This document shows, in pieces, positions 1 through 64,000 of a DNA stretch of 64,000 nt (its first letter is position 1; each line of letters opens with the position of its first letter). The translations under genes and the position numbers were made by a program. Below the pieces are notes generated by a model. It searched no databases. It worked only from the letters and a program-made list of their open reading frames with translations, and was not told the DNA's origin. Source of the stretch: Natranaeroarchaeum sulfidigenes (GTDB lineage: Archaea; Halobacteriota; Halobacteria; Halobacteriales; Natronoarchaeaceae); NCBI RefSeq assembly GCF_017094485.1, contig NZ_CP064786.1:1488001-1552000 (forward strand), read 5' to 3'.

Positions 1-303
1 TTGCATTATTGCTAGCTGAAAAGTTCAATAAAAGCTATAATCATAGATAGCAGCGGGCAACTCTGTGCTCTGACTGAACTGTCTCCCCACGAATCGGAGT
101 AACTGATATTTTGAGAGAGTCTGCATCTACTCAAACTACCGACTGAACCTGTATCTCACTACGTATTTTAACAGCGCCTCAAAGCTGTGTTCGGGCAACT
201 CTTCCCATCTGATTGTACGATTCTTTTCTGGGAAATAGTCAGAATAGAACCTAGTAAAGCGTTATTTATAAATACAGTGATGCTGGACTCAGTAGTCCGC
301 ACA
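1..303. other. left-edge sequence, no gene recognised
   Basis: AT-rich sequence with no convincing coding frame. An upstream extension of the next gene back to 187 is open, but it has no haloarchaeal-like acidic composition, so I treat it as untranslated or promoter sequence. No tRNA, repeat or IS end was seen. Confidence 0.4.
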
Positions 304-651
304 ATGTCCGTGACCGCTACCCCAGCGATTCAGTACGAGTGGTCGATTGACGCCGTCGACGCCAATCACGGAGCGCGCTACTCCGGTGGGTCTAGCAAAA
401 AAATGCTGACCAAACTGTTCGCACTCTGGCTCAAAAACCGAGGTGATCTGTCTGACTGGGACCAAGCACCACGATTCGGGAAGATCGTCCACACATACAG
501 CACGCTTTCCCTGCCGATCATCGCCGTCTGGCTCGGTATCACCGAACAAGCGATTTACGAGGAGCCTGCACCCGGGACCCCGCCATTCGAATTCCACGGG
601 CCGAACGGCGACTTACTCGAACTCGATCGGGAACTCACTGAGACCCAGTAG
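304..651 (+). CDS. hypothetical protein, 115 aa
   Basis: Function unknown. I chose the ATG at 304 because the protein becomes haloarchaeal-like from there; the frame is open back to 187 but the extra N-terminus is basic and hydrophobic. The protein is moderately acidic and has no signal peptide. A short hydrophobic stretch near residues 68-77 (LSLPIIAVWL) is too short for a clear membrane span. It stands alone, 415 bases before the next gene, with no visible operon partner. The composition is GC-richer than the following gene pair. It could be a remnant of a larger island gene. Confidence 0.45.
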   Translation: MSVTATPAIQYEWSIDAVDANHGARYSGGSSKKMLTKLFALWLKNRGDLSDWDQAPRFGKIVHTYSTLSLPIIAVWLGITEQAIYEEPAPGTPPFEFHGPNGDLLELDRELTETQ

Positions 652-1066
652 AACGCAACACGACCGCGAACGACTTATCAGAACTCCAGAGGACGCATTC
701 ATACAACCTCCCTTCTTGGCGACTGTTATCGATATATTCACCCGCGTGTTCGGACGAGGAAGGACCCGTGCAGGCGCGAAATTGACGAGTGTTTAGCGGC
801 TGACGCCGACAACGATTCGGAGTGTCCCTCATGTTATTCACCGGGGCGACATCTCACACGTGTTCTCGAAAGATGGGTATATAAAGGGGATTGAGGGTCG
901 TGTGAATGTCTCGGGGGAAGTGCTGTGGATACACTACAATCCTCGATCAGAAGAACAAAAAGTGGAGCAACAACGGTAAAACTCAGCGATTTGGTGAAAT
1001 AGAGATTCAGCACTGTCATTCGCTCCCACCACAATTTTAATAATACATTGACAGCTCATTAGACAC
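652..1066. other. intergenic region, nothing recognised
   Basis: About 415 bases without a convincing gene. Short minus-strand frames are rich in Cys and Arg and look like shadows. AT-rich runs shortly before 1067 (for example ttttaataatac at about 1037-1048) are suitable as a TATA-type promoter element for the next gene. Confidence 0.35.
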
Positions 1067-1942
1067 ATGTCCCGACGCGAAATTCCGAGTAATAATCCAA
1101 ATCTGGACTCTATAGAAGTCCAAGAACTTAGAAAGCAGCTAAACAAACTCATAAAATCGCTTGGAAAGAACCGGGATAATTTCAAAAGTGAGCCAGTACA
1201 TGGTCGGATTTATCCTGCCGATTCAATTGATTACACTGAGCAAAGTGGGCTTACACAGACGGGAAGTTCTCCTAGTTACTGGGGTGGTCTTTGGTCTCTC
1301 ACCTGCTGTAAGCATGATATGCGCCAAGAACACTTTTTCGACTATTTTGAGGAACGAGAAGCTGGTGTGCTTCGACCTACTGAACCTTTGTTTATATTTA
1401 CGTGTGCAGGGAAAATGGGATCTGATAGACCTAAATGGGCAGATACTAAAAGAAGATGGTTATCCAGTGTTGCGCTCGTAACACACGCATTTAGAGGAAT
1501 GGATGATTATGGCGAATTTTTACTGGACCGCAGGGAAGAGATATGGCGCCCTCGTATTTCGACCCAGTCGGGTGAAAAAAGTAATAAATGGGCCATCGAA
1601 CACGGAGATTGTCATGCTATTATCGGTGATAATGAGGTAGAAGAAGTTGGATCACCATTCCCAGATCACGACCACGTTTCAACCTCGGGTACCTCGTCCT
1701 GCGGATGTAGCGAAACGATTGATCCTGACCACGATCATACGTATCACGACGACAATGACCCATCAAGTTTGAAATTTGTATCGACGCCTGGTTACTGGAT
1801 TAGCTGGTCAGAACCAGAATTCTACTGGACCGTTGGTAACAGCCCAGATATATATGGCGGTGGTCAGGATAAACTAGCCTACAGCCGTGGTAAGAACTTA
1901 GAAACAACTACCGTACTCTCTCAATTAAAGGGTGTGGTGTGA
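1067..1942 (+). CDS. Nmad2-like protein, first gene of Nmad pair A
   Basis: Probable accessory protein of a nucleotide-modification system; the reaction is unknown. The 291-aa protein has a conserved core around residues 66-90 (QTGSSPSYWGGLWSLTCCK) that resembles the FGG..TLA.CKP block I associate with the nucleotide-modification-associated (Nmad2) family. A His/Cys-rich segment follows (HDH, CGCS, DPDHDH at about residues 203-227) and may bind metal. It overlaps the next gene by TGATG, so the two are translationally coupled. A paralogous pair with the same overlap lies at 38597-40212. The DNA is AT-richer than that of the second pair, which suggests separate acquisition. The family assignment is from memory of the motif. 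Confidence 0.5.
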   Translation: MSRREIPSNNPNLDSIEVQELRKQLNKLIKSLGKNRDNFKSEPVHGRIYPADSIDYTEQSGLTQTGSSPSYWGGLWSLTCCKHDMRQEHFFDYFEEREAGVLRPTEPLFIFTCAGKMGSDRPKWADTKRRWLSSVALVTHAFRGMDDYGEFLLDRREEIWRPRISTQSGEKSNKWAIEHGDCHAIIGDNEVEEVGSPFPDHDHVSTSGTSSCGCSETIDPDHDHTYHDDNDPSSLKFVSTPGYWISWSEPEFYWTVGNSPDIYGGGQDKLAYSRGKNLETTTVLSQLKGVV

Positions 1943-2712
1943 TGTCAGTTCTTCTCGTTGGTGTAGGTGCTGATGGTGACCATGTTATGCCAGAATTGCA
2001 ATTAGACCAGCAGGGTCGTTTTGAATACATTCCAATTCCAGACACAGAAGAGGATACAGCATCGCTCACTTACGGTGATTGGGAGCTGGACTATCAAGAC
2101 GGGACTGCGACAAATAGAGTTAAGAAAATCTGTCCATATGGTGATGGAAATTGGATCACGGACCAAGAGACCATCGCCGAATATCCTGTACACCATGATC
2201 CGAATTTCGAGGCGTTGACTTTTGCTGATAAGAAAAGTGATGGTGGAAAAGGATCACAAATCAAAAGTAAGTTAAAATCTGGCGATGTTTTGGGATTTTA
2301 TACAGGTATAAAGCGTGGTCCTGATGATTCTGACCTTCAGCGCTACCTCTATGGGTACATGACTGTGAATGATATTCATGATCTGTCTGATTTGAATAAT
2401 GGTGGATATCATGATAGGCTTCGAGAATTCCCCGAGAACGCGCACACCAAGCGCCTTATTGGGGCCGGAGAACCGAAGCACGAGGATATTGTGATCGTAG
2501 ATGGTTGTGAACCGGCCGAGAAGTTAACCTACCCTATCAGGATGAGCGAACGAATTGACGAACCACCATGGTACAAAATAACAGATGAGTTTGCAAGTAG
2601 ATTCGCGGTTCAAAACGGTCTCAAAGGAATTTGTAGAAAGTTCCCGGTGGAGTTGCAATTAGCCCAGAGTGAGTTTATAGAGAGAGTGGACTATATTCGG
2701 CAGCAAGGATGA
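1942..2712 (+). CDS. Nmad3-like nucleotide-modification-associated protein, pair A
   Basis: Resembles the Nmad3 family linked to modified-base systems in phages and prokaryotes. Visible features are the N-terminal MSVLLVGVGADGD, the block GRFEYIPIPD, the block HHDPNFEALTFAD, and a central DVLGFYTGI strand followed by a YLYGYMTV strand, typical of a small barrel-like fold. The start is the ATG at 1942, overlapping the upstream stop as TGATG; a GTG three bases earlier is also possible. The partner at 39487-40212 keeps every one of these blocks. No catalytic residues can be assigned. A role in making or reading a modified nucleotide is inferred from family context and from the Dpd-like locus nearby. 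Confidence 0.6.
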   Translation: MSVLLVGVGADGDHVMPELQLDQQGRFEYIPIPDTEEDTASLTYGDWELDYQDGTATNRVKKICPYGDGNWITDQETIAEYPVHHDPNFEALTFADKKSDGGKGSQIKSKLKSGDVLGFYTGIKRGPDDSDLQRYLYGYMTVNDIHDLSDLNNGGYHDRLREFPENAHTKRLIGAGEPKHEDIVIVDGCEPAEKLTYPIRMSERIDEPPWYKITDEFASRFAVQNGLKGICRKFPVELQLAQSEFIERVDYIRQQG

Positions 2713-3134
2713 CCACCGAGACACTTTTCCGATCAACATGAGTAAAAATTGCAGAACCTAATAAAAGGAAGTTCGCTCAAGCAATAGAAGATGCAATTGA
2801 CACGAACACTCACCTTTCAGCCAGTCCTCGGCTACATATTCAATTTACGTTAACGATATAGAAGATTATATTATAAATGATTTAGCGATTTTAGCATTTG
2901 ATGCGCTCGTGTGTAGCACATTACTGATGTATAGCCTTCTTGCGGTTCTGGTTTGGAGTACGTGGGAGTAATCGGCTCGTTGAGGAGTTAGACCGCCATT
3001 CGCTGTTCCCGCTCTCCTGAGGTGAGCTGTATCAACAGTCTCCTACGGATGAGCGATACGAATTAACGAGGAACACGACTCGTTTTGCAATACGAGCAAG
3101 ATATAATAAGATTGAGTCAGATTGACAATCTATA
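2713..3134. other. intergenic region carrying repeat copy A
   Basis: About 420 bases without a gene. The first 170 bases are AT-rich and unremarkable. The remainder holds a diverged repeat (listed separately) shared with 11840-12180. AT-rich sequence at about 3099-3110 (agatataataag) is a plausible TATA-type element for the gene starting at 3135. Confidence 0.4.
2905..3058. repeat. diverged intergenic repeat, copy A
   Basis: Shares two blocks with 11850-12010: agccttcttgcg.ttctg (2933 onward) and accgccatt followed by gtatcaaca(g/a)tctccta (3029-3044). The blocks keep their order, with small indels between them. In copy B the conserved end forms a perfect 6-bp stem (aggaga/tctcct) around a 12-base loop; copy A has one mismatch in that stem. 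A third, shorter copy of the end is at about 12143. Function unknown: conserved promoter or leader region, small RNA, or scar of a duplicated border. Confidence 0.5.
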
Positions 3135-4910
3135 ATGAGTGAGTTTATAAGTCAAGAACAACTTTCTCAGGAAGTTCGTTCGCTTGATATACCGTTGAAA
3201 TCTGGTGGTACGGTCGTGTATGCTGTGACAGGGCCTTGTATTCTGAGCAAAGTCCATCGAGAATTTCAGACATCGACAGAATATACTCCAGAACAATATG
3301 ATGCTCTTGTTTATGAAAGTGAGTATGATGCTACGACGATCACGTTCAAAAATGGTACTGTAGTAACTGTCGACGCCGTAGATACTGAACGCGCAGAACA
3401 AGCAGTAACTGAAATGGTTAGTGTTGTCGACACGATCTGTGATCGGCCGTTCTCTCAACCAACGATTCGGATGGATGACAATATTCCTGTTCCAGAAGAC
3501 CGACTTTCAGAACCGTCTGAATCAAACGATGAACAGACGCCAACGGAAACATCGATAGACGGTCAGGAGAGAGCGTCCGGCACAGAGTTAGAAATTGACG
3601 CAAAGGTGAGTGACTGGGACCTTACCACTATTGAACAGTTACCTGCAACTGTTGGACGCGAACAGGTGGAGAGCTTGTTTGATGAGTGGGGCGAATTTGA
3701 CGAACGAGAATATCTCAAAGAGTTGGCTGCAAAACCGGATATTGCTGATGGAGTCGCGGACCCTGTAGACACAAATGCCACATTCGAAATTGTAGTGAAA
3801 CGTGACATGATGGTTCAGAAGGTCGATAATCAAGTCTCTGAAAGAAAGATTCCCGCATCGGAATACGCGGAACGAGAGGAGACAGATATTCCGATTTCAG
3901 AACATACGCACCCACCCATCGATACCGAAACGGTGGTTGAGGTAGTCCGCCGAGGTGACTTACCAATCGAGTGTTCAAACTGCGATGGAGAGGGGAAGAA
4001 TACGTGTGACAATTGTACGGGCGGGTCGTTTGAATGCCCGAATTGCTCTGGCTCGGGAGATTTGACCTGTGATGTCTGCGATGGAAACTCAACTGTCCCT
4101 TGCCCAAGCTGCAACGGTAGCAAAAAGAAATCCTGCCCGGATTGCAGCAATGGGAAAACAAACTGTGAGTCTTGTAACGGGTCTGGAATGGAACGATGTA
4201 GCGATTGCCGTGGTTCAGGAAACCCACCAGAACATTCGGAGTTAGATGTCTGCCCGAACTGTAACGGTCACGGTGAAGTTTCGTGTCACGCGTGCAATGG
4301 AGTGAAACAGTACCGTTGTACCACTTGTAATGGAACGAACGAAGTTTCATGCAACAGGTGTGGACAACGAGGAAGGGTGAGTTGCACGAACTGCGGAAAA
4401 GACGGACTTATTCAGTGTAGAGCCTGTGATGGCGATGGATCACAGGAATGCAAGAAATGTTCTGGAAAAGGCTATCGAGAGTGCTACAGATGTAATGCAG
4501 AAGGATCTGTTGTTCAGACCGAAGTGGGCGAAATAACGTATGAGTCGGTCGAGCGAACCGAGATAGATTCATTTTCAGCGGCAAAGCAGCTTAACGAGGT
4601 AGCCGATGAGATTGATACTCAACCAATAAGTACTGAGACAACAACAATAACTCCAAACCAAGGCACTGAACGACAGCGCATTAATTACTCTGTATTTCCC
4701 GTCGCGTCGATCGGCTATTCAATGAACAAAGCCGGTTCATATCCATATAATATTTTAATAGCTGGTGTTGCGCCTCAATTGTTTACTCCCACTGATCAGC
4801 CGATGTCAACGAAAGCTAAGATTCAACGAATAGGAAAATATGCACTCATTGTAAGTGTGATCGCTGTGTTGGCGTTGATCTTCTGGCAGTACACGCCGGC
4901 GTTTGTATAG
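3135..4910 (+). CDS. DnaJ-like multi-zinc-ribbon protein with C-terminal membrane anchor
   Basis: 591 aa. Residues 1-110 form an unknown globular domain, followed by an acidic Ser/Thr linker to about residue 150 and a second unknown domain. From about residue 280 to 455 there is a long cysteine array with 16 CxxC pairs, many as CxxCxGxG as in the DnaJ zinc domain, which normally has only four. A last helix (ALIVSVIAVLALIFWQY) at residues 569-585 is a clear membrane anchor close to the C-terminus. There is no J-domain HPD motif. The family usually acts in substrate binding or redox; the role here is unknown. The DNA is AT-richer than the island average. Confidence 0.65.
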   Translation: MSEFISQEQLSQEVRSLDIPLKSGGTVVYAVTGPCILSKVHREFQTSTEYTPEQYDALVYESEYDATTITFKNGTVVTVDAVDTERAEQAVTEMVSVVDTICDRPFSQPTIRMDDNIPVPEDRLSEPSESNDEQTPTETSIDGQERASGTELEIDAKVSDWDLTTIEQLPATVGREQVESLFDEWGEFDEREYLKELAAKPDIADGVADPVDTNATFEIVVKRDMMVQKVDNQVSERKIPASEYAEREETDIPISEHTHPPIDTETVVEVVRRGDLPIECSNCDGEGKNTCDNCTGGSFECPNCSGSGDLTCDVCDGNSTVPCPSCNGSKKKSCPDCSNGKTNCESCNGSGMERCSDCRGSGNPPEHSELDVCPNCNGHGEVSCHACNGVKQYRCTTCNGTNEVSCNRCGQRGRVSCTNCGKDGLIQCRACDGDGSQECKKCSGKGYRECYRCNAEGSVVQTEVGEITYESVERTEIDSFSAAKQLNEVADEIDTQPISTETTTITPNQGTERQRINYSVFPVASIGYSMNKAGSYPYNILIAGVAPQLFTPTDQPMSTKAKIQRIGKYALIVSVIAVLALIFWQYTPAFV

Positions 4911-4973
4911 TCGATTCAATAGGGCTGAAGAGATTCAAAGAATGCATATTTTTACAGGAGAGTATCACGATCT

Positions 4974-5297
4974 ATAACTGATCACCAAATTCCAAACGAT
5001 GATATCTCACCAGACGCCATCCAACCTGGCGCTGACCTCAGTGACGCCGACCTCCGATATGCCGACCTGAGTAAAGCAGAGGTCCGTCAAGTCGACCTCA
5101 GTAACGCAATCCTGGTTAATACCAACCTCCGTCACGCCGACCTCCGTCACGCCGAAATCGGAGGGGTGGATGCCCGAGGGGCGGATTTGAGCTACGCAAA
5201 TTTAGGCGAGTCCACCATAGATGGAGAGACCGAAGACTTTCGCGGGTTACAGTACCTCAAACAGCGAGGAGCAAAGATCCGTACCAATAAAGAATAG
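4974..5297 (+). pseudogene. pentapeptide-repeat protein remnant
   Basis: An open frame encodes repeated A(D/N)L-type pentapeptides: GADLSDADLRYADLSKAEV, then TNLRHADLRHAEI and GADLSYANL, ending in a typical GLQYLKQRGAKI tail and a TAG at 5295. No ATG, GTG or TTG start is available between the upstream in-frame stop (4926) and the repeats; only ATA or ATT codons are. I therefore read it as a 5'-truncated or start-less copy. Pentapeptide-repeat proteins form right-handed beta-helices. It lies between the zinc protein and the convergent HNH gene. Confidence 0.55.
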
Positions 5298-5358
5298 CAA
5301 CGATTGCCAGCCATTTTGTCCTAGCGAGAGACTCCCGTCGTTCACCGCAAGGAGGATG

Positions 5359-6426
5359 TCACAACGATAACTCTTCATCTACCGCCTGCAACGCCTTGAT
5401 CGCATCCTGTAAATGCTGGTGCGACTCGGTACTGACATCTTCAGAACGGTGATCGTCCCCAGCGACGGACTGGGTCGCAGTCGTTGCTTCGCTCGCCCCC
5501 ATCGGTTCCGTCGGCCCGCGATCATCACGGTCTCGATTGTCGACGTCACCAAGTCGTTGCTGGTGGTCTGACTCGCTTTCACTTGCGTTTGATTCATGCT
5601 TTGTCACCGTTCCTTTAGATGGCCGCCCAGATTGGTTACTAACCACATCTAGCGGGAAATCGAACGCCTGTGCTCGCTTGACCTTATTGAATGTCGTCCG
5701 TCGTGTAATCCCAAAGACTTCCTGCACGTGCTGTCGCTTACAGCCTCGTTCCAACGCATCCCGGACCTGTTCATCTTCAACGCGTTGCAGCAACAACTGC
5801 GTGTTATCAGGGATGTGTCCGCGAGCTGAATGCTCAATCTGCTCGGGGAAGCCCCATTCCCCTGTCTCGATATTCTTATCGACGAGCTGTTCGTCGCGGT
5901 CCTCACTGGTCTTATCGAGCCCCATTAATTTCCACAGTCGTTGCCGCACTGTAGACACTGACGCGTCCACCCGTAGCCCTGCCGCAATGTCTCCAGTCCG
6001 CGCTGGCCCGTGTGCTGCGAGATACCGGAGGATCTCAATATCTTTCGACAGCAGATTCTGGCTTTCACTCTCTGTCAACGTCACTGGTGCCTCATCCGGT
6101 GTTGAACGTTGATGCAGCCAGCGATGGCATGGGACACAGTACAGCGACAAATTCTCCAGTGCATGCTCGTCCATTCTGTCGGGGTCCCGGTCAATGTGAT
6201 GTACTTGTAGCCTCGCTACTCCGTCATTCCCAGGTCCGCGCCGCCCACAGGACTGACATCGGTGATTATGTTCTTCTAATACCTCTTTTCGTGTCTCCGG
6301 ATCCACCGTCTCGTAAGCATCGTGAGGCTTAGCCATCGCCGAAGCTTCAGTGTCGCTTTCTCCCTCGCCCGCAGTTGTATTCGAAGTCGATTCGTCGTCG
6401 TCAGATTGTGAATTAGTTGCTTGCAT
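5359..6426 (-). CDS. HNH endonuclease with C-terminal helix-turn-helix regions
   Basis: 355 aa. After an acidic disordered N-terminus (1-40) there is a zinc-bound HNH nuclease domain: C57-x2-C60, the VHHID block at H76/H77, then C97-x2-CH at 100-101 and H105. Residues about 120-185 form a winged-helix-like segment (KDIEILRYLAAHGPARTGDI), and residues about 205-255 form a second helix-turn-helix (VFGITRRTTFNKVKRA). The C-terminal third is low complexity. It follows the exonuclease gene on the same strand after a 132-base gap, so it may be co-transcribed with the type IV-like operon or carry its own promoter. HNH proteins of this build are common on haloarchaeal plasmids, so the functional link to the operon is uncertain. 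Confidence 0.75.
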   Translation of the reverse strand: MQATNSQSDDDESTSNTTAGEGESDTEASAMAKPHDAYETVDPETRKEVLEEHNHRCQSCGRRGPGNDGVARLQVHHIDRDPDRMDEHALENLSLYCVPCHRWLHQRSTPDEAPVTLTESESQNLLSKDIEILRYLAAHGPARTGDIAAGLRVDASVSTVRQRLWKLMGLDKTSEDRDEQLVDKNIETGEWGFPEQIEHSARGHIPDNTQLLLQRVEDEQVRDALERGCKRQHVQEVFGITRRTTFNKVKRAQAFDFPLDVVSNQSGRPSKGTVTKHESNASESESDHQQRLGDVDNRDRDDRGPTEPMGASEATTATQSVAGDDHRSEDVSTESHQHLQDAIKALQAVDEELSL

Positions 6427-6558
6427 AGTCGTTCTCGAACCGCGTTAACACTCAGCACTCGATCGCTTTCGTAAACCCCTGGAGTATCGCTTCAGTCCGC
6501 TTGACCGCCCGTTACGCTCACATCGCTCCGCTTCGACCGCACCCGGCCACCGTCCCGA

Positions 6559-7227
6559 TCACCCGTACTCCTGCGTCGTTGCAGTCAACGATTTTACATT
6601 GAACTCAGATTTCGAGCAGTACTGTTCGGCGAGCCCACCGAGTGCTCGCGTCCGCAGCACATCCGCGACGTTGTGCAACACGAGCGGGGTGAACTCCCCA
6701 GCCTCGAACGCTGCGACAGCTTCACTGCTTTCCTCGAACGGATCCAACGCGCCATCCGCGCCACCACATAGCATATCATACACGCCGACAAGATCACGGC
6801 ACTCCTCCTCACCAACTGTCGTGTTGAATCGCTTCGAGATGACCGGAAGCAAATCCGCGTACGGAACGTCACCAAACGGCCAGGTTACGTCGTAGTGCGT
6901 GAGCCGCGTCCGTAGGAACGGCAGATCAAACCCTGATCGCCACGTCTCACCATTAAACGCCACGAGCAACACGTCATCATCAGCCAACCGGTCACGCGAA
7001 AATTCCCCGACGGCCTCTAATAACGCTCGCTCAGACGCGTGCGTCGACAGGCGCACATGACACTCGACCTGCTCCTGAACCGCGGCCTCAACACCATCGA
7101 CAGTGCGACCATCAGTGCGGAGGAACACGCGAACCCCCAACGGGAGCGCAAAACCCGCAACCGTCAACTCATCATCCGCGTCGAACCCGGTCGTCTCGAT
7201 ATCAAACGCCACTTGCTCTAACACCAT
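6559..7227 (-). CDS. DnaQ/YprB-like 3'-5' exonuclease linked to the RAMP operon
   Basis: 222 aa with an RNase H-fold exonuclease signature. Motif I is FDIETTG (D9, E11), motif II lies in VAFNGETWRSGFDLPFL, and motif III is LHNVADVLRTRAL. The final His-x3-Asp is closer to YprB or DEDDy-type enzymes than to a classical DEDDh. Predicted to trim single-stranded DNA or RNA 3' ends using two metal ions. The ATG at 7227 overlaps the stop of the RAMP gene (TGATG), so it is the last tightly coupled gene of the operon; a GTG at 7230 is the alternative start. Known type IV loci carry a DinG helicase rather than an exonuclease, which makes this position notable. Confidence 0.75.
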   Translation of the reverse strand: MVLEQVAFDIETTGFDADDELTVAGFALPLGVRVFLRTDGRTVDGVEAAVQEQVECHVRLSTHASERALLEAVGEFSRDRLADDDVLLVAFNGETWRSGFDLPFLRTRLTHYDVTWPFGDVPYADLLPVISKRFNTTVGEEECRDLVGVYDMLCGGADGALDPFEESSEAVAAFEAGEFTPLVLHNVADVLRTRALGGLAEQYCSKSEFNVKSLTATTQEYG

Positions 7228-8210
7228 CACGAATCACCCCCACCAATCTCGCCACGCTCGGGCACACGATCCTCACGTGCCGGCCGAACCCGGAGCTCAC
7301 CGAAGCCGTATTTTGCGTGCGTCCCAACACGCGTCACGCCATTCTTCGCCGTCGCCAGCACGTCATCACCGGCATACCCGACCACTTGCCCGTGATCGAC
7401 CGTCGCCACGCGGTATCTCTCGTCACCGTCGACGAGCCGTGTTTCTCGCCGGCGCAACCCATCAGCACACCACCCAGCCGTCGCCCCTGATTCGGACTCG
7501 TCGGGTGGCGACCTCGTTGCCCACCACCACGGCACCGACTGGGAATCCGCATCGGGACACTCACTCGACAGGACGTACGGGGAAACAAGCTCAAGCACAT
7601 ACGCGTCCGCCTCGGTATCCATGAGCCGGCCGTAATCGAGCGCATCGAGATCGATGACCTGCGAGTCAGCCAGCGACAGCTCGCCGAACCCGTAGTTGCG
7701 TGCACCGCCAACCCGGAGCCCGTCAAGCACGTCCGCCGCGAGTGGCAAGACATCGTCCCTGGCGCGATCCGTATGGAGATAGCAGTGCAGAAACCACTGC
7801 AGTGACCGCTTCGAATTTCGCTGCTCCGGCGGTTTCCCGAAGTAACACGCCGGCGCGAACGCCAGCCGGTTACCGTGACGCTCGATGTCGAGCGTGTTGT
7901 GCGCATCACGCGGGCGTGACTCCAGTAGCCACCGGTGAGCTGCATCTCGAAACACGAACAGATCATCGTACGTTTCGACCGCGGGCAGCGACTGGCCGAG
8001 TTTGCCAGCATACCCTGACTGCGAATGCACACCCGGATACTCCCCGTACTCACCCGGGACGAACACGCCGTGACTTACGTTCACTGCCCGTCGGGTCCGC
8101 CCGTCAACGCGTCGTGCAACTGCGTTGTACAGCGCGTTGCCCGTCACGAAATACGGGTGGCCAAGATACGATCCGTCCAGTTCGAATAACAGCTGTTGGA
8201 TACGCGTCAT
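7227..8210 (-). CDS. RAMP-superfamily Cas protein, Csf3/Cas5-like or Cas6-like
   Basis: 327 aa. Two glycine-rich loops typical of RAMP proteins are visible: GGARNYGFGELSL near residues 167-179 and HAKYGFGELRVRP near 299-311. The N-terminal segment YFVTGNALYNAVARRV also resembles RAMP openings. It could be the Cas5-type subunit (Csf3) that binds the crRNA 5' handle, or a Cas6-type processing protein; sequence alone does not decide, and no unmistakable catalytic His is seen. Its stop overlaps the exonuclease start. Upstream there is an unusual 456-base non-coding gap before the next operon gene. Csf2-like and Csf1-like genes in the same operon support the CRISPR type IV context. Confidence 0.6.
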   Translation of the reverse strand: MTRIQQLLFELDGSYLGHPYFVTGNALYNAVARRVDGRTRRAVNVSHGVFVPGEYGEYPGVHSQSGYAGKLGQSLPAVETYDDLFVFRDAAHRWLLESRPRDAHNTLDIERHGNRLAFAPACYFGKPPEQRNSKRSLQWFLHCYLHTDRARDDVLPLAADVLDGLRVGGARNYGFGELSLADSQVIDLDALDYGRLMDTEADAYVLELVSPYVLSSECPDADSQSVPWWWATRSPPDESESGATAGWCADGLRRRETRLVDGDERYRVATVDHGQVVGYAGDDVLATAKNGVTRVGTHAKYGFGELRVRPAREDRVPERGEIGGGDS

Positions 8211-8666
8211 TCAGCTACCCCTCTGTTTCCACTCCACGTTCTGCACAGCCCCGGCCCACCACGTCGAAAGCCGCCACGGCTATCCCACCACTGGCACCCA
8301 CCACACCACATGTCGCGTGTTTCTCGCCCAGGGACACGCCCGATTACCAGTGGTCGCTGCACCCCCAGAGTATCGAGCCAAACACGACGACACAGCGATC
8401 CCCCGCACGCACTCCCCACCACGTAGCGATCGGCTGCCCAGGGCCGCCGGGACGCCACCACACATCCCGACGATCGCCCTCGGCCACTACTCATCGGTTT
8501 CCTCTGACTGGCGCTCGCAATGGCACGCCCACCACAACCTGCCACACGAGCAGCCACCGCCTGGCATCGCCGGTGCCCCACCACGACCACCGACGATACC
8601 TCACGGCGTCCCACGACCCGACCACGACAGCCACCCAACCCCCAGCCCACCCCCAGCCCGCCGGCA
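8211..8666. other. 456-base strand-asymmetric gap inside the RAMP operon
   Basis: The plus strand is extremely C-rich and G-poor, with many ccacca and caccccc runs, so the transcript of this operon would be G-rich here. Several frames are open, but their products are Arg/Gly/Pro/Cys-rich and unlike haloarchaeal proteins. I see no CRISPR repeats. One minus frame (8207-8725) ends overlapping the RAMP start. The gap could be a decayed gene, a structured RNA or a G-quadruplex-prone spacer. Confidence 0.4.
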
Positions 8667-9497
8667 TCACCTCCCACCCCCAGCGCCACCGCCACGACCC
8701 CCACCGCCTGGGTTGAAGCGGCCACCGTACGCTTCGATATACTGCAGCGCTACGGACCACGACCGGATCCGACGCAGTTGCGCATCCAGGATTCGCCAGC
8801 GTCGCTCGCCATCCACATCGAACGGGTGCTCCGGGAGGCGATTCCACACGTCGGCAAAGCACTGTGTCGGGGTGTTGCCAAGCCGCGCCGCCGGCCGGTC
8901 CCCAGGCTCGCTCGTAATGCACAGCTGCAGATCGGGTGTTGACAGCACTGTCCGGTGTGGCGTCACCGACTCGGTTGGCTCCTCGACCGCCAGGAACAGC
9001 TCCTGGAAGTCGGCGCCTGCCCGGTAGGTATCGAGCAGTGCTGCGGTCAGCAGCGTATGGTATTTCAGCGACGTATACGGGTAATACGGCGATTCGTTGA
9101 ACAGCGCCGCCACAGCCGACGACAGCCACGCGTCGTGCATCGCCACCGGATCCTCTTGCCGGACTAACTCTCGCATGGCCGCCCCACGACCATCCGCGTC
9201 CAGCGACCCCGTCAACACCACGTCGCCAGTTAGCAGCGACACCCGCCACGGCGCCGCGTACGCAGCCAGTGTCTGTTCGGGGTCCTCATCCGGGCGGCTC
9301 AGCAGCGCGGCAGCTCGATCCGCCCCCAGCGGCACCGGTTCGTTCACTCGCACGCCCGCGAACTGCTCACGAGCCGCCGTATGCGACCGGCCACGCAGTT
9401 TGTGGACATCGTGGCGATACACCGCCAGCATCGGCGGCACATCCGTCTCAGTCTTGCTTGCGGCCGACGCACGACCAGTCCCCGTCGAGTCAGTCAT
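8667..9497 (-). CDS. unknown helical subunit of the RAMP operon
   Basis: About 276 aa from the ATG at 9497 (an ATG at 9509 is also in frame). Function not recognised. The middle is rich in aromatic and helical segments (NESPYYPYTSLKYHTLL, then TAALLDTYRAGADFQEL), and the C-terminus is a poly-Gly/Arg tail (GGGGRGGGAGGGR). The position between Csf2-like and the second RAMP fits a large or small effector subunit (Cas8-like or Cas11-like), but no homology was seen by eye. It overlaps the acidic upstream gene. The Gly/Arg tail runs into the G-rich gap at 8211-8666, so the 3' end may be altered by frameshift. Confidence 0.5.
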   Translation of the reverse strand: MTDSTGTGRASAASKTETDVPPMLAVYRHDVHKLRGRSHTAAREQFAGVRVNEPVPLGADRAAALLSRPDEDPEQTLAAYAAPWRVSLLTGDVVLTGSLDADGRGAAMRELVRQEDPVAMHDAWLSSAVAALFNESPYYPYTSLKYHTLLTAALLDTYRAGADFQELFLAVEEPTESVTPHRTVLSTPDLQLCITSEPGDRPAARLGNTPTQCFADVWNRLPEHPFDVDGERRWRILDAQLRRIRSWSVALQYIEAYGGRFNPGGGGRGGGAGGGR

Positions 9498-9810
9498 CCG
9501 TCCCTCCATCAGTGTCCGACGGCTCCGATTCGTCGGCCGCCTTCTCCCGGCTCCCGACCGGCATGATCTCCGAGACCGGTGGGGCTAATTCATCTAATTC
9601 ATTCAATTCATCCGATTCATCCAATTCATCTAATTCATCTTGCTCTGTCGATGGGTCGGCCCCTTCGTCTTGCTCGTCGTCCGCGGCGGCCGTTTCATTC
9701 GATCCGTTCCCGACCGGCATGATCGTGTCCACAGGCTCGGCGAGCTCGTCGAACTCTTCATCAGCGTCGGTCGTGTCGTCATCGTTGGCCCCGGAGTGCC
9801 CGTCAGTCAC
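9490..9810 (-). CDS. acidic repeat protein with duplicated IMPVG motif
   Basis: 106 aa, almost entirely Asp/Glu/Ser/Thr, probably disordered. Two copies of a short motif, EPVDTIMPVG (about 29-38) and PPVSEIMPVG (about 81-90), flank a run of Glu-Leu-Asp repeats encoded by a 9-base microsatellite-like array (9590-9645). It overlaps the Csf2-like stop by ATGA and the next gene by about 8 bases, so it is a genuine operon member. The twin IMPVG motifs look like short linear binding peptides. Variation in the microrepeat would change linker length. Confidence 0.55.
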   Translation of the reverse strand: MTDGHSGANDDDTTDADEEFDELAEPVDTIMPVGNGSNETAAADDEQDEGADPSTEQDELDELDESDELNELDELAPPVSEIMPVGSREKAADESEPSDTDGGTDD

Positions 9811-10775
9811 GCCGACTCACCCCCGGTACGTGTAGCAGGCATCGGCAGGTCACCATCACGAGCAGCCGTTCGCGCTTGCAGCGCGCGGACGAACTCGTCA
9901 CGGCACTGCTCGCGCCAGACCTCGTCTTTGGTGTCCATCCCGCTCGTCGCGGCCTGCGCACGATTGTAGACACGACGGAGTTCCGCGTCCGTGTACAGCG
10001 GGTTTACGATCTCGGTATCAACGACGCCAGCGCCGAAGTTGCGCGCGCCACCAAGTTGCATGTCGAATTCATCGCTGTGAGCATCCAGATAGTCGATCGC
10101 CTCGACGAGCAGGCCGACATATTCAGGTTTCACCTCCCGCAGCGTCAGTCGCCAGGTGCCGACGAGATTCCCCACCACATCACGCGTTGCCTGCCGCAGC
10201 GGCTGGCCGTCGTCTTCGGCATTGCGCGAGCGCACCTGGGTGTTCAGTTGTCTATAGTGGGCTTCCGCTTCGCCCTTCGTCACGTCCACTTGGCGTCGAA
10301 TCGGCGAAAAGCGGACCGGGTGGCGGATCACCCTGCCAGCGCGGTCGTTGAACCCGCCGAACAGGTCATGAATGACACAGCCCGCATCGTCGTCTTCGAC
10401 ACAGCTGCCTTTCTCGTGATAGCCCGCATCGAGATCGCGTTCGTACACGTCTTTGAGCATGTAGTCCGCGCTTGCGTTGCCCGGATGGCATGCCGTCGCG
10501 CCCGCTTCCTGGAGGACTCGTTCACAGCCATGGCGCAGCCAGCCCGAAAGGGTGAACGGCGAGATCTGGCCCGCGATCTGATTCTGTGGGTCGTCCGCCT
10601 CGTAGCGGTCGGCTGAGGCGTGATGTCGGTCCGTGACGATCCCGTCGCCCGGCGCCAGCAGGTCGATATCGAGCCCGACGTAGATGTCCGGGAGCGACAT
10701 TTCATCGATGTCTCGTGGGATGTCGACATCGATATCGAGGTGCGACGTGTCGAACGTCTGCGTGTCCTCTGCCAT
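9807..10775 (-). CDS. csf2: Csf2/Cas7-like RAMP backbone protein of a type IV-like system
   Basis: 322 aa. The architecture fits a Cas7-family backbone subunit: an N-terminal strand with VGLDIDLLAPGD, the segment ISPFTLSGWLRHGCERVL, a Cys/His stretch (ACHP, then CVEDDDAGCVIHDLFGG), RVIRHPVRFSPI, and the C-terminal glycine-rich loop QLGGARNFGAGVVD near residues 240-253. Type IV Csf2 proteins open and close with similar RAMP motifs and oligomerise on crRNA. It begins two bases after the Csf1-like stop and overlaps the next start. No CRISPR array is near, so any guide would have to come from elsewhere. The assignment rests on motifs and on the Csf1-Csf2 order. Confidence 0.65.
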   Translation of the reverse strand: MAEDTQTFDTSHLDIDVDIPRDIDEMSLPDIYVGLDIDLLAPGDGIVTDRHHASADRYEADDPQNQIAGQISPFTLSGWLRHGCERVLQEAGATACHPGNASADYMLKDVYERDLDAGYHEKGSCVEDDDAGCVIHDLFGGFNDRAGRVIRHPVRFSPIRRQVDVTKGEAEAHYRQLNTQVRSRNAEDDGQPLRQATRDVVGNLVGTWRLTLREVKPEYVGLLVEAIDYLDAHSDEFDMQLGGARNFGAGVVDTEIVNPLYTDAELRRVYNRAQAATSGMDTKDEVWREQCRDEFVRALQARTAARDGDLPMPATRTGGESA

Positions 10776-10777
10776 TG

Positions 10778-11359
10778 TTACTGCGCACCTCCCGGGCCAT
10801 CAAGTGGGTGTGGCCCGGTTGTGTCGTCGCTTCCCGCCTTCCCTGATCGATCGGTCGCGCATTCGTTCGTGGTGTCAGCTCGCACCACCGCTCGTTGCCA
10901 TGGTTTTCGGTTCGGTGTGCAGTCTGCGGCAACGTATCTGTCGCTCTGTGCGATCGCTCTCCGGAACCACGCGACCCCTGGCAGTGGGTAGACTGTCGTC
11001 GCCGCTGCCGGACTCACAGCGCGCGGTCGTGGCGCCAGCAGTACTGGCCACGAGGATTGGGTTGCCTGGTCACTGCACGTGCCGATCCGGCCGTCAAGCA
11101 CGATCTCGCGCACGCCGAGTGTGAAGTATTCTGAGGGTTCGTGTCGACACTCACTGCATTTTACGTGCCCGATCTCGAAGGCCGGTTGGTCGGCCGGCCG
11201 GAAGGCGAACGCAACGCACACGTCGCCTTCCCGGAGTTTCGCGCCGCAGACTTCGCAAGCCGCGGCCCCTTCCCCGAGCGAAATCTTCTTTAATTGATAT
11301 ATATCTTCAATGATCTTCCTATCCGTGCTTTCTTGTCGGTCTGTGACTGAGTGTTCCAT
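10778..11359 (-). CDS. csf1: Csf1-like zinc-finger protein, first gene of the RAMP operon
   Basis: 193 aa. The N-terminal half contains a paired zinc site, CEVCGAKLREGDVCVAFAF (C35, C38) and then HVKCSECRHEPSEYF, as in the small type IV large-subunit protein Csf1. The C-terminal part carries WPVLLAPRPRAVSP and GVAWFRRAIAQSD. It is the promoter-proximal gene, two bases upstream of the Csf2-like gene and divergent from a winged-helix gene. The C-terminal 35 residues are low complexity. In type IV complexes Csf1 binds the crRNA handle side; that role is carried over by analogy only. Confidence 0.6.
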   Translation of the reverse strand: MEHSVTDRQESTDRKIIEDIYQLKKISLGEGAAACEVCGAKLREGDVCVAFAFRPADQPAFEIGHVKCSECRHEPSEYFTLGVREIVLDGRIGTCSDQATQSSWPVLLAPRPRAVSPAAATTVYPLPGVAWFRRAIAQSDRYVAADCTPNRKPWQRAVVRADTTNECATDRSGKAGSDDTTGPHPLDGPGGAQ

Positions 11360-11390
11360 TGGGCTTACCTCGGATTGTCAGGAAGCCCCA

Positions 11391-11412
11391 CCCGCGTGCT
11401 CCACCACGCGGG
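11391..11412. promoter_or_regulatory. perfect 8-bp inverted repeat near the csf1-like promoter
   Basis: Arms cccgcgtg (11391-11398) and cacgcggg (11405-11412) around a 6-base loop. It lies 32 bases upstream of the Csf1-like start on the minus strand. It could be an operator, a leader hairpin, or a residual IS200/IS605-type end, since the neighbouring gtcaggaagcccca resembles such ends. Confidence 0.5.
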
Positions 11413-11454
11413 GATCCTTTACACTGGATCTCCCGTTGGGTCGGGTCTCCCTAT

Positions 11455-11509
11455 CCAATGCATTAGGCTGCATTGGTAAATACCTTACCATTGCATTAGG
11501 ATGCATTGG
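11455..11509. promoter_or_regulatory. two tandem 22-bp palindromic operators
   Basis: Site 1 (11455-11476) has perfect 8-bp arms ccaatgca/tgcattgg around a 6-base spacer. Site 2 (11488-11509) is the same with one mismatch in the left arm. The centres are 33 bases apart, three helical turns, so two dimers would bind on one DNA face. They sit between the Csf1-like gene and the divergent winged-helix gene at 11546, whose product is the obvious candidate repressor. Confidence 0.7.
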
Positions 11510-11545
11510 ACAAAAGAGATTAAATCCCTTCTACAGGTAGGTGCA

Positions 11546-11800
11546 ATGGACAGAGTAATGCCCAAAGACCGAGATCAGCAGACAGGGAAATACACTGAGC
11601 GATATACTCCGGAGAACTTTCTGTCTGCTCTCAAAGCGTTAGGAGGCTCAGCGGGTACCCAAGAAGTTGCTGATGAAGTTGGTTGCGCCTATAGGACTGC
11701 TCACGCTAAACTTACTGAATTGGAGGAATGTAAGGATCTCACCTCTCAAAAGGTTGGGAACGCAAAGTTGTGGGAATTAAATTCTTCTGGAGAAGAATAG
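11546..11800 (+). CDS. haloarchaeal winged-helix regulator, probable repressor of the RAMP operon
   Basis: 84 aa from the ATG at 11546; the ATG at 11558 (MPKDRDQQTGKYTE) is the more typical family start and may be the true one. The C-terminal two thirds form a winged helix: PENFLSALKALGGSAGTQEV, then ADEVGCAYRTAHAKLTEL as recognition region, then a wing (KVGNAKLWEL). This MPKDRD-type protein is common in haloarchaeal mobile DNA. The start lies 36 bases after the second palindrome, so autoregulation and co-control of the divergent csf-like operon are likely. Confidence 0.75.
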   Translation: MDRVMPKDRDQQTGKYTERYTPENFLSALKALGGSAGTQEVADEVGCAYRTAHAKLTELEECKDLTSQKVGNAKLWELNSSGEE

Positions 11801-11849
11801 TTTTGATGCTTCTTTGAACTCTCAATGGTATGAGAGATTATAAAAATCG

Positions 11850-12010
11850 CGGTGCTCATATATGGTACATTATTTATGGAGAGCCTTCTTGCGATTCTGA
11901 ACTGGAGTATGGGAACATAAAGTCCGCCATTAGGCAGTCAGATTGCGCTTCCTGTTCTAATCGCCCGAGGAGACTGTATCAACAATCTCCTACTAGAGAG
12001 TGTTCGATAT
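11850..12010. repeat. diverged intergenic repeat, copy B
   Basis: Matches copy A (2905-3058) in two ordered blocks. The second block contains a perfect stem aggaga (11968-11973) and tctcct (11986-11991) enclosing ctgtatcaacaa. Because copies A and B lie just outside the 3135-11800 interval, they flank the zinc-protein/RAMP segment like duplicated borders, although they are too diverged to be a recent target duplication. Confidence 0.5.
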
Positions 12011-12127
12011 AATCCTCGCCGGAGCTGAAATGCACTAAGATACTGTGTCGCCTTGCCTCTTGAGACACATCAATATGGTGGCATCTACTGTCGCAAGTTT
12101 GCGCTCGCCGCCTTTCTTCCCAGCGAC

Positions 12128-12165
12128 TGCTCAGCAGTATCAACAATCTCCTGGGGATGGGTGTT
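12128..12165. repeat. short repeat copy C
   Basis: Contains agtatcaacaatctcctgg (12136-12154), matching the conserved end of copies A and B, and the following ggatggg matches ggatgag of copy A. The left stem arm is missing here. It lies about 90 bases upstream of the dpdA-like start. Confidence 0.4.
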
Positions 12166-12249
12166 AGCTAATTATACTCTCTCCGTCATTGGGCCAGTAT
12201 AGATAACGAAGGGTCTATCTGGTACGCTATAGTATTCGGCAGTGATTCA

Positions 12250-14256
12250 ATGGCGTCGTTTCGGGTAAAGACAGTTGGCGATGATGGTTACGGGCGTCTC
12301 GGCGAATTAGATGTCACGCATGGACCCGTAGAAACGCCAGTGCTGTTCCCTGTGGTCAATATGATTGGGGGTACGACGGAGAAGTCCGGCGGCGTCTGGC
12401 GTCGTATGCGTGAGAAACTCATCGATAAGGATCATCTTCAGGGAATCATGTTTCAGGCGATGAGTTTCACTGACTATGGGGTATCCCCAAACAATCTGAA
12501 TGATTTTTGGAGAGAAGAGACGTTTCACGAGCGGTTTGACGACTTGAACGCACCCGTCTTCATCGACTCAGGTGGTTTCAAGCTGATGAATTCAGACACT
12601 TTCGGTGAGGCACCTGAGAAAGGCGGCGTGCCGAATGAGTGGGGGCTTTACACGGATCCAAAGAGTATCTTGGGGCTCCAACTAGACTTTGGTGCCGATA
12701 TCGTTGCGACGCTCGATTATCCGATCCCACCGAATCTCAAAGAGTCGGAAAAAATCGAACGTATGAACCGGAGTATCGATAGTGCCGTCGAGTGCCTCCG
12801 GATCATTGACAATCCCGACCTTCTCGAGGAAAACTTCGAGATAAACAGTCGTGCGGCGGAAAGGCTTCGAGAGCGGAAAGCAGCTGGCGACGAACCGAGC
12901 GTCTATATCGCACTGCACGGTCACGACTACGAGACGATTAACTGGTATGTTGGTAATTTTCTCGACCGTGTTGACGAGGTGGACATCGACAGCTCGTTTG
13001 AGGGATTCGCTATCGGCTCTCTTGTACCCCTGCGAGATAGTATAGACGTCCTAGTCGACATCGTTCAGGGAGCAAAGGACGCGATTCCGGAAGCGCGTGC
13101 AGATGAAATTGGACTTCACGTTTTCGGTGTCGGTGGGAAGCAAGTGGGACTACTGTCTCTTCTCGGTGTTGACTCGTTCGACTGTTCGACACACATGCAA
13201 ACCGCGCGATATAAGAAGTATCTCCACCCAGAGACGTGGGCAAATCACACTCTCGACGATCTTCAAAACCACCTCAAGCCGGATGGTAGCTATCCCTGCG
13301 ATCTTACGAACTGCCTCCTTTGCGGCTCGGATGGTGTCGATTATGAAACACTGGTAGAGGAGCTGAACACGGATCTGACCTACGACGAACGGCAAGAGCG
13401 GAAGGCCAACGGAGAGTTCATAAAGAGCGACTACTACGCGCTTTTAGCTCGGCATAATTTCGAGGTATACAATGAAGAACTCGGGCGCGTCCGCGACGCG
13501 ATTCGTGAGGGTCGACTCCTCAACTACGTCATCGGATTTGCTAGGGAACACAATGACATCAAACGCGGACTCAAAGAAGCTCAACTCCGCGACAAAGAAC
13601 TTCGGAAAGATGTTCAGTCCCGGGAGGCATACGACCTGCTTCCAGGTTCGACTCTGACGAGCGATCAATCAAAGCTCTCTCAGTGGGGTGCAGGAGTCGA
13701 CGAAGCAACCGAAACCCGTCGAATCTCGCTCAAACATAGCCCGACTGATTTCGACATCCTATCTCGTTCATATGACCCACCAGCCAACAAAGAGGTACTC
13801 CTTCTTATCCCATGTAGTCAGCAAAAGCCCTATTCGAAATCTCGAACGCATTCGGTCCTATTCGACAAGCTGGGTCACCAAGCGGACAGGATTCACAAGG
13901 TAACTGTCTCTGGTATGTACGGGCCGGTACCAGAGGAATACGAACGTGAACAGCCAGTACTGGAGTATGACTATGTTCTTGCGAAAGAGGATACACAACA
14001 GATTGAACTCGTCACTGACCGTGTTGAACAATATCTTGAGAAGTACGGTGACCAATTTGACGAAATTATCGGATACGTCACCAGTAAAACCTACCGGCAA
14101 GTAATCTCGGATGCCTTCGATACCTACGGCCGTGGTGTTGTCCTCCCTCGTGATCCGGAAGCACTCCAGCTAACGGAATTCTTCAGGAACAACAATATTC
14201 AAGAATTGCTTGGGATGTTGAACGGTCAAATGGAAAGTGAGATGGACGAAGTATGA
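12250..14256 (+). CDS. dpdA: DpdA-type DNA transglycosylase fused to an ArcS-like (DUF5591) domain
   Basis: 668 aa. Residues 1-450 resemble tRNA-guanine transglycosylase and its DNA-acting paralogue DpdA, which exchanges guanine for preQ0 in DNA. Catalytic-type motifs are D106-SGGFK and VDSFD (D308, D311); a zinc-type cluster C350-x4-C355-x2-C358 is followed by a RHN segment. Residues about 510-660 resemble the catalytic domain of archaeosine synthase ArcS: PCSQQKPYSKSRTH (P521-H534) fits the PC-x3-KPY-x2-S-x2-H signature. ArcS converts preQ0 in tRNA towards archaeosine; here the fusion would place the chemistry on DNA (inference). No PUA domain is seen, unlike archaeal tRNA enzymes. It is convergent with the GHKL gene, with 22 bases between them. 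Confidence 0.8.
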   Translation: MASFRVKTVGDDGYGRLGELDVTHGPVETPVLFPVVNMIGGTTEKSGGVWRRMREKLIDKDHLQGIMFQAMSFTDYGVSPNNLNDFWREETFHERFDDLNAPVFIDSGGFKLMNSDTFGEAPEKGGVPNEWGLYTDPKSILGLQLDFGADIVATLDYPIPPNLKESEKIERMNRSIDSAVECLRIIDNPDLLEENFEINSRAAERLRERKAAGDEPSVYIALHGHDYETINWYVGNFLDRVDEVDIDSSFEGFAIGSLVPLRDSIDVLVDIVQGAKDAIPEARADEIGLHVFGVGGKQVGLLSLLGVDSFDCSTHMQTARYKKYLHPETWANHTLDDLQNHLKPDGSYPCDLTNCLLCGSDGVDYETLVEELNTDLTYDERQERKANGEFIKSDYYALLARHNFEVYNEELGRVRDAIREGRLLNYVIGFAREHNDIKRGLKEAQLRDKELRKDVQSREAYDLLPGSTLTSDQSKLSQWGAGVDEATETRRISLKHSPTDFDILSRSYDPPANKEVLLLIPCSQQKPYSKSRTHSVLFDKLGHQADRIHKVTVSGMYGPVPEEYEREQPVLEYDYVLAKEDTQQIELVTDRVEQYLEKYGDQFDEIIGYVTSKTYRQVISDAFDTYGRGVVLPRDPEALQLTEFFRNNNIQELLGMLNGQMESEMDEV

Positions 14257-14278
14257 TAGCAACTGTTTGATTAGACGA

Positions 14279-15838
14279 TTAGTCGTCGGCAGTGGCACTG
14301 ACTTTGGATTCGAGTAACGGTTTCACCTCGATAACTTCGGTGTAGTGGTTCTCTCCATCCCGATAGACGAGTGCTCCGTTCTCGAGTTGTACGGAGAGTT
14401 CACCGCCGATATATCCATTTCGTTCATACTCTTTGAGTTCAGCCGGGTCACCTTGAGTCCAACATACCGCAAGGTCGACGTTCTCCAAAGGAACTTCCTC
14501 GTTGAGAAGACCTGTCAGTGTTGGATGGACTGCAGCGTTCCGGAGCCGTCCGGCGTGTCTAACGATGGCATGCACATCAGCGTCCGGCTGGAAGTCTTCG
14601 ACAGAGAGTGTAAGCGACGCGTTTCCATTTACCGCTCGCTCGAGTCCGAGCAGTACTTCGGAGCTGTTGGCTGGATTGAACCCATCCGCTTCGATGCGTT
14701 CCCGTCGCTCTTTGAGTGACGACTGTTGGTTGGCCATCCGACGCCGGTGTTTACCCTCTTTACGTGTCTGAAGGTACTCCTCTTTGAACCAGGGGTCCTG
14801 CATCACTTTGGAAAGGTAGTATTCAATCTCTTCCGTGACTGCTTGATAAACTGAACTAGACTTGTTCCGGATCGTCTCCCTGTTCGCTGATAATTCGATA
14901 TCTTGGCAATTTGCAACGAAGAAGAAGTGGATATATTCGTTGTCGTGAGAGATTGCCTCGTTGTGTCGCTCTACTTTGATGTGGTCCTTCGCTAACCAGA
15001 CCCCGAACTGTGAAGAGTGCTTTCCGTACGTTGGCAGTTCATTACGTGCCTTCTTCCCACCGACCATGCCGACGATCTGGACCGTTGTCTCTCCTCCATC
15101 GTACTCGACATCGATTTCTTCTGCCGGATAGTGTTTGCACATTCGCTCGGCTGGGAATCTTCCGTCTCCGGGCTCTTCTTGTTCCTCTGGGAGTTCTAAC
15201 CGATTTGTGGTGACGAGTTTATCCCTCGTATCATCGATGTCTTCGTCGAGTTCGACGATGATGTCCATTTCCCGCTGAAACTCACCGAACTTGTGGGCAA
15301 GTGACCCGGCGATCGTCTTCCATTTCAGGTAGTGATGGATCTTATTGTACGTAAGTTCCTCGGCGTTGAACCCTTTCCCGGACCGGAAGTTTGTGATTTT
15401 GATCTTTGTCTGGGAATTACCGCTGCGAACGGAGTGTTTCGTCAGTTCATACTTCGGGAGTTCCTTCCGATTGAGTTTTTCCCAGGGTTCCTCCATCACT
15501 GCACGGTAGCTTTTTCCATCACGGACTGTTGTAACCTCGATATGATCGCTCTTGTAGAAGATTTTCGTTCCGTGACCCTTGTATCCAATCGAATCGGTCT
15601 TTCGGGAATTACCCAGGTCGAAAAACGATTCTAGGTCCCGCTCGTTCATCCCGTGCCCATCGTCTTCGATTATAATGTCCGATCCCTCGGGCTGGTTGCG
15701 AATGCTGATTTTGACTTCCGATGCGCCTGCGTCATACGAGTTCGAGAGCGATTCGCGGATGACCTCAAGCGGATCCTCGAAGTCGCTTGCAATTTCGAGA
15801 AACTCGTTGACTTCGTTGACTTTTGGTGATTTTTTCAT
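14279..15838 (-). CDS. GHKL (Hsp90/MutL-type) ATPase associated with DpdA
   Basis: 519 aa. The N-terminal ATPase has the N-box ESLSNSYDAGA (E29, N33, D36), the G1 box EDDGHGM (D60, G61, G63) and the G2 box GYKGHGTKIF (residues 85-94), as in MutL, Hsp90 and Morc-like proteins. The middle carries FGVWLAKDHIKVERHNEAIS and SANRETIRNKS, then a charged helical region and a C-terminal domain with AVNGNASLTLSVEDF. Such ATPases clamp and dimerise on ATP binding. The start overlaps the stop of the second transglycosylase by one base (TAATG). Bacterial Dpd uses the ATPase DpdB with DpdA; no DpdB is seen here, so this protein may supply the energy-dependent step (inference). Confidence 0.75.
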   Translation of the reverse strand: MKKSPKVNEVNEFLEIASDFEDPLEVIRESLSNSYDAGASEVKISIRNQPEGSDIIIEDDGHGMNERDLESFFDLGNSRKTDSIGYKGHGTKIFYKSDHIEVTTVRDGKSYRAVMEEPWEKLNRKELPKYELTKHSVRSGNSQTKIKITNFRSGKGFNAEELTYNKIHHYLKWKTIAGSLAHKFGEFQREMDIIVELDEDIDDTRDKLVTTNRLELPEEQEEPGDGRFPAERMCKHYPAEEIDVEYDGGETTVQIVGMVGGKKARNELPTYGKHSSQFGVWLAKDHIKVERHNEAISHDNEYIHFFFVANCQDIELSANRETIRNKSSSVYQAVTEEIEYYLSKVMQDPWFKEEYLQTRKEGKHRRRMANQQSSLKERRERIEADGFNPANSSEVLLGLERAVNGNASLTLSVEDFQPDADVHAIVRHAGRLRNAAVHPTLTGLLNEEVPLENVDLAVCWTQGDPAELKEYERNGYIGGELSVQLENGALVYRDGENHYTEVIEVKPLLESKVSATADD

Positions 15839-17079
15839 TAAAAATACCCTCCGAGTGATTGATTGACGACCTGATGAGCAAACTGCCGCATTGTTCTGTC
15901 TCGACCAAATGTCTCTTCGAAATAATCGACGAGGGCGTCCTCCCCACCCTGTTGAATACGATTGCGGATGTCTGCTAATTCTCGTTTCTGAACGATTAGG
16001 TTGTGCATCGCAACAGGACCAAGAATATCTTTTTTATATTCTGTATTGCCTCGCATCCAATTGACAAGGTGATCCGACTGACAAACCGGGCAGTCGCACT
16101 TCGAAAAGTCGGCTTCTTTGATCGGACTATGATCCATCAACGAATGACTGTACTTACCGTTGATTGCATTGTGTATGTGTGTACTCGAATCGAATGAATC
16201 AGCCCCGAGAGCAGCCAGAATCGGAATGGCTCTACTTGAAATACCCAAAACGTGGAGCGGCCAGTCTTCCATTCCCCACTCGGCCATCACTTCTCGACAG
16301 TCCGTGACTGCCTGAATCAGGGCACCACGATCGTCTTTTTTTGGCACGAGGCTCCCGAGGGCAATTCCATCGAACCCCTCGTGAAGCACGCCTTGCGGAA
16401 CGCTATCCGTAATTACATCCAGGTACTCGTTCATCATTGAGTAGTTGTACCCGTGAAGAGTGAGATATTGAGCACCATCGAAATCACGCGTCAGCGAGAG
16501 GAAAGTGTGAATATTCTCGGCTGTCCGCTCAGCTTTCTTGACACGTTCTTGGTGGGAGTCATCAGGGGCAATAGGATGATCGAGGTTGACAATGATATCG
16601 CTCCCGAGTTGTTTCTGGATCTGGTAGACCGTTCTTTGATCCATATCTTCCTCAAAGTCGCTTCCGTCAATCTCAGCATTGTTCAGGAACTTGAACCCGC
16701 CAGAGTCAGCGAAGACGGTTCCCTCAAACGGTTCGAAGAGTTCTCTTTCCTTGATTGGCGTATCTAAGTAGGCTTCAAACCTTTTTCGAGTGAGGTTGTA
16801 GTCCGTAAGTGAAGAGACAGACATCATAGTCGCATCGAAGTAATTCGTGAGTGGGTCGACGCTCACTCTTTCCGCGCCAATCATAAACTCCTTCATTGTC
16901 CGGTGAACGCCGCCACCATAGACGCTGTTTTCTGTTCCGCCGGCATAGAAATTCATGACTGGGAACAGGTTTGGGGTTTTGAGCCTGGTTCCGTTGACGT
17001 GAAGTGTCCCAGTTCGAGCATCGCCTGCTGTCGCATTGACCTCGAAGTTGAAAGTGTTCTCGGTGATTGTTCTCGACAT
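15838..17079 (-). CDS. second DpdA-like transglycosylase
   Basis: 413 aa from the ATG at 17079; a TTG at 17097, overlapping the upstream stop, is an alternative. TGT-fold motifs are complete: VFADSGGFKFL (about residues 120-130), IIVNLDHPIA, GFDGIALGSLVPK, ALGADSFDSST with the usual second Asp, and a canonical CxCxxC zinc site (CDCPVC) followed by MHNL, whose His should be the fourth ligand. It has no ArcS domain. The pairing of two different transglycosylases with one GHKL ATPase suggests a heteromeric enzyme, as in the eukaryotic QTRT1/QTRT2 pair, or two substrates. It sits between the DUF6884-like and GHKL genes in one operon. Confidence 0.75.
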   Translation of the reverse strand: MSRTITENTFNFEVNATAGDARTGTLHVNGTRLKTPNLFPVMNFYAGGTENSVYGGGVHRTMKEFMIGAERVSVDPLTNYFDATMMSVSSLTDYNLTRKRFEAYLDTPIKERELFEPFEGTVFADSGGFKFLNNAEIDGSDFEEDMDQRTVYQIQKQLGSDIIVNLDHPIAPDDSHQERVKKAERTAENIHTFLSLTRDFDGAQYLTLHGYNYSMMNEYLDVITDSVPQGVLHEGFDGIALGSLVPKKDDRGALIQAVTDCREVMAEWGMEDWPLHVLGISSRAIPILAALGADSFDSSTHIHNAINGKYSHSLMDHSPIKEADFSKCDCPVCQSDHLVNWMRGNTEYKKDILGPVAMHNLIVQKRELADIRNRIQQGGEDALVDYFEETFGRDRTMRQFAHQVVNQSLGGYF

Positions 17080-17093
17080 TATTGCTTGGATGC

Positions 17094-17555
17094 TCAAATG
17101 GGTGCCTCGGTTAGCGGTTCTCGTTCGCCTCGAACGACACGTTTGAGGATGTGTCCTTTGTGACCAATACCTTCTCCCTCGATGTAGTACACTTTTGCAT
17201 CTACGGCGTCGGATATACCTTCAAGGGCCAGTCGATACGTACCACCGACGTTGATTATGACTTCGTCATACGTTTCAGAGACAGTCTCACGAAGTTGAGT
17301 TTGAACTCTCGGGGCCAACTCAACGGCTCTTTCCGCATTCATTCGGTTATCGTACCATTCAATCTTGGTGTCAGATTCGATAAGTCCGTGTTCTGCGGAT
17401 AGTATACAGATGTCCATCTCCTCGTCGAATAACTCTTCTCTCATAGATTTTTTGATAATATTGAAGAAATATCCCGAGTAGAGTTCGAGTGCAGGGATTG
17501 CCTCCCCCGGCTCATTTTTCGATTTAGAACAGGCCTGTACCAATAGTGACGACAT
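17094..17555 (-). CDS. DUF6884-like protein, DpdA partner
   Basis: 153 aa from the ATG at 17555 (a GTG at 17561 is in frame). Visible blocks are QACSKSKNEPGEAIPALELY near the N-terminus, then ICILSAEHGLIESDTKI and EWYDNRM, the pattern I associate with DUF6884: Cys-Ser-Lys-x-Lys, ALELYSG, SAxxGL, YD. The opening CSKSK resembles the PCSxxK start of ArcS-like domains, so the two families may be related. DUF6884 genes occur beside DpdA-type genes in some viruses. It is the first gene of the minus operon and is divergent from the large helicase gene. Confidence 0.6.
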   Translation of the reverse strand: MSSLLVQACSKSKNEPGEAIPALELYSGYFFNIIKKSMREELFDEEMDICILSAEHGLIESDTKIEWYDNRMNAERAVELAPRVQTQLRETVSETYDEVIINVGGTYRLALEGISDAVDAKVYYIEGEGIGHKGHILKRVVRGEREPLTEAPI

Positions 17556-17852
17556 ACACACCAGTTGCGATCACAGGTGCATTAAACTTACTACCGGCTC
17601 TTGATAGGTGCAGACAAAAGCTGGAAGTAAGACAAGCGGTCATCTACAAAAATAGTCGTCCTGGGTTAATTCTCAAAACCCCTAGTTTCACATTTATGTA
17701 CTCAGACGTGGCTTGTAGAACGTCAAACCAGTGGTGAGCCTATCGTGATATCAGAATTGGAATCCGTCAACCATAAGGAGAACATGGCACACGTGCACAG
17801 AGAAATGATTAATACAAGATGGTTACTAAGCCCACGGCTATAGTCAATTACT
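17556..17852. promoter_or_regulatory. divergent promoter region of the two Dpd-like operons
   Basis: About 297 bases between the minus operon (DUF6884-like, transglycosylase, GHKL) and the plus operon starting at 17853. The segment is AT-rich with several TATA-like stretches (attaatacaaga at about 17809). No clear palindrome was seen. It separates the predicted modification arm from the restriction arm. Confidence 0.4.
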
Positions 17853-20800
17853 ATGGATACACCAAGGAAACGAGTGCAGCAGGCTGTCGATAGGGCAGCG
17901 GAGGTTACTTGGTGGAATCGACAAATGACAAAACTGACAGATGTTGCGGGAGTTCAGAATCCTCAGTCGTTTGTCAGTGACGAGATCGTCGAACGGAAGG
18001 GCCCGTACGTCGAATTTGTGGACGCTCCAGCGTTCCATGAAGACTCTGCAGCGGACTTTTTAAGCGAACTCGACTATCACGATCATATAATTCAGGCTAT
18101 TACCGCCGAACTGTTCGGTGGTGACCCCGGCGGCTCACTCTACGAACACCAAGCTGAAACGATTTCAGCAATCGAGTCGAACACTGACGACAACATTCTC
18201 GCGGTGCCGACCGCTTCTGGGAAGACAGAGGCATTTTTCCTTCCCATCCTCGATCACTGTCTGTCGAGCGATGAAGATGGGCTGAAATCAATCGTTCTCT
18301 ATCCGATGAAGACGCTGGGTGTCGACCAGCTCAATCGGTTCATCTCGTACCTCGATCAGATCAACCGTCGACGCGATCCCGACGAACGGATCACGATTGG
18401 GATTTGGGACTCGGATACCCCTAGCCGAGTGGGAACTCGTGATCACGAAATCGAGGTCGGGTCGTACGTACGAGGGCTAGAGTGTCCCCGAAACGAGGGG
18501 GAGAAGCTCAAAGTCCTTGGTGACGTCAGTGTAGGGACCGATGACAATCAGTATCCGTGGCTCCGCGTGACCCGTGAGAGCATCCGTCGTGGTGTCGATA
18601 TTCTCCTCACAGGTCCCGAAGCACTCGATTACATGTTTGTGAGCGACAACCAGGAAACTCGCTCGATACTCGGGGAACAACCCGGAGAAGCCCCAGTCGA
18701 ACACATCGTCTTCGACGAGGCTCACATCTGGAGTGGTATTCAGGGAGCTGCGGTTTCTCTATTGTCCGAGCGTCTAAAGGGACATTTCGCCGAACGAGAT
18801 CCGCAAATCACGATGGTTTCCGCGACGGTCGACAATCCAACCGAACTAGCCGCCGACTTGACGGGAACAGACGATGAAAATCGGATCAATACAATCGAGT
18901 TCACACCGCGAGAGTTTCTAGTCAAAGGAACACCAACGTTCGATCGGCTCGAACCGTGCGAGGCGGACGACCTCATCACTGCCGTGGCACTCATCCACGT
19001 ACTCTCTGTAGACGAGCGGACACTCAAGGAGGAGTTCAATGCGGGGAACGCACTGGAGACACTCAAATCGGTTGGTCTCGTGACGGGAACGGATCACATC
19101 CGTATCAACGACAGGGTCGGTCAATGGCTCACTAGCCCGATCGACGACACTGTTGAGAGAGTTCTGACGGATACCAAACACCCCGGAGTCGAGACATCGT
19201 TCACCGACCGCGAGTCGGTGGTAACTAGCGACCGCGGACAGCGACGGATCGTCGAGAGCGTTCTTGAAACCGGTGGGATGCACTCGAAATGGTTCGATTT
19301 CGTTATCGAAGCAGTACCGGAGGTCGCGCGTCTCGCGGAATGGTTCGGGGAAGACACGACAGGGGTCGTCGGGTTCAAGCACTACGATGAACTCGTCGAG
19401 CAAATGGCTGCAGAAGGAGTCGACGACCCTGAGGGTGTTTTGCAGACAGTCATGGCATTCGGTCGGTTAGCCGGTGTCGTTACTGAGAAGTATCACTACT
19501 TTTTGAAACCCCCTCACAAGGTCTTCTGGTGCCGAGATTGCGAGGAGGTTACCCGAGATAGCCGCTGTGACCACTGTGAAGCTGACTTGGCGGAACTCCA
19601 GTTCTGTCGGAGATGTCACCAACCACACGTGGAAATCGAATCAGACAGCGAAATAATGGAAGATGAGTCGTCGTACGTTCCAGTTGGTGCTTATGCCTCG
19701 ACGGAGTCAGTCAACGGAGGAAAATGCCCTGGATGCGGGCAGTCACCACAACTCACTGACATCGGTGTTCCCACTTCGTCGTTGTTGTCGTATATGCTGA
19801 CGGAGTTATGCCGTGTCTCTCCCTCGAAGAAGACTCTCGTTTTCTCCGATTCTCGGAGTACTGCTGAGTCCGTCGGTGATCGCATTATTGATACGGAGTA
19901 TGGATTGATGGCCGAGACGTTGTATGTCGATGAACTCGTCCGAAACGGAGGGCAGGCCGACAACTTTGAACTCTTTAGATCCGTTTCCGACCGACTCCGT
20001 GACGAATACTGGGACCCACTCATTCAGAACGACATGAACGAGGACGGGACGGCGTTCAATTTCCTTCAGTCACTCCTCGATGATATCGAGGCCCACGCGA
20101 TGCTATCTAATTGCAGTCATCTGTTGGACAGCGCACTCGTGACAGCGGAATCCGTCTACGACACCGACGACCTCGAAGAACTTCTTGTTGGGCATGCACT
20201 CTACAATCTATACGCCGGATCTTCCGGACAGTCGTTCTCAAAGAACCGACTCAAGTTTGATGGCCTGACTCGTGGGAAGATTATCGACCGGCTCGAATCG
20301 AGGACCGGCTACGAACGGCACGTCATCGACGCTCATCTCGACGACATCCTCCAGACCTTCCTCGATGTCGGAATCATCACTGAAGTTCCCTGGGACGAAA
20401 TTCGAGACAAGATTCAGTCGTCGAATCAGGGAGAAGATGTCAAAAACGACACGTTCGACTTCATCGAGTCGGCACGCGAAACGGCGATAGATCACGACAT
20501 CGTCGAGGATGCAGAAAGTGGCGTCTTCACGAGAATTCCACGGGTGGACGACAGCACCATCGTCTTGCTTTCTGAGGCCTCGTTCTGCGACGAGTGCTAT
20601 CGGTCGTATCCCGTCACGGCCGATGGAGACAGTCTTTCGACGTGTCCTCATTGTGGAACGAATGTCCAGACGTATACTCGGTTCCGTGAACGCAACGGCG
20701 AACTCGTCGCCGATCCAGGCTACGCTGATGTCTCGAGCGAGTGGGAGTACGCACTCGACCACTGGGCACACGACATTACCACGCCAATACGCGGTGGGAT

Positions 20801-22631
20801 CGACCCCGAATTTATCTCAGTCGGGATCCACAAGGGGAACATCCCGCATACGCTCCGGGGCGCGATCGAAGAGGGGTTCCGAAAGGACGATCCGGACGTA
20901 AATATCGTCAGTGCGACGCCTACCATGGAACTCGGCGTTGACATTGGGACTCTCGATACGGTAGCACAGGTCGGTATTCCGCCGACGCTGACAAACTACG
21001 TTCAGCGAAGCGGTCGAACTGGCCGAACTCGGGGTAGTTCCTCACTTGTCGTAACGGCCGTCCGTGGAAACCATCCTGTCGACAGTCACTATTACGGAAA
21101 TCTTGAGACATTCCTTGGGGATTTCGAGCCTGTTAGAGTTCCAGATCCGTACGATTTCGACGAACTATTGGCTGGTCATGTTGTGACTGAGACGTTCGCG
21201 TACCTTGCTCGGAACCCACACGAGAGTAACGTCTTCGAGCGGATGTACACGGTCGACGAAAGCAAGGAGAATCTCGTCAACTTCGTGAATACGGTGACCG
21301 AGCAGCTGGATATTCTCCGTGAGTTCTTGTTAGAGGAACGGCGTGACGTCGTTACCGACCATGTACACGATATCTTCGGGGACCGCGGGATTGATATCTT
21401 CGAACAGGTATTTGAGAGAGATGGTCCCCTTTCGTTGGACAACCGGATGGATAAGACCTTCTCCAAACTGACTGGTGTCTCTACCGAAGGAGAGACTAAC
21501 AAGGCGTTCACCGACCAAAACAACCGCCTCGATCAATGGCTCCAACGACTGGGCTACCTCGCTAACTACCGGTCGTTCGGACAGCAGTTCCCGGTCAACT
21601 TCACCGGTGCGAGCGATGGTATCGAATTCGAGAGCGAAGGGCGCCTCTACGACATGTTCCCCGGCGAAGAAAACGACCTTGGTGCCGTTCTTACACTTCA
21701 CGGAACGGACTACATCGTCGACGATGTTCACGGTACGGCGACATCCATGACGATTGTTGCAGTCTGTGACAACGACGAGTGCGAGCGTCCCTTCCAGAGC
21801 TACGACCCCGAGACGGACTCTTGTCCCCACTGTGGAGACGATCTCGCAGAGACGCCTATTCACGGCGTCAGTTCTGTCGAGTGCACTGCGGCCCGAGGTG
21901 GCCAGAAAGGGTATTCGACACGGGGACTCCAGTCGACATATATCGAAGATCCAACCGACAATGACGCCGTACGAGTGTCTGAAGAACGGTCGGTCTTCGG
22001 GATAGATGCCCAGTTGACGTACGGACAGCTTGAGGTGACTGACTTCGTGTACGCGTTCGAGCGTTGGCACACGCGAGGTAGCGATAAGGAGGTACTTCGC
22101 TCCGAAGCTGTAATCGAGCGTGACGAAGCGAGCGGTTCGACCGGCGGATCCTGGCGTGATCGGATGGACGACGTCGAAGAGGAGATGTACCGTCCGGTCG
22201 GTCAACAGTACTTTACCCAGGGGCTCACGATCAATCTCGATGGTACGGAATTCCAAACCCGATACGAGACGCTCTCACACGAGTCGGTTTCGTGGCCACA
22301 AGCGATGGTGAGTCTTGAACAGGCACTGGAGAAGGCAATAGCCATCGTCGCCGAATGTGACCGTGACGACTTCCGCGTGAAGGCATCGATGACTGGTGAT
22401 GAGATCGTGATCAGAATCGTCGACTCCCGGCAAGGGGGCAACGGCATCACGTGGCAAGTCCTCGACCAGCTCGATGCTGTCGAACGGCGAGTTCGGGAAG
22501 TTGCTGCCTGTGAACGCTGTACCGACTACTGTGACGAATGCCTGCTATTGGCCCGAACTCCGGCGTTCTACCTCGATAACGACCTCTTGGACCGGCGAAC
22601 GCTGGGGGCAATCATTGGTGGCACCGCATGA
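17853..22631 (+). CDS. large superfamily 2 helicase with DUF1998/MZB-type C-terminus
   Basis: 1592 aa. SF2 motifs are LAVPTASGKTEAF (Walker A, about residues 114-126), IVFDEAHIWSG (DEAH), MVSATVDNP, VSATPTMELGVDIG and NYVQRSGRTGRTRG (motif VI). Zinc pairs interrupt the protein: CRDC..CDHC..CRRC near 555-590, CPGC near 625, CDEC..CPHC near 912-935, CDNDEC..CPHC near 1300-1330. The C-terminus (ACERCTDYCDECLL) fits the Cys cluster of MZB/DUF1998 helicases. This build occurs in DpdJ, DISARM DrmA and Druantia DruE. It is the first gene of a run leading to DpdG-K-like genes, so I read it as the second restriction helicase of the locus, perhaps replacing bacterial DpdE/DpdF. Confidence 0.8.
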   Translation: MDTPRKRVQQAVDRAAEVTWWNRQMTKLTDVAGVQNPQSFVSDEIVERKGPYVEFVDAPAFHEDSAADFLSELDYHDHIIQAITAELFGGDPGGSLYEHQAETISAIESNTDDNILAVPTASGKTEAFFLPILDHCLSSDEDGLKSIVLYPMKTLGVDQLNRFISYLDQINRRRDPDERITIGIWDSDTPSRVGTRDHEIEVGSYVRGLECPRNEGEKLKVLGDVSVGTDDNQYPWLRVTRESIRRGVDILLTGPEALDYMFVSDNQETRSILGEQPGEAPVEHIVFDEAHIWSGIQGAAVSLLSERLKGHFAERDPQITMVSATVDNPTELAADLTGTDDENRINTIEFTPREFLVKGTPTFDRLEPCEADDLITAVALIHVLSVDERTLKEEFNAGNALETLKSVGLVTGTDHIRINDRVGQWLTSPIDDTVERVLTDTKHPGVETSFTDRESVVTSDRGQRRIVESVLETGGMHSKWFDFVIEAVPEVARLAEWFGEDTTGVVGFKHYDELVEQMAAEGVDDPEGVLQTVMAFGRLAGVVTEKYHYFLKPPHKVFWCRDCEEVTRDSRCDHCEADLAELQFCRRCHQPHVEIESDSEIMEDESSYVPVGAYASTESVNGGKCPGCGQSPQLTDIGVPTSSLLSYMLTELCRVSPSKKTLVFSDSRSTAESVGDRIIDTEYGLMAETLYVDELVRNGGQADNFELFRSVSDRLRDEYWDPLIQNDMNEDGTAFNFLQSLLDDIEAHAMLSNCSHLLDSALVTAESVYDTDDLEELLVGHALYNLYAGSSGQSFSKNRLKFDGLTRGKIIDRLESRTGYERHVIDAHLDDILQTFLDVGIITEVPWDEIRDKIQSSNQGEDVKNDTFDFIESARETAIDHDIVEDAESGVFTRIPRVDDSTIVLLSEASFCDECYRSYPVTADGDSLSTCPHCGTNVQTYTRFRERNGELVADPGYADVSSEWEYALDHWAHDITTPIRGGIDPEFISVGIHKGNIPHTLRGAIEEGFRKDDPDVNIVSATPTMELGVDIGTLDTVAQVGIPPTLTNYVQRSGRTGRTRGSSSLVVTAVRGNHPVDSHYYGNLETFLGDFEPVRVPDPYDFDELLAGHVVTETFAYLARNPHESNVFERMYTVDESKENLVNFVNTVTEQLDILREFLLEERRDVVTDHVHDIFGDRGIDIFEQVFERDGPLSLDNRMDKTFSKLTGVSTEGETNKAFTDQNNRLDQWLQRLGYLANYRSFGQQFPVNFTGASDGIEFESEGRLYDMFPGEENDLGAVLTLHGTDYIVDDVHGTATSMTIVAVCDNDECERPFQSYDPETDSCPHCGDDLAETPIHGVSSVECTAARGGQKGYSTRGLQSTYIEDPTDNDAVRVSEERSVFGIDAQLTYGQLEVTDFVYAFERWHTRGSDKEVLRSEAVIERDEASGSTGGSWRDRMDDVEEEMYRPVGQQYFTQGLTINLDGTEFQTRYETLSHESVSWPQAMVSLEQALEKAIAIVAECDRDDFRVKASMTGDEIVIRIVDSRQGGNGITWQVLDQLDAVERRVREVAACERCTDYCDECLLLARTPAFYLDNDLLDRRTLGAIIGGTA

Positions 22632-23545
22632 TTCGAGACCGACTCATCAGCGAAGTTCAAGAGTCTGAGGTGGCGTATATGTATGACCCCAGAGAGAACT
22701 CTCGGTGGGGCCTCCTCCGAGCGCTGCCGGCGCTTTGCTACCTCGGCGTTGACGACTTCACCTATCCAACGTCATGGTGCCAGTTCGGCCGAGGCGACCG
22801 TCACTTCGAGCTGGACTATGACTACCACGTGATCAGCAACTCGCTGGATATTCCCGACGATAGCCCTGACTTTGGAGTGATTACGAACGACTACTACGAA
22901 GAGGAAACGCCGTACACGATCAAGTATCTAATTGATCGGTACACGAGGAGCGATTCGATGCTGTTTGCACTCACTGACAGCAAACAGTTTCAGCCACAAG
23001 GTGCCAAACGACCGCTATATCAGGACCCATTCGTCGAAATGTTGGGAACGTACGGCTCCGTGTACGAAGAGTTCGAGGCAGCGTACCAGGAGTACGGCTG
23101 GGAGCTGCCGTTAACGAACACGAAGAATCTATTTGTCCAAGACAACGCAAACCTGTATCGGTTCGTCACGGGCGAATCGCTATCGAAGGCAACCGAACTG
23201 TTCGAGGTCCTTCCCGAGGCGCCGTACCTGCCACTGTATGATCCTCTGACAAGTGTGTTCAGTCGTCCTGAAGAGTTCGGAACAGTCCCACTTGACGCTG
23301 AAGAGGGATTGCCGGAACTGGTCCGATGGCTTCGACGGCGTATCGAGTGGGATCGTGATACTGCACGCGATATTGCGTCCTCGCTGAACAAAGTTGTGAT
23401 TTCAGAGGGGAGTACGTTCGATCCCGCGGCTGCTCGACGACATCCTTCGATCCGAGAAGCCCGCCAAGCAGCGAAGAATCTCGACCCAGAAGCATCGCCT
23501 ATTGATCACCGCTACGCAGAGTGGCTAACGAGGTACGAACTATGA
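22628..23545 (+). CDS. unknown protein of the Dpd-like restriction operon
   Basis: 305 aa, function not recognised. It begins on an ATGA overlap with the helicase stop. The N-terminus has YDPRENSRWGLLRALPALC; the middle is rich in Tyr and Asp (FGVITNDYYEEETPYTI, then KYLIDRYTRSDSM), and the C-terminus is charged and helical. No nuclease or ATPase motif is visible. The position between the helicase and the DpdG-like gene suggests a structural or adaptor subunit. Confidence 0.6.
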   Translation: MIRDRLISEVQESEVAYMYDPRENSRWGLLRALPALCYLGVDDFTYPTSWCQFGRGDRHFELDYDYHVISNSLDIPDDSPDFGVITNDYYEEETPYTIKYLIDRYTRSDSMLFALTDSKQFQPQGAKRPLYQDPFVEMLGTYGSVYEEFEAAYQEYGWELPLTNTKNLFVQDNANLYRFVTGESLSKATELFEVLPEAPYLPLYDPLTSVFSRPEEFGTVPLDAEEGLPELVRWLRRRIEWDRDTARDIASSLNKVVISEGSTFDPAAARRHPSIREARQAAKNLDPEASPIDHRYAEWLTRYEL

Positions 23546-24375
23546 GCGAAGGCTACATTCTCAACGCACTACAGACGCCGGGAGTGCTACGTCCGGTGTA
23601 CGAGTCCGTTTGCAGAGGTAACGGCACACGACTAACTGTTCGACACGATACCGGTCTCGACAGGGATGCGGTACAACAAGCGACGGACGGTCTCCGTTAT
23701 GTCCGCCTTCTTGGACAGGAAGACGGCGAGTACTATGCCGCTGATATTCCATGGGAAATAGAAAGTGACGCTCTCGAATTTCGAATGGCAGTTCTCCATA
23801 ACCTCGCTCAAGAGTGCACGCCTGGTGACTGGGGGAAACAAGCCGTCGTGCTGTTGAACTACCAATATTTACTTGAGAAGGACATCCAGTATTTCAAAAA
23901 CGACGACTCCGTGTTGTACGACTCGATTAACGAGTGGCACCGTAACGAAAAAAACTATATTCCGATGTCGCAGCAAGGAGAGATTGATCTGAACAAAAAC
24001 AAGTTCGTTAACTGGACGCGTATCATTGCGTATCTCGGGTTGGTGCACAAGGCTTCTGGACGAGAGCATACTGTTTATCCAGACCCTGACATCGTCGAAA
24101 CGTCAATCCAGCTCGCAATCGAAGAACGAGGATCAAACGGTCGGATTGAGATAGAAAAGTACCTAGATTGGCTCCGGAAGAACCTCTTCCCTATCACTAG
24201 AACGAGCAGTGGTGAACTACCTGCGTCCCTCAGTCGCATTCTCTACAACCTCGTTCGGGACGGGACCATCAGCTTGGTAGAGTACGGGGACGCCGGAGCC
24301 GTCTCACTCGCCCGTACCCCCCGACGTGACGGTATCGATGCTGAAGCGAACACTATCGAGGTGATGTCCGAATGA
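23542..24375 (+). CDS. dpdG: DpdG-like protein
   Basis: 277 aa from the ATG at 23542, overlapping the previous stop. The N-terminus begins SEGYILNALQTPGVLRPVYE, followed by a winged-helix-like region (LTVRHDTGLDRDAVQQATDGL). The middle has GDWGKQAVVLLNYQYLLEKD and the C-terminus has SSGELPASLSRILYNLV. Assignment to DpdG is by size and position directly before the DpdH-like ATPase. Bacterial DpdG belongs to the restriction arm and its biochemical role is not known to me. A DNA-binding or adaptor role is possible. Confidence 0.55.
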   Translation: MSEGYILNALQTPGVLRPVYESVCRGNGTRLTVRHDTGLDRDAVQQATDGLRYVRLLGQEDGEYYAADIPWEIESDALEFRMAVLHNLAQECTPGDWGKQAVVLLNYQYLLEKDIQYFKNDDSVLYDSINEWHRNEKNYIPMSQQGEIDLNKNKFVNWTRIIAYLGLVHKASGREHTVYPDPDIVETSIQLAIEERGSNGRIEIEKYLDWLRKNLFPITRTSSGELPASLSRILYNLVRDGTISLVEYGDAGAVSLARTPRRDGIDAEANTIEVMSE

Positions 24376-27269
24376 GTAAGACCGCTACCGCGCCCGAGTT
24401 GTACTGTCCACATCTCCAGGAGGTCGATAACCAGACGCTCCAACAATTGTTCAGCAAGGTAGCTGCTGTTCGGTCACAGAACCGAGAGTTATTCGATTTC
24501 ACTCATCGCCGAATCGAAGTTTTCCAGGAATCGGCTGGTGAAATCGAGACGGTTTCTGAAGAGGAGGTTTACGATCAGTTTGACGAAGACAAACTGAAGA
24601 ACTTCGCTGTCGTGATCGAAGGTGAAGTCGGCACGGGGAAGTCTGAACTCTGTGCATATCTCTCACACAGGTTAAAGGACGATGGACGGCCGATTCTGCA
24701 CGTCGACAAAGAAGACGATTTGATGTCCTTGCTATCTGAACGACTCCCAGAGTTTTATCACGAACAGTTCGGTGAGGAAATGGAGGGTGCAGCCGATTTT
24801 AAGCGTCTTCGAGATGACATCGAGTCCGTTCCCCAAGTCGTTGCGAACAGTGCCGTATCTAATTCGATTTTAAATCTGCGACAGCGAGGTTACGATGTCG
24901 GTGTAACTGAAAAGCAGGAAAACAAGATTTCCGAGTTCATAAGGGACAAGCTGCGGTTGTTCGTGGAGAGAGGGAAATACGCTACCGAGATTAAGTTCGT
25001 CACCGAGCAGGAATATCGACAGAACGAGTTCCTACAAATCTTCACTGACACATCCATAGATGAAGCCGTTGAAAAGTACAACGAAGAAATTTGGCGGGTC
25101 GTCAGGGAACGGTACGAAACTGCGTCACTATCGTCTGTTCTCAAGAGTATCGGGTCGGAATTTACGGATACTCGACCAGTCATCGTTTTTGAGGACTTCT
25201 CGATTACGGCAATGGAGGCCAACAAACTAGCTAGCTTCATCGAGAGCGACTCTACAGAGAACACCTGGGATTTCATCATCGCCGGAACGCGTGATTCTAC
25301 CGATCCACTGCATACGCAAACGGCCGAATCCCGTTACGAGTTCTACCAGACGAACAAAGGCGACCAAGGTGTTCTCTTTTTGGATCAAGACAGTGCAGTG
25401 GACTTCGTACGACCGTACCTCGGCTACTTCAAGTCGCTCGACGACAGCGTTCAGTACGAACGTGAGGATGGGACTTTTAAACTGAAACCGGCCCCCTCCG
25501 GTACGCGATGTGATCAGTGTGGCCTCTGTGATGAGGAGTTTCGAGATCTCTTCCCGTTCAATGAACACTTCCTTAAGCGGATTTTCATCGGCATGGAGGA
25601 ACACCAGGGGACACCTTCTCCTCGGGAGTACATTATGACCGTGTTCGATGTGCTCAGTGCCTATTACGAGGGGAAGATTACTGTCCCTTCGAACGCCAAG
25701 TCGCTACAACCGTTGGTGAACCGGATCGGCGTCGCCGACGCAGTGTACGAGGATGCAGAAGACTTCGGCCGACTGGCGCGCTGGTATGGAATACCAGACG
25801 ATAACAACGAAATGGTCATTGTCGACCGACGTTTCGCTAAGGCATTCGGACTTGTTGACTCGGGAGATGGAACAGCTGATCTTCCGGGTCCCGTCGAAGC
25901 CAGAGTAGATGAAATCCGTATCCCAACGTCCGACATCGATATAAGCTCCTCACCGGAGAGAGCCAGTGACGATGATAACGATAGCGAAAATGATGGGGAT
26001 TCATCTAAATCCATCTCGCAGACAGATCCTGTCGAGGAAGAATTCAAGGAACAAGCACCGCTGATCGAATCTTGGCGGAACGCTCCACGTGATTACAAAC
26101 GGACCGCACAGTATTTGGAACGCGGTTTAGAAGACGCGGTTGAGAAGTTGACTGACGGTCATATTCTCTATGAGGGAACGTCGCTAGAGTACAACCTCAG
26201 TAGCCAAAAGCGGCCATTTGTGTTCTCGATTACCGAAGACACCCCCGACGACGATCAGATCGTTATCGATCCGAACGAATTTAGACTCTCAGAACTCCGC
26301 AGCGTCCTCAGGTTCGGGATCGAACGAGACAAGAACCCGAGAAATGCTGGCTACGACGAACTCTTGTCGACGACCGGAACACAGCTTACTGGCTACGCCA
26401 AGGAATGGCGGGCACAAATCCGTAATACGAATCTAGAGTCAAGCAACGCCCTCTATACGAAACACTCGCAGTACGATTTTACTGACTTCATCTTAGCAGC
26501 ATATAGTTACGTTATCGTTCTGGACTCTCCTTGGAAGCCTCTCTCGGCCGAAACACTTTGCGACCGCTTCGGCGACGGGGAGTATGCAATCGATTCTGAT
26601 ATCCGCACATGGCTCGACTCAGAACTCGAACATAGTCAGGTCAGAGCACTCAAACGACTCGTCGAAAATGCGTCTCACCTCGAAGAAATGGTCGGTGAGC
26701 TGTTTGGTATTAGTGGTTCCAACCTTGACCAGTATCAAATTAGCCAATGGCTCAACCACCAAACTCCTCATACGGTTCTCGGGGGCCTCGGACGGACGTA
26801 TATCAAGAACGTCGATAACAGAGTCCGTTTCAAAGATGGGACAAAAATACGAGAATTAGCAGATACCGCGTATGATGCACGCCGAGGCCTTGAAGAAATC
26901 TCGAGTCGATACCAACAAGACACCGTCGATGATATCGAGTCAAATCTCAGTGACATTTCCATGGACGAGTTCGATCGAATTGTCTCAAAACTCGGTACCT
27001 ACGAGGTAGACCCTGACGTCATGGAACCGCTCAAGCAATTCAATCAGCTGGAACAGTCAGACATCGATGCTGTGGTTGAGGCAGCGAAGGCGGCAAACTC
27101 TCTGTATAGTCCAAGTACTTTCAAATCGATACGGGCAGTACTAGCGAGTATCAAATTGGATAACTCCACGGTCTACGAACGCTACCAAGCAGTGCCGTTA
27201 CGATCGACAAACGGTTCTCAAGATATCGGGTACGAATTCAAGGAGGTGGCTCAGTATTATGCAGAGTGA
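24372..27269 (+). CDS. dpdH: DpdH-like P-loop ATPase
   Basis: 965 aa. An AAA/STAND-like ATPase core follows a short N-terminus: Walker A in VVIEGEVGTGKSEL (GEVGTGKS at residues 83-90), Walker B-like PVIVFEDFSIT (about 271-281), and FIIAGTRDST as a sensor-type strand. A Cys cluster, RCDQCGLC, lies near residues 379-386. An acidic linker at about 530-560 separates the ATPase from a long C-terminal helical region. The start overlaps the previous stop (ATGA), and the stop overlaps the coiled-coil gene by about 11 bases. Gene order G-H-I-J-K matches the bacterial Dpd restriction genes, where DpdH is the ATPase. Confidence 0.7.
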   Translation: MSKTATAPELYCPHLQEVDNQTLQQLFSKVAAVRSQNRELFDFTHRRIEVFQESAGEIETVSEEEVYDQFDEDKLKNFAVVIEGEVGTGKSELCAYLSHRLKDDGRPILHVDKEDDLMSLLSERLPEFYHEQFGEEMEGAADFKRLRDDIESVPQVVANSAVSNSILNLRQRGYDVGVTEKQENKISEFIRDKLRLFVERGKYATEIKFVTEQEYRQNEFLQIFTDTSIDEAVEKYNEEIWRVVRERYETASLSSVLKSIGSEFTDTRPVIVFEDFSITAMEANKLASFIESDSTENTWDFIIAGTRDSTDPLHTQTAESRYEFYQTNKGDQGVLFLDQDSAVDFVRPYLGYFKSLDDSVQYEREDGTFKLKPAPSGTRCDQCGLCDEEFRDLFPFNEHFLKRIFIGMEEHQGTPSPREYIMTVFDVLSAYYEGKITVPSNAKSLQPLVNRIGVADAVYEDAEDFGRLARWYGIPDDNNEMVIVDRRFAKAFGLVDSGDGTADLPGPVEARVDEIRIPTSDIDISSSPERASDDDNDSENDGDSSKSISQTDPVEEEFKEQAPLIESWRNAPRDYKRTAQYLERGLEDAVEKLTDGHILYEGTSLEYNLSSQKRPFVFSITEDTPDDDQIVIDPNEFRLSELRSVLRFGIERDKNPRNAGYDELLSTTGTQLTGYAKEWRAQIRNTNLESSNALYTKHSQYDFTDFILAAYSYVIVLDSPWKPLSAETLCDRFGDGEYAIDSDIRTWLDSELEHSQVRALKRLVENASHLEEMVGELFGISGSNLDQYQISQWLNHQTPHTVLGGLGRTYIKNVDNRVRFKDGTKIRELADTAYDARRGLEEISSRYQQDTVDDIESNLSDISMDEFDRIVSKLGTYEVDPDVMEPLKQFNQLEQSDIDAVVEAAKAANSLYSPSTFKSIRAVLASIKLDNSTVYERYQAVPLRSTNGSQDIGYEFKEVAQYYAE

Positions 27270-27954
27270 CGAATCAGCCGATGAACTCACGTTTGAGGAA
27301 CACCTCCAGGGAATGTATTACCGGTATAGACAGCAACACCTCGAAGAACGGCTGGAGGAACTTGCACAGACGATGGAAGAGACGTTACTGCAACGAGCAC
27401 TTACAAAGGCGTTCTTCAACGAATCAATCGATATCGATGAGGATGCGAAGACTGCTGTTCAAGAAACGGTTGAAAAATTAGAGGCTGGCCGATACGATGA
27501 AGTTGACAAAGAACTCGATTCACTCGCAAAGACGGTCGAACAATCGGAAACCCAGGTGACCAATCAAATCCAGCAATTACGGATCGATAGGCAGGACACC
27601 ATCAGCGCGATGCGGAGGCTGAACGAACGTGTCGAACGTGTTGACCAGTCTCAACTTAGCACACTGGAATCCCTATTGAACGGCTGGGAGTGGAAGTCAC
27701 AAGTATATATAGAGACGAACGACACGTTTGAAGAGCATCGACAGGAAGCCAGAGAGTACGGCAACGATATGGCGGCGATCTTCGAAGACCTGAAAGACCA
27801 ACTGTTCGGGGCTTACGACGATACTGAGCTTCGGCCACTCGTTAGACGACTTCTCGACAAGGACCGCTTGCGATTAGATGAACTCACAGAGGAGGAACGA
27901 CGACAGCTTGCTGAGTCCGACCTCGCAGACCATGTTGAATTGAAACTCTCGTAG
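27259..27954 (+). CDS. dpdI: DpdI-like coiled-coil protein
   Basis: 231 aa, almost wholly alpha-helical and acidic. Heptad-like stretches include YRQQHLEERLEELAQTMEET and QIQQLRIDRQDTISAMRRL; a short globular part follows (SLLNGWEWKSQVYI). No enzyme motif. It overlaps the ATPase stop and ends 148 bases before the second helicase. Position and size fit DpdI. It probably bridges the ATPase and helicase proteins, but that is inferred from order only. Confidence 0.55.
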   Translation: MQSDESADELTFEEHLQGMYYRYRQQHLEERLEELAQTMEETLLQRALTKAFFNESIDIDEDAKTAVQETVEKLEAGRYDEVDKELDSLAKTVEQSETQVTNQIQQLRIDRQDTISAMRRLNERVERVDQSQLSTLESLLNGWEWKSQVYIETNDTFEEHRQEAREYGNDMAAIFEDLKDQLFGAYDDTELRPLVRRLLDKDRLRLDELTEEERRQLAESDLADHVELKLS

Positions 27955-28102
27955 CCCTACATCTGTCAGTAGGGACACCCCGATACATACTCATTGAATC
28001 GGTCACAAAATACGGAAACAAACCATGGATGTGCAGTTCCTCAGTCCAGAGGGAAATGTATTAGGAGCCTCCGTGGGACAGCAGTCATAATTGAACGTCA
28101 GA

Positions 28103-31100
28103 ATGCAATACATTGACCGCAATACGAAACCGGGGCGGATAGAGGATAACGTACGACCGCTCCTCGAGGCGATGCTTGAAAACAAGCAAATTAGATACGC
28201 TGACCACGAGGAGCCCCCACATGTAACAAAAGCGATTAAATACGAACGTCAGAGGCAGGACCGGCGAGACACAAGTACATATACCGGTGACGATCAGTTT
28301 GTCCAATCGATTATTGACGTATTCGGGTTTGATCCGTTGGACTTCCAAATTAACAGTTGGCAAACAGTTGACGAACTGGATGAACGTCGACGGACAGAAA
28401 ACGACTCGAAGGGTGCAGTCTTTTCGGCGCCGACGGGGTTTGGTAAGACTGAGGCGTTTCTCGGCCCTCTCTATCAACTGCTACGTGAGGAGCGACAGGA
28501 GTCCGTGGCCATCGTCTACCCGAGCCGTGCGCTCCTCCAGGACCAACTTGGCCGAATTCTCGAGCACGTTCATGCAATCGGGACAGAGCACGATAATCAG
28601 CTTTCAGTTGGCTGTTATGTTGGCGGAATGCCGTGGGAAGTCTCTGACGTTGGTACCGAGGGTTTTTTCGAGAAGACAAATGGGCGCCCACGATTCAAAC
28701 TCTGTAATTGCTGGTGCGGTGAAAATGAATCCCATGCATTCGAACTTCATAACACCTCAAAATCGTATGTCTTAGAGTGCGAGCATGACTCTTCTCATCG
28801 TTTCACTGATCGAGAACTGGTGCTCTCTCGTAAGGACCTCGTGTTCAATCATCAACCGGACATTGTACTAACGACCCTCGAATCCCTCGAGAACTTTGCA
28901 CACAAGCCTCACTACCCTCTCGTCGATAGTTTCGATACGATTGTTTTGGACGAGGTCCACCTCTATACAGGTCTGCGCGGCGCACACGCGGCGAAAATCA
29001 TTCAGAACGTCGACGATATCTCGGATAGTCCACTATTGTGGCTCGGTTCGAGTGCGACGATCGACGATCCGGAACGTTTCGGACGACAAATCTTCGGCTT
29101 ATCCTCACGCGATATCGAGACCACCAAACCTCCAGAGTCTGACTACGACGACGGTCACGACGACTACGAACACTACTACTTCATGCTGGCACCCGAAGAT
29201 GGGCCTGGCGTCACCTCGATGGCGATCCAGCAGTCGATGTTGCTCGGGCATACGATGCTTGAGGATACAGAAGGCAACCGAAGCAAGCAGCTATCGTTCA
29301 TCGACAGCATCTCCCAAATCAATCAACAGCGGGTCCAGCTTCGAGACGCAGACCGGTCAAACGAACTCTGGCAGTACCATCGCCGGAGTCTCTTCGAGGA
29401 AGACTGGGACTCGGTTGCTTCCAGTATGGGCCAACGGTTTATCGACGAACCGCTCCAGTTCTTGCCCGTTTATTCCGATCAAGGCTTCGACAAGGATCAC
29501 GCAGCTGACAGCGATATCCTGTTGTCCACAAATTTCCTCGAAGTCGGCATCGATGTCGGAGAGATAAAAATCGTCACTCAACATCGTACTCCGTGGAACC
29601 TCTCATCGTTCCTCCAGCGTGCCGGTCGAGCGGCCCGAAAGCCGGGTATGGATTCCCATGTGGCCGTGTACCTATCCAGCCTGACTGGCGACGCTAATAT
29701 GTTCTATCGAGCCGATCGGTTCCTCGGCTCCGATATCCGAACACCGCTGAATACGGACAACCGAGTCGTCGAGTGGATGCATGATCGGTTCAACCGCTAC
29801 TTCAACCACGTCTCGGAGATTGACGCCAAACGGTTCAGATCTTCGGTAGAAGCTCACAGGACGTTTCTTGAAGACTATCTAAGAGAGGACTTGGAATACG
29901 ATGCGTACTACGAAATGATCATTAACCCGAAAGAGTTCTTTGACGAGGCGCTGGGCCTCGACGTTCCGGCCGATCAGCTCCTCTCCCAGCAAGTCGTAGA
30001 CGACGTTCGAGATGAGGTCGACGAATATCTGGAAGAGCAGAGTGAGGAGCTATCGGATATCGAGGAGTACTTCGGGATGGAAGACGGCGAGATCATTCGC
30101 GGCTCTGACGCCATTGAGACGTATATTCTTGAAGTCCAAGAGCAGACTCTCCGTGTAGTAAATACATTCGATGGTCAGGTTTCTGGGTTCGTTCATAAGT
30201 TAGAGAAGCACGATGCGAGCGGGTACGATGACCTCGTCGAATCCCTGAACGAAGAGTTGGCCAACACACGCGAAGAGGCACAGGAACTTCCGGACGTCAG
30301 CCCTGCCGAGACGGTGGCACACTTCTCATCGCTTCTCGCTCGCCTGTTCGGACTGTTGGGTAAACTAATGGAGCTCCGGAATCACGCTAACAGAGCCGCT
30401 GAGGAGCCAATTCCACAGGTGAACCAGGAGAAGCTGTCCACCCTGAATGACGCCGTCAATCAACTCGAAACACTCAGCGAAGACGATCGGCTGCAAGAGT
30501 ACTACCAACTCGAAAAGCAGATTCACCACCTACGTTCCGCGCTAGAGGAGTATCGATCGTATCTTGACGCGAATACCCCTTACAACTCGCTCTATCGGAT
30601 CAAGGACTTGCTCCGTGGAGCATACTACTTTGATCTGTACCTTCAGACCACTGACGAGCGCCTCGATGACGATGTTTGGTTCGTTCCGCCAGACTACTTC
30701 GGGAGTTCAGGACAGTTCGTAAAGGTGTTCCGAGAAAACGACCCTCAGGACCGACCTGAGGAGTCTATTGACCAGATTCTCAGCACCTATGCTCCGTATC
30801 ATTCGGAATATCAGTCCGAGTCCGGACGAATGCAGGTCTTCCTCCCAGACACGACTGTCACTGAAGACGGTGTTGTGATGGATTACACCAAGCATGTTTC
30901 TGGTGAGGAGCAGGAGGGTGTGCTCGTTCCGGACACGCTCCAATTGTCGGAAGTTCAGGACCTCTCCGGAGATAGCGCTATGGAAATCGTTCAGTATTGT
31001 CCAGAGTGTTTTCAGGTTCTTCCCAGCGATATCGACCGTTGTCTCCGACACGAGCAACGTGAGTACGGTAAGATTCACTCCGAACCCCATGTTGACACGA

Positions 31101-32188
31101 CCGTAACTAATCGCACGCCCATCGAACAGACAGGTGATCTCACACTGGCTGACCTTGAGGCAAAAGTTTCGCTTGAGAGTGTGACTCTCGAGATTACGCC
31201 CGGCCGATATTACGGGGATGAAATCGGAGTAGCCTACGACAAAGATACAGACAGATTCTCCCAAGAGCTACAGAGTCCCGAGACGCCGCTCGGATATACG
31301 ACACGAACCCGGGGGCTCGTCTACGACATGGATACCTTCTTAGACAGCATTGAGGATGAAGTCCGAGAGTACGTTGAGCGGTACAAAGACCTCGATGACA
31401 CAGATTTCGAGTATCTTGCCTATCACACTGCCGCCCACTTCTTCCTACAGTTCGTGACGGATGTCAGTAGCGTTAGTAACCAACGTGTATTCTACGGGTT
31501 CGACGAGGGTGTCGGCGAGGTATATGTTTTCGAGCGCACTGAGGGTGGACAGGGTATCGTCGATCTCGTCTACGATGAAATTCAGTCTGACCCCGGAAGC
31601 GTTCTCGAATCGATGAACCGTTTACTGTACAACGAGCAGGTGATCGGTGAACGGCTATGGTCCCGGGCAGAATTCGTCGGTCGGCTTCCGACCGACGATC
31701 CAAATGAGGAGACGATACGGTCCATCGTTGTAGAGTATCTGCCAATAGCGTTTGACGATGTCATCGACCGTGTTACGGGAGAGATAGTATCGACCGTCGA
31801 CCACGCTCATCAGTTCGCAACTGACGAAGACATCGCTGTGAGAGACGCGTACGACCTCAAACACATCGTTGCGGCTGCACAAATCAACGGGGAAGACGAG
31901 TTCCCGACTGATGCCGTCGAGCAGCACGAGACCAATATCTCCGACTCGGATCGTGTGAAGGCGGCGTTCCATTCGCCAGACATAGACGGTTGTGTCGAGA
32001 ACCTCCACATAACGGACTGTATTGAAGCAGGTGAGCAGAGTGAGACGCTTAGCTACGTTGTTCTAGAAGCTCTTCGAGAGCATTTGACCACAACCGTTCC
32101 TGCAACCGATGCAGCTGACGAAATGTTCGACCAGGAACTCCCCCCAGGAGGTGAGATCAATGGTACAAGCATTTTCCTTGACTTCTGA
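28103..32188 (+). CDS. dpdJ: DpdJ-like DUF1998 helicase
   Basis: 1361 aa from the ATG at 28103; a TTG at 28091 is also in frame. SF2 helicase motifs are VFSAPTGFGKTEAF (Walker A, near residue 110), IVLDEVHLYTG, WLGSSATID, STNFLEVGIDVGEIK and SSFLQRAGRAARKPG. A Cys-rich insert (LCNCWCGENE) lies near residue 195-205. The middle is coiled coil (about 640-840). The C-terminal DUF1998-type region contains YCPECFQVLP, LAYHTAAHFFLQFV and ERTEGGQGIVDLV. In bacterial Dpd, DpdJ is this type of helicase and directly precedes DpdK, as here. Expected to translocate on unmodified DNA. Confidence 0.75.
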   Translation: MQYIDRNTKPGRIEDNVRPLLEAMLENKQIRYADHEEPPHVTKAIKYERQRQDRRDTSTYTGDDQFVQSIIDVFGFDPLDFQINSWQTVDELDERRRTENDSKGAVFSAPTGFGKTEAFLGPLYQLLREERQESVAIVYPSRALLQDQLGRILEHVHAIGTEHDNQLSVGCYVGGMPWEVSDVGTEGFFEKTNGRPRFKLCNCWCGENESHAFELHNTSKSYVLECEHDSSHRFTDRELVLSRKDLVFNHQPDIVLTTLESLENFAHKPHYPLVDSFDTIVLDEVHLYTGLRGAHAAKIIQNVDDISDSPLLWLGSSATIDDPERFGRQIFGLSSRDIETTKPPESDYDDGHDDYEHYYFMLAPEDGPGVTSMAIQQSMLLGHTMLEDTEGNRSKQLSFIDSISQINQQRVQLRDADRSNELWQYHRRSLFEEDWDSVASSMGQRFIDEPLQFLPVYSDQGFDKDHAADSDILLSTNFLEVGIDVGEIKIVTQHRTPWNLSSFLQRAGRAARKPGMDSHVAVYLSSLTGDANMFYRADRFLGSDIRTPLNTDNRVVEWMHDRFNRYFNHVSEIDAKRFRSSVEAHRTFLEDYLREDLEYDAYYEMIINPKEFFDEALGLDVPADQLLSQQVVDDVRDEVDEYLEEQSEELSDIEEYFGMEDGEIIRGSDAIETYILEVQEQTLRVVNTFDGQVSGFVHKLEKHDASGYDDLVESLNEELANTREEAQELPDVSPAETVAHFSSLLARLFGLLGKLMELRNHANRAAEEPIPQVNQEKLSTLNDAVNQLETLSEDDRLQEYYQLEKQIHHLRSALEEYRSYLDANTPYNSLYRIKDLLRGAYYFDLYLQTTDERLDDDVWFVPPDYFGSSGQFVKVFRENDPQDRPEESIDQILSTYAPYHSEYQSESGRMQVFLPDTTVTEDGVVMDYTKHVSGEEQEGVLVPDTLQLSEVQDLSGDSAMEIVQYCPECFQVLPSDIDRCLRHEQREYGKIHSEPHVDTTVTNRTPIEQTGDLTLADLEAKVSLESVTLEITPGRYYGDEIGVAYDKDTDRFSQELQSPETPLGYTTRTRGLVYDMDTFLDSIEDEVREYVERYKDLDDTDFEYLAYHTAAHFFLQFVTDVSSVSNQRVFYGFDEGVGEVYVFERTEGGQGIVDLVYDEIQSDPGSVLESMNRLLYNEQVIGERLWSRAEFVGRLPTDDPNEETIRSIVVEYLPIAFDDVIDRVTGEIVSTVDHAHQFATDEDIAVRDAYDLKHIVAAAQINGEDEFPTDAVEQHETNISDSDRVKAAFHSPDIDGCVENLHITDCIEAGEQSETLSYVVLEALREHLTTTVPATDAADEMFDQELPPGGEINGTSIFLDF

Positions 32189-32603
32189 CAGCCTGAGCTA
32201 CTTCATTGGGTACACACTGTTGCACGCCCCACGGACCATCGTCGTCTCGCCATGGCTAAGCGACGTCGAACTTCGATTCCCAGTGAACGAGCATATAGAA
32301 GATCGTCGCATGAATATGCTAGATGCAATCTCCGAACTCCCCGATACCGACGTGACGTTCATCGTCCGCGAAGGGGAGGACCACAATGACTTTGTCCGAG
32401 AACGACTTCCAGACGGTGTCACGATGCTCGAGATAGAAGACCTTCACGCCAAAGTCGTCGTTTGTGATGAATACGCATATATCGGCTCTGCGAATATCAC
32501 CCGCGGTGGTTTGACCCTCAATCGTGAAGTCTGCGAAGTTATCGAAAACGAGTACGATAATGCGGTTATATATGTCGAAGAGGAACTCGATGTATATCTT
32601 TAG
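32160..32603 (+). CDS. dpdK: DpdK-like phospholipase D-family nuclease
   Basis: 147 aa from the ATG at 32160, preceded by a good ribosome site (ggaggtga) inside the end of the helicase gene. One PLD active-site motif is present: LHAKVVVCDEYAYIGSAN, followed by ITRGGLTLNREVCEVIE (H-x-K-x4-D, then GSxNxTxxG). With one motif per chain it should act as a dimer, as nucleases of the Nuc/BfiI type do. It is the probable DNA-cutting subunit of the Dpd-like restriction arm. DISARM DrmC is also a PLD protein, but the gene order favours DpdK. Confidence 0.75.
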   Translation: MVQAFSLTSDSLSYFIGYTLLHAPRTIVVSPWLSDVELRFPVNEHIEDRRMNMLDAISELPDTDVTFIVREGEDHNDFVRERLPDGVTMLEIEDLHAKVVVCDEYAYIGSANITRGGLTLNREVCEVIENEYDNAVIYVEEELDVYL

Positions 32604-32829
32604 TGTGATTGTATAATTCGTACGAAATACATCTCCATAAAAAATTCTTATATTCTCATTCAGTTCTGTCAGGTGGGTTGCATAGCAATATATTTCAGGA
32701 ATCATACTGAATACAGACGTGAATCCGTTATTCAATCACCTCTATGGCCGGGGATTTTTCAAAATTTTGATGGGCTATTCTACCCTCCGATAGATTTAAC
32801 ACCTGCTGATTAGACGGAGTTTATGAACA

Positions 32830-35800
32830 ATGTCAGCTGAAAACGCAGATTCAGAGGACAGTCTCCCCGATATTGCAAGCCATATTATAGACCTTGAGTC
32901 TGACGAAGACTCCGAAAGTTACAGCATTGATATCCAAACAGAAATTCGAGAAAATGGGATCCAAAATTTAGAGAGCCTTGATTATCGAGACTTAGCGAAG
33001 CGTCTTGATGAAGATCTGATGAAAATCTCTAGATCATTCTTCGGAAAGTTAATGACAAATTCTATCCTCAAGATACCAAAATTCCAAAGGGACTACTCAT
33101 GGGATGTTGAAAATCATGAACAGTTCTGGTATAGTCTTCGGAATCAGGCTGAAACAATTAACTCTGCAAGCAATAAACGAAATGCACTCACAGAAAGTTT
33201 TCTTGGGACGATTTATATTGCGGAAGAGGATGATTCTTCAAGTTCATTCCAAGTTATTGATGGACAACAGCGGCTAGCAACTACCTCTATCATACTCAAT
33301 ACATTGCGAAGAAAGATAGAAAAAGAATCCAAGAATCTTAATGATGCAGAAGAAACATTTGCAGAATTTCTACGAAAGCAGATTATTAGCCGATGTATCT
33401 ATGAAGATTCTGGATCTGAAGGACGTTCTAATAAACTCTCAATCAAAATGCGCGGTCATGATCATGATTACTTCAGAATTATATTCGATGATAGTGCAAC
33501 CCGGATCTTGAGTATAGCGAATGAGATGCGTGAGCCTTCCGGACAGGGAATTAAAATCAGTACTATCTTTGAAAAGTTGGGGAGAGATACAGAGACTATT
33601 GATGAAGATAACCTCGAAAGACTTGGTCTTGAGTTGAGCGATACGAAGTACTACGCACATAGGGGCTCGCACAACAGGCTTTTTAAGGCCAAAAATTACT
33701 ACGACGAGGCAATTGATCGGTTCCTATCGGAAGTTATTAGCCTCAATGAGGACCAGCACATGCAGCGTATCTATGCAATGCTCAATCTCGCTATTATTTT
33801 GATGCGCGGATTCCAGGTTATACAGGTCAGACTTACAACCAGTGTGAAACCTGAAACCAAAGTACAGATATTTCAATCGCTTAATGAGACTGGAAAGAAT
33901 CTAACAGTATCGGAGAAAATACGCGCTCGCATCGTGGCACAATTCGGATTCGAAGCCGACGAAGTGGATTCTTGGGAAGAAATCAATAGATTGCTAAGCG
34001 ATCACACCGTCGATACCGAGGAATATCTGATTGATTATCTTATCGCCACTAGCGAGAAACCCGATAATAAATCTAAGGTTGGAAAACGAGTCCTTGACGC
34101 GTTTAGCATTTCAGAGCGGCCGAGTGCTTACATGCCCTCGAGAATTGAGGATAAGGAAGAAGGTGAACGATTTATAAGTCATTTAGAGGAAAGCTCTCAG
34201 AGATACATCGATCTTACTAAACATAAGCAACTCGATAACCAATACTTCCAAGCTGATGACGATGACGTCTCCTCGGAAGAATTAAATGAACTACACGCAC
34301 GTATATCCCAGTATCTCCAGAGACTAACCGGTGAACAATGGGTCCCATTCCAGTTACTACTTTATAACGAGTTGGCTAGTGGGGACTCAGATGTTGACCC
34401 TTCGGTACTTGTAACTATGCTTGATGTTACGGAAAACATCATGCTGCGCTATTCGCTAACAAATGCGCGTGCTACGGCCATCGATACTACATTTACTACT
34501 TCGTGTGTGAATTATAATAGAAAGAAGATACCAAACGACATTCGTGACCATCTCGGGTATTCCGAGTCGGATTCGTTTAGCTCCGTAGACACCGACCTTC
34601 TCACCGAACTTCTTCTTCACTCAACCAAGCTGGAGCAGATATCTCGGGCAGAATTAGAGCAAGCTCTCTTGTACAAATCAGCGTGGCCAAACCTCCAACC
34701 GCTTCTATTGCGAATCTCGCGGGAGAATATGCGCAACGCCGAGGATGCAGGCCGACGATCGACGGAGTCGTCGATTAAGCTGCGGCAGGAGGAGCTACAG
34801 GAAGAGCATATCCTTCCTCAAACACCAAAACTCTCGGATAGTGATAATGAAAAAGCGTGGCTAGAATACTTCTTGAGCCATCCGAGGGAAGATGCTGGTA
34901 ATAGTAATGGCTCGATAGAGGACCGCGATTTAGGGGACGAGGCTATCGAATCAGAAGGTATCCTGCCGAATTGGTTATCGGGTGATGATATTGATCAGTG
35001 CAACTTGGACGACGAAGGGGATCTCATTTTTAGTAGAATTACTGAGCGATTCATCGAGGATGCAGGTAATAGAATGTTAATCAATGGTACAGTCAACAAC
35101 AGAATAAAGAACAGTCCATTTTCACTTAAGCTAGCATTCTACTATCTTTCTTCTTATAAGGACTTAGATGATATGGGGGAGTTCCTTGCCAACCTCGATA
35201 ATATTGAAGCAACTGAAGAGGAATTCGTGAGGCTAATTGTGGAATTTTCGGAATTGGGAGAATTGTCCGATGGCGAATTGGAATTCTTGCTATATCAAGT
35301 ATCAGATATATTTGGAAAAAGTAAGGGATGGGTGAAAGACAATACAGAAGAGGACCCAATAATGGATTGGGACCTGATTGAACCAGAAGGGTTAGAGGAT
35401 AGATTTGATACAGCTGCTGATTTCCTTCAACACTTTGATATTGATGAGGATGAGCACGAGTCATTCTATGAAGTTAACTGGGAAAATATGGAACCCATCA
35501 TTGATGACCAGAGGTTAATCTTTCAAAAGATGATAGAAAATGAGGGAGATAACGAAAACAAAGCTGGGAGAACTGACGATAACCAGCCACTTAAAGTTGC
35601 TTACGGAGACTTTCGGACAAATCTTGTTGAATCAATACTGCTCAAAATAAAGCGAGAAGGAGATCTTTCAGACGTAGCAAATGAGTATCCTACTGTTCAT
35701 GTGTTCAATCAAAAGTGGAACTGGAAGAGATTAGCAGAGAGAAAAGCCCATCTTGTTGAAGAGACACTCGACTCACTAAATTTCCGCACAAGAGATATTC

Positions 35801-35862
35801 CGAGAGAGGATATCGATAGGGATGATGCATTTGAACAAATATATGAATCGCTGAACCGATAG
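32830..35862 (+). CDS. GmrSD-like modification-dependent restriction protein (DUF262/DUF1524)
   Basis: 1010 aa. The N-terminal DUF262 domain has KIPKFQRDYSW (about residues 79-89) and VIDGQQRLATTS (D144-T151), a ParB/Srx-like NTP-binding motif. The second part carries the DUF1524 HNH-type nuclease signature EEHILPQTP (H660) and the later NNRIKNSPFSLKLAFY (about 756-771). GmrSD and relatives cut DNA with hypermodified bases using NTP. Residues 800-1010 are an acidic extension. The DNA is clearly AT-richer than the Dpd-like genes before it, pointing to separate acquisition. If the host carries deazaguanine DNA, its specificity must avoid that mark. Confidence 0.8.
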   Translation: MSAENADSEDSLPDIASHIIDLESDEDSESYSIDIQTEIRENGIQNLESLDYRDLAKRLDEDLMKISRSFFGKLMTNSILKIPKFQRDYSWDVENHEQFWYSLRNQAETINSASNKRNALTESFLGTIYIAEEDDSSSSFQVIDGQQRLATTSIILNTLRRKIEKESKNLNDAEETFAEFLRKQIISRCIYEDSGSEGRSNKLSIKMRGHDHDYFRIIFDDSATRILSIANEMREPSGQGIKISTIFEKLGRDTETIDEDNLERLGLELSDTKYYAHRGSHNRLFKAKNYYDEAIDRFLSEVISLNEDQHMQRIYAMLNLAIILMRGFQVIQVRLTTSVKPETKVQIFQSLNETGKNLTVSEKIRARIVAQFGFEADEVDSWEEINRLLSDHTVDTEEYLIDYLIATSEKPDNKSKVGKRVLDAFSISERPSAYMPSRIEDKEEGERFISHLEESSQRYIDLTKHKQLDNQYFQADDDDVSSEELNELHARISQYLQRLTGEQWVPFQLLLYNELASGDSDVDPSVLVTMLDVTENIMLRYSLTNARATAIDTTFTTSCVNYNRKKIPNDIRDHLGYSESDSFSSVDTDLLTELLLHSTKLEQISRAELEQALLYKSAWPNLQPLLLRISRENMRNAEDAGRRSTESSIKLRQEELQEEHILPQTPKLSDSDNEKAWLEYFLSHPREDAGNSNGSIEDRDLGDEAIESEGILPNWLSGDDIDQCNLDDEGDLIFSRITERFIEDAGNRMLINGTVNNRIKNSPFSLKLAFYYLSSYKDLDDMGEFLANLDNIEATEEEFVRLIVEFSELGELSDGELEFLLYQVSDIFGKSKGWVKDNTEEDPIMDWDLIEPEGLEDRFDTAADFLQHFDIDEDEHESFYEVNWENMEPIIDDQRLIFQKMIENEGDNENKAGRTDDNQPLKVAYGDFRTNLVESILLKIKREGDLSDVANEYPTVHVFNQKWNWKRLAERKAHLVEETLDSLNFRTRDIPREDIDRDDAFEQIYESLNR

Positions 35863-36345
35863 GGGATATAATAAATAGTATATGGTTTTATTTATCGAAG
35901 TAACTTAGATTCATTGTATTGCTCCATCACTGCTTCAGAATCAAGAAACCAGGCTTAGCAGTCGTCTGAGGATACGTTATTTTCTAAATGGGTGTAATGG
36001 TTGCATTTTCGTCAATATCTGCCATTTTCGAAGATATCTTATCTTGGTTCGTATCAGATTTGACAGTTGCCGACATCTTACGTGTTTCTCGTTAACATAA
36101 AGATAGTATCGTTTAGCTTAATCTGCAGGATTAATTGACTAACTCGAAACGTCCAAGTCACCTGAATTCAGCTCAGTCATTGTTGTTCCGCGTCTTCTCA
36201 CTGCCGTCCATTGATATATTGACGTGACCTATGTCAATAAAATAGATTTATATTCTGTATCCAGTATTGACCGCGATCAAATTGGTATGTTTCAACTGAG
36301 AGATCACCCATCAATTTTTAACTCAGGCTTCGTCTTGTTCGACCG
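35863..36345. other. AT-rich intergenic region with one operator-like palindrome
   Basis: About 480 bases without a gene. It contains an inverted repeat tattgac (36217-36223) and gtcaata (36233-36239) with a 9-base spacer, about 107 bases upstream of the GIY-YIG start, and AT-rich sequence afterwards (aaaatagatttatattc). Nothing else was recognised. Confidence 0.4.
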
Positions 36346-36909
36346 ATGCTCTCGGATAAACTGAGAGAGATTCCGGTAGATACACAGGGAGTGTACTGCC
36401 TGTTTGATCTTGATGGGAACGCAGCTTATGCAGGGAAAAGCAGCGACCTTCGAAGTCGACTTCGCCAGCACTTCATCCGTCAAGACTCAAGCGTAGCCAG
36501 CTATGGTCGCTTGGATATCTGGGATATTAGCCACTTCCATTGGTGGGAAGCGGAGTCATACGACCGTGCGGAAGACTTCCTCCTCGACTACTATTCACCG
36601 TACCTGAATTTCAAGAGTGATCTTGAAACGCCAAATGGATCGTCGCCTATCGGGTTCGAAAACCCGGATGGCGTTGTACATCTCATTGATGAAGAAGAGC
36701 GTGAATTTCGATCCCAGCCCTATAACCGAACTAAACAAAAGATAGATCATATCTCACGGATGGTCGACAAGATCAAGCTGGCTGGCCACAGCGACAATAC
36801 GAAGCGTACTCTCTACGAGCACCAACGGATTTTGCGAAATAATATCGACGAATTCCTCGGTGTGAAGCAACCAGAGGACCAGTCTGATCTTCAAGATTAT
36901 ACCGAATGA
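36346..36909 (+). CDS. GIY-YIG nuclease-domain protein
   Basis: 187 aa. The N-terminal GIY-YIG core is visible: GVYCLFDLDG (residues 15-24), AYAGKS (27-32), DLRSRLRQHF with the probable catalytic Arg36, and a conserved WWEAESYDRAEDFLLDYY segment whose Glu may bind metal, followed by YLNF. The C-terminal 80 residues are charged and helical. This short build resembles stand-alone GIY-YIG proteins of unknown substrate. It stands alone between the GmrSD-like gene and the insertion sequence. Role in defence or repair not resolved. Confidence 0.75.
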   Translation: MLSDKLREIPVDTQGVYCLFDLDGNAAYAGKSSDLRSRLRQHFIRQDSSVASYGRLDIWDISHFHWWEAESYDRAEDFLLDYYSPYLNFKSDLETPNGSSPIGFENPDGVVHLIDEEEREFRSQPYNRTKQKIDHISRMVDKIKLAGHSDNTKRTLYEHQRILRNNIDEFLGVKQPEDQSDLQDYTE

Positions 36910-36968
36910 TGTGCCCTCTTATTCCGTAGAAAGCGAATTTCACATTTATGCGTAAGGACCACCCTTGG

Positions 36969-37666
36969 GGCGGTGTTCAGATAAGGATTGAAAGGTGAGG
37001 CGATGCGTTTTCAAAGTGTTCTATGCCCGAAAACGCCCGCCTCACCGGTAGTATTGAATAGATTGACTTAGAGTTTGTTGAACGCGAAGCGACACCGGAG
37101 CTGCTGATGAAGCTTGGTATTCAGCTCCATCTTGCTGGACTATCACTTTCGAATACCGTTTCTATTCTCGAAGTATTTGGTGTCAAACGGGCTCGATCGA
37201 CCGTGCACAGCTGGGTTCACAAGGCAGATCTACAGCCCGAAGCTGGTCAAAGCCCGGATCACGTTGCGGTTGATGAAACCGTGATCCGACTCAATGGACA
37301 GCAGTACTGGCTGTATGCTGCTGTTGATCCGGAAACAAAAGAATTACTCCATACAGAGCTTGAATCAACCACTACAACCGTTCTCGCTCAATCGTTTCTT
37401 GCCACAGTACGGGAGAAACACGATGTCGAAGACGCGGTGTTTCTCGTCGATGGCGCAAGCTCGCTCCAAATAGCCTGCTCACCACACGGCCTCGATTTCA
37501 GATACGAAAAACGAGGAAATCGGAATAGTGTCGAACGTGTTTTTCGAGAGGTAAAACGACGAACTTCTTCGTTTAGTAATAGCTTTAGTCACACCGAACC
37601 AGAAACTGCTGACAACTGGCTCAGATCGTTCGCCTTCGCATGGAATCAGCTTATCTGAACACGACC
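36969..37666 (+). mobile_element. IS6-family insertion sequence (ISH14/ISH15-like), 698 bp
   Basis: Terminal inverted repeats ggcggtgttcagataag (36969-36985) and its partner ending at 37666 match at 15 of 17 positions. An 8-base target duplication acccttgg lies on both sides (36961-36968 and 37667-37674), as expected for IS6 elements. The insertion split a cacccttggagggtg hairpin just upstream of the vWA gene. A TTTATG box at 36945-36950 would have been 34 bases from that gene's ATG before insertion. Confidence 0.85.
37023..37658 (+). pseudogene. IS6-family transposase with a nonsense codon
   Basis: From the ATG at 37023 (MPENARLTGSIE) the frame meets TAG at codon 13 (37059-37061) and then continues uninterrupted as a typical IS6 DDE transposase: DHVAVDETVIRLNGQQYWLY with the first Asp, VFLVDGASSLQIACS with the second, and RNSVERVFREVKRRTSSF with the Glu. 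Downstream ATG starts such as 37107 would remove the N-terminal helix-turn-helix. The copy is probably inactive unless the stop is read through, yet its perfect target duplication suggests recent insertion. Confidence 0.75.
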
Positions 37667-37684
37667 ACCCTTGGAGGGTGCACT

Positions 37685-38326
37685 ATGAAGACTCACGTTA
37701 CTTTCGTACTCGATTCGTCGGGGTCAATGTCGGCAATAGAGGAGGATACGATCGGGGGGTTCAATTCGTTCCTTGAAGAGCAGCGGGATGAGCAGGGAAC
37801 GACAACGGTTACGCTGTATGATTTCAATACGAACGTTGAGTGTGTTTATCAGGCGCGTCTGGTCGAAGAAGCACCGAAACTTGACAGCGGAAATTATACA
37901 CCAAGTGGTCGGACGGCGTTGCACGATGCGATCTCGACTGTTTTAACTGAGATGAGTGATCGGATTTCGTCATTGTATCCGGATGCTCGTCCCGACAACG
38001 TGATTGTTGTTGTATTGACTGATGGAAAAGAGAACGCGTCCGAAACACCGCAATCGATGGTCCGAAGGCAGGTTGAATCTCGGCGAGAGGAGTTGGACTG
38101 GGAATTTCTCTTCATCGGTGCAAACCAAGATGCCGCCCTTACGGCGAGCAGCATGGGCATAGACACCGACCGTTCGCTGGACATGGCACACAGTAGTGAA
38201 GGAACGAGGGCAGCTTATGAGTCTACCTCAGAACGAATTCGACAGGCACGTGAAGAGGGTACGACAGGAGGGTTTGAACAGACAGACCGTCAGAAGCAAG
38301 ACCAGGCGAGAGATTACGAGCAGTAG
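37685..38326 (+). CDS. von Willebrand factor A domain protein
   Basis: 213 aa. The MIDAS metal site is present: VLDSSGSMS (D10, S12, S14), a Thr in SGRTALHDA and VLTDGKEN. The C-terminus is Gln/Arg/Glu-rich and polar. vWA proteins of this small type mediate metal-dependent protein binding, often beside AAA ATPases; none is adjacent here. The correct start is the ATG at 37685 with ggaggg just upstream; the frame is open into the IS but that part belongs to the transposon. A truncated paralogue lies at 48480-48812. The IS sits between the presumed promoter and the start, so expression may now depend on the IS. Confidence 0.8.
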   Translation: MKTHVTFVLDSSGSMSAIEEDTIGGFNSFLEEQRDEQGTTTVTLYDFNTNVECVYQARLVEEAPKLDSGNYTPSGRTALHDAISTVLTEMSDRISSLYPDARPDNVIVVVLTDGKENASETPQSMVRRQVESRREELDWEFLFIGANQDAALTASSMGIDTDRSLDMAHSSEGTRAAYESTSERIRQAREEGTTGGFEQTDRQKQDQARDYEQ

Positions 38327-38596
38327 TATAACACCGACTGATTTAGGCAATCAACCAGACTAGGTCCTCAATCAATATCAGATCAAAATGAACCGCCAAT
38401 TAACTTCTAATTCCGTGGAAGTTTGAGGGCATTCGGATCTGTTGATATCCTTAATAAATAATGAATTTGTCGACCATGCTGAATATCGAGCGCATCTATT
38501 GCGTCTTTCTCTATCGAAAGGTACTCCGAGTCAAGTTTTGCACGTTCAGGATTGACAAAAATACTAAGTATTCGGAAAAAATACTAGCTTCTAAAG

Positions 38597-39487
38597 ATGG
38601 GCCAGGATTTACATTATTCCGTTGGATCCTCACCAACTGATCCCACCGATATAGAGAGCATCTCCGACCTGCGTGACTGGATGGGGAGATGTATCGAACG
38701 GTACGAAAATCAAGTTGCCGAGTTTGAGTCACCAGTCCCTCATGGACGTGTCTACATTGCCAGAACGATCCGCTATCGCTCTGGCGAAGGCCTTGTCCAG
38801 ACCGGGAGTGCGCCGAGTTTCTTCGGTGGTCTGTGGAGCCTTGCAACCTGTAAGAAAGGAATGCGCGGTGAGCCAGAGGGCGACAACTCACCCAACCCGG
38901 ACCACCCCTTTCAGAGGCTGTTCCACGATTCGGATGAGAACGGAGTCCGCCGGCCAAAGTGTCCCGTGTACATCCTGCCGTCTTCCTCTAGGAGCAAGTC
39001 TGGGAATGACAAGCGGCCTGGGGTCGGATCTCATCGTAATTGGCTGACCAGTGTAGCAATGGTCACGCACGGCTTCGATAGTATGGAGGATTACGGCGCG
39101 TACCTCCGAAGGGCGCACGACGGAGAAGCGGTGGCGAACCGCCTGACCCACGTATCAGACCGACCGAAAATCGCAGAGAATCGTGGTGACTGTCACGTTG
39201 ATGACGATGGCAACGTCCGATATCCGCCAAATAAGCACCAGCATGGAGACGGCAGTGGTGAACCCAAATGTGGGTGTGGCAACACCTCTGGAGGCCTGAA
39301 CCCGTATGACCACGTCGACAACAGTGAATTCCACGTGAAATGCGTCTCCGAGTCTGACTATTGGCTTGGCTGGACGGAACCAACCTTCGCCATCAAGCCC
39401 GAGGATGAGTTTAATGTCGGTAGCCCGGTATCGAAGGGGCTCGACGATATCTTGAGCCGCTTTGAGGCGGTTCCTGGGGGGCAGTGA
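38597..39487 (+). CDS. Nmad2-like protein, first gene of Nmad pair B
   Basis: 296 aa, a paralogue of 1067-1942. Conserved blocks are HGRVYIARTIRYRSGEGLVQ, TGSAPSFFGGLWSLATCKKG, RNWLTSVAMVTHGFDSMEDY, the Asn-Arg-Gly-Asp-Cys-His block and a C-terminal SDYWLGWTEPTFAI. A His/Cys-rich patch (KHQHGDGSGEPKCGCG) may bind metal, as in copy A. It overlaps the next gene by TGATG. This copy is GC-rich with typical haloarchaeal codons, unlike the AT-rich copy A. Probable role in nucleotide modification, by family resemblance only. Confidence 0.5.
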   Translation: MGQDLHYSVGSSPTDPTDIESISDLRDWMGRCIERYENQVAEFESPVPHGRVYIARTIRYRSGEGLVQTGSAPSFFGGLWSLATCKKGMRGEPEGDNSPNPDHPFQRLFHDSDENGVRRPKCPVYILPSSSRSKSGNDKRPGVGSHRNWLTSVAMVTHGFDSMEDYGAYLRRAHDGEAVANRLTHVSDRPKIAENRGDCHVDDDGNVRYPPNKHQHGDGSGEPKCGCGNTSGGLNPYDHVDNSEFHVKCVSESDYWLGWTEPTFAIKPEDEFNVGSPVSKGLDDILSRFEAVPGGQ

Positions 39488-40212
39488 TGTCGTTGGTGTT
39501 GGTCGGAATCGCCGCCGACTCACAGAACGCGTCCAACTGTCCTCCCATCTTCGACGATGGTCAATTCGAGTATATTCCGATTCCCGAGCAGTACGAAACC
39601 ACGGAAACTGCGACGTACGCGAGCGAAGGCCACGATAAGTACCTCTCGTACGTGGTTTACGATGGCGAGGAGACGGCGGCATTCGATAACGTCCCAATCC
39701 ACTACGACCCCAACTTCGAAGCCCTCACCTTCGGCGACCCCGGGAAGTCCCGAAGCAAATTGCTTACGCTTGCACCCGACGATATCATCGGGTTCTACTC
39801 CGGACTCACCCCTCCCGGACAGAGGAGACCGAAGCACCGCTACCTGATTGGCTATTTCGTCGTTGATCGGGTCGTGGATTTCAACTCGCTCAACGAGGAA
39901 CAGATCTCAACCGAAGTCGAGCGAAACCGGCAGAATGCTCACATCAAACGCTACTTGAGGTGCAGGGATCGGAGGCACCTCGAAGATCTCGTGATCGTCC
40001 AGGGAAAGAGACCAGGCGGGCTGTTGGATGAGGCGGTGAAGCTGAGTGGTGGCCGGCCCGACGCTTCGAACTACTACTTCACGAAGGAATGGCTTGACGC
40101 GTGGGAACCCTCCACTGAGTATCTAGGAGGCATCAAGCCCGTGATAGCCGCTGATATCGGCAAAGCGGAGTTCATCGACTCACTGGAACGCGTGGCGGGG
40201 ATATACATGTGA
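39487..40212 (+). CDS. Nmad3-like protein, pair B
   Basis: 241 aa from the ATG at 39487 (GTG at 39484 possible). It keeps the blocks of the Nmad3-like gene at 1942: LVLVGIAADS, GQFEYIPIPE, HYDPNFEALTFGD, DDIIGFYSGL, YLIGYFVVDRVVDF and NAHIKRYL. Shorter than copy A in the middle. It is the second gene of a translationally coupled pair, so the two products probably form a complex. The duplication on both sides of the Dpd-like locus suggests that the pair travels with modified-base systems. Confidence 0.6.
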   Translation: MSLVLVGIAADSQNASNCPPIFDDGQFEYIPIPEQYETTETATYASEGHDKYLSYVVYDGEETAAFDNVPIHYDPNFEALTFGDPGKSRSKLLTLAPDDIIGFYSGLTPPGQRRPKHRYLIGYFVVDRVVDFNSLNEEQISTEVERNRQNAHIKRYLRCRDRRHLEDLVIVQGKRPGGLLDEAVKLSGGRPDASNYYFTKEWLDAWEPSTEYLGGIKPVIAADIGKAEFIDSLERVAGIYM

Positions 40213-40387
40213 AAACAACATAGCGAAGATTACTGCCAGCACGCTCGTCTTATCTGAAGATTACGACGACTATCTCTATATTTGGTCGGACGGGCTGTGG
40301 TGAACTCATCCTCTATATTTAGTATGCCGATTCTCTCATCCGCCGAGTATTTCAACAGAGCTGAATATCTTGTGGCGGGATAGAAGG

Positions 40388-40804
40388 TTACCTGTACATT
40401 CCGCCTCGGGGTCGCCGGCTACGATTCTGATACACCTTGACAGCAGATGCAATCAGGAGAATCACGAGTCCAGTGAAAAGGATGAGTGCGCCTGTGAGGT
40501 TGGCTCCGAGTAGCCCGGATATCCCGATAGCAACTAAGTAGTACCCAAAGACACCTGGGAGTCCCGCAATGGCGTACGCGAAGAGGGTGGCACCAATCGT
40601 GGTGAGGATAGGTATGAAACTAAGTACGATAACGCCAGAATATAGATAAGTTGTCACTTCCTCGTTTACTGGTGCATCGTGTATGGCGTCAACAAGCGAG
40701 AGGAGGAAGAGCTGGAGGAATGGGATGATAACCGACGCCATCAACGTATTCACGACGGCCCGCTCGAAGAGTCCCGCCGTCGCGTCTGCTGGACCTCTGG
40801 ACAT
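40388..40804 (-). CDS. small multi-pass membrane protein
   Basis: 138 aa from the ATG at 40804. Three to four hydrophobic helices are visible: NTLMASVIIPFLQLFLLSLV, then LYSGVIVLSFIPILTTIG, AGLPGVFGYYLVAIGISGLL and GALILFTGLVILLIASAV, with a basic C-terminus (NRSRRPRGGMYR). No family recognised. It lies 24 bases after the PIN gene on the same strand and may be the last gene of that operon; a membrane effector is possible but unproven. Confidence 0.65.
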   Translation of the reverse strand: MSRGPADATAGLFERAVVNTLMASVIIPFLQLFLLSLVDAIHDAPVNEEVTTYLYSGVIVLSFIPILTTIGATLFAYAIAGLPGVFGYYLVAIGISGLLGANLTGALILFTGLVILLIASAVKVYQNRSRRPRGGMYR

Positions 40805-40828
40805 CTTCAACAAAGCTGGTTATTTAAT

Positions 40829-41503
40829 CTATGACATCGACTGATACGATGCTTCGACCTCCTTTGGAAGAACGATATCAATGACCCAATCAGAGCCTTG
40901 TTCATCAGCGAGAAGATCAACAATTTCCTCTGTGTACTCAAGTATGTCATCACCATCAAGTGTAGCGAATATTCCTGACCCACCCTCGGCAGTCCAACCG
41001 GCGGCATCCGTCACGATCCGTACATCAGCGCCATTATTTATGATTCTACCGAGTGCAAGCTCGAGGCTGAACGGTGCTAGCGGATCGACCGTAGAATCCT
41101 CTAACGACGATTCGAGGTGGTCGGCACGTTTGCCGGCCGCTCTGACGAACCGACGAAGACGGCGGAGGACTTCCTGGCGATTATCGAGTGATGCCAGTGT
41201 CATCTGGATGTTCCGAACGTGAGTTGCATCGTTCTGTCCGATATAGACTCGTCTCTCACCGGGATCATAGTCTTCGATTTGCCCCTCGTTTTCAAGCAGA
41301 AAGTCGATCAGGTCCTCATATATATCTCGACGACGCTCGACAACGTCGTTAAATTCGTTCAGGACGTTTGGACTGACCACTACGTCGACTTTGTCAGATT
41401 CGAGAATCGCCGTCGAACGGTTCCGTTCCCACTCTCGCTGCACGAAACTCACCAAGATACAGGTATCAACAAAGACCGACTCGGGGCTGTCCTCACTGGC
41501 CAT
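40829..41503 (-). CDS. PIN-domain protein
   Basis: 224 aa from the ATG at 41503. The opening SVFVDTCILVSFVQREW has the first PIN Asp; VSPNVLNEFNDVVERR gives the Glu, and later ADVRIVTDAAGWTAEGGSG supplies a further acidic site. PIN proteins are metal-dependent RNases, often toxins. The start lies inside the end of the Panacea-like gene (11-base overlap), so the pair is co-translated. Longer than a VapC toxin (about 135 aa), with an inserted helical middle. Confidence 0.65.
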   Translation of the reverse strand: MASEDSPESVFVDTCILVSFVQREWERNRSTAILESDKVDVVVSPNVLNEFNDVVERRRDIYEDLIDFLLENEGQIEDYDPGERRVYIGQNDATHVRNIQMTLASLDNRQEVLRRLRRFVRAAGKRADHLESSLEDSTVDPLAPFSLELALGRIINNGADVRIVTDAAGWTAEGGSGIFATLDGDDILEYTEEIVDLLADEQGSDWVIDIVLPKEVEASYQSMS

Positions 41504-42707
41504 GATCAGAACTGATATAGTGATCAGCGAGCGCAGTGATTCTTTCCTCGATCTCGTCATCGCTCGCCGGGTAATCCGTGTAGTCGGGTTTCAACCCAGC
41601 GTTCTCAAGTTCCTGCTCGAATCGCTCGATATTTTGCTTGAGTTCGGATTCGAACTCAGTAAGTCGCTGTTGCCGGTTCGAACGGAGGTCATCCTTGGCT
41701 GGCCCTGTCGCTGTCTCTTGTGAAATGATGAGACAGGGATACCGCCACACGTAGTAGTAGAAGAAATCCTGCATCGAACGGACTGCAGCCACATGTTCTT
41801 GTTCGAATTCATCAGGTGAATGCTGGGCCAACATCATCAGTCCGTCTTCGATGAGGTCGGTCCCATGAACGACCCCGTCGAACGTTGCCGATAACGTCTC
41901 TAAAGACCGAATCGTACAGTGGAGATCAGATATTTCGAGTTCAGCCGTCTTCACCAACTCCCCGATTGGTTGATCGGGCGCATTCCCTTCAATTTGGTCA
42001 GCAACGGTCGTTTCAATATCCCGTAAATGTGTACGAAGATGAGTGCTCTGGACGTAGAGGTCGCGGTACTTCGGAGGAGCATGATCGAGATAGAAATTTT
42101 GTAGGAACCGCATCGTATGCTGGTGCCACACTTCTGGGATTACGGAGATATAAAAATCGACAATATCTCCGTGCTTGTCGTCGATATCATTATTTCTATT
42201 CGGAGAGCTTTTAGTGTCGTCTGTTTCTGTGTCAGTGAAGAGGATCGGATCGATATCGGCCGACGTTGTGTCCTCATTAACTTGCGTCGATAAATCAGTG
42301 AAGCGTGTTTCAATATCAGAAGCGAAGAATTCGTCGTCTGAGGCAGATACGTCATCTATGGTTCCAGAAGACTCCACGTTAGTGGCGGCTTCGGCCTCTA
42401 CATTGTCACAGAGAGGCGAACCGTCACTGGACTCTTTGATTGTCGGTGTCTCGGTTTCCGGGAGCTTATCGAAGGCTGATTTCAGGCCGGTGGGAGTTCC
42501 GGAATCTCCCGGGAGAACAGCACCAGCAAGATACCAGCTATATGTGACGGGAAGGTCGAACTCATCGATGGCTAGGTACAGTAATTTCTGCAGCTTCGTC
42601 TTGTTCGCGTATGTAGGGTCGACGTCGTCGAGTTGTGCCATCGCTTCCGCGATGCACGTGAGTAGTTCGTCGACGACGTCCTGTTCTGCGGATGTTAATT
42701 GTACCAT
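41493..42707 (-). CDS. large protein with Panacea/DUF4065-like N-terminus
   Basis: 404 aa. The N-terminus (NKTKLQKLLYLAIDEFDLPV, then TYSWYLAGAVLPG) resembles the Panacea (DUF4065/SocA) antitoxin fold, which usually starts with KLQKLLYYA. An acidic linker (about 80-160) is followed by a helical C-terminal domain with FYISVIPEVWHQHTMRFLQN and FFYYYVWRYPCLIIS. It is coupled with the downstream PIN gene. By analogy with Panacea systems it may neutralise the PIN protein, but its size is far above an ordinary antitoxin, so a larger defence function is possible. Confidence 0.5.
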   Translation of the reverse strand: MVQLTSAEQDVVDELLTCIAEAMAQLDDVDPTYANKTKLQKLLYLAIDEFDLPVTYSWYLAGAVLPGDSGTPTGLKSAFDKLPETETPTIKESSDGSPLCDNVEAEAATNVESSGTIDDVSASDDEFFASDIETRFTDLSTQVNEDTTSADIDPILFTDTETDDTKSSPNRNNDIDDKHGDIVDFYISVIPEVWHQHTMRFLQNFYLDHAPPKYRDLYVQSTHLRTHLRDIETTVADQIEGNAPDQPIGELVKTAELEISDLHCTIRSLETLSATFDGVVHGTDLIEDGLMMLAQHSPDEFEQEHVAAVRSMQDFFYYYVWRYPCLIISQETATGPAKDDLRSNRQQRLTEFESELKQNIERFEQELENAGLKPDYTDYPASDDEIEERITALADHYISSDHGQ

Positions 42708-42841
42708 CGATAATCTCGGAATGGCGTGATAGTACGAGGGACTTCCTCGGTAATATATCTTGATAGTGTAGTTATCGTCTTCGTGTCCGCCATCGGTATC
42801 TGTAACACAATTTCAACCGTGGGATGAGCCTTGATAGGGAA

Positions 42842-43783
42842 TTAGGCGTTCTCCACCCCGTCTAAATAACTCTTGACGGTCTGCCACTGACGTGACAACG
42901 TTACAACGCTCACAAACGCTACCGAGGCGAGATCTTCTTGCACAACCTCTTCTCCACATTGTTTAGCAGCACCGTAGAGGATTGCCGCAGCAACTCCTGT
43001 AGGACTCTGTCCGATGTGTTTTCCATCTTCGGCCATAGCGCGGGCGATATGGTATGCACACTGGCGTGTCTCGCTGGAGAGACCCGCCTCAGATGCAAAA
43101 CGAGGGAGAAATACCGATGGCTCTGGAGGGGCCACCTGAAGGTCGTACTCCTTTAACAGTCTACTGACTGCATTTTTTATTTTCTCGAGGGAGACAGGGG
43201 ACTCGTCGGCGATTTGCTTGAGGGGAAACGGAACGTGGTGTTCTCGGGCAGTTACGTGAAGACAAGCAGCTCCCATCGACTCTACCGAGTGACCGACCAG
43301 GAACCCATCGTCAGCAACACGCCGGAAGAGGAACGCCGACTGCTCGGTGAGGGTATCGTTTGCCTCCAGGGAACTTGTGAGTGCGCGAAGCTCTTTGAGG
43401 CCGTGTCGGAGTGTCCGGTTTTTATGATTCAGCCGTTTGTTATACCGACTCCAGAAAGCAGTTTCCGAACTATCATTGCCGACCCGGGTTCCGACGCTGA
43501 ACCGACTGATAGATTGTGTTGGCCCGGTGCGCCGCTGTTCCCGGGGTGTCCACCCCGGTTCACTATGTTTGAGTTCAGTTTGCGTGTGAATGGCCCCACA
43601 AGAGTCACAGTACCATTCGCCTGCAGGACTACGAGTGAACGTCTTCGCGTCGCATTCGCTGCAGCTGGATGTGGTATCAAAATCTTCAGCAGGAGTTTGA
43701 TCGACCTTGTTGGCTGATGATTCCCCAGTCGTTTTGTTTTCGAAGGCGACACGCCGTGCTATGGATTGTTGGCGAGAAGACAT
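42842..43783 (-). CDS. tfb: transcription initiation factor IIB (TFB)
   Basis: 313 aa from the ATG at 43783; the frame is open upstream to 43918 but the extra 45 residues are basic and not TFB-like. It has a zinc ribbon (C41, C44, C59, C62), a B-finger/linker region (RFSVGTRVGNDSSETAFWSR) and two cyclin-like repeats (ESMGAACLHVTAREH and QSPTGVAAAILYGAAKQCG). Haloarchaea carry many TFBs with promoter preferences; an island-borne copy could direct transcription of island genes. It lies 134 bases downstream of the Panacea-like gene, on the same strand. Confidence 0.85.
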   Translation of the reverse strand: MSSRQQSIARRVAFENKTTGESSANKVDQTPAEDFDTTSSCSECDAKTFTRSPAGEWYCDSCGAIHTQTELKHSEPGWTPREQRRTGPTQSISRFSVGTRVGNDSSETAFWSRYNKRLNHKNRTLRHGLKELRALTSSLEANDTLTEQSAFLFRRVADDGFLVGHSVESMGAACLHVTAREHHVPFPLKQIADESPVSLEKIKNAVSRLLKEYDLQVAPPEPSVFLPRFASEAGLSSETRQCAYHIARAMAEDGKHIGQSPTGVAAAILYGAAKQCGEEVVQEDLASVAFVSVVTLSRQWQTVKSYLDGVENA

Positions 43784-44263
43784 GGGTTTCGGTGAGCAAT
43801 GAGCGCAGTGCAGCCGCTGATAGGTACCACTGGCCGAACTACACGAAAGACCAGTTGCTACCGGCTGTCGTGAACGGGCTGTGTTTACGCTGGTGGTTTT
43901 CGAAGGCGATCCCAACAATCCATACCGGTGCGGTAATACCGGTCAGCTACTGTTTGTACTTTATTACTTTGGTGTATTATATTTTTCGGCGCTAACTCTG
44001 GGAAGCAGATTTCTCACTGCCACTTACCGAATGTCACAGGTTACTCCTGTTCTATCAGGATAGCACCTGATACTTAAATTGATAACTCGGAGAGTCTCCC
44101 TTCCTTTTGCTTTCCTCGCCTATCGATAGTCACCTTGGGGTCCGGGTACGTCTCATCTGAGAGTTCTCACTCATTTCCTCTTCAATAACTATTGATAAAA
44201 GAAACACAGCCAGAATGTCTGTTATCCATTTATAAACAAAGGAACTCCTGTGTGGGTGACACG
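43784..44263. other. intergenic region upstream of TFB, with repeats
   Basis: About 480 bases. Near the TFB start, gttttcgaaggcga occurs twice as a direct repeat (43736-43749, 43896-43909). A 13-base segment tatggattgttgg (43760-43772) recurs inverted as ccaacaatccata (43912-43924). The rest is AT-rich with a polyA/T stretch near 43960-43990 and shows no gene. Confidence 0.45.
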
Positions 44264-44581
44264 ATGGGACAATGTGAAAATAATCGGGAGGAAGAAATCA
44301 GTTTAAAAACCATCTTCGACACTCTTAGCTCTCCCAAAAGACACTGGCTGATCATGGAGATCTCCGATAGGAGCGCAGCTGATGAGATTAAATTAAATGA
44401 AATATGTAAGCGCATGCAGGAGCAGTCAGAATTTATAGAGATATATCATTGTCACTTACCTGTCCTCGACGAGAACGGAATTATCCACTGGGATAGGGAA
44501 ACGGACATTGTCGAATCCGGTCCATATTTCGAGGATGCTGTATCAGTCCTTGAGCAGTTCGTGTACCAGGAGGAAGGGTGA
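44264..44581 (+). CDS. haloarchaeal winged-helix protein (DUF7344-like)
   Basis: 105 aa from the ATG at 44264; an upstream in-frame start at 44192 is less likely. The pattern SLKTIFDTLSSPKRHWLIME, a helical middle and YHCHLPVLDENGIIHWD matches the ArsR-like winged-helix domain (DUF7344) of haloarchaeal regulators; the last segment is the dimer/wing part. Probable DNA-binding regulator; target unknown. It is the nearest regulator gene to queDEC, about 380 bases upstream and on the same strand. Confidence 0.65.
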   Translation: MGQCENNREEEISLKTIFDTLSSPKRHWLIMEISDRSAADEIKLNEICKRMQEQSEFIEIYHCHLPVLDENGIIHWDRETDIVESGPYFEDAVSVLEQFVYQEEG

Positions 44582-44958
44582 GCGAAGTCATAGGAATCTA
44601 CACTATGAGACGATTCTAACCGCGCAAGGTGGGGTATGGCTCGACTGCCGCTCATATCATCCACGGTTTCGCTTTAGGGAATGAGCCTTCGCCAGTGTTG
44701 TTTCCGTCCGTCTGAATTGTGCAGAAAATGACGACGAACAATCGAAGTGGACGGTAAGGCGGAAACGGTGATTATCGTTATCGAGCCATAGTTTAATTCT
44801 ATCGTTGTTGGTAGGGTTGACCTCGTGTGAGTATTTGCTGCATACAAGCTCTGTAAAATTCCAGAGATACTGAGACAGATCATTACTTGGGTGTCTGAAC
44901 AGGGGGAGTGTGTGGAACTAAACTCAAAGCTTATGTATTCCCAAGATATTCTTCAAGT
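44582..44958. other. intergenic region before queD, nothing recognised
   Basis: About 377 bases. No gene and no recognisable preQ-type riboswitch (none would be expected in Archaea). A weak palindromic region is present around 44690-44770 (ccgtccgtctg and similar). AT-rich sequence lies 15-40 bases upstream of the queD start. Confidence 0.35.
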
Positions 44959-45420
44959 ATGCCCGAGAGTTTATCGGAACATGAGTCTCGGTCGGATTCT
45001 GTGCAAGAGGCAGGCCAACGAACTCTGATAATTGGCGAAGAGAAGCCAATCCGGATCAGTACTGGCCATCGAATTTTGCATCATGATGGGAAGTGCTCGC
45101 GGCCCCACGGCCATAATTACGAAATCACCATCAAAGTAACAGGCGAACTCACTGAAGAAGGGTGGGTTGTGGACAAGGGTGATGTGACGGATGTTATTGA
45201 TGCGTGGGATCATCGGTTCCTCGTTGAGGACGGCGACCCGCTCATTGAGGCGTTCGAGGAAGCCGGTGATGGAGACTCCGTTGTCGTGCTTGAATATCCA
45301 CCGACAGCGGAGGTGATGAGCGTGTTGCTCGAAGAGGAGATGCTGGAGGCGTTCCCGGACACAGTCTCGGACGTGTCGGTATCGGTGCGTGAAACCGGGG
45401 AGCTCTGTGCAACGTACTGA
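44959..45420 (+). CDS. queD: QueD, 6-carboxy-5,6,7,8-tetrahydropterin synthase
   Basis: 153 aa from the ATG at 44959; the frame is open back to 44908 but the family start fits here. Zinc and catalytic residues are visible: TGHRILHHDGKCSRPHGHNY (His, Cys, two His), DKGDVTDVIDAWDHRFL with the Asp-His pair, and the C-terminal RETGELCATY with the pterin-binding Glu. It converts dihydroneopterin triphosphate to CPH4, the first dedicated step of preQ0 synthesis. The stop overlaps the queE start. With queE and queC it forms a complete CPH4-to-preQ0 cassette; the GTP cyclohydrolase is not in the window. Confidence 0.9.
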   Translation: MPESLSEHESRSDSVQEAGQRTLIIGEEKPIRISTGHRILHHDGKCSRPHGHNYEITIKVTGELTEEGWVVDKGDVTDVIDAWDHRFLVEDGDPLIEAFEEAGDGDSVVVLEYPPTAEVMSVLLEEEMLEAFPDTVSDVSVSVRETGELCATY

Positions 45421-46196
45421 TGCCGGTGGCGAGTGACACGGAGGAGTCCGAATTCGATGCTGAGGGAGCTGGTGAGGGACTCCCGATCAACGAGGTGTTC
45501 TACTCGCTGCAGGGGGAAGGGACGCTTGCGGGCGTGCCGTCAGTGTTCGTGCGCACCTCCGGATGTAATCTGCGGTGTTGGTTCTGTGACTCGTATCACA
45601 CGTCCTGGGAACCGACCGGGGCATGGCGTGACGTTGAGTCGATCGTCGAGCAAGTCCAATCCCACGAGCAAGCAAGCCACGTCGTCCTTACGGGTGGTGA
45701 ACCATTGATTCACGACGAGTCGGTGGAGCTATTAGAACGACTTGCAGCGGAGGGATATCATACGACTGTAGAGACCAACGGGACGATTTACCGGGATGCA
45801 CCGATCGATCTGGCGAGTATCAGTCCGAAATTGGCGAGCAGTACTCCGACGCCTGAGCGTGACCCGAAAGGTGAGGGAGAATGGGAAGAGAAACACGAGC
45901 AAGAGCGGATCGATATGGACGCCTTATCACAACTGATCGATACCTACGAGACGCAGTTGAAATTCGTCGTGACGGGTGAGAGTGACCTGCCGGAAATCAC
46001 GGCCCTGATTGATCGGGTACGAGCGGAGACGACATCTACTGTAGCGGATGATGACGTGTTGTTGATGCCGGAAGGGATGACGCGCGAACAACTCGACGGC
46101 ACGCGTAGCGAGGTGGCAGAGATTGCCATGGAGTACGGATTTCGATACACGCCACGACTTCACGTGGATCTGTGGAACGATGCTCCAGGAACATGA
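45420..46196 (+). CDS. queE: QueE, 7-carboxy-7-deazaguanine synthase (radical SAM)
   Basis: 258 aa. The radical SAM cluster motif is SGCNLRCWFCDSYHTSW (CX3CX2C), preceded by the substrate-loop FYSLQGEGTLAG and followed by LTGGEPLIH for SAM binding. It rearranges CPH4 to 7-carboxy-7-deazaguanine. There is an acidic insert (PERDPKGEGEWEEKHEQERI) in the middle typical of haloarchaeal versions. It overlaps queD by one base and ends about 110 bases before queC. The reading frame is intact and all Cys ligands are present. Confidence 0.9.
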   Translation: MPVASDTEESEFDAEGAGEGLPINEVFYSLQGEGTLAGVPSVFVRTSGCNLRCWFCDSYHTSWEPTGAWRDVESIVEQVQSHEQASHVVLTGGEPLIHDESVELLERLAAEGYHTTVETNGTIYRDAPIDLASISPKLASSTPTPERDPKGEGEWEEKHEQERIDMDALSQLIDTYETQLKFVVTGESDLPEITALIDRVRAETTSTVADDDVLLMPEGMTREQLDGTRSEVAEIAMEYGFRYTPRLHVDLWNDAPGT

Positions 46197-46307
46197 CCAC
46201 GATTCAGGACGGATCGATCGAGACGCTGCGGCCCTCGAAATCTGGCGTGACTATCGGAGTTCGTCGCGGAGTACAGCAGAACAACCGATCGCGGAGTGTG
46301 ACAAAAC

Positions 46308-46997
46308 ATGAGTACTGAGAGTGCAGTAATTCTGGTTTCGGGCGGGATGGACAGTGCGACTGCCGTCTACGAGGCGATGGAGCAGGGCTACGAGCCGTAT
46401 TTGCTCCATACGTCGTATGGGCAGCAAACGGAAGACAAAGAATTCGAATGTGCGAAGGCCCTCGCTGAGGAGGTTGACGCAGCTGACTTCCTGCATATAG
46501 AAACGGGCCATCTCGCTCAAATCGGCGCATCAAGCCTGACTGACGAAGACATGGACGTGGCTGACGCTGATCTTGAGAGTGACGATATCCCAACATCGTA
46601 CGTTCCATTTCGGAACTCGAACTTGCTGTCGATGGCAACATCGTACGCGGAAGCAACCGACTCCTCGGCCGTGTTTATTGGTGCCCACTCGGAGGACTTC
46701 TCCGGGTATCCGGACTGCCGGCCGGAATTCTTCGAGGCGTTCCAGAACGTGATCGACGTAGGGACCAAACCAGAAACGCAGATTGACCTGAAAGCGCCAT
46801 TTGTCGAGTGGTCGAAAACCGAGATTGCGGAACGGGGATTAGAGCTTGATGTGCCCTACGACATCACGTGGTCGTGCTACCGTGACAACGAACCGGCCTG
46901 CGGGACGTGTGACGCCTGTGCGTTCCGTCTAGAGGCGTTCCGGAATGCTGGCGCACGAGACCCAATTCAGTACGCAGAGCGGCCGCAGTTCTCGTAA
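46308..46997 (+). CDS. queC: QueC, preQ0 synthase
   Basis: 229 aa. The ATP-pyrophosphatase loop is VSGGMDSATAVYEAM (SGGxDS), with the later FRNSNLLSMATSYAE and AHSEDFSGYPDCR blocks of QueC. The C-terminal zinc site WSCYRDNEPACGTCDACAFR has four Cys. It turns CDG into preQ0 with ATP and ammonia. It is the last gene of the queDEC group, and its product is the direct substrate of transglycosylases such as the two DpdA-like proteins in this window as well as of tRNA archaeosine synthesis. Confidence 0.92.
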   Translation: MSTESAVILVSGGMDSATAVYEAMEQGYEPYLLHTSYGQQTEDKEFECAKALAEEVDAADFLHIETGHLAQIGASSLTDEDMDVADADLESDDIPTSYVPFRNSNLLSMATSYAEATDSSAVFIGAHSEDFSGYPDCRPEFFEAFQNVIDVGTKPETQIDLKAPFVEWSKTEIAERGLELDVPYDITWSCYRDNEPACGTCDACAFRLEAFRNAGARDPIQYAERPQFS

Positions 46998-47065
46998 TCA
47001 CTGCTCTATGAGTCGGGGAGGAAACAACGCAAACTTTGTGATCGCTTCCCGCCAATAATCGCTCC

Positions 47066-48265
47066 TCAACTGTCGAACCCTGCTTCCCGAAGCGCATCTG
47101 AGATACTTCCAAATTCATCTCGATACGCGAGAAAACCAAAATTAGTGTGTCCATCAATCTCCTCTGCAGTCGGAGGGCTACCGAGTTGCTGGTACAGCCC
47201 AACCAGTTGTACAAGCATCTGTCGCCTATCCCGACTACCCGCCTCCGTATCGTTGTCGTCGGTCTCGTCCGGTTGTGCGTTTGAGCCAGACGACCAGGTC
47301 AACCCGATGTCACCGTCTCGGATACGCTCGATGTTTTCCATGACTGTTCGAAGCTCAGTTGCCACATCTTGTGGGCTCGGCAAATTCCCACCCGGGCCAA
47401 ATCTCGCGCACGACGGACAGACCTGTAGCGATGCATCAAACTCAATCTGCCAGTCGTCGAGTCTGTTGTCAAACCGATGGCGACAAACATCACATTCTGA
47501 CGAGTCGTTTGTTGGGTCGTCAAATGAGAACTCCTGAAGAGCATCAGCTAGCGATTCGTACCGATCTCTTGCTTTTTCGTACTCTTCCAACGCAGTCTCG
47601 TATTCCGAGTTCTGGAATGCACCGTTGCCTGCTGCTGCGTGATCACGTGCATCTGCTGCGAGTTCGCGGACCCTCTGATGAGACGTGGAGAGATCAAGGC
47701 TCTGTTGACGTACACGGATGCAGTTCAGTTCTTGATTGATCTTCGGTATTCGATCGGGTGCCGACTGGGTCGCTGACCTACGGGCCTCCTCTAACGCGTT
47801 GACCGCCGTTTCGTATGCCTGTGCTGCAGCCTCTGTGTTGCCGTCGAAGTGAGCCTTGTCACCAGTGTCAATAGCGTTCTCAGCTTCGTCGACAAGTTCG
47901 TCGATCACCTGCTCTTGTTCATCGGTTTCGATCTCATTGAGCGTTCTCTGCACCTCTTGGCACCGACTTTCAGCAGACGAAGTGTCGTACTCGAATACGT
48001 TTGCACGCTGGAAATGCCGAAGCGCTCTTTCCATTGTCTCGATGGCTATCTCGTACTCGCCGAGATTTCTCGCTTCCTCAGCTTTGTTCTGTAATCGCTG
48101 CCCTTCCTCAAAGTGGACGGTGTAGCAGAACTCGTCGGCGTTTGCGTGACCGAGCGCATCCCACGTGTGAGCCTCGTTGTTAGTCTCAGCTATGTGGTCA
48201 GCCACTACTAGGACTGATCCGCCGAACGAGCACGTATCCACAGGACAATCCACGAGATCGTTCAT
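47066..48265 (-). CDS. TPR-like protein with zinc finger and HNH-associated repeat
   Basis: 399 aa. Residues 50-245 are helical with TPR-like repeats (GEYEIAIETMERALRHFQRA, GNTEAAAQAYETAVNALEEA, SEYETALEEYEKARDRYESL). A zinc pair follows, CDVCRHRFDNRLDDW and VCPSCARFG. The C-terminus (LGSPPTAEEIDGHTNFGFLA, then YRDEFGSISDALREAGFD) is a homing-endonuclease-associated (HNH_repeat) DNA-binding unit. No nuclease motif is visible, so it is more likely a DNA-binding scaffold. It is convergent with queC. Confidence 0.65.
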   Translation of the reverse strand: MNDLVDCPVDTCSFGGSVLVVADHIAETNNEAHTWDALGHANADEFCYTVHFEEGQRLQNKAEEARNLGEYEIAIETMERALRHFQRANVFEYDTSSAESRCQEVQRTLNEIETDEQEQVIDELVDEAENAIDTGDKAHFDGNTEAAAQAYETAVNALEEARRSATQSAPDRIPKINQELNCIRVRQQSLDLSTSHQRVRELAADARDHAAAGNGAFQNSEYETALEEYEKARDRYESLADALQEFSFDDPTNDSSECDVCRHRFDNRLDDWQIEFDASLQVCPSCARFGPGGNLPSPQDVATELRTVMENIERIRDGDIGLTWSSGSNAQPDETDDNDTEAGSRDRRQMLVQLVGLYQQLGSPPTAEEIDGHTNFGFLAYRDEFGSISDALREAGFDS

Positions 48266-48390
48266 ACAGCCCCCAGTTCGGTTGGTTTGTTCATCATCAA
48301 CCCATTATAAGCTGTCGGGCTTGAACCCGCACAGAATCGATCAGGCACTCACGATGCACTGAAATCGGTGAAACTCGCGTTTCCTGTCAG

Positions 48391-48500
48391 TCAAGACGTT
48401 TTTCGAACGCTAATTCGCCAGGTGAGTACGTGTAACGCTTGATTCCGTTTTCTTCGCAATGTTCTGTTAATTTTGAGGGCCAGACTCCCTCGTCGTCGAA
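48391..48500 (-). pseudogene. 3' fragment of a minus-strand gene
   Basis: A protein-like frame reads DFDDEGVWPSKLTEHCEENG, then IKRYTYSPGELAFEKRLD and a stop at 48391. It has no start, and its 5' side abuts the truncated vWA fragment on the opposite strand at about 48490. I infer a recombination scar joining two broken genes. Confidence 0.4.
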
Positions 48501-48812
48501 GTCGTGTTGACTGATGGAAAAGAAAACGCGTCTGAAACGCCACAGGATGCAGTCCGTGAGCGAGTTGAGACCCGACGCGAGAAAGACGACTGGGAGTTCT
48601 TGTTCATCGGCGCAAATCAGAATGCCGCCTTGACAGCTGATCAGATGGGGATGGACAGGAACAAGTCATTGAACATGAGCCACAGTGGCGAAGGGGCTGA
48701 AGAAGCCTACCGATCAACAGCACAAAGTGTAAGTAGGGCTCGACAGGACGGTCGCATGGGCGGCTATACTCAGGAAGATCGACAGCGGCAGGACGATGCT
48801 GAGGGGTCGTGA
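48480..48812 (+). pseudogene. truncated vWA-domain protein
   Basis: Encodes the C-terminal half of a paralogue of the gene at 37685: VVLTDGKENASETPQ, DDWEFLFIGANQNAALTADQ and a polar tail (TQEDRQRQDDAEGS). The MIDAS half (DxSxS) is absent upstream, where unrelated sequence begins. GTG at 48504 could start a peptide but it would lack the metal site. The pair of copies suggests a duplicated segment that was later cut. Confidence 0.7.
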
Positions 48813-48886
48813 TCCACGCTCGCTCAAATCATGTGTATTCGATATATTTTGTGTCCGACTGACACCCGCCACAGCCCGGCCCCGTT

Positions 48887-48940
48887 GGCTCACGTTGTAC
48901 ACACGACAAGGGCTAAGTAAGCTGGCTCACAATGTACACA
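48887..48940. promoter_or_regulatory. direct-repeat operator before the first RHH-PIN pair
   Basis: ggctcacgttgtacaca (48887-48903) and ggctcacaatgtacaca (48924-48940) match at 15 of 17 positions, 37 bases apart, with the second ending two bases before the antitoxin ATG. Each contains a tgtaca-type palindrome. A likely autoregulatory site for the RHH protein. Confidence 0.6.
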
Positions 48941-48942
48941 TT

Positions 48943-49245
48943 ATGAGTGGCGATAAGAAGCGCGTCCAGTTCCGGGCACCACACCGGCTCATCGACCGGA
49001 CCGACGCCCTCGCGGAGGTGCTCGGTGAAGATCGGACGAACATCCTCGTGACCGCGCTCCGGGAGTATCTACAAGAAGCCACGCACGATGACGCGCTGAC
49101 CCAGGAGATCGCCGCGGCCTACTACGACGACGAGATCACCGTCGAGCAACTCAAATCACTCGTTGGTGCTGAAGAGGCAGCAAATCTTCGTGTATTGAAA
49201 CAGCAGTTAGACGAGGACTTCATCGACGAGGTTGCTGACGCATAG
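48943..49245 (+). CDS. ribbon-helix-helix antitoxin-like protein
   Basis: 100 aa from the ATG at 48943. The RHH domain is KKRVQFRAPHRLIDRTDALA and DRTNILVTALREYLQ; the C-terminal half has LTQEIAAAYYDDEITVEQLK and VGAEEAANLRVLK, a conserved tail also present in the second copy at 53056. The gene ends directly before the PIN gene. Expected to bind DNA as a dimer at the twin repeats just upstream and to mask the PIN toxin with its C-terminus. Confidence 0.75.
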   Translation: MSGDKKRVQFRAPHRLIDRTDALAEVLGEDRTNILVTALREYLQEATHDDALTQEIAAAYYDDEITVEQLKSLVGAEEAANLRVLKQQLDEDFIDEVADA

Positions 49246-49758
49246 ATGTCGACGCTCGTTGCCGATGCCTCCGCACTCGTCAGTCTCGGAATCGTTGCTG
49301 ACAGTGATCCTGATCCGCTCGCGCTCTGTCTCGCCAATTACGAGGTCGTCGTCCCAACAAAAGTCCTTGAGGAGCTCAACGAGATCGCCTCGTATGATGA
49401 CGCGCACGGTCGTGCTGCATCTATAGCCCTCGATCGAACCGAAGCGTACGAGACACGGTCAGTTGCGCTTGACGCCGAGTTTCCGCTTGACGATGGCGAG
49501 AACGCGGCCGTCACTCTCGCAAACGACCTCGATGCTGCGCTTTTCCTCTGTGACGAGTTCAACCAGCTTGGCTTGATTCACGCCTCGCTTGCTGACACAC
49601 GGCTCGTCACTACGCCAACGCTCCTCTCGATGCTCGTCCGAACTGAACAGCTATCAGCAGTCGATGCACAGCTACTTCTCGATACAATCAGCGATGCCCG
49701 TAGCTGGGGCACGAACAGCTACGTGCAACGGGCCCGATCGTTGTTCGAGGAGCACTGA
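49246..49758 (+). CDS. PIN-domain toxin-like protein
   Basis: 170 aa. Acidic PIN residues are seen in LVADASALVSLGIV (first Asp), VVPTKVLEELNEIAS (Glu), PLDDGENAAVTLAND and LFLCDEFNQLGLI. The length is close to haloarchaeal PIN toxins of this family. It starts with no gap after the antitoxin. A paralogous pair lies at 53056-53990; both keep DDGE and SWG(T/N)(N/S) blocks. Expected RNase activity on tRNA or mRNA, by family. Confidence 0.75.
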   Translation: MSTLVADASALVSLGIVADSDPDPLALCLANYEVVVPTKVLEELNEIASYDDAHGRAASIALDRTEAYETRSVALDAEFPLDDGENAAVTLANDLDAALFLCDEFNQLGLIHASLADTRLVTTPTLLSMLVRTEQLSAVDAQLLLDTISDARSWGTNSYVQRARSLFEEH

Positions 49759-49939
49759 CACCGATCCTATCGTCCTCTGTTCTCGGTCCCCTACGTCGAA
49801 GATCACGATGATGGAATGTTCTGTGAATGTCGTTGGAATCGATATCCGAACACGCACGCTACACGGTTCACTCCCATGAGCCACCATCTGCTACCGATAT
49901 CTCTGACCTCGAACTCTCGTCACTTCTTCCACTCGACCG

Positions 49940-50086
49940 TTATTTCGCTGTGCGCCAGTCGAGCCGTTCTTCGGCGAGCCGCTCGGCATACTCCGCTAGT
50001 TCAGGGTCCGTTTGTTCGTGCTGTGCGGAAAATTCAGTGAGTGCTACAGCGATGATGATCCGTTCGAGGCGAGTGTGCTCTGGCAT
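49940..50086 (-). CDS. small 48-aa helical protein following the TA pair
   Basis: ATG at 50086 opens a short frame: MPEHTRLERIIIAVALTEFS, followed by an acidic helix with ELAEYAERLAEERLDWRTAK and a stop at 49940. It is convergent with the toxin gene. A decayed copy with the same end (ELTEYAERLAEEQLG) follows the second toxin at about 54117-54230, so this gene belongs to a duplicated antitoxin-toxin-small-gene block. Function unknown. Confidence 0.5.
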   Translation of the reverse strand: MPEHTRLERIIIAVALTEFSAQHEQTDPELAEYAERLAEERLDWRTAK

Positions 50087-50223
50087 CAGTGGTGTTGGAT
50101 TCGGCTTGTAATATGAATGCGAGGACGTGTATCGGATGACCTATTGTTACTCCTGAGCTCGTCTTGCCTGAGGGACAAGTGTCTCGTCAGAACTATATCG
50201 ACTGTGTCAGAACCAATCCTACA

Positions 50224-51600
50224 ATGGCTGGGACAGACGAGGAGTCGATCGATTTCGATGTCGACGCGTTGGAAGGGAGTGCTTGGTCAGTCGCGCGACT
50301 CAACGCTGAACTCGACGCAGTCCTGACAGACGCCATCGATCGGTTTCCCACGTATGTCTACGGAGAAATTTCGGACGTCAACTCGTACGATTTTGGGACC
50401 TTTTTCGAGCTGCGGGATATCGACGACGAGGCCGTGATTTCGTGTATCGCGTGGTCCCAATCAGTTGCAACCTTCGAGCAGCCACTCGAAGAGGGAGCCG
50501 CAGCGATCGTCCGTGCCTCGGTTGATTTTCATGCAGAACGAGGGAACACGCAACTAGTCGTGGCAGATTACTGGCCGGCTGGTGATTCCGCGCGCACACA
50601 GGAACTTGAACAACTGCGATCCCAACTGGAATCGGAGGGATTGCTCGCCGAGGAGCGGAAGCGTCCGCTTCCGGAGTATCCGGAGTGTATCGGTGTCGTA
50701 ACGTCGCTTTCTGGGTCCGCACGGGAAGACTTCGTGAGTAGCGTTCGAGCCCGCGCACCGGGGGTAACGATCCAACTCTGTGGCGCGACGGTCCAGGGAG
50801 AGAACGCTGTTCCATCGCTTGTCGGCGCAATTCAACGGCTCGAACGCGACTCTTCGGTCGATATAATCGTCGTCACGCGTGGTGGCGGGTCCGATGCTGA
50901 CCTCTGGTGTTTCAACGAAGAACCGGTCGTCCGTGCAATCGCTGATGCGTCGACTCCCGTTGTGGTTGCGATCGGCCACGAAGACGATGAGACGCTCGCG
51001 GAAGCCGTCGCCGATCGGCGAGCGATGACGCCGACCGATGCGGGTGTGGCGACGACGCCGAATATGGACTCGGTTCGACAGTCCGTCACGCAAGTAGAAC
51101 GCCGTGTGGAGAGTGCGTATGCAGCACTTGTTGAGGAGCGACTTGTCGAGTACCAGCACCGTATCGAGACCGCGTATTCAGCGCTTGAGCAACAAATTGC
51201 AGCACAGACGGCGACACAGCAACGACTTACCGATCTCGATCAGCGCATTGCATCAGCATACACCGCCATCGTCGAGACTCGGTTGACGACACTCGACCAG
51301 CGAATTGACACAGCAGTACGAGACATCGAACATGCTGCCGAAACGGATGCTGTAACGGCTCAGGCTGTCCAAGGGCGTGTCGGTGATCTTGAAGCACGGA
51401 TCGACAGAGCCTACCAGCATCACGTCGACCAGGAACTCTCAGCACTGGATTCTCGAATCGACAACGCGTATCGAGAGATGGAGGCGGACGCCAAGATCGA
51501 AGCTGGGACGGCCGAAGCACGGCGTCTCCGCATCGTCGTTGCTATTCTGATCGGGCTATTACTCCTTGGGGCCGCGTTGGTTGTGCTGTTGTTGATTTGA
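50224..51600 (+). CDS. xseA: exodeoxyribonuclease VII large subunit (XseA) with coiled-coil and membrane tail
   Basis: 458 aa from the ATG at 50224. The N-terminal OB-fold (VYGEISDVNSYDFGTFFELR) and catalytic region are recognisable: GVVTSLSGSAREDF, ATVQGENAVPSLVGAIQRL, VVTRGGGSDADLWCFNEE and AIGHEDDETLAEAVADRRAM. After about residue 290 the protein becomes a long coiled coil with several repeats of an RI..AY unit and ends in a hydrophobic helix (IVVAILIGLLLLGAALVVLL). Bacterial XseA lacks such a membrane anchor, which would tether ExoVII to the membrane. It is followed by xseB. Confidence 0.82.
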   Translation: MAGTDEESIDFDVDALEGSAWSVARLNAELDAVLTDAIDRFPTYVYGEISDVNSYDFGTFFELRDIDDEAVISCIAWSQSVATFEQPLEEGAAAIVRASVDFHAERGNTQLVVADYWPAGDSARTQELEQLRSQLESEGLLAEERKRPLPEYPECIGVVTSLSGSAREDFVSSVRARAPGVTIQLCGATVQGENAVPSLVGAIQRLERDSSVDIIVVTRGGGSDADLWCFNEEPVVRAIADASTPVVVAIGHEDDETLAEAVADRRAMTPTDAGVATTPNMDSVRQSVTQVERRVESAYAALVEERLVEYQHRIETAYSALEQQIAAQTATQQRLTDLDQRIASAYTAIVETRLTTLDQRIDTAVRDIEHAAETDAVTAQAVQGRVGDLEARIDRAYQHHVDQELSALDSRIDNAYREMEADAKIEAGTAEARRLRIVVAILIGLLLLGAALVVLLLI

Positions 51601-51647
51601 ATGCTGAAATCCACATAGCCAAGTTGCTGGACTATCATCTTCCCGCC

Positions 51648-51863
51648 ATGGCTGCATACGAGGATGTCGATATCGAGTCGCGGATCGACCGTCTCGAAGA
51701 GATTGCTGAGACACTTGAAGACGGCGAAGTTGGGCTGGAAACCGCCAAGGAACTCCGCGAGGAGGCGGATGACCATCTTGTTGCGTTGCGGAAGGCACTG
51801 GATGTGGATGATGGGGAATTAATCGAAATAGACGATGCTGGTAGCACGGCCGAAGACCACTGA
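51648..51863 (+). CDS. xseB: exodeoxyribonuclease VII small subunit (XseB)
   Basis: 71 aa from the ATG at 51648; a start at 51597 overlapping the xseA stop is possible. The helix-turn-helix-like coiled-coil pattern of XseB is clear: DIESRIDRLEEIAETLEDGE, then VGLETAKELREEADDHL. XseB subunits coat XseA to form ExoVII, which degrades single-stranded DNA. Adjacency to xseA confirms the call. Confidence 0.8.
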   Translation: MAAYEDVDIESRIDRLEEIAETLEDGEVGLETAKELREEADDHLVALRKALDVDDGELIEIDDAGSTAEDH

Positions 51864-51918
51864 GTAGTTGGGGACCGAGAATATATTTTGATAGACTGCT
51901 TACACTGTGGCGTAATCG

Positions 51919-52836
51919 ATGGGACCCACGGTAGCAACAGATGGTTCGCATCACGTTGACAGCGTTGCCGATCTCAGAAGCTCAGCATCAGAAGGTCCTC
52001 CGACGATCGTCCAAATTAGTGATATCCACGGCTATTTGGAGAGTGCTCGCAGTGCACTGTTGGCTGTCGGAGAAGTTGATGAGTTCGATCCCATCGTCGA
52101 AGCTGATGATCAGGGTCGACTCCACTGGGCCTGCGATGACGAGTATGTTCTTGTGTTCAATGGCGATATGGTTGACCGCGGGCCTGCCAGCGACGAATGT
52201 CTCGACCTAGTATGGCGACTCCAGTCTGAGGCACCACCTGGACACGTCCGGTATCACCTTGGGAACCACGAAATGGCATTGGTGCTTCCCGATGTGCTTC
52301 ACTGGCCGCACTGGTACGTCGGGAACCAGCCCCCATCGGTCAGCCGAATGTATTATACTGCAATCCGCGAGGGGCGCATCTCTGTAGCGTTCGAGGGGTA
52401 CGAGTACACGTATACTCACGCGGGTTCGAACGATCCGATCGATGTCTCGTCACTCAATCAGTCACTGCAGGATGCTGCACGGATGTTACTTGCTGCAATG
52501 GACGAGAACGAATGGGCGCAGGTACAACAGGAACTCGTCGATCAATATCCGGCGGTGTTTGGAACCGGTGGGACATCAGGACGTGGTCCAGGTGCGGGTG
52601 TTCTCTGGCTCGACTACCAGTACCTGTCCGACGATGCTCCACAACAAATTGTCGGACATACCCGACAGAGAAAGCCCACCCGCGATGGGAACGTGATCTG
52701 TGGCAACGTCATCCGGAAAAACCAGGGCTCGATCGGTGGTGAAGGTGTCATTGTCGAAACGCCTGACGACGTGGGAGTTGTGGTACGGAAAGAGGACGAG
52801 TCGGCGTCGTGTACGTTCTTTTCAGAAGTGGAATAA
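51919..52836 (+). CDS. calcineurin-like metallophosphoesterase
   Basis: 305 aa. Metal-binding motifs of the PPP-type family are present in order: VQISDIHGYLE (D-x-H), LVFNGDMVDRGPAS (GDxxDRG), YHLGNHEMAL (GNHE), YTHAGSNDPI (H) and IVGHTRQRKP (GH). It is probably a protein serine/threonine or nucleotide phosphatase. It follows xseAB in the same direction after 55 bases. Such enzymes occur on haloarchaeal mobile elements; the substrate is unknown. Confidence 0.8.
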   Translation: MGPTVATDGSHHVDSVADLRSSASEGPPTIVQISDIHGYLESARSALLAVGEVDEFDPIVEADDQGRLHWACDDEYVLVFNGDMVDRGPASDECLDLVWRLQSEAPPGHVRYHLGNHEMALVLPDVLHWPHWYVGNQPPSVSRMYYTAIREGRISVAFEGYEYTYTHAGSNDPIDVSSLNQSLQDAARMLLAAMDENEWAQVQQELVDQYPAVFGTGGTSGRGPGAGVLWLDYQYLSDDAPQQIVGHTRQRKPTRDGNVICGNVIRKNQGSIGGEGVIVETPDDVGVVVRKEDESASCTFFSEVE

Positions 52837-53003
52837 ACATTTGACTCAGAACCGTCTGATTTACCGACGATAGTGAATGGGAGCTGGGAGCGGGCCTAAA
52901 GCCGATCAATCAGTCATGCTTCGAACAAGATCAGCAGTACAAACATGTAGCTTCATGATAAATCGTCCCCAGAACTGGAATCCACGCTATCGGTGTGCAA
53001 GCC

Positions 53004-53052
53004 ATGTGCAGACGCCGAAACAGTTATTCATCTATGTGCAGAACATGCACAT
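53004..53052. promoter_or_regulatory. palindromic operator and half-site before the second RHH-PIN pair
   Basis: Perfect inverted repeat atgtgca (53034-53040) and tgcacat (53046-53052) with a 5-base spacer, plus a half-site atgtgcaga at 53004-53012. The palindrome ends three bases before the antitoxin ATG. The sequence differs from the site of the first pair, so the two repressors should not cross-regulate. Confidence 0.6.
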
Positions 53053-53055
53053 AAG

Positions 53056-53421
53056 ATGAGCACGAGCGATGACCCACGACGGGTCCATTTTCAGTCGCCG
53101 GAGTACCTCGTTGACCGGCTTGACGCGATTGCCGATCTCTTCGACAAAGATCGGACGGATCTGCTCGTCGAAGCTATCCGCGAGTATATCGAAGAGACCG
53201 CTGACAGCGAGACGTTCCAGGAGCTGGTCGCCACGAAGTACTACGACGGCCAGCTTGAGTTCGAAACGGTCAAGCAGTTGGTCGGCGCCGAGACTGCTCA
53301 GCGACTCCGTCTCCTCAAAGCCGACCTCGAAGACGAACCGCTCAATATCGACGCGCCCGATGATGTCGACGTCTATGATGGCGATGCGATCACGGTCGAC
53401 ACCGTAGACGACGATCGATGA
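53056..53421 (+). CDS. ribbon-helix-helix antitoxin-like protein, second pair
   Basis: 121 aa from the ATG at 53056. The RHH region is RRVHFQSPEYLVDRLDAIAD and DRTDLLVEAIREYIE; the tail TFQELVATKYYDGQLEFETV and QLVGAETAQRLRLLK matches the first antitoxin (48943). A C-terminal acidic extension (DAPDDVDVYDGDAI) is unique to this copy. The stop overlaps the PIN start (ATGA). Expected to bind the adjacent palindrome and neutralise the PIN protein. Confidence 0.75.
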   Translation: MSTSDDPRRVHFQSPEYLVDRLDAIADLFDKDRTDLLVEAIREYIEETADSETFQELVATKYYDGQLEFETVKQLVGAETAQRLRLLKADLEDEPLNIDAPDDVDVYDGDAITVDTVDDDR

Positions 53422-53990
53422 GCGGATCACGACTGCGAACCGTCGTGGGCGACACCAGTGCGCTGGTCAGTCTCGCTGTTCCTCGTGCGGACACGGCGTC
53501 CGACACTAACGACACCCCGGACCCGTTCCAGTACCTGCTTACCTCTTGTGACGTGTTCGTACCACCGGAAGTAATCGAAGAACTCCGCGACATTGCACAG
53601 TATCAGGATATACACGCCGCTGCTGCGAACAACGTCCTCGCCGCCAGCAACCACTACACGGTTCGGGATCCGTATGAGCGCGACGACACCCCGGACGCCC
53701 GTCCGACGTTCGGCCTCGACGATGGCGAAACCGATGGCATCATCCTTGCGAATGCGCTCGCCGTCGACGGGTTACTCACCGACGAGTTCGGTGGGACGAA
53801 CTTCCCACTGATTCATGCTGTACTCCAGGGGCCGCGTATCGTCCCGACGCCGCGGCTCATTTGTGACTATGCCCGGAACGGGCATATGGCTCACGCGGAG
53901 GCTCGGACACTCATTACGGTGATCAGCTCACATCGGAGTTGGGGGAACAGTCCCTACGTCACGCAATTGCTCCAAATCCTCGAAGAGTAG
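53418..53990 (+). CDS. PIN-domain toxin-like protein, second pair
   Basis: 190 aa. PIN residues appear in TVVGDTSALVSLAV, VFVPPEVIEELRDIAQ, GLDDGETDGIILAN and LLTDEFGGTNF. It is 20 residues longer than the first copy because of an insert near residues 75-90. The start overlaps the antitoxin stop by four bases. It ends with SHRSWGNSPYVTQLLQIL, parallel to the first toxin. Probable RNase toxin. Confidence 0.75.
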   Translation: MSGSRLRTVVGDTSALVSLAVPRADTASDTNDTPDPFQYLLTSCDVFVPPEVIEELRDIAQYQDIHAAAANNVLAASNHYTVRDPYERDDTPDARPTFGLDDGETDGIILANALAVDGLLTDEFGGTNFPLIHAVLQGPRIVPTPRLICDYARNGHMAHAEARTLITVISSHRSWGNSPYVTQLLQILEE

Positions 53991-54116
53991 ACCGGCTGCA
54001 AGCGATTAATGGAAAGAAGGATTCTGCTTGACGTACGCTAGATCGACGACGAAACAGCTGTCTGTCAAGCCGTGATCCGGCGTTGAATAACCTGCTCTCG
54101 TGCGTTTTCTCGTCAA

Positions 54117-54230
54117 TCACGTCGAGTCATTAGTCGGGCGGCAGCCAAGCTGTTCTTCGGCGAGCCGCTCAGCATACTCTGTTAGCTCAGGCCCCGTTCG
54201 TTCGTGATGTGCGGGAATCCAGTCAGTGCG
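54117..54230 (-). pseudogene. decayed copy of the 48-aa small gene
   Basis: The minus strand encodes ELTEYAERLAEEQLGCRPTN before a stop at 54117, matching the end of the gene at 49940-50086. Upstream, the DNA still matches but the frame is broken and no ATG remains. It shows that the whole antitoxin-toxin-small-gene block was duplicated. Confidence 0.55.
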
Positions 54231-54483
54231 AGAGCGATATACCCAATGGACACAGGAATAGTAATGAAACATTCAGAAATCCCTGCCGGTGGCGTCGTAG
54301 CGTCATCATCAATGAAATATTCGTTGACCTTACCGTAGAGAGAACTAACCTCTCGGGCGAAACAGATCTGGACCTATACGAAAATAAATGGAAGACGGCA
54401 GCCGGATTAATGCTCAGGGTGAAATAAGCCCGATTACCTGAGAAGATGCGGAATTTGATCAGAGTATTATAAGTCTTATTCCA

Positions 54484-54503
54484 GGGCTTACCTTTTTAAG
54501 TAG
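54484..54503 (+). promoter_or_regulatory. shared 20-bp promoter element, copy 1
   Basis: gggcttacctttttaagtag, 22 bases before the ATG at 54526. The second copy at 54897-54916 differs by one base and sits 26 bases before the methyltransferase ATG. The TTTTAAG core at this spacing fits a haloarchaeal TATA box for near-leaderless transcripts, and the gggcttacc part may be a BRE or operator. Confidence 0.65.
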
Positions 54504-54525
54504 GTGGTTATTTTACAGGTTTGCA

Positions 54526-54861
54526 ATGACGGACAATATGAATGGTGACGGCGGGGGTAATGACCGTATCAAAGACAAACGGATAGCTGTACTCGAAGAA
54601 GTCGAGCAGCTTGGACGAGAAGCATTGACCGAAACCGACCAGGGTCTCGATCACATCGGGACGAACATCAACATTGCAGAGAATAATCTGTTGGATGATA
54701 GCGAGTACAACTACGCTATCCGGATGGCATTAGTTCAGATTCAGCAGGCGGTATCACAGCCAGAAGACGGGGAGAAGGCAATGATTGAGCGCATCGAGCG
54801 ATATAGGAGCGAACTCGCAGCGAAGGCGGAACTCCCCCCGCCGGAACAGCTCGAACGATAA
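54526..54861 (+). CDS. small acidic protein preceding the methyltransferase
   Basis: 111 aa, not recognised. Mainly helical and acidic, with a Gly/Asn-rich N-terminus (MNGDGGGNDRIKDKR) and a helix KRIAVLEEVEQLGREAL. No motif was found. It shares a nearly identical promoter with the methyltransferase 81 bases downstream, so the two are likely co-regulated. It might be a regulator, an anti-restriction partner or a small subunit. Confidence 0.5.
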   Translation: MTDNMNGDGGGNDRIKDKRIAVLEEVEQLGREALTETDQGLDHIGTNINIAENNLLDDSEYNYAIRMALVQIQQAVSQPEDGEKAMIERIERYRSELAAKAELPPPEQLER

Positions 54862-54896
54862 TACTCGCCTCTTTTTGAAGATTCCACTACTTCTGA

Positions 54897-54916
54897 GGGC
54901 TTACCCTTTTAAGTAG
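54897..54916 (+). promoter_or_regulatory. shared 20-bp promoter element, copy 2
   Basis: gggcttacccttttaagtag, 19 of 20 identical to 54484-54503, placed 26 bases before the methyltransferase start. Conservation beyond the TATA core suggests a shared regulator. Confidence 0.65.
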
Positions 54917-54942
54917 CAGAGCCATCAAATAATATTAAATAG

Positions 54943-57207
54943 ATGTCACGTGAAGTATCAGAACAGTCAAACTGTTGGAATCTCTCGGTATCGACTGGGG
55001 AAACCTATGGCGCCCCGACTCCCGACTCGATTACCGATCTATGTCAGTACGTGGCCCCGCCTGAAGGCATAATCGAACACGAAACCACGGAACTCCACGG
55101 AGATAACGCTGAAGAAAACTTCGATGAAGAGCTCCTCGAAGTGATCACGACGACAGCCCACACGATTGTTTCTCGACTGGACGGAAACATAGCGAGTGAC
55201 TGTCAAGACGAACTGGCTGCTTGGTGTGATTCCCACGGGCTTAACTCGATTGATCAGTGTGAGCGACGAACTATTATCGCACGACAAGCGGTGTTCAGCC
55301 TCTGGCTCAAGGCGTCACTCTACGAGTGGTATCACGACCGCGGCGAGCTTCCCTCGCTTGGATCCGATCTGCAAGAGGCGTTCCAGCAAGCAAAAGATAA
55401 GACGGAGTGTCCGGGCTTCGATCAAAACGTACTCGATGAAGTAGTGCACCTTGCAGATGAAGCACACAAACAGGCAGTCGTGGCCCAACGGCATCGACTG
55501 GTAAACTCGACAAAGCCCGCAGTAGTCATCGGACGGCTGTACGAAGCACTGCTATCGAATGACGGGCGAGATACTCTCGGGCAGTACCGCACACCACAAT
55601 CGATTGGACGGGTGATGCGGAGGTGGGCAACCACCAGCGGAGACACCGTGCTTGACCCTGGAATGGGTTCGGCAGCATTATCCTCTCCCGGATTCCCCGG
55701 CTGGATGCTGCATAGTGACCCCGATCACGTGCACGGCATCGATCGCTCGCCACTCTCCCGACTCATGGGAACTGTCACGCTTACTCTCGTCGGACAGGAG
55801 CACACGACTCAGACCACAGATTACCTCTCCATTGCACCACAACAGGTGTCGGAGACGGTCGATGCGATTGTCTGCAACCCTCCCTACGTACGATACAACG
55901 AGTTGTCGACAGAGTATCGAGCAACTCTAAACGAGCAGGCAGAACGGTTAGCTGGCTTCGAAATTCCCGGCAAAACCCCGTTGCACGGGTACTTCATCTA
56001 CCATGCCGGTGCGTGTCTTTCACCCGGCGACCGTATGGCTATCATCGTCCCGCATCACGTCCTCCATCGCCAGTACGGTGAGGCGATCAAACGTTACTTA
56101 TTGGATCGCTTCCGTATTCACGGTCTCGCGCTCTACGATCCGAAGAAGGAATCAGTGTTCGACACAGCTGATACGACGGCACTCCTGTTGTTCCTCGAAG
56201 CCTCAAGCCAAACTGAACCCGCTGGAACAACTCGCCTCATTTCCATCGAGGACGTAGAAAACACCGGATGGCACCGCGAACTACAAACAGATACCCCGGG
56301 AACTCGGGACTGGGGACACGTAATCCACGTTGAGCAACCAGAGTTACAACCCGAGGAGGACTGGTCTCAACAACTTAAGACGCTCACTGTGGACACAACT
56401 AACCTGACTCCACTCTCTGAGATTGCCGATGTCACGCGCGGGATCTCAACCGGAGACAACGGGTTTTTTTGCTTGTCCCAAGCCGAAGTTGAGGAGTATG
56501 GAATTGACAACCAGCATTTGCAGCCGCTCATCCGAAAAGTATCGACGGTAACCGGATACGAATACCGCAGCAACGATTGGCGAGCCCATCGGGAAGCCAA
56601 CCGGGAGGCCTGGTTACTATATCTCGATGATCTTGACGAAGTTCCCGCGGAACTTGTTGAGGCAAAAGAGACGCGGGGAACGTGGGGAGTGGCCAATCTG
56701 TCGAGGGACGAACCTGTGCAACGCTCTGCTGGCGTGTATGACTACCTACACGAGGCGGTTCCGGACATCACTTCGACGAAACTTCAGAACAGAGCGCCAT
56801 GGTACCGAGTTGATCGCCGGGACTCACCTCAGATTGTCATGCCAACACTCTCGCGTGACGGATTCGATACGATTCTCAACCACTCGTCCGCGCTGATCCT
56901 GAACAACGGGAACGGAATCTACCCTGACCCATCACTGACTCAAAACGAAATCAAAGCACTGGCCGCATTCCTGAACAGCACCGTTGGCGAAGAGTTGCTT
57001 CGATACCACGCGGAGACCCGGCCAAGTGGTGCCTATCGAATCACGTCCGGATCACTCGGCGATGTGCAGGTCATTGACCCGCGAATACTGGATCCAGATG
57101 TCATAGCCGATCTCGCAGCTTTGTTTGACGAGCTATCGGAACCTGGGTCTGACGACGGAAACACCGTTGACCGAATTGACGCTGCGTTGGCCGATTCCAT
57201 ACTCTAA
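54943..57207 (+). CDS. N6-adenine DNA methyltransferase with specificity-like C-terminus
   Basis: 754 aa. The gamma/Eco57I-type core shows a TPQSIGRVM lead-in, motif I VLDPGMGSAAL (D238-S243) and the catalytic NPPY (N312-Y315), then GDRMAIIVPHHVLHRQYG. After about residue 475 there is a TaqI/type I-like target-recognition part (TPLSEIADVTRGISTGDNGF, NQHLQPLIRKV). The N-terminal 180 residues are helical and show no PD-ExK site. It could be an orphan methylase or the modification half of a type IIG system that has lost its nuclease. No restriction gene is adjacent; the nearest nuclease is the HNH protein at 57492. Confidence 0.82.
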   Translation: MSREVSEQSNCWNLSVSTGETYGAPTPDSITDLCQYVAPPEGIIEHETTELHGDNAEENFDEELLEVITTTAHTIVSRLDGNIASDCQDELAAWCDSHGLNSIDQCERRTIIARQAVFSLWLKASLYEWYHDRGELPSLGSDLQEAFQQAKDKTECPGFDQNVLDEVVHLADEAHKQAVVAQRHRLVNSTKPAVVIGRLYEALLSNDGRDTLGQYRTPQSIGRVMRRWATTSGDTVLDPGMGSAALSSPGFPGWMLHSDPDHVHGIDRSPLSRLMGTVTLTLVGQEHTTQTTDYLSIAPQQVSETVDAIVCNPPYVRYNELSTEYRATLNEQAERLAGFEIPGKTPLHGYFIYHAGACLSPGDRMAIIVPHHVLHRQYGEAIKRYLLDRFRIHGLALYDPKKESVFDTADTTALLLFLEASSQTEPAGTTRLISIEDVENTGWHRELQTDTPGTRDWGHVIHVEQPELQPEEDWSQQLKTLTVDTTNLTPLSEIADVTRGISTGDNGFFCLSQAEVEEYGIDNQHLQPLIRKVSTVTGYEYRSNDWRAHREANREAWLLYLDDLDEVPAELVEAKETRGTWGVANLSRDEPVQRSAGVYDYLHEAVPDITSTKLQNRAPWYRVDRRDSPQIVMPTLSRDGFDTILNHSSALILNNGNGIYPDPSLTQNEIKALAAFLNSTVGEELLRYHAETRPSGAYRITSGSLGDVQVIDPRILDPDVIADLAALFDELSEPGSDDGNTVDRIDAALADSIL

Positions 57208-57334
57208 GCGACTGGCCATTCAATCCAGTGTTCCGGTCCTCCTCTTGCGTGTATCGTCCACAATCTTGACCAAGCAATCTAACGACCAGTACCGGGAATT
57301 CAGGTTATAGACCAGCCCACTTGAGGGCGATAGG

Positions 57335-57485
57335 TCACCCCTCGGTCACGTCCACGGTTGTCGAGTATGTTTCACCGAAAACGTGATGTTCAGTCATATC
57401 AACACGTCGAAGGTTGCTATTGACCGACGCTTCGACGCGGTATCCCTTCTCGACGAGGTCGTCAGTACAACTGAATCGGAACTAT
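57335..57485 (-). pseudogene. short protein-like remnant downstream of the HNH gene
   Basis: A minus frame without a start reads CTDDLVEKGYRVEASVNSNL, then RRVDMTEHHVFGETYSTTVD and a stop at 57335. The composition is haloarchaeal-like. A stop precedes it, so it is either a gene fragment or a start-less remnant. Confidence 0.3.
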
Positions 57486-57491
57486 CGTGAG

Positions 57492-58127
57492 TTATGGGCC
57501 TAGTCGGGAGAACTTTCGGTACATCCGCTTCCATCGGCGGTACGCCGTTTTCGCAGATTTGATCCCAGCGAGCACTTCCGCGAAAGTAGACGGTTCGGCT
57601 TCGGCTTCCGTAATCGCTGTCGGTGCGACCGCATTTCCCGAGTGAACGGCATCGTGACATGGTTCACACAACGTAACGAGATTCTCGAAGCGGTGAACCC
57701 CACCACGTGATTTCGGAACGATGTGATGAGCGTGTAATTCGACATCACCATACGGCCCCCCTCGGCGACGGCAGTTTTCACACTGGTAGTCGTCACGGCT
57801 GTACACTCGCTGTCGACGCCGATCCCAATCAGGAGGGTAGTCCTGCGTTGATTGGCGGACGACCCCCGTTTGAGTCCGGTTTTCTTCGACAGTTACGGGG
57901 GCATCGAGGACTTCCTCAAGATCGACATCGTCTGGATCGATCGTCTCCTCTTCCTCCGTAAAGATGTCCAGCTCAACGACCTCCTGCAGATCGTCAACAC
58001 TCTCCAGGGCGGCAGGATCGACATCCACCTCGTCAAGAAACTCACGAACTGTCGCGGGATCATCGTCCTGAACATCTTCATTCTCAGTGTAAGCGTGCCT
58101 ACCGCTGTCGGGCGTTTTTCCCGTCAT
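57492..58127 (-). CDS. HNH endonuclease
   Basis: 211 aa. The first 95 residues are acidic and without a known fold (EVDVDPAALESVDDLQEVVE). The HNH domain follows: C116-x2-C119, HAHHIVPKSRGG (H134/H135), the Asn of FENLVTLC at N149, then C154-x2-CH at 157-158 and H162. The C-terminus is basic (AYRRWKRMYRKFSRLGP), suited to DNA contact. It is convergent with the methyltransferase, leaving 284 bases between them. It may be a stand-alone mobile nuclease. Confidence 0.75.
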   Translation of the reverse strand: MTGKTPDSGRHAYTENEDVQDDDPATVREFLDEVDVDPAALESVDDLQEVVELDIFTEEEETIDPDDVDLEEVLDAPVTVEENRTQTGVVRQSTQDYPPDWDRRRQRVYSRDDYQCENCRRRGGPYGDVELHAHHIVPKSRGGVHRFENLVTLCEPCHDAVHSGNAVAPTAITEAEAEPSTFAEVLAGIKSAKTAYRRWKRMYRKFSRLGP

Positions 58128-58565
58128 GAGTCTTGAGCTATTTTATCGTTTGGCATTTTTGCCATGATATGCACTATCGACTTCCGTGCGTACCGTCGGG
58201 GTTATACTCAAATGGTGTACAAATCTCACCGTCACTTGCGATCCACAGTTTTGACATGCACCCATAGTCATCCCTCCTACTCATCGTGTCCGCTCTTTCG
58301 AGTCGGTCGTCTTCCGTAACGGGTTATTTTGACTGGTTGTACATACAACTAGCCCATCCTGAGCCATCACTCTGGGGAAGGCAACCTAAAAAGAGACCTC
58401 TGTTAGTGGAGTGTAGACCTGAACGGCGATACAGTCGTGCTGTCAGCCGGGAGTTCATACTGTGGGCACACATATGTCCATTTATTGCCCTCTAATGGCG
58501 AGAATCTTGGTATTCTAGCGCGAGGGTTTATACGTAACCGTTAATTAAAATCATTTGTATCGATT
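58128..58565. other. intergenic region, nothing recognised
   Basis: About 438 bases between the HNH and integrase genes. No gene, tRNA or inverted repeat was recognised. AT-rich sequence near 58535-58555 (ccgttaattaaaatc) is a candidate promoter for the integrase. Confidence 0.35.
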
Positions 58566-59945
58566 ATGGATACAGAAAACGGAAGCAAGGAAATAACAGA
58601 CGCATTGGAAGGAATGGTCGGAGAGGACGCCGATCACGTCGAAAAAGAGCGGCAAGAGTGGTATGATTGGATGAGAGAGAAGGGGAAATCCCCGCTCAAG
58701 CACGAACCGGTGGCGGAATCGAATGCTGATAATTACTATCGTCGTCTCGACCAGCTCCATAGGGCTGCGATCGAGTACTTCGAACCAGACGACAAGGCCT
58801 GTCTCACCCCCGACCAAGCAGACGAACTGCTGTTGCTATTGGCACGCGATGAGATACAAAAAGAGAATGACGAGGATTACTCGTCTGCCTCGAAAAGAAA
58901 GTTCTCAGACGCGCTGAGAAAGTATTTCAGTTGGAGATACCATGAGGGGCCTCTGGACTTTGAGTGGCGGCCGAGAGTCAATTTTACAGACGGGAATCAC
59001 ACGTCAGCTGCTGAATTATCATACGAGGAGATGGGGTTGTTGTTGGAAGCAGCGCAATCGTACCATAAACTTCCGTCCTACTACGACACCCCACCGGAAG
59101 AACGCGACAGGATCAACGGCCTCGTTGCACAGCGACTTAGCAAACCAAAAGAAGATGTCGTGCGAAAGGATTGGCAGCGCGCAGACCAGAGCAGTAAAAT
59201 CTCTTCACTCACCAGTGTTGGATACGACGCTGGCCTACTCCCGGCCGAAGTCGAAGAAGCAGAGGTCAGCTGGTATAAACCAGATCAGCAGATTTTGAAG
59301 ATCCCGCGCGAGAAGGCTGCAAAAGAGCGAGAGAAGTTTGAGGTGTCATTGTCTGACGAATCGTGTGAGTGGATGAGTCGCTGGGTACGAGAGCGACGAC
59401 ACCTCGCAAAGTATGATGGATCCAATAAACTCTGGCTCAACAGAGAGGGGAACCCGTACCAGTCAGGGAGCCTGTGTAATATCGTACGGAAGCTCTGTGA
59501 GGAAGCCGACATACCGACTGAGGACCGCGAAGTGAGATGGTACAGTCTCCGGCACACCCTGGGCAGACATATGAAATCGGACGGCAGTCTGGCGCAAGTG
59601 AACGATCAACTTCGGCACGAAACGTTCGAGACTACCGTCTCTACATACGGTGATTCGGCTGCCGAAGAAAGACAACAAACTCTCAACAAGAGCCGTCGGA
59701 AGGCAAAGCGAGCTGCTGAAGATCCCGAGTATAACCCATACGCGGACGACAATGCAGACAACACCAGCGAGCAGGTATCGAGATCATCAAGCGACGCGGA
59801 TAAAGTTGTGACTGACGCTGGAGGGGGAGATGTACACATCGACGCCTTCATCGATAATACGAGCGAAGCAAAAGTCGATATCACTCGCAAAATCTTGTCG
59901 GACCAAGAATCGCCGGATGATCGCTCGTCGACTTCGGACGACTAG
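58566..59945 (+). CDS. tyrosine recombinase-like integrase lacking the first catalytic Arg
   Basis: 459 aa. It has an N-terminal SAM-like core-binding part (about 60-130) and a catalytic domain with VRWYSLRHTLGRHM (box II R-H), LRHETFETTVSTYG (second RH region and Tyr). The first Arg box reads DAGLLPAEVEEAEVSW, where the neighbouring paralogue has GLRPIEV; Leu replaces the catalytic Arg. The C-terminal 90 residues are an acidic tail. It is probably inactive or uses an altered mechanism. It is convergent with the frameshifted paralogue, their stop codons sharing ctag. Confidence 0.75.
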   Translation: MDTENGSKEITDALEGMVGEDADHVEKERQEWYDWMREKGKSPLKHEPVAESNADNYYRRLDQLHRAAIEYFEPDDKACLTPDQADELLLLLARDEIQKENDEDYSSASKRKFSDALRKYFSWRYHEGPLDFEWRPRVNFTDGNHTSAAELSYEEMGLLLEAAQSYHKLPSYYDTPPEERDRINGLVAQRLSKPKEDVVRKDWQRADQSSKISSLTSVGYDAGLLPAEVEEAEVSWYKPDQQILKIPREKAAKEREKFEVSLSDESCEWMSRWVRERRHLAKYDGSNKLWLNREGNPYQSGSLCNIVRKLCEEADIPTEDREVRWYSLRHTLGRHMKSDGSLAQVNDQLRHETFETTVSTYGDSAAEERQQTLNKSRRKAKRAAEDPEYNPYADDNADNTSEQVSRSSSDADKVVTDAGGGDVHIDAFIDNTSEAKVDITRKILSDQESPDDRSSTSDD

Positions 59946-61068
59946 CCCATCCGATCCAGTGCGTTTTTGCGGTCCTCTACGGGTGCCTGATCGTACTTCA
60001 TCGTCGTCTCAGGGCTCCGGTGCCGGAGCTGGGTTTGCGCTGCTGCGAGACCCTCTTCACGGGCCATATAGGTTCCAACCGAGTGCCTGATAGAGTACCA
60101 GCTCATCTGTCGGTTCTCGACAGAGATGTCCGCGTACTCACACAGCGTATGCAGTACCGACCGAAGCGACGCCGATTGATACGGGTTCCCCGCCTCGTCA
60201 GCCACAGCGCGTCAGTATCATCGTACTTGTCGATCACCTTCCGCTGTTCGAGCCAGTACTCCAGCATCTCGATGGTTTGGTCCCGAAGACTCACGATCCA
60301 GTTCTCGACGTTTTTCGATGACTCCTCACGCGGGATTCGCAACACCCCGTTCTCTAGATCCACCCACGATGTACGGGCACGTTCGACTTCGATCGGGCGC
60401 AGCCCCCCGTCCAGACTCACGCTGACCAGACTTGGGATCTTCCAGCTGTTCGCCCGCTCCCAGTCTTCCTCGGTGAGTTCCTCTTTCGGTTTCTCGAATC
60501 GCTGAGCAAGATATGCTCGCCAGCGATCGCGGTCATCACCGTACACGCTCTCGCGCTTGGGTACACTACCGTATTCGAGTGCTGCGTCCCGGATCTTTGG
60601 GCGTTCCTCTCGGGTAACGTAGTCTCGCGGGGTTGTCGACTGGTTTTTCCGCGAAAACGTAATCTCCGGATCCCACTCCTCGCCGCCACGCTCGTGCTGA
60701 CGCCATTTATACAGCATCATCACCGCCTTGCGACAGGCGCTCTTGTGAGCGTTCGAGTTCTCCTGTCGGGCGAGGTGGGTCAGGTATCCGTCGGCGTGAG
60801 CAAGCGTGACGCTGGACGTGTACCCTCCTTCTTCTTGCCAGACCCAGCGGTAGAACTGGTCCATTCGATACGCCCGGTTCTTCACCGTTGTCTTCGCATA
60901 CCCTTCAGCGTGCTTTGGGTCTTTGCCGAATACCAGCAGCCATTCGAGACAGTGTTCTCGCTGCGTTCGGTAGTCAACGAGTTGTCGTTCATTAAGTAAT
61001 TCTTCTGAGTTTTCCGTGACGACAGTGACCCCTTCGAGGGGGGTAGTTGCCTGGTCGTCGTTATTCAT
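59942..61068 (-). pseudogene. frameshifted tyrosine recombinase (integrase)
   Basis: The N-terminal part (61068 down to about 60210) has core-binding and Arg box SLDGGLRPIEVERARTSW. Near 60205 the frame shifts: LWL continues as TRRGTRINRR in one frame, whereas the expected ADEAGNPYQSASLRSVLHTL lies in another. The second frame then carries MSWYSIRHSVGTYM and LRHRSPETTMKYDQ, with the catalytic Tyr, to 59942. A single indel explains it. The paralogue at 58566 is intact at this point (LWLNREGNPYQSGSL). It lies next to the tRNA-Glu fragment, the usual place for an integrase. Confidence 0.75.
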
Positions 61069-61287
61069 TGCCTGCCCTCCGATTTGGAACCCGGTTCGTT
61101 GCCCATCGATTTCGCTGATCGCAAGACGGCGATGGATTTTTCCCCGTTAACTTCGTTGCCTTTAATTTCACCCGGATCGCAAGAGGGCGGCGACTTTGAC
61201 GCGTCTTCTGAACCGCATTGACCTTGAGCATGAGTTAATCACTTGTAACTCACGGCTGAAAACTACCGGACGGGAGAAGGGTGGAAG

Positions 61288-61330
61288 TGCTCCGACTGGG
61301 ATTCGAACCCAGGTCATTGACGTGAGAGGC
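61288..61330 (-). repeat. 3' fragment of a tRNA-Glu(CTC): candidate attachment site
   Basis: On the minus strand the sequence contains an anticodon loop ctctcac (61322-61328), a perfect T-arm ctggg-ttcgaat-cccag, and the acceptor end tcggagca ending at 61288. The D-arm and 5' acceptor strand are missing, and the anticodon stem is imperfect. This is the standard footprint of integration into a tRNA 3' end. No complete tRNA-Glu is in the window, so the other end of the element lies outside. Confidence 0.7.
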
Positions 61331-61785
61331 CGCCCTGACCGGGCGAAACAACCTCGAAGCATCCTTGACTATTACCGCCGAAATCGGTGGGTCTGACCTG
61401 CGATAATCACTGTTTTGGCTTCTATGTATATAAATCACCCAGACGATTGTCCGCCAGGCAAGTTCGATTGGCAGGACTTGACCCGAAGATCCACGAGGGT
61501 GAGATCGAAATCGACCAGACACAAATCGAAGACTGACAAGAAAGACAGTTTCAGCTGATCACATCAGTTTAGAGAGAATGCAGCTTGGATGGGTGTGAAA
61601 GCTGGCGGTGCTCCATCGCGGGGCCCGCCTCTGGGAGTGGTCATGGTGTTTTGTGAGATGGTACTCGGGCTTCTTCAGTACGAGACTCCGATTACCTTCT
61701 GAGTGATTGGACAGAACTGACTACTCTGAGTGATCTTATAACCGCGATTAGTTGAACAGTCGAAATGAATTTGTAGGAGTCCTGA
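61331..61785. other. intergenic region beyond the attachment site
   Basis: About 455 bases. A short protein-like stretch (QVRLAGLDPKIHEGEIEIDQ, ending at about 61538) has no start and may be a gene remnant. Nothing else was recognised. Confidence 0.35.
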
Positions 61786-61959
61786 ATGTGTCGGAACGTG
61801 AGTCTGACCGGGCGGTTAAAACACTACGTCTACAGGTCGTCCGAGGGAGAGCCCTACATGTGTGGCAACTGTGGGGCTGAATTCGATATCCAGTATCATG
61901 TCTGTCCCGAGTGTGGCGGATTCGGTGTCGAGCGCCAACACTGGGAGTTCATCGAGTAG
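61786..61959 (+). CDS. small 57-aa zinc-ribbon protein
   Basis: ATG at 61786 opens MCRNVSLTGRLKHYVYRSSE, then YMCGNCGAEFDIQYHVCPEC with two CxxC pairs, ending WEFIE. It is a typical haloarchaeal small zinc protein: C26, C29, C40 and C43 should bind one zinc. No partner is evident. A weak minus-strand frame overlaps its last bases. Confidence 0.65.
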   Translation: MCRNVSLTGRLKHYVYRSSEGEPYMCGNCGAEFDIQYHVCPECGGFGVERQHWEFIE

Positions 61960-62110
61960 GTTCGTCAATATCGGCTTTCAGATCCCCAATCTCGTGTTGC
62001 AATTCCCAGAGCTGCTTGGTGATCCCATCCAGTCTGGTTGCATGAGCCTCCGCACCGACGTGATCAGCGAGCACCCACAGAATCTCCTCTGCCTCACAGT
62101 AGACCGTAAT
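61949..62110 (-). pseudogene. small coiled-coil gene remnant
   Basis: A minus frame reads VYCEAEEILWVLADHVGAEA, then HATRLDGITKQLWELQHEIG and a stop at 61949. It is acidic and helical, as in small haloarchaeal proteins, but only an ATT codon (62110) could start it, directly after an in-frame stop. Probably truncated. Confidence 0.3.
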
Positions 62111-62229
62111 ACAGTTTCTTTATTCATGGTCCTTTCTGAAATGTTGTGTTATTCCAGATCGGAGATTTTGTATTGACATGGATGGCGCGTCACAACATCT
62201 AATACTACGGAGGGAGAAGATAGGGTAAG

Positions 62230-62538
62230 ATGGCCACAAACAACGACAAAATCCAGTTTCGGGGAGAAACTGAGAAGAAGGCGTCTCAGATTGTCGATCA
62301 GATGCGTCTTGGTGGGATCAACATCAGTGAGCTTGCTCGACAGGGGCTCCAAGAGAAACTTCGAGAAGTCCTCTCGGACGAGGAGAAGATAACCCTCCAT
62401 CAGCGATACAAGGAGGGAGAGCTTTCTGAAGACGTTGCAGAGATCCTCCTGGGGGACGCGTTGGAAGAAATTGAGCGGGAGCGGGAGGCCTTCGAGGAGG
62501 CTGCGGAGCTCGATACGACTGGAGTTTTCCAGAAGTGA
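62230..62538 (+). CDS. antitoxin-like protein, third TA pair
   Basis: 102 aa. The N-terminus (DKIQFRGETEKKASQIVDQM and GGINISELARQGLQEKLREV) looks like a ribbon-helix-helix or related DNA-binding unit; the C-terminus is an acidic helix (ERFEE-like run near 80-95) able to wrap a toxin. It ends three bases before the ATG of the PIN-like gene, and both share the reading direction. Unlike the other two antitoxins it lacks the YYD tail, so it is a different family. Confidence 0.65.
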   Translation: MATNNDKIQFRGETEKKASQIVDQMRLGGINISELARQGLQEKLREVLSDEEKITLHQRYKEGELSEDVAEILLGDALEEIEREREAFEEAAELDTTGVFQK

Positions 62539-62540
62539 AG

Positions 62541-63149
62541 ATGGTCGACGATGATGTCCGCCATCCAGTTATCGTTGATACAGACGCAGTGATCGCTGTA
62601 GCAAACACGAGTCTCTGGCCTCGAATTATAGACAACCTACAGCTGACGACGACTAACGTGTGTTATCACGAGCTCAAGCGCCACGATCGGGAGATGTCTG
62701 AGTACGCACCTGAAGGGACGAGAGAGCGGTGGGTTCACGATGGGAGCAAGAAGGCACTTGAGCCGTTCGACGACGAGGATACGTCGTTCACGACGGTTCC
62801 GTGTGTTCCTCGACCACATGGAGAAGATGCTGGGGAGAAGTCCGTGAAGACGGAAATCGAACAGAATACGGGGCTGTATCGGTTCGCTATTTTGATGGAT
62901 AAGCACGGGCGTCGGGCTATTAATCGAGTATTCAGTGACGCTGAAGAGACAACTGGGAAAGCGGTTGCTCCCACGTTTTTGCTGTATCTGTTACTAGACG
63001 AGGGAGAGTGTACTGTAGCAGAGTTTTGTCAGGCCTGTGGCGAGATGCTTCGAGGAGAAGGCTGGACGGCGTATCAAGCGATTCAGGCAGCGTGGGAATC
63101 GATTCCGGTCGATTGCTCGCAGTATCTCCGGAACGGTTTACTTCCGTAA
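62541..63149 (+). CDS. PIN-like nuclease, third TA pair
   Basis: 202 aa from the ATG at 62541 (GTG at 62535 overlaps the antitoxin stop). PIN-like opening: PVIVDTDAVIAVANTSLWPR with two early Asp, then NVCYHELKRHDREM (Glu) and later TEIEQNTGLYRFAILMDKHG. The C-terminal region has KAVAPTFLLYLLLDEGECTV. It is longer and more divergent than the other PIN proteins here. Toxin function is inferred from its coupling with the small upstream gene. Confidence 0.65.
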   Translation: MVDDDVRHPVIVDTDAVIAVANTSLWPRIIDNLQLTTTNVCYHELKRHDREMSEYAPEGTRERWVHDGSKKALEPFDDEDTSFTTVPCVPRPHGEDAGEKSVKTEIEQNTGLYRFAILMDKHGRRAINRVFSDAEETTGKAVAPTFLLYLLLDEGECTVAEFCQACGEMLRGEGWTAYQAIQAAWESIPVDCSQYLRNGLLP

Positions 63150-63173
63150 ATACTCTTAAATAAAGAAACTATA

Positions 63174-63587
63174 TTACTCGTAGTAGCTCACTCGTTTGAG
63201 CACCTCCGCGAAGGCAACTGTCTCCTTTACCTCGGTGATCTCCACGGTAACGCGTTCACCGCGCTCGGTATCGGGAACGATTACGACGAACCCCCGCTCA
63301 ACACGCGTGAGCCCGTCGCCTTGATCACCGAGACTCTCGATTTCAACAGTGCGCTGTTCGCCCTCTTTAACCGGTGGCGCTGGTGGCTCAGATTCGTCTG
63401 CTGATTGAGCGTCGCTCTCGTTGGATGTCTCACTCGACGAGGTGGGGAGTAAGGCGACACGATACGTTTCGTTTTCTTGGAGATATCCAAGCTGCACCTC
63501 TTGCGTCGGAATCTCCACAGTGTACGACTCGCCGTCGTCTTCAACAGTACTGGTAAACAGACAATGTAGTTGCTCGGAGATTTCCAT
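63174..63587 (-). CDS. TRAM-domain protein
   Basis: 137 aa. The C-terminal 60 residues form a TRAM domain: TVEIESLGDQGDGLTRVERG, then FVVIVPDTERGERVTVEITE, a small RNA-binding barrel found fused to RNA methyltransferases and as stand-alone haloarchaeal proteins. The N-terminal half has SYTVEIPTQEVQLGYLQENE, and a Ser/Pro/acid linker joins the two. Probably an RNA-binding regulator. It is convergent with the third toxin gene, 24 bases away. Confidence 0.85.
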   Translation of the reverse strand: MEISEQLHCLFTSTVEDDGESYTVEIPTQEVQLGYLQENETYRVALLPTSSSETSNESDAQSADESEPPAPPVKEGEQRTVEIESLGDQGDGLTRVERGFVVIVPDTERGERVTVEITEVKETVAFAEVLKRVSYYE

Positions 63588-63641
63588 CAGCAGGTCCTGA
63601 ATCGATATGAGGGGATAGAATACTTGACTTTGGCGTTTGAC

Positions 63642-63794
63642 TTACTCAGGCGCGACAACTGTATCACAACTCGTGCACTCGGCCCAAATCCCTACGGTGC
63701 CATCGTCTTTCTCGTACTCGACAAGCAGTCGCGCTCTATGGATCGGCTCACCACAGTCCGGACAGCGACCGAGAGTTGCTTCGTCTGTATTCAT
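63642..63794 (-). CDS. small 50-aa zinc-finger protein
   Basis: ATG at 63794 reads MNTDEATLGRCPDCGEPIHR, then an acidic middle and WAECTSCDTVVAPE before the stop at 63642. Two CxxC pairs (CPDC, CTSC) bind one zinc. This is a common haloarchaeal small zinc protein family. It lies upstream of the TRAM gene on the same strand, 54 bases away, so they may form an operon. Confidence 0.65.
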   Translation of the reverse strand: MNTDEATLGRCPDCGEPIHRARLLVEYEKDDGTVGIWAECTSCDTVVAPE

Positions 63795-64000
63795 TCAAAG
63801 GGAATGGAAGGAGCGTGTGACTGGATCCTTCCGAGTAATGATTTCGTATGTTTGAACTTAGTGGTTTGGTGTCTTTGCAAAGACGGATTTAGTTACTTGT
63901 ATTGGATAGACAGGTAGGTGGAGCAACGCCCCGCACATTTCAGGACAAATCCAATGGATCGACCGTTCGATGGAAGTGAGAGTCGTGTGCAAGAGACTCA

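Follow-up and report, generated by a model that had tools for sequence, protein, structure and literature searches.

A probable haloarchaeal BRIGADE Type I locus combining a predicted 7-deazaguanine DNA-marking cassette with putative, Dpd-like restriction genes

An island in a haloarchaeal genome probably encodes a system that distinguishes self from non-self DNA: a 7-deazaguanine base would mark the host DNA, and unmarked DNA would be restricted. We put the probability of this reading, in which the locus is of the BRIGADE Type I kind, at about three in four. The genes occupy positions 12250-32603 of the window, i.e., the 64,000-nucleotide stretch of DNA analyzed here, which is part of a 3.04 Mb genome on a single contig. 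New, as far as we searched, are the part-by-part anatomy of the locus, a TGT-ArcS fusion, and the occurrence of the same marking cassette beside the DISARM genes drmABC.

Results

Gene content and provenance

The open reading frame list of the window contains 11 frames between 12250 and 32603, namely of 668, 519, 419, 155, 1592, 305, 284, 965, 231, 1365 and 164 amino acids, and their order and domains match those described in an earlier note on this DNA. Pfam, NCBIfam and PADLOC profiles recognize two TGTs, a GHKL ATPase, a DUF6884 protein, two SF2 helicases, a P-loop ATPase and a PLD nuclease, which, together with a coiled-coil protein, bears out the inventory in that note. All of the named genes are present and intact, and we consider it very highly certain that the locus is real and conserved. 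The system continues past 32603: a queD-queE-queC cluster at 44908-46997 had been overlooked.

The G+C content of the locus is 0.50, compared with 0.61-0.64 in seven other stretches of the same genome, and the other sampled genomes of the host genus and family contain no strong match to the DpdH-like gene, to TGT2 or to the gene for the DpdJ-like helicase. The locus was therefore probably gained by acquisition. On the minus strand at 5359-11359, the window also carries a conserved cluster of Csm3-like and Cmr3-like RAMP proteins, an RNase H/DEDD-like nuclease and an HNH protein, which is partly common to about 10 other haloarchaeal genomes; neither a Cas10 match nor a CRISPR array was seen in window positions 1-12300. 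Further along the island, on the plus strand, are an exonuclease VII large-subunit homologue (50164-51600) and a Type II-like DNA methyltransferase (54943-57207).

The predicted marking cassette

As the earlier note had proposed, the proteins were compared in the manner of HHpred with those of bacterial Dpd: alignments of the archaeal families were matched by hhalign, in all pairs, to DpdA-K from up to eight bacterial plasmid loci. This comparison yielded matches to DpdA, DpdC, DpdG, DpdH, DpdJ and DpdK, while non-matching pairs were mostly near zero, save for helicase-helicase pairs and the pair of the fusion with DpdA (52%).

The fusion, ArcSTGT (12250-14256, plus strand; 668 residues), comprises a TGT domain at residues 13-435 and DUF5591, the ArcS core, at 505-631; Pfam and NCBIfam detect no tRNA-binding PUA domain in it. 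In the family alignment, the catalytic aspartates D106, D308 and D311 are kept in 35 of 35 members, and the zinc ligands in 33-35. The motif PC-x3-KPY-x2-S-x2-H, which we take to be the signature of ArcS, is found in 33-35 of the 35 fusions and is common to the host's own ArcS. Because the host ArcS, aligned beside the fusion, has lost the DSGxF motif, and the fusion retains its TGT and ArcS motifs, the latter joins a complete TGT to a complete ArcS core. ArcS of Thermococcus attaches lysine to preQ0 and depends on a radical-SAM partner (PMC11298593); the locus encodes no such partner. By analogy with this chemistry, the product of the fusion could be a preQ0-lysine adduct or, with a host partner, deoxyarchaeosine.

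The second TGT, TGT2 (15838-17097, minus strand; 419 residues; TGT profile, 92 bits), is predicted to be a DpdA-like base-exchange enzyme. It matches the DpdA profile with an E-value of 8e-9, and D131, D300 and D303 as well as the zinc ligands C334/C336/C339/H365 are kept in 41 of 41 members. By BLAST, however, its score against the tRNA ArcTGT of the host (72 bits) exceeds that against any single bacterial DpdA protein (29 bits at most). Adjacent to it, the GHKL ATPase (14279-15838, minus strand; 519 residues; HATPase_c_3, 58 bits) matches neither DpdB nor any other Dpd family in the hhalign comparison with DpdA-K. Its AF2 model is poor (pLDDT 56), with structural matches to the known GHKL fold only; from its place in the cassette, our guess is an accessory ATPase to the TGT. 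The DUF6884 protein (17094-17561, minus strand; PF21818, 58 bits) is a short DpdC-like protein, of 155 residues versus 220-308 in bacterial DpdC, and matches DpdC both by hhalign (78%, E 1.9e-5) and in PADLOC (E 4e-5). DpdC, which had been thought unrecognizable here, is thus represented, whereas the same statement about DpdB stands, in that no family of the locus matches DpdB by hhalign.

The supply of preQ0 may be provided by second copies of queD (44908-45420; TIGR03367, 72 bits) and queC (46308-46997; TIGR00364, 187 bits) and by queE (45420-46196; TIGR04349, 105 bits), all on the plus strand; QueC alone exceeds its model cut-off. The other copies of queD and queC lie at positions 43859 and 1913320 of the genome, respectively. 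In 20 of 42 cassette genomes, que genes fall inside the fetched neighbourhood, and in several they are directly divergent from the fusion gene; a VUT-type (queuosine-precursor) transporter is near seven loci.

The helicase and nuclease genes

The remaining genes are all on the plus strand. The first encodes a YprA-family helicase of the Druantia/ARMADA type (17853-22631; 1592 residues), with PADLOC scores of 146 bits for DruE versus 94 for DpdJ and 61 for DrmA, and with a long insert containing CxxC pairs between the helicase lobes. It is in this helicase that an MZB/DUF1998 zinc domain is detectable, and not in the DpdJ-like one, where DUF1998 had been placed. Next is p305 (22628-23545), which is kept in 26-28 loci, always between the helicase and the DpdG-like gene. 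It has no family match, and nothing like it was found among DpdA-K by hhalign; its AF2 model (pLDDT 84.7) gives weak matches to P-loop-like folds, without a Walker A motif.

There follow a DpdG-like protein (23521-24375; 284 residues; hhalign 97%, E 1.5e-10 over 230 columns), a DpdH-like P-loop ATPase (24372-27269; 965 residues; 99%, E 1.7e-17) with a Walker A motif in 30 of 30 members, a coiled-coil protein (27259-27954; 231 residues) kept in 29 neighbourhoods, a DpdJ-like YprA-family helicase (28091-32188; 1365 residues; E 3e-50), and a DpdK-like PLD nuclease (32109-32603; 164 residues; PLDc_2; E 1.8e-19) whose HxK residues H113 and K115 are kept in 21 of 21 members. The DpdG-, DpdH-, DpdJ- and DpdK-like proteins stand in the bacterial order, as had been claimed for the last five genes. 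The remaining assignment, DpdI, rests on likeness of position, size and coiled coil, the 6% hhalign match between the C-termini not being significant. No archaeal locus family matches DpdD, and DpdE gives generic helicase similarity only (at most 13%).

DISARM was considered as a better match for the window and rejected on bit scores: the second helicase scores 170 for DpdJ versus 52 for DruE and 31 for DrmA, and PADLOC finds neither DrmB nor a methyltransferase among the locus genes. The preference for Dpd expressed in the earlier note is thereby upheld, although the PLD protein taken alone is a near tie (DpdK 35, DrmC 33 bits).

Beyond the nuclease lies a gene for a GmrSD/DUF262 type nuclease (32830-35862, plus strand; 1010 residues; PF03235, 94 bits), a frequent neighbour whose membership is uncertain. 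It raises the possibility that the mark is a trigger and not a shield, i.e., that a GmrSD/SspE-like nuclease recognizes either the deazaguanine mark or modified DNA of foreign origin, by analogy with phosphorothioate (Ssp) defence. The copy in the window does score against SspE and HEC-06, and 17 of the neighbourhood genomes contain GmrSD-like genes, in five of them immediately behind GHKL; such genes are, however, frequent in defence islands and missing from many BRIGADE loci, and the DpdJ/PLD modules track the cassette far more tightly. We consider a trigger role quite improbable, and favor a mark that shields the host DNA. Also within the window, at 40829-43918 (minus strand), are genes for a PIN-domain protein, a 404-residue protein of no assigned family and a TFB-like protein; counting the window, this trio is found in 11 neighbourhoods, always with the p305 module.

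Distribution and modular organization

Strong matches were counted in 391 Halobacteria genomes, and the gene neighbourhoods mapped. The same gene blocks occur in about 26 of the 391, at approximately 35-80% identity. TGT2 and the GHKL ATPase are found in the same 42 genomes, the DpdH-like ATPase in 29, and the DpdJ-like helicase in 26. The DpdH-like ATPase and TGT2 coincide in 26 genomes, where 3.1 are expected (P=2e-26); all 26 genomes with the DpdJ-like helicase have TGT2 (P=6e-30), and 25 of them have the DpdH-like ATPase (P=3e-34), P-values that overstate independence, since related species share some loci by descent. Among the carriers assigned to species are Halorubrum lipolyticum DSM 21995, H. 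coriense DSM 10284, H. cibi, Haloplanus ruber and Natrinema mahii, and the loci of Natrinema sp. SYSU A 869 and Haladaptatus sp. YSMS36 are on plasmids. A pattern scan based on the GHKL alignment, which would miss remote relatives, returned 22 loci, all from Halobacteria, while an exact-peptide-pattern search with the DpdH-like protein returned none, its patterns probably being too specific. A viral source of the TGTs was also considered and rejected: no relative was found in viral contigs, and a phage set gave distant TGT matches only.

The neighbourhood maps resolve three modules: DUF6884-TGT2-GHKL, usually with the TGT-ArcS fusion; helicase-p305-DpdG-DpdH-coiled coil; and DpdJ-PLD. Across many genera, the gene order within each module is fixed, and the modules are shuffled and inverted relative to one another. 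A chance build-up of unrelated defence genes might be suspected in a region that is low in G+C and holds other defence-type genes. Such a process does not readily yield strict order within modules or co-occurrence of this strength, and kinship among genomes, while it inflates the P-values, cannot account for the shuffled order of the modules; this explanation is disfavoured and very improbable.

The composition of the cassette varies. The fusion was not seen in the fetched stretch of loci in genomes G028, G142, G290, G295, G370 and G002, in four of which a second DUF6884 gene takes its place, so the final base may differ from locus to locus. In G259 (L168-L169) and G253 (L179-L180), another gene set (c94-c97 and a divergent first-type helicase) lies beside the same cassette; profile comparison leaves the kinship of this set to the p305/DpdH module doubtful, and its ATPase, c96, is doubtfully DpdH-like by hhalign.

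The cassette beside other restriction machines

In 16 genomes the cassette occurs without the p305/DpdH module. In four of the surveyed genomes, it adjoins DISARM drmA, drmB and drmC-like genes, with matches of 147, 84 and 40 bits for the cluster representatives, which were scored in place of every copy. These loci are L155 (G290), L161-L162 (G028), L159-L160 (G370) and L183-L184 (G055); in G290, DUF6884, TGT2, GHKL, GmrSD, drmA, drmB and drmC follow one another on one strand. A crude regular-expression scan near these loci found no convincing amino- or cytosine-type methyltransferase motif, and our search of the open-access literature found no paper pairing DISARM with a TGT. In another four (G069, G146, G294 and, again, G055), the cassette adjoins genes for HerA and a BrxC-like ATPase, and in three of the four the retrieved stretch also holds a PglZ-like gene; at L173 (G146) and L177-L178 (G294), it directly adjoins all three kinds of gene. 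This arrangement is of the BREX-related capture (BRC) type, which had already been tied to TGTs (PMC12839542). A tentative proposal, to which we give slightly less than even odds, is that the cassette (DUF6884, TGT2 and GHKL, to which the fusion and queDEC may be added) works as an exchangeable DNA-marking unit serving BRIGADE, BREX-related capture and DISARM, where it would replace the methyltransferase; the fusion would then give cellular DNA an archaeosine-type base.

These associations bear on whether the cassette acts on DNA at all. Classically, TGTs act on tRNA, and the closeness of TGT2 to the host ArcTGT by BLAST would also agree with modification of tRNA or another RNA, in which case the helicase modules would be a separate DNA defence sharing the island. 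That the cassette is present in every genome with the DpdJ-like helicase (26 of 26), that it adjoins three kinds of DNA-restriction module, that TGT2 matches DpdA by profile, and that the fusion has no detectable PUA domain all argue against an RNA substrate, which we regard as unlikely. DNA is the probable substrate of the cassette.

Discussion

In a preprint on YprA helicases, Bell et al. (bioRxiv, September 2025; PMC12458937) define BRIGADE as confined to halophilic archaea. It combines a predicted 7-deazaguanine cluster and a nuclease of the PLD or PD-(D/E)xK kind with a pair of YprA helicases; in Type I, one of the pair is ARMADA-like and the other belongs to the Dpd branch. The window locus has two TGTs, a DUF6884 gene and queDEC; a PLDc nuclease with HxK in 21 of 21 members; and two helicases that score highest as DruE (17853-22631) and DpdJ (28091-32188). 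The 22 loci of the GHKL scan, in which remote relatives would be missed, are all haloarchaeal. With each of these features in agreement and none of the locus contradicting membership, we assign it, with high confidence as judged from sequence, to this already named kind, the ARMADA-like call resting on the DruE profile score, the MZB/DUF1998 domain and the insert with CxxC pairs. The earlier description as a distinct archaeal Dpd variant was right as to the likeness to Dpd; the Druantia/ARMADA type of the first helicase instead fits the hybrid named BRIGADE. According to its authors, BRIGADE still awaits detailed characterization, and the main text of the preprint does not mention the TGT-ArcS fusion, the DUF6884 and GHKL genes, homology to DpdG/H, or a cassette shared with DISARM (PMC12458937). 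A plasmid locus of Natronorubrum aibiense (L265 1-19794) looks like BRIGADE Type II: two large helicases are encoded side by side, and the locus also has a pair of TGT genes and genes for a BREX-type ATPase and a queuosine precursor transporter.

Bacterial Dpd, from Enterobacter, Agrobacterium, Nostoc and other plasmid loci, shares with the window locus the DpdA-, C-, G-, H-, J- and K-like proteins, the G-H-(I)-J-K order, and nearby que genes, sometimes with a VUT transporter. In contrast to it, the window locus has no match to DpdB, DpdD or DpdE among the tested families, a Druantia/ARMADA-like helicase holds the place of DpdF, and a GHKL ATPase, the fusion and p305 are added. BRC loci likewise place a TGT gene beside a defence module, and some haloarchaeal cassette loci adjoin HerA, a BrxC-like ATPase and PglZ; the window locus, however, has no HerA or PglZ genes, and the BRC paper mentions no GHKL and reports no DpdB or DpdC homologue (PMC12839542). 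In Vibrio phage nt-1, DpdA2 and ArcS mark DNA, yielding dPreQ0, dADG and dG+, but these genes are separate and viral, and the marks are proposed to shield phage DNA (PMC6884629), whereas in the window locus the two activities are predicted to reside in a single cellular fusion protein, accompanied by a putative restriction arm.

By likeness to bacterial Dpd, we propose the following scheme. Dedicated QueD, QueE and QueC would raise preQ0; TGT2, aided by the GHKL ATPase, would replace guanine in DNA by preQ0 or one of its derivatives; and the nitrile would then be converted by the DUF6884 protein and the ArcS part of the fusion into an amide or an amidine/lysine adduct, e.g., deoxyarchaeosine. 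The helicase/DpdG/DpdH/coiled-coil set and the DpdJ helicase with the PLD nuclease would scan DNA and cut or block what is unmarked. The genes, their intact active-site residues, their conservation, linkage and homology are observed; it is from these that we infer DNA as the substrate, the role of each marking gene and of p305, the final base, and restriction itself. Marking and restriction are favored by the co-occurrence of TGT2 with the DpdH-like and DpdJ-like proteins, the profile matches to DpdA/C/G/H/J/K, the kept TGT residues and ArcS motif, the fusion without a detected PUA domain, the nearby queDEC with duplicated queC and queD, the VUT transporter, the cassette beside other restriction modules, and the fit to the BRIGADE definition. 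Against marking weigh the BLAST proximity of TGT2 to the host ArcTGT, the lack of a DpdB relative, and the lack of a radical-SAM partner of ArcS in the locus.

If this reading is true, cellular archaeal DNA bears 7-deazaguanine marks, and enzymes close to those that make archaeosine in tRNA take part in their synthesis. A DISARM locus without a methyltransferase would be a test case for DISARM working on a non-methyl mark, and the sharing of the cassette points to independent evolution of self-mark and restriction machine, each of which could be exchanged without the other.
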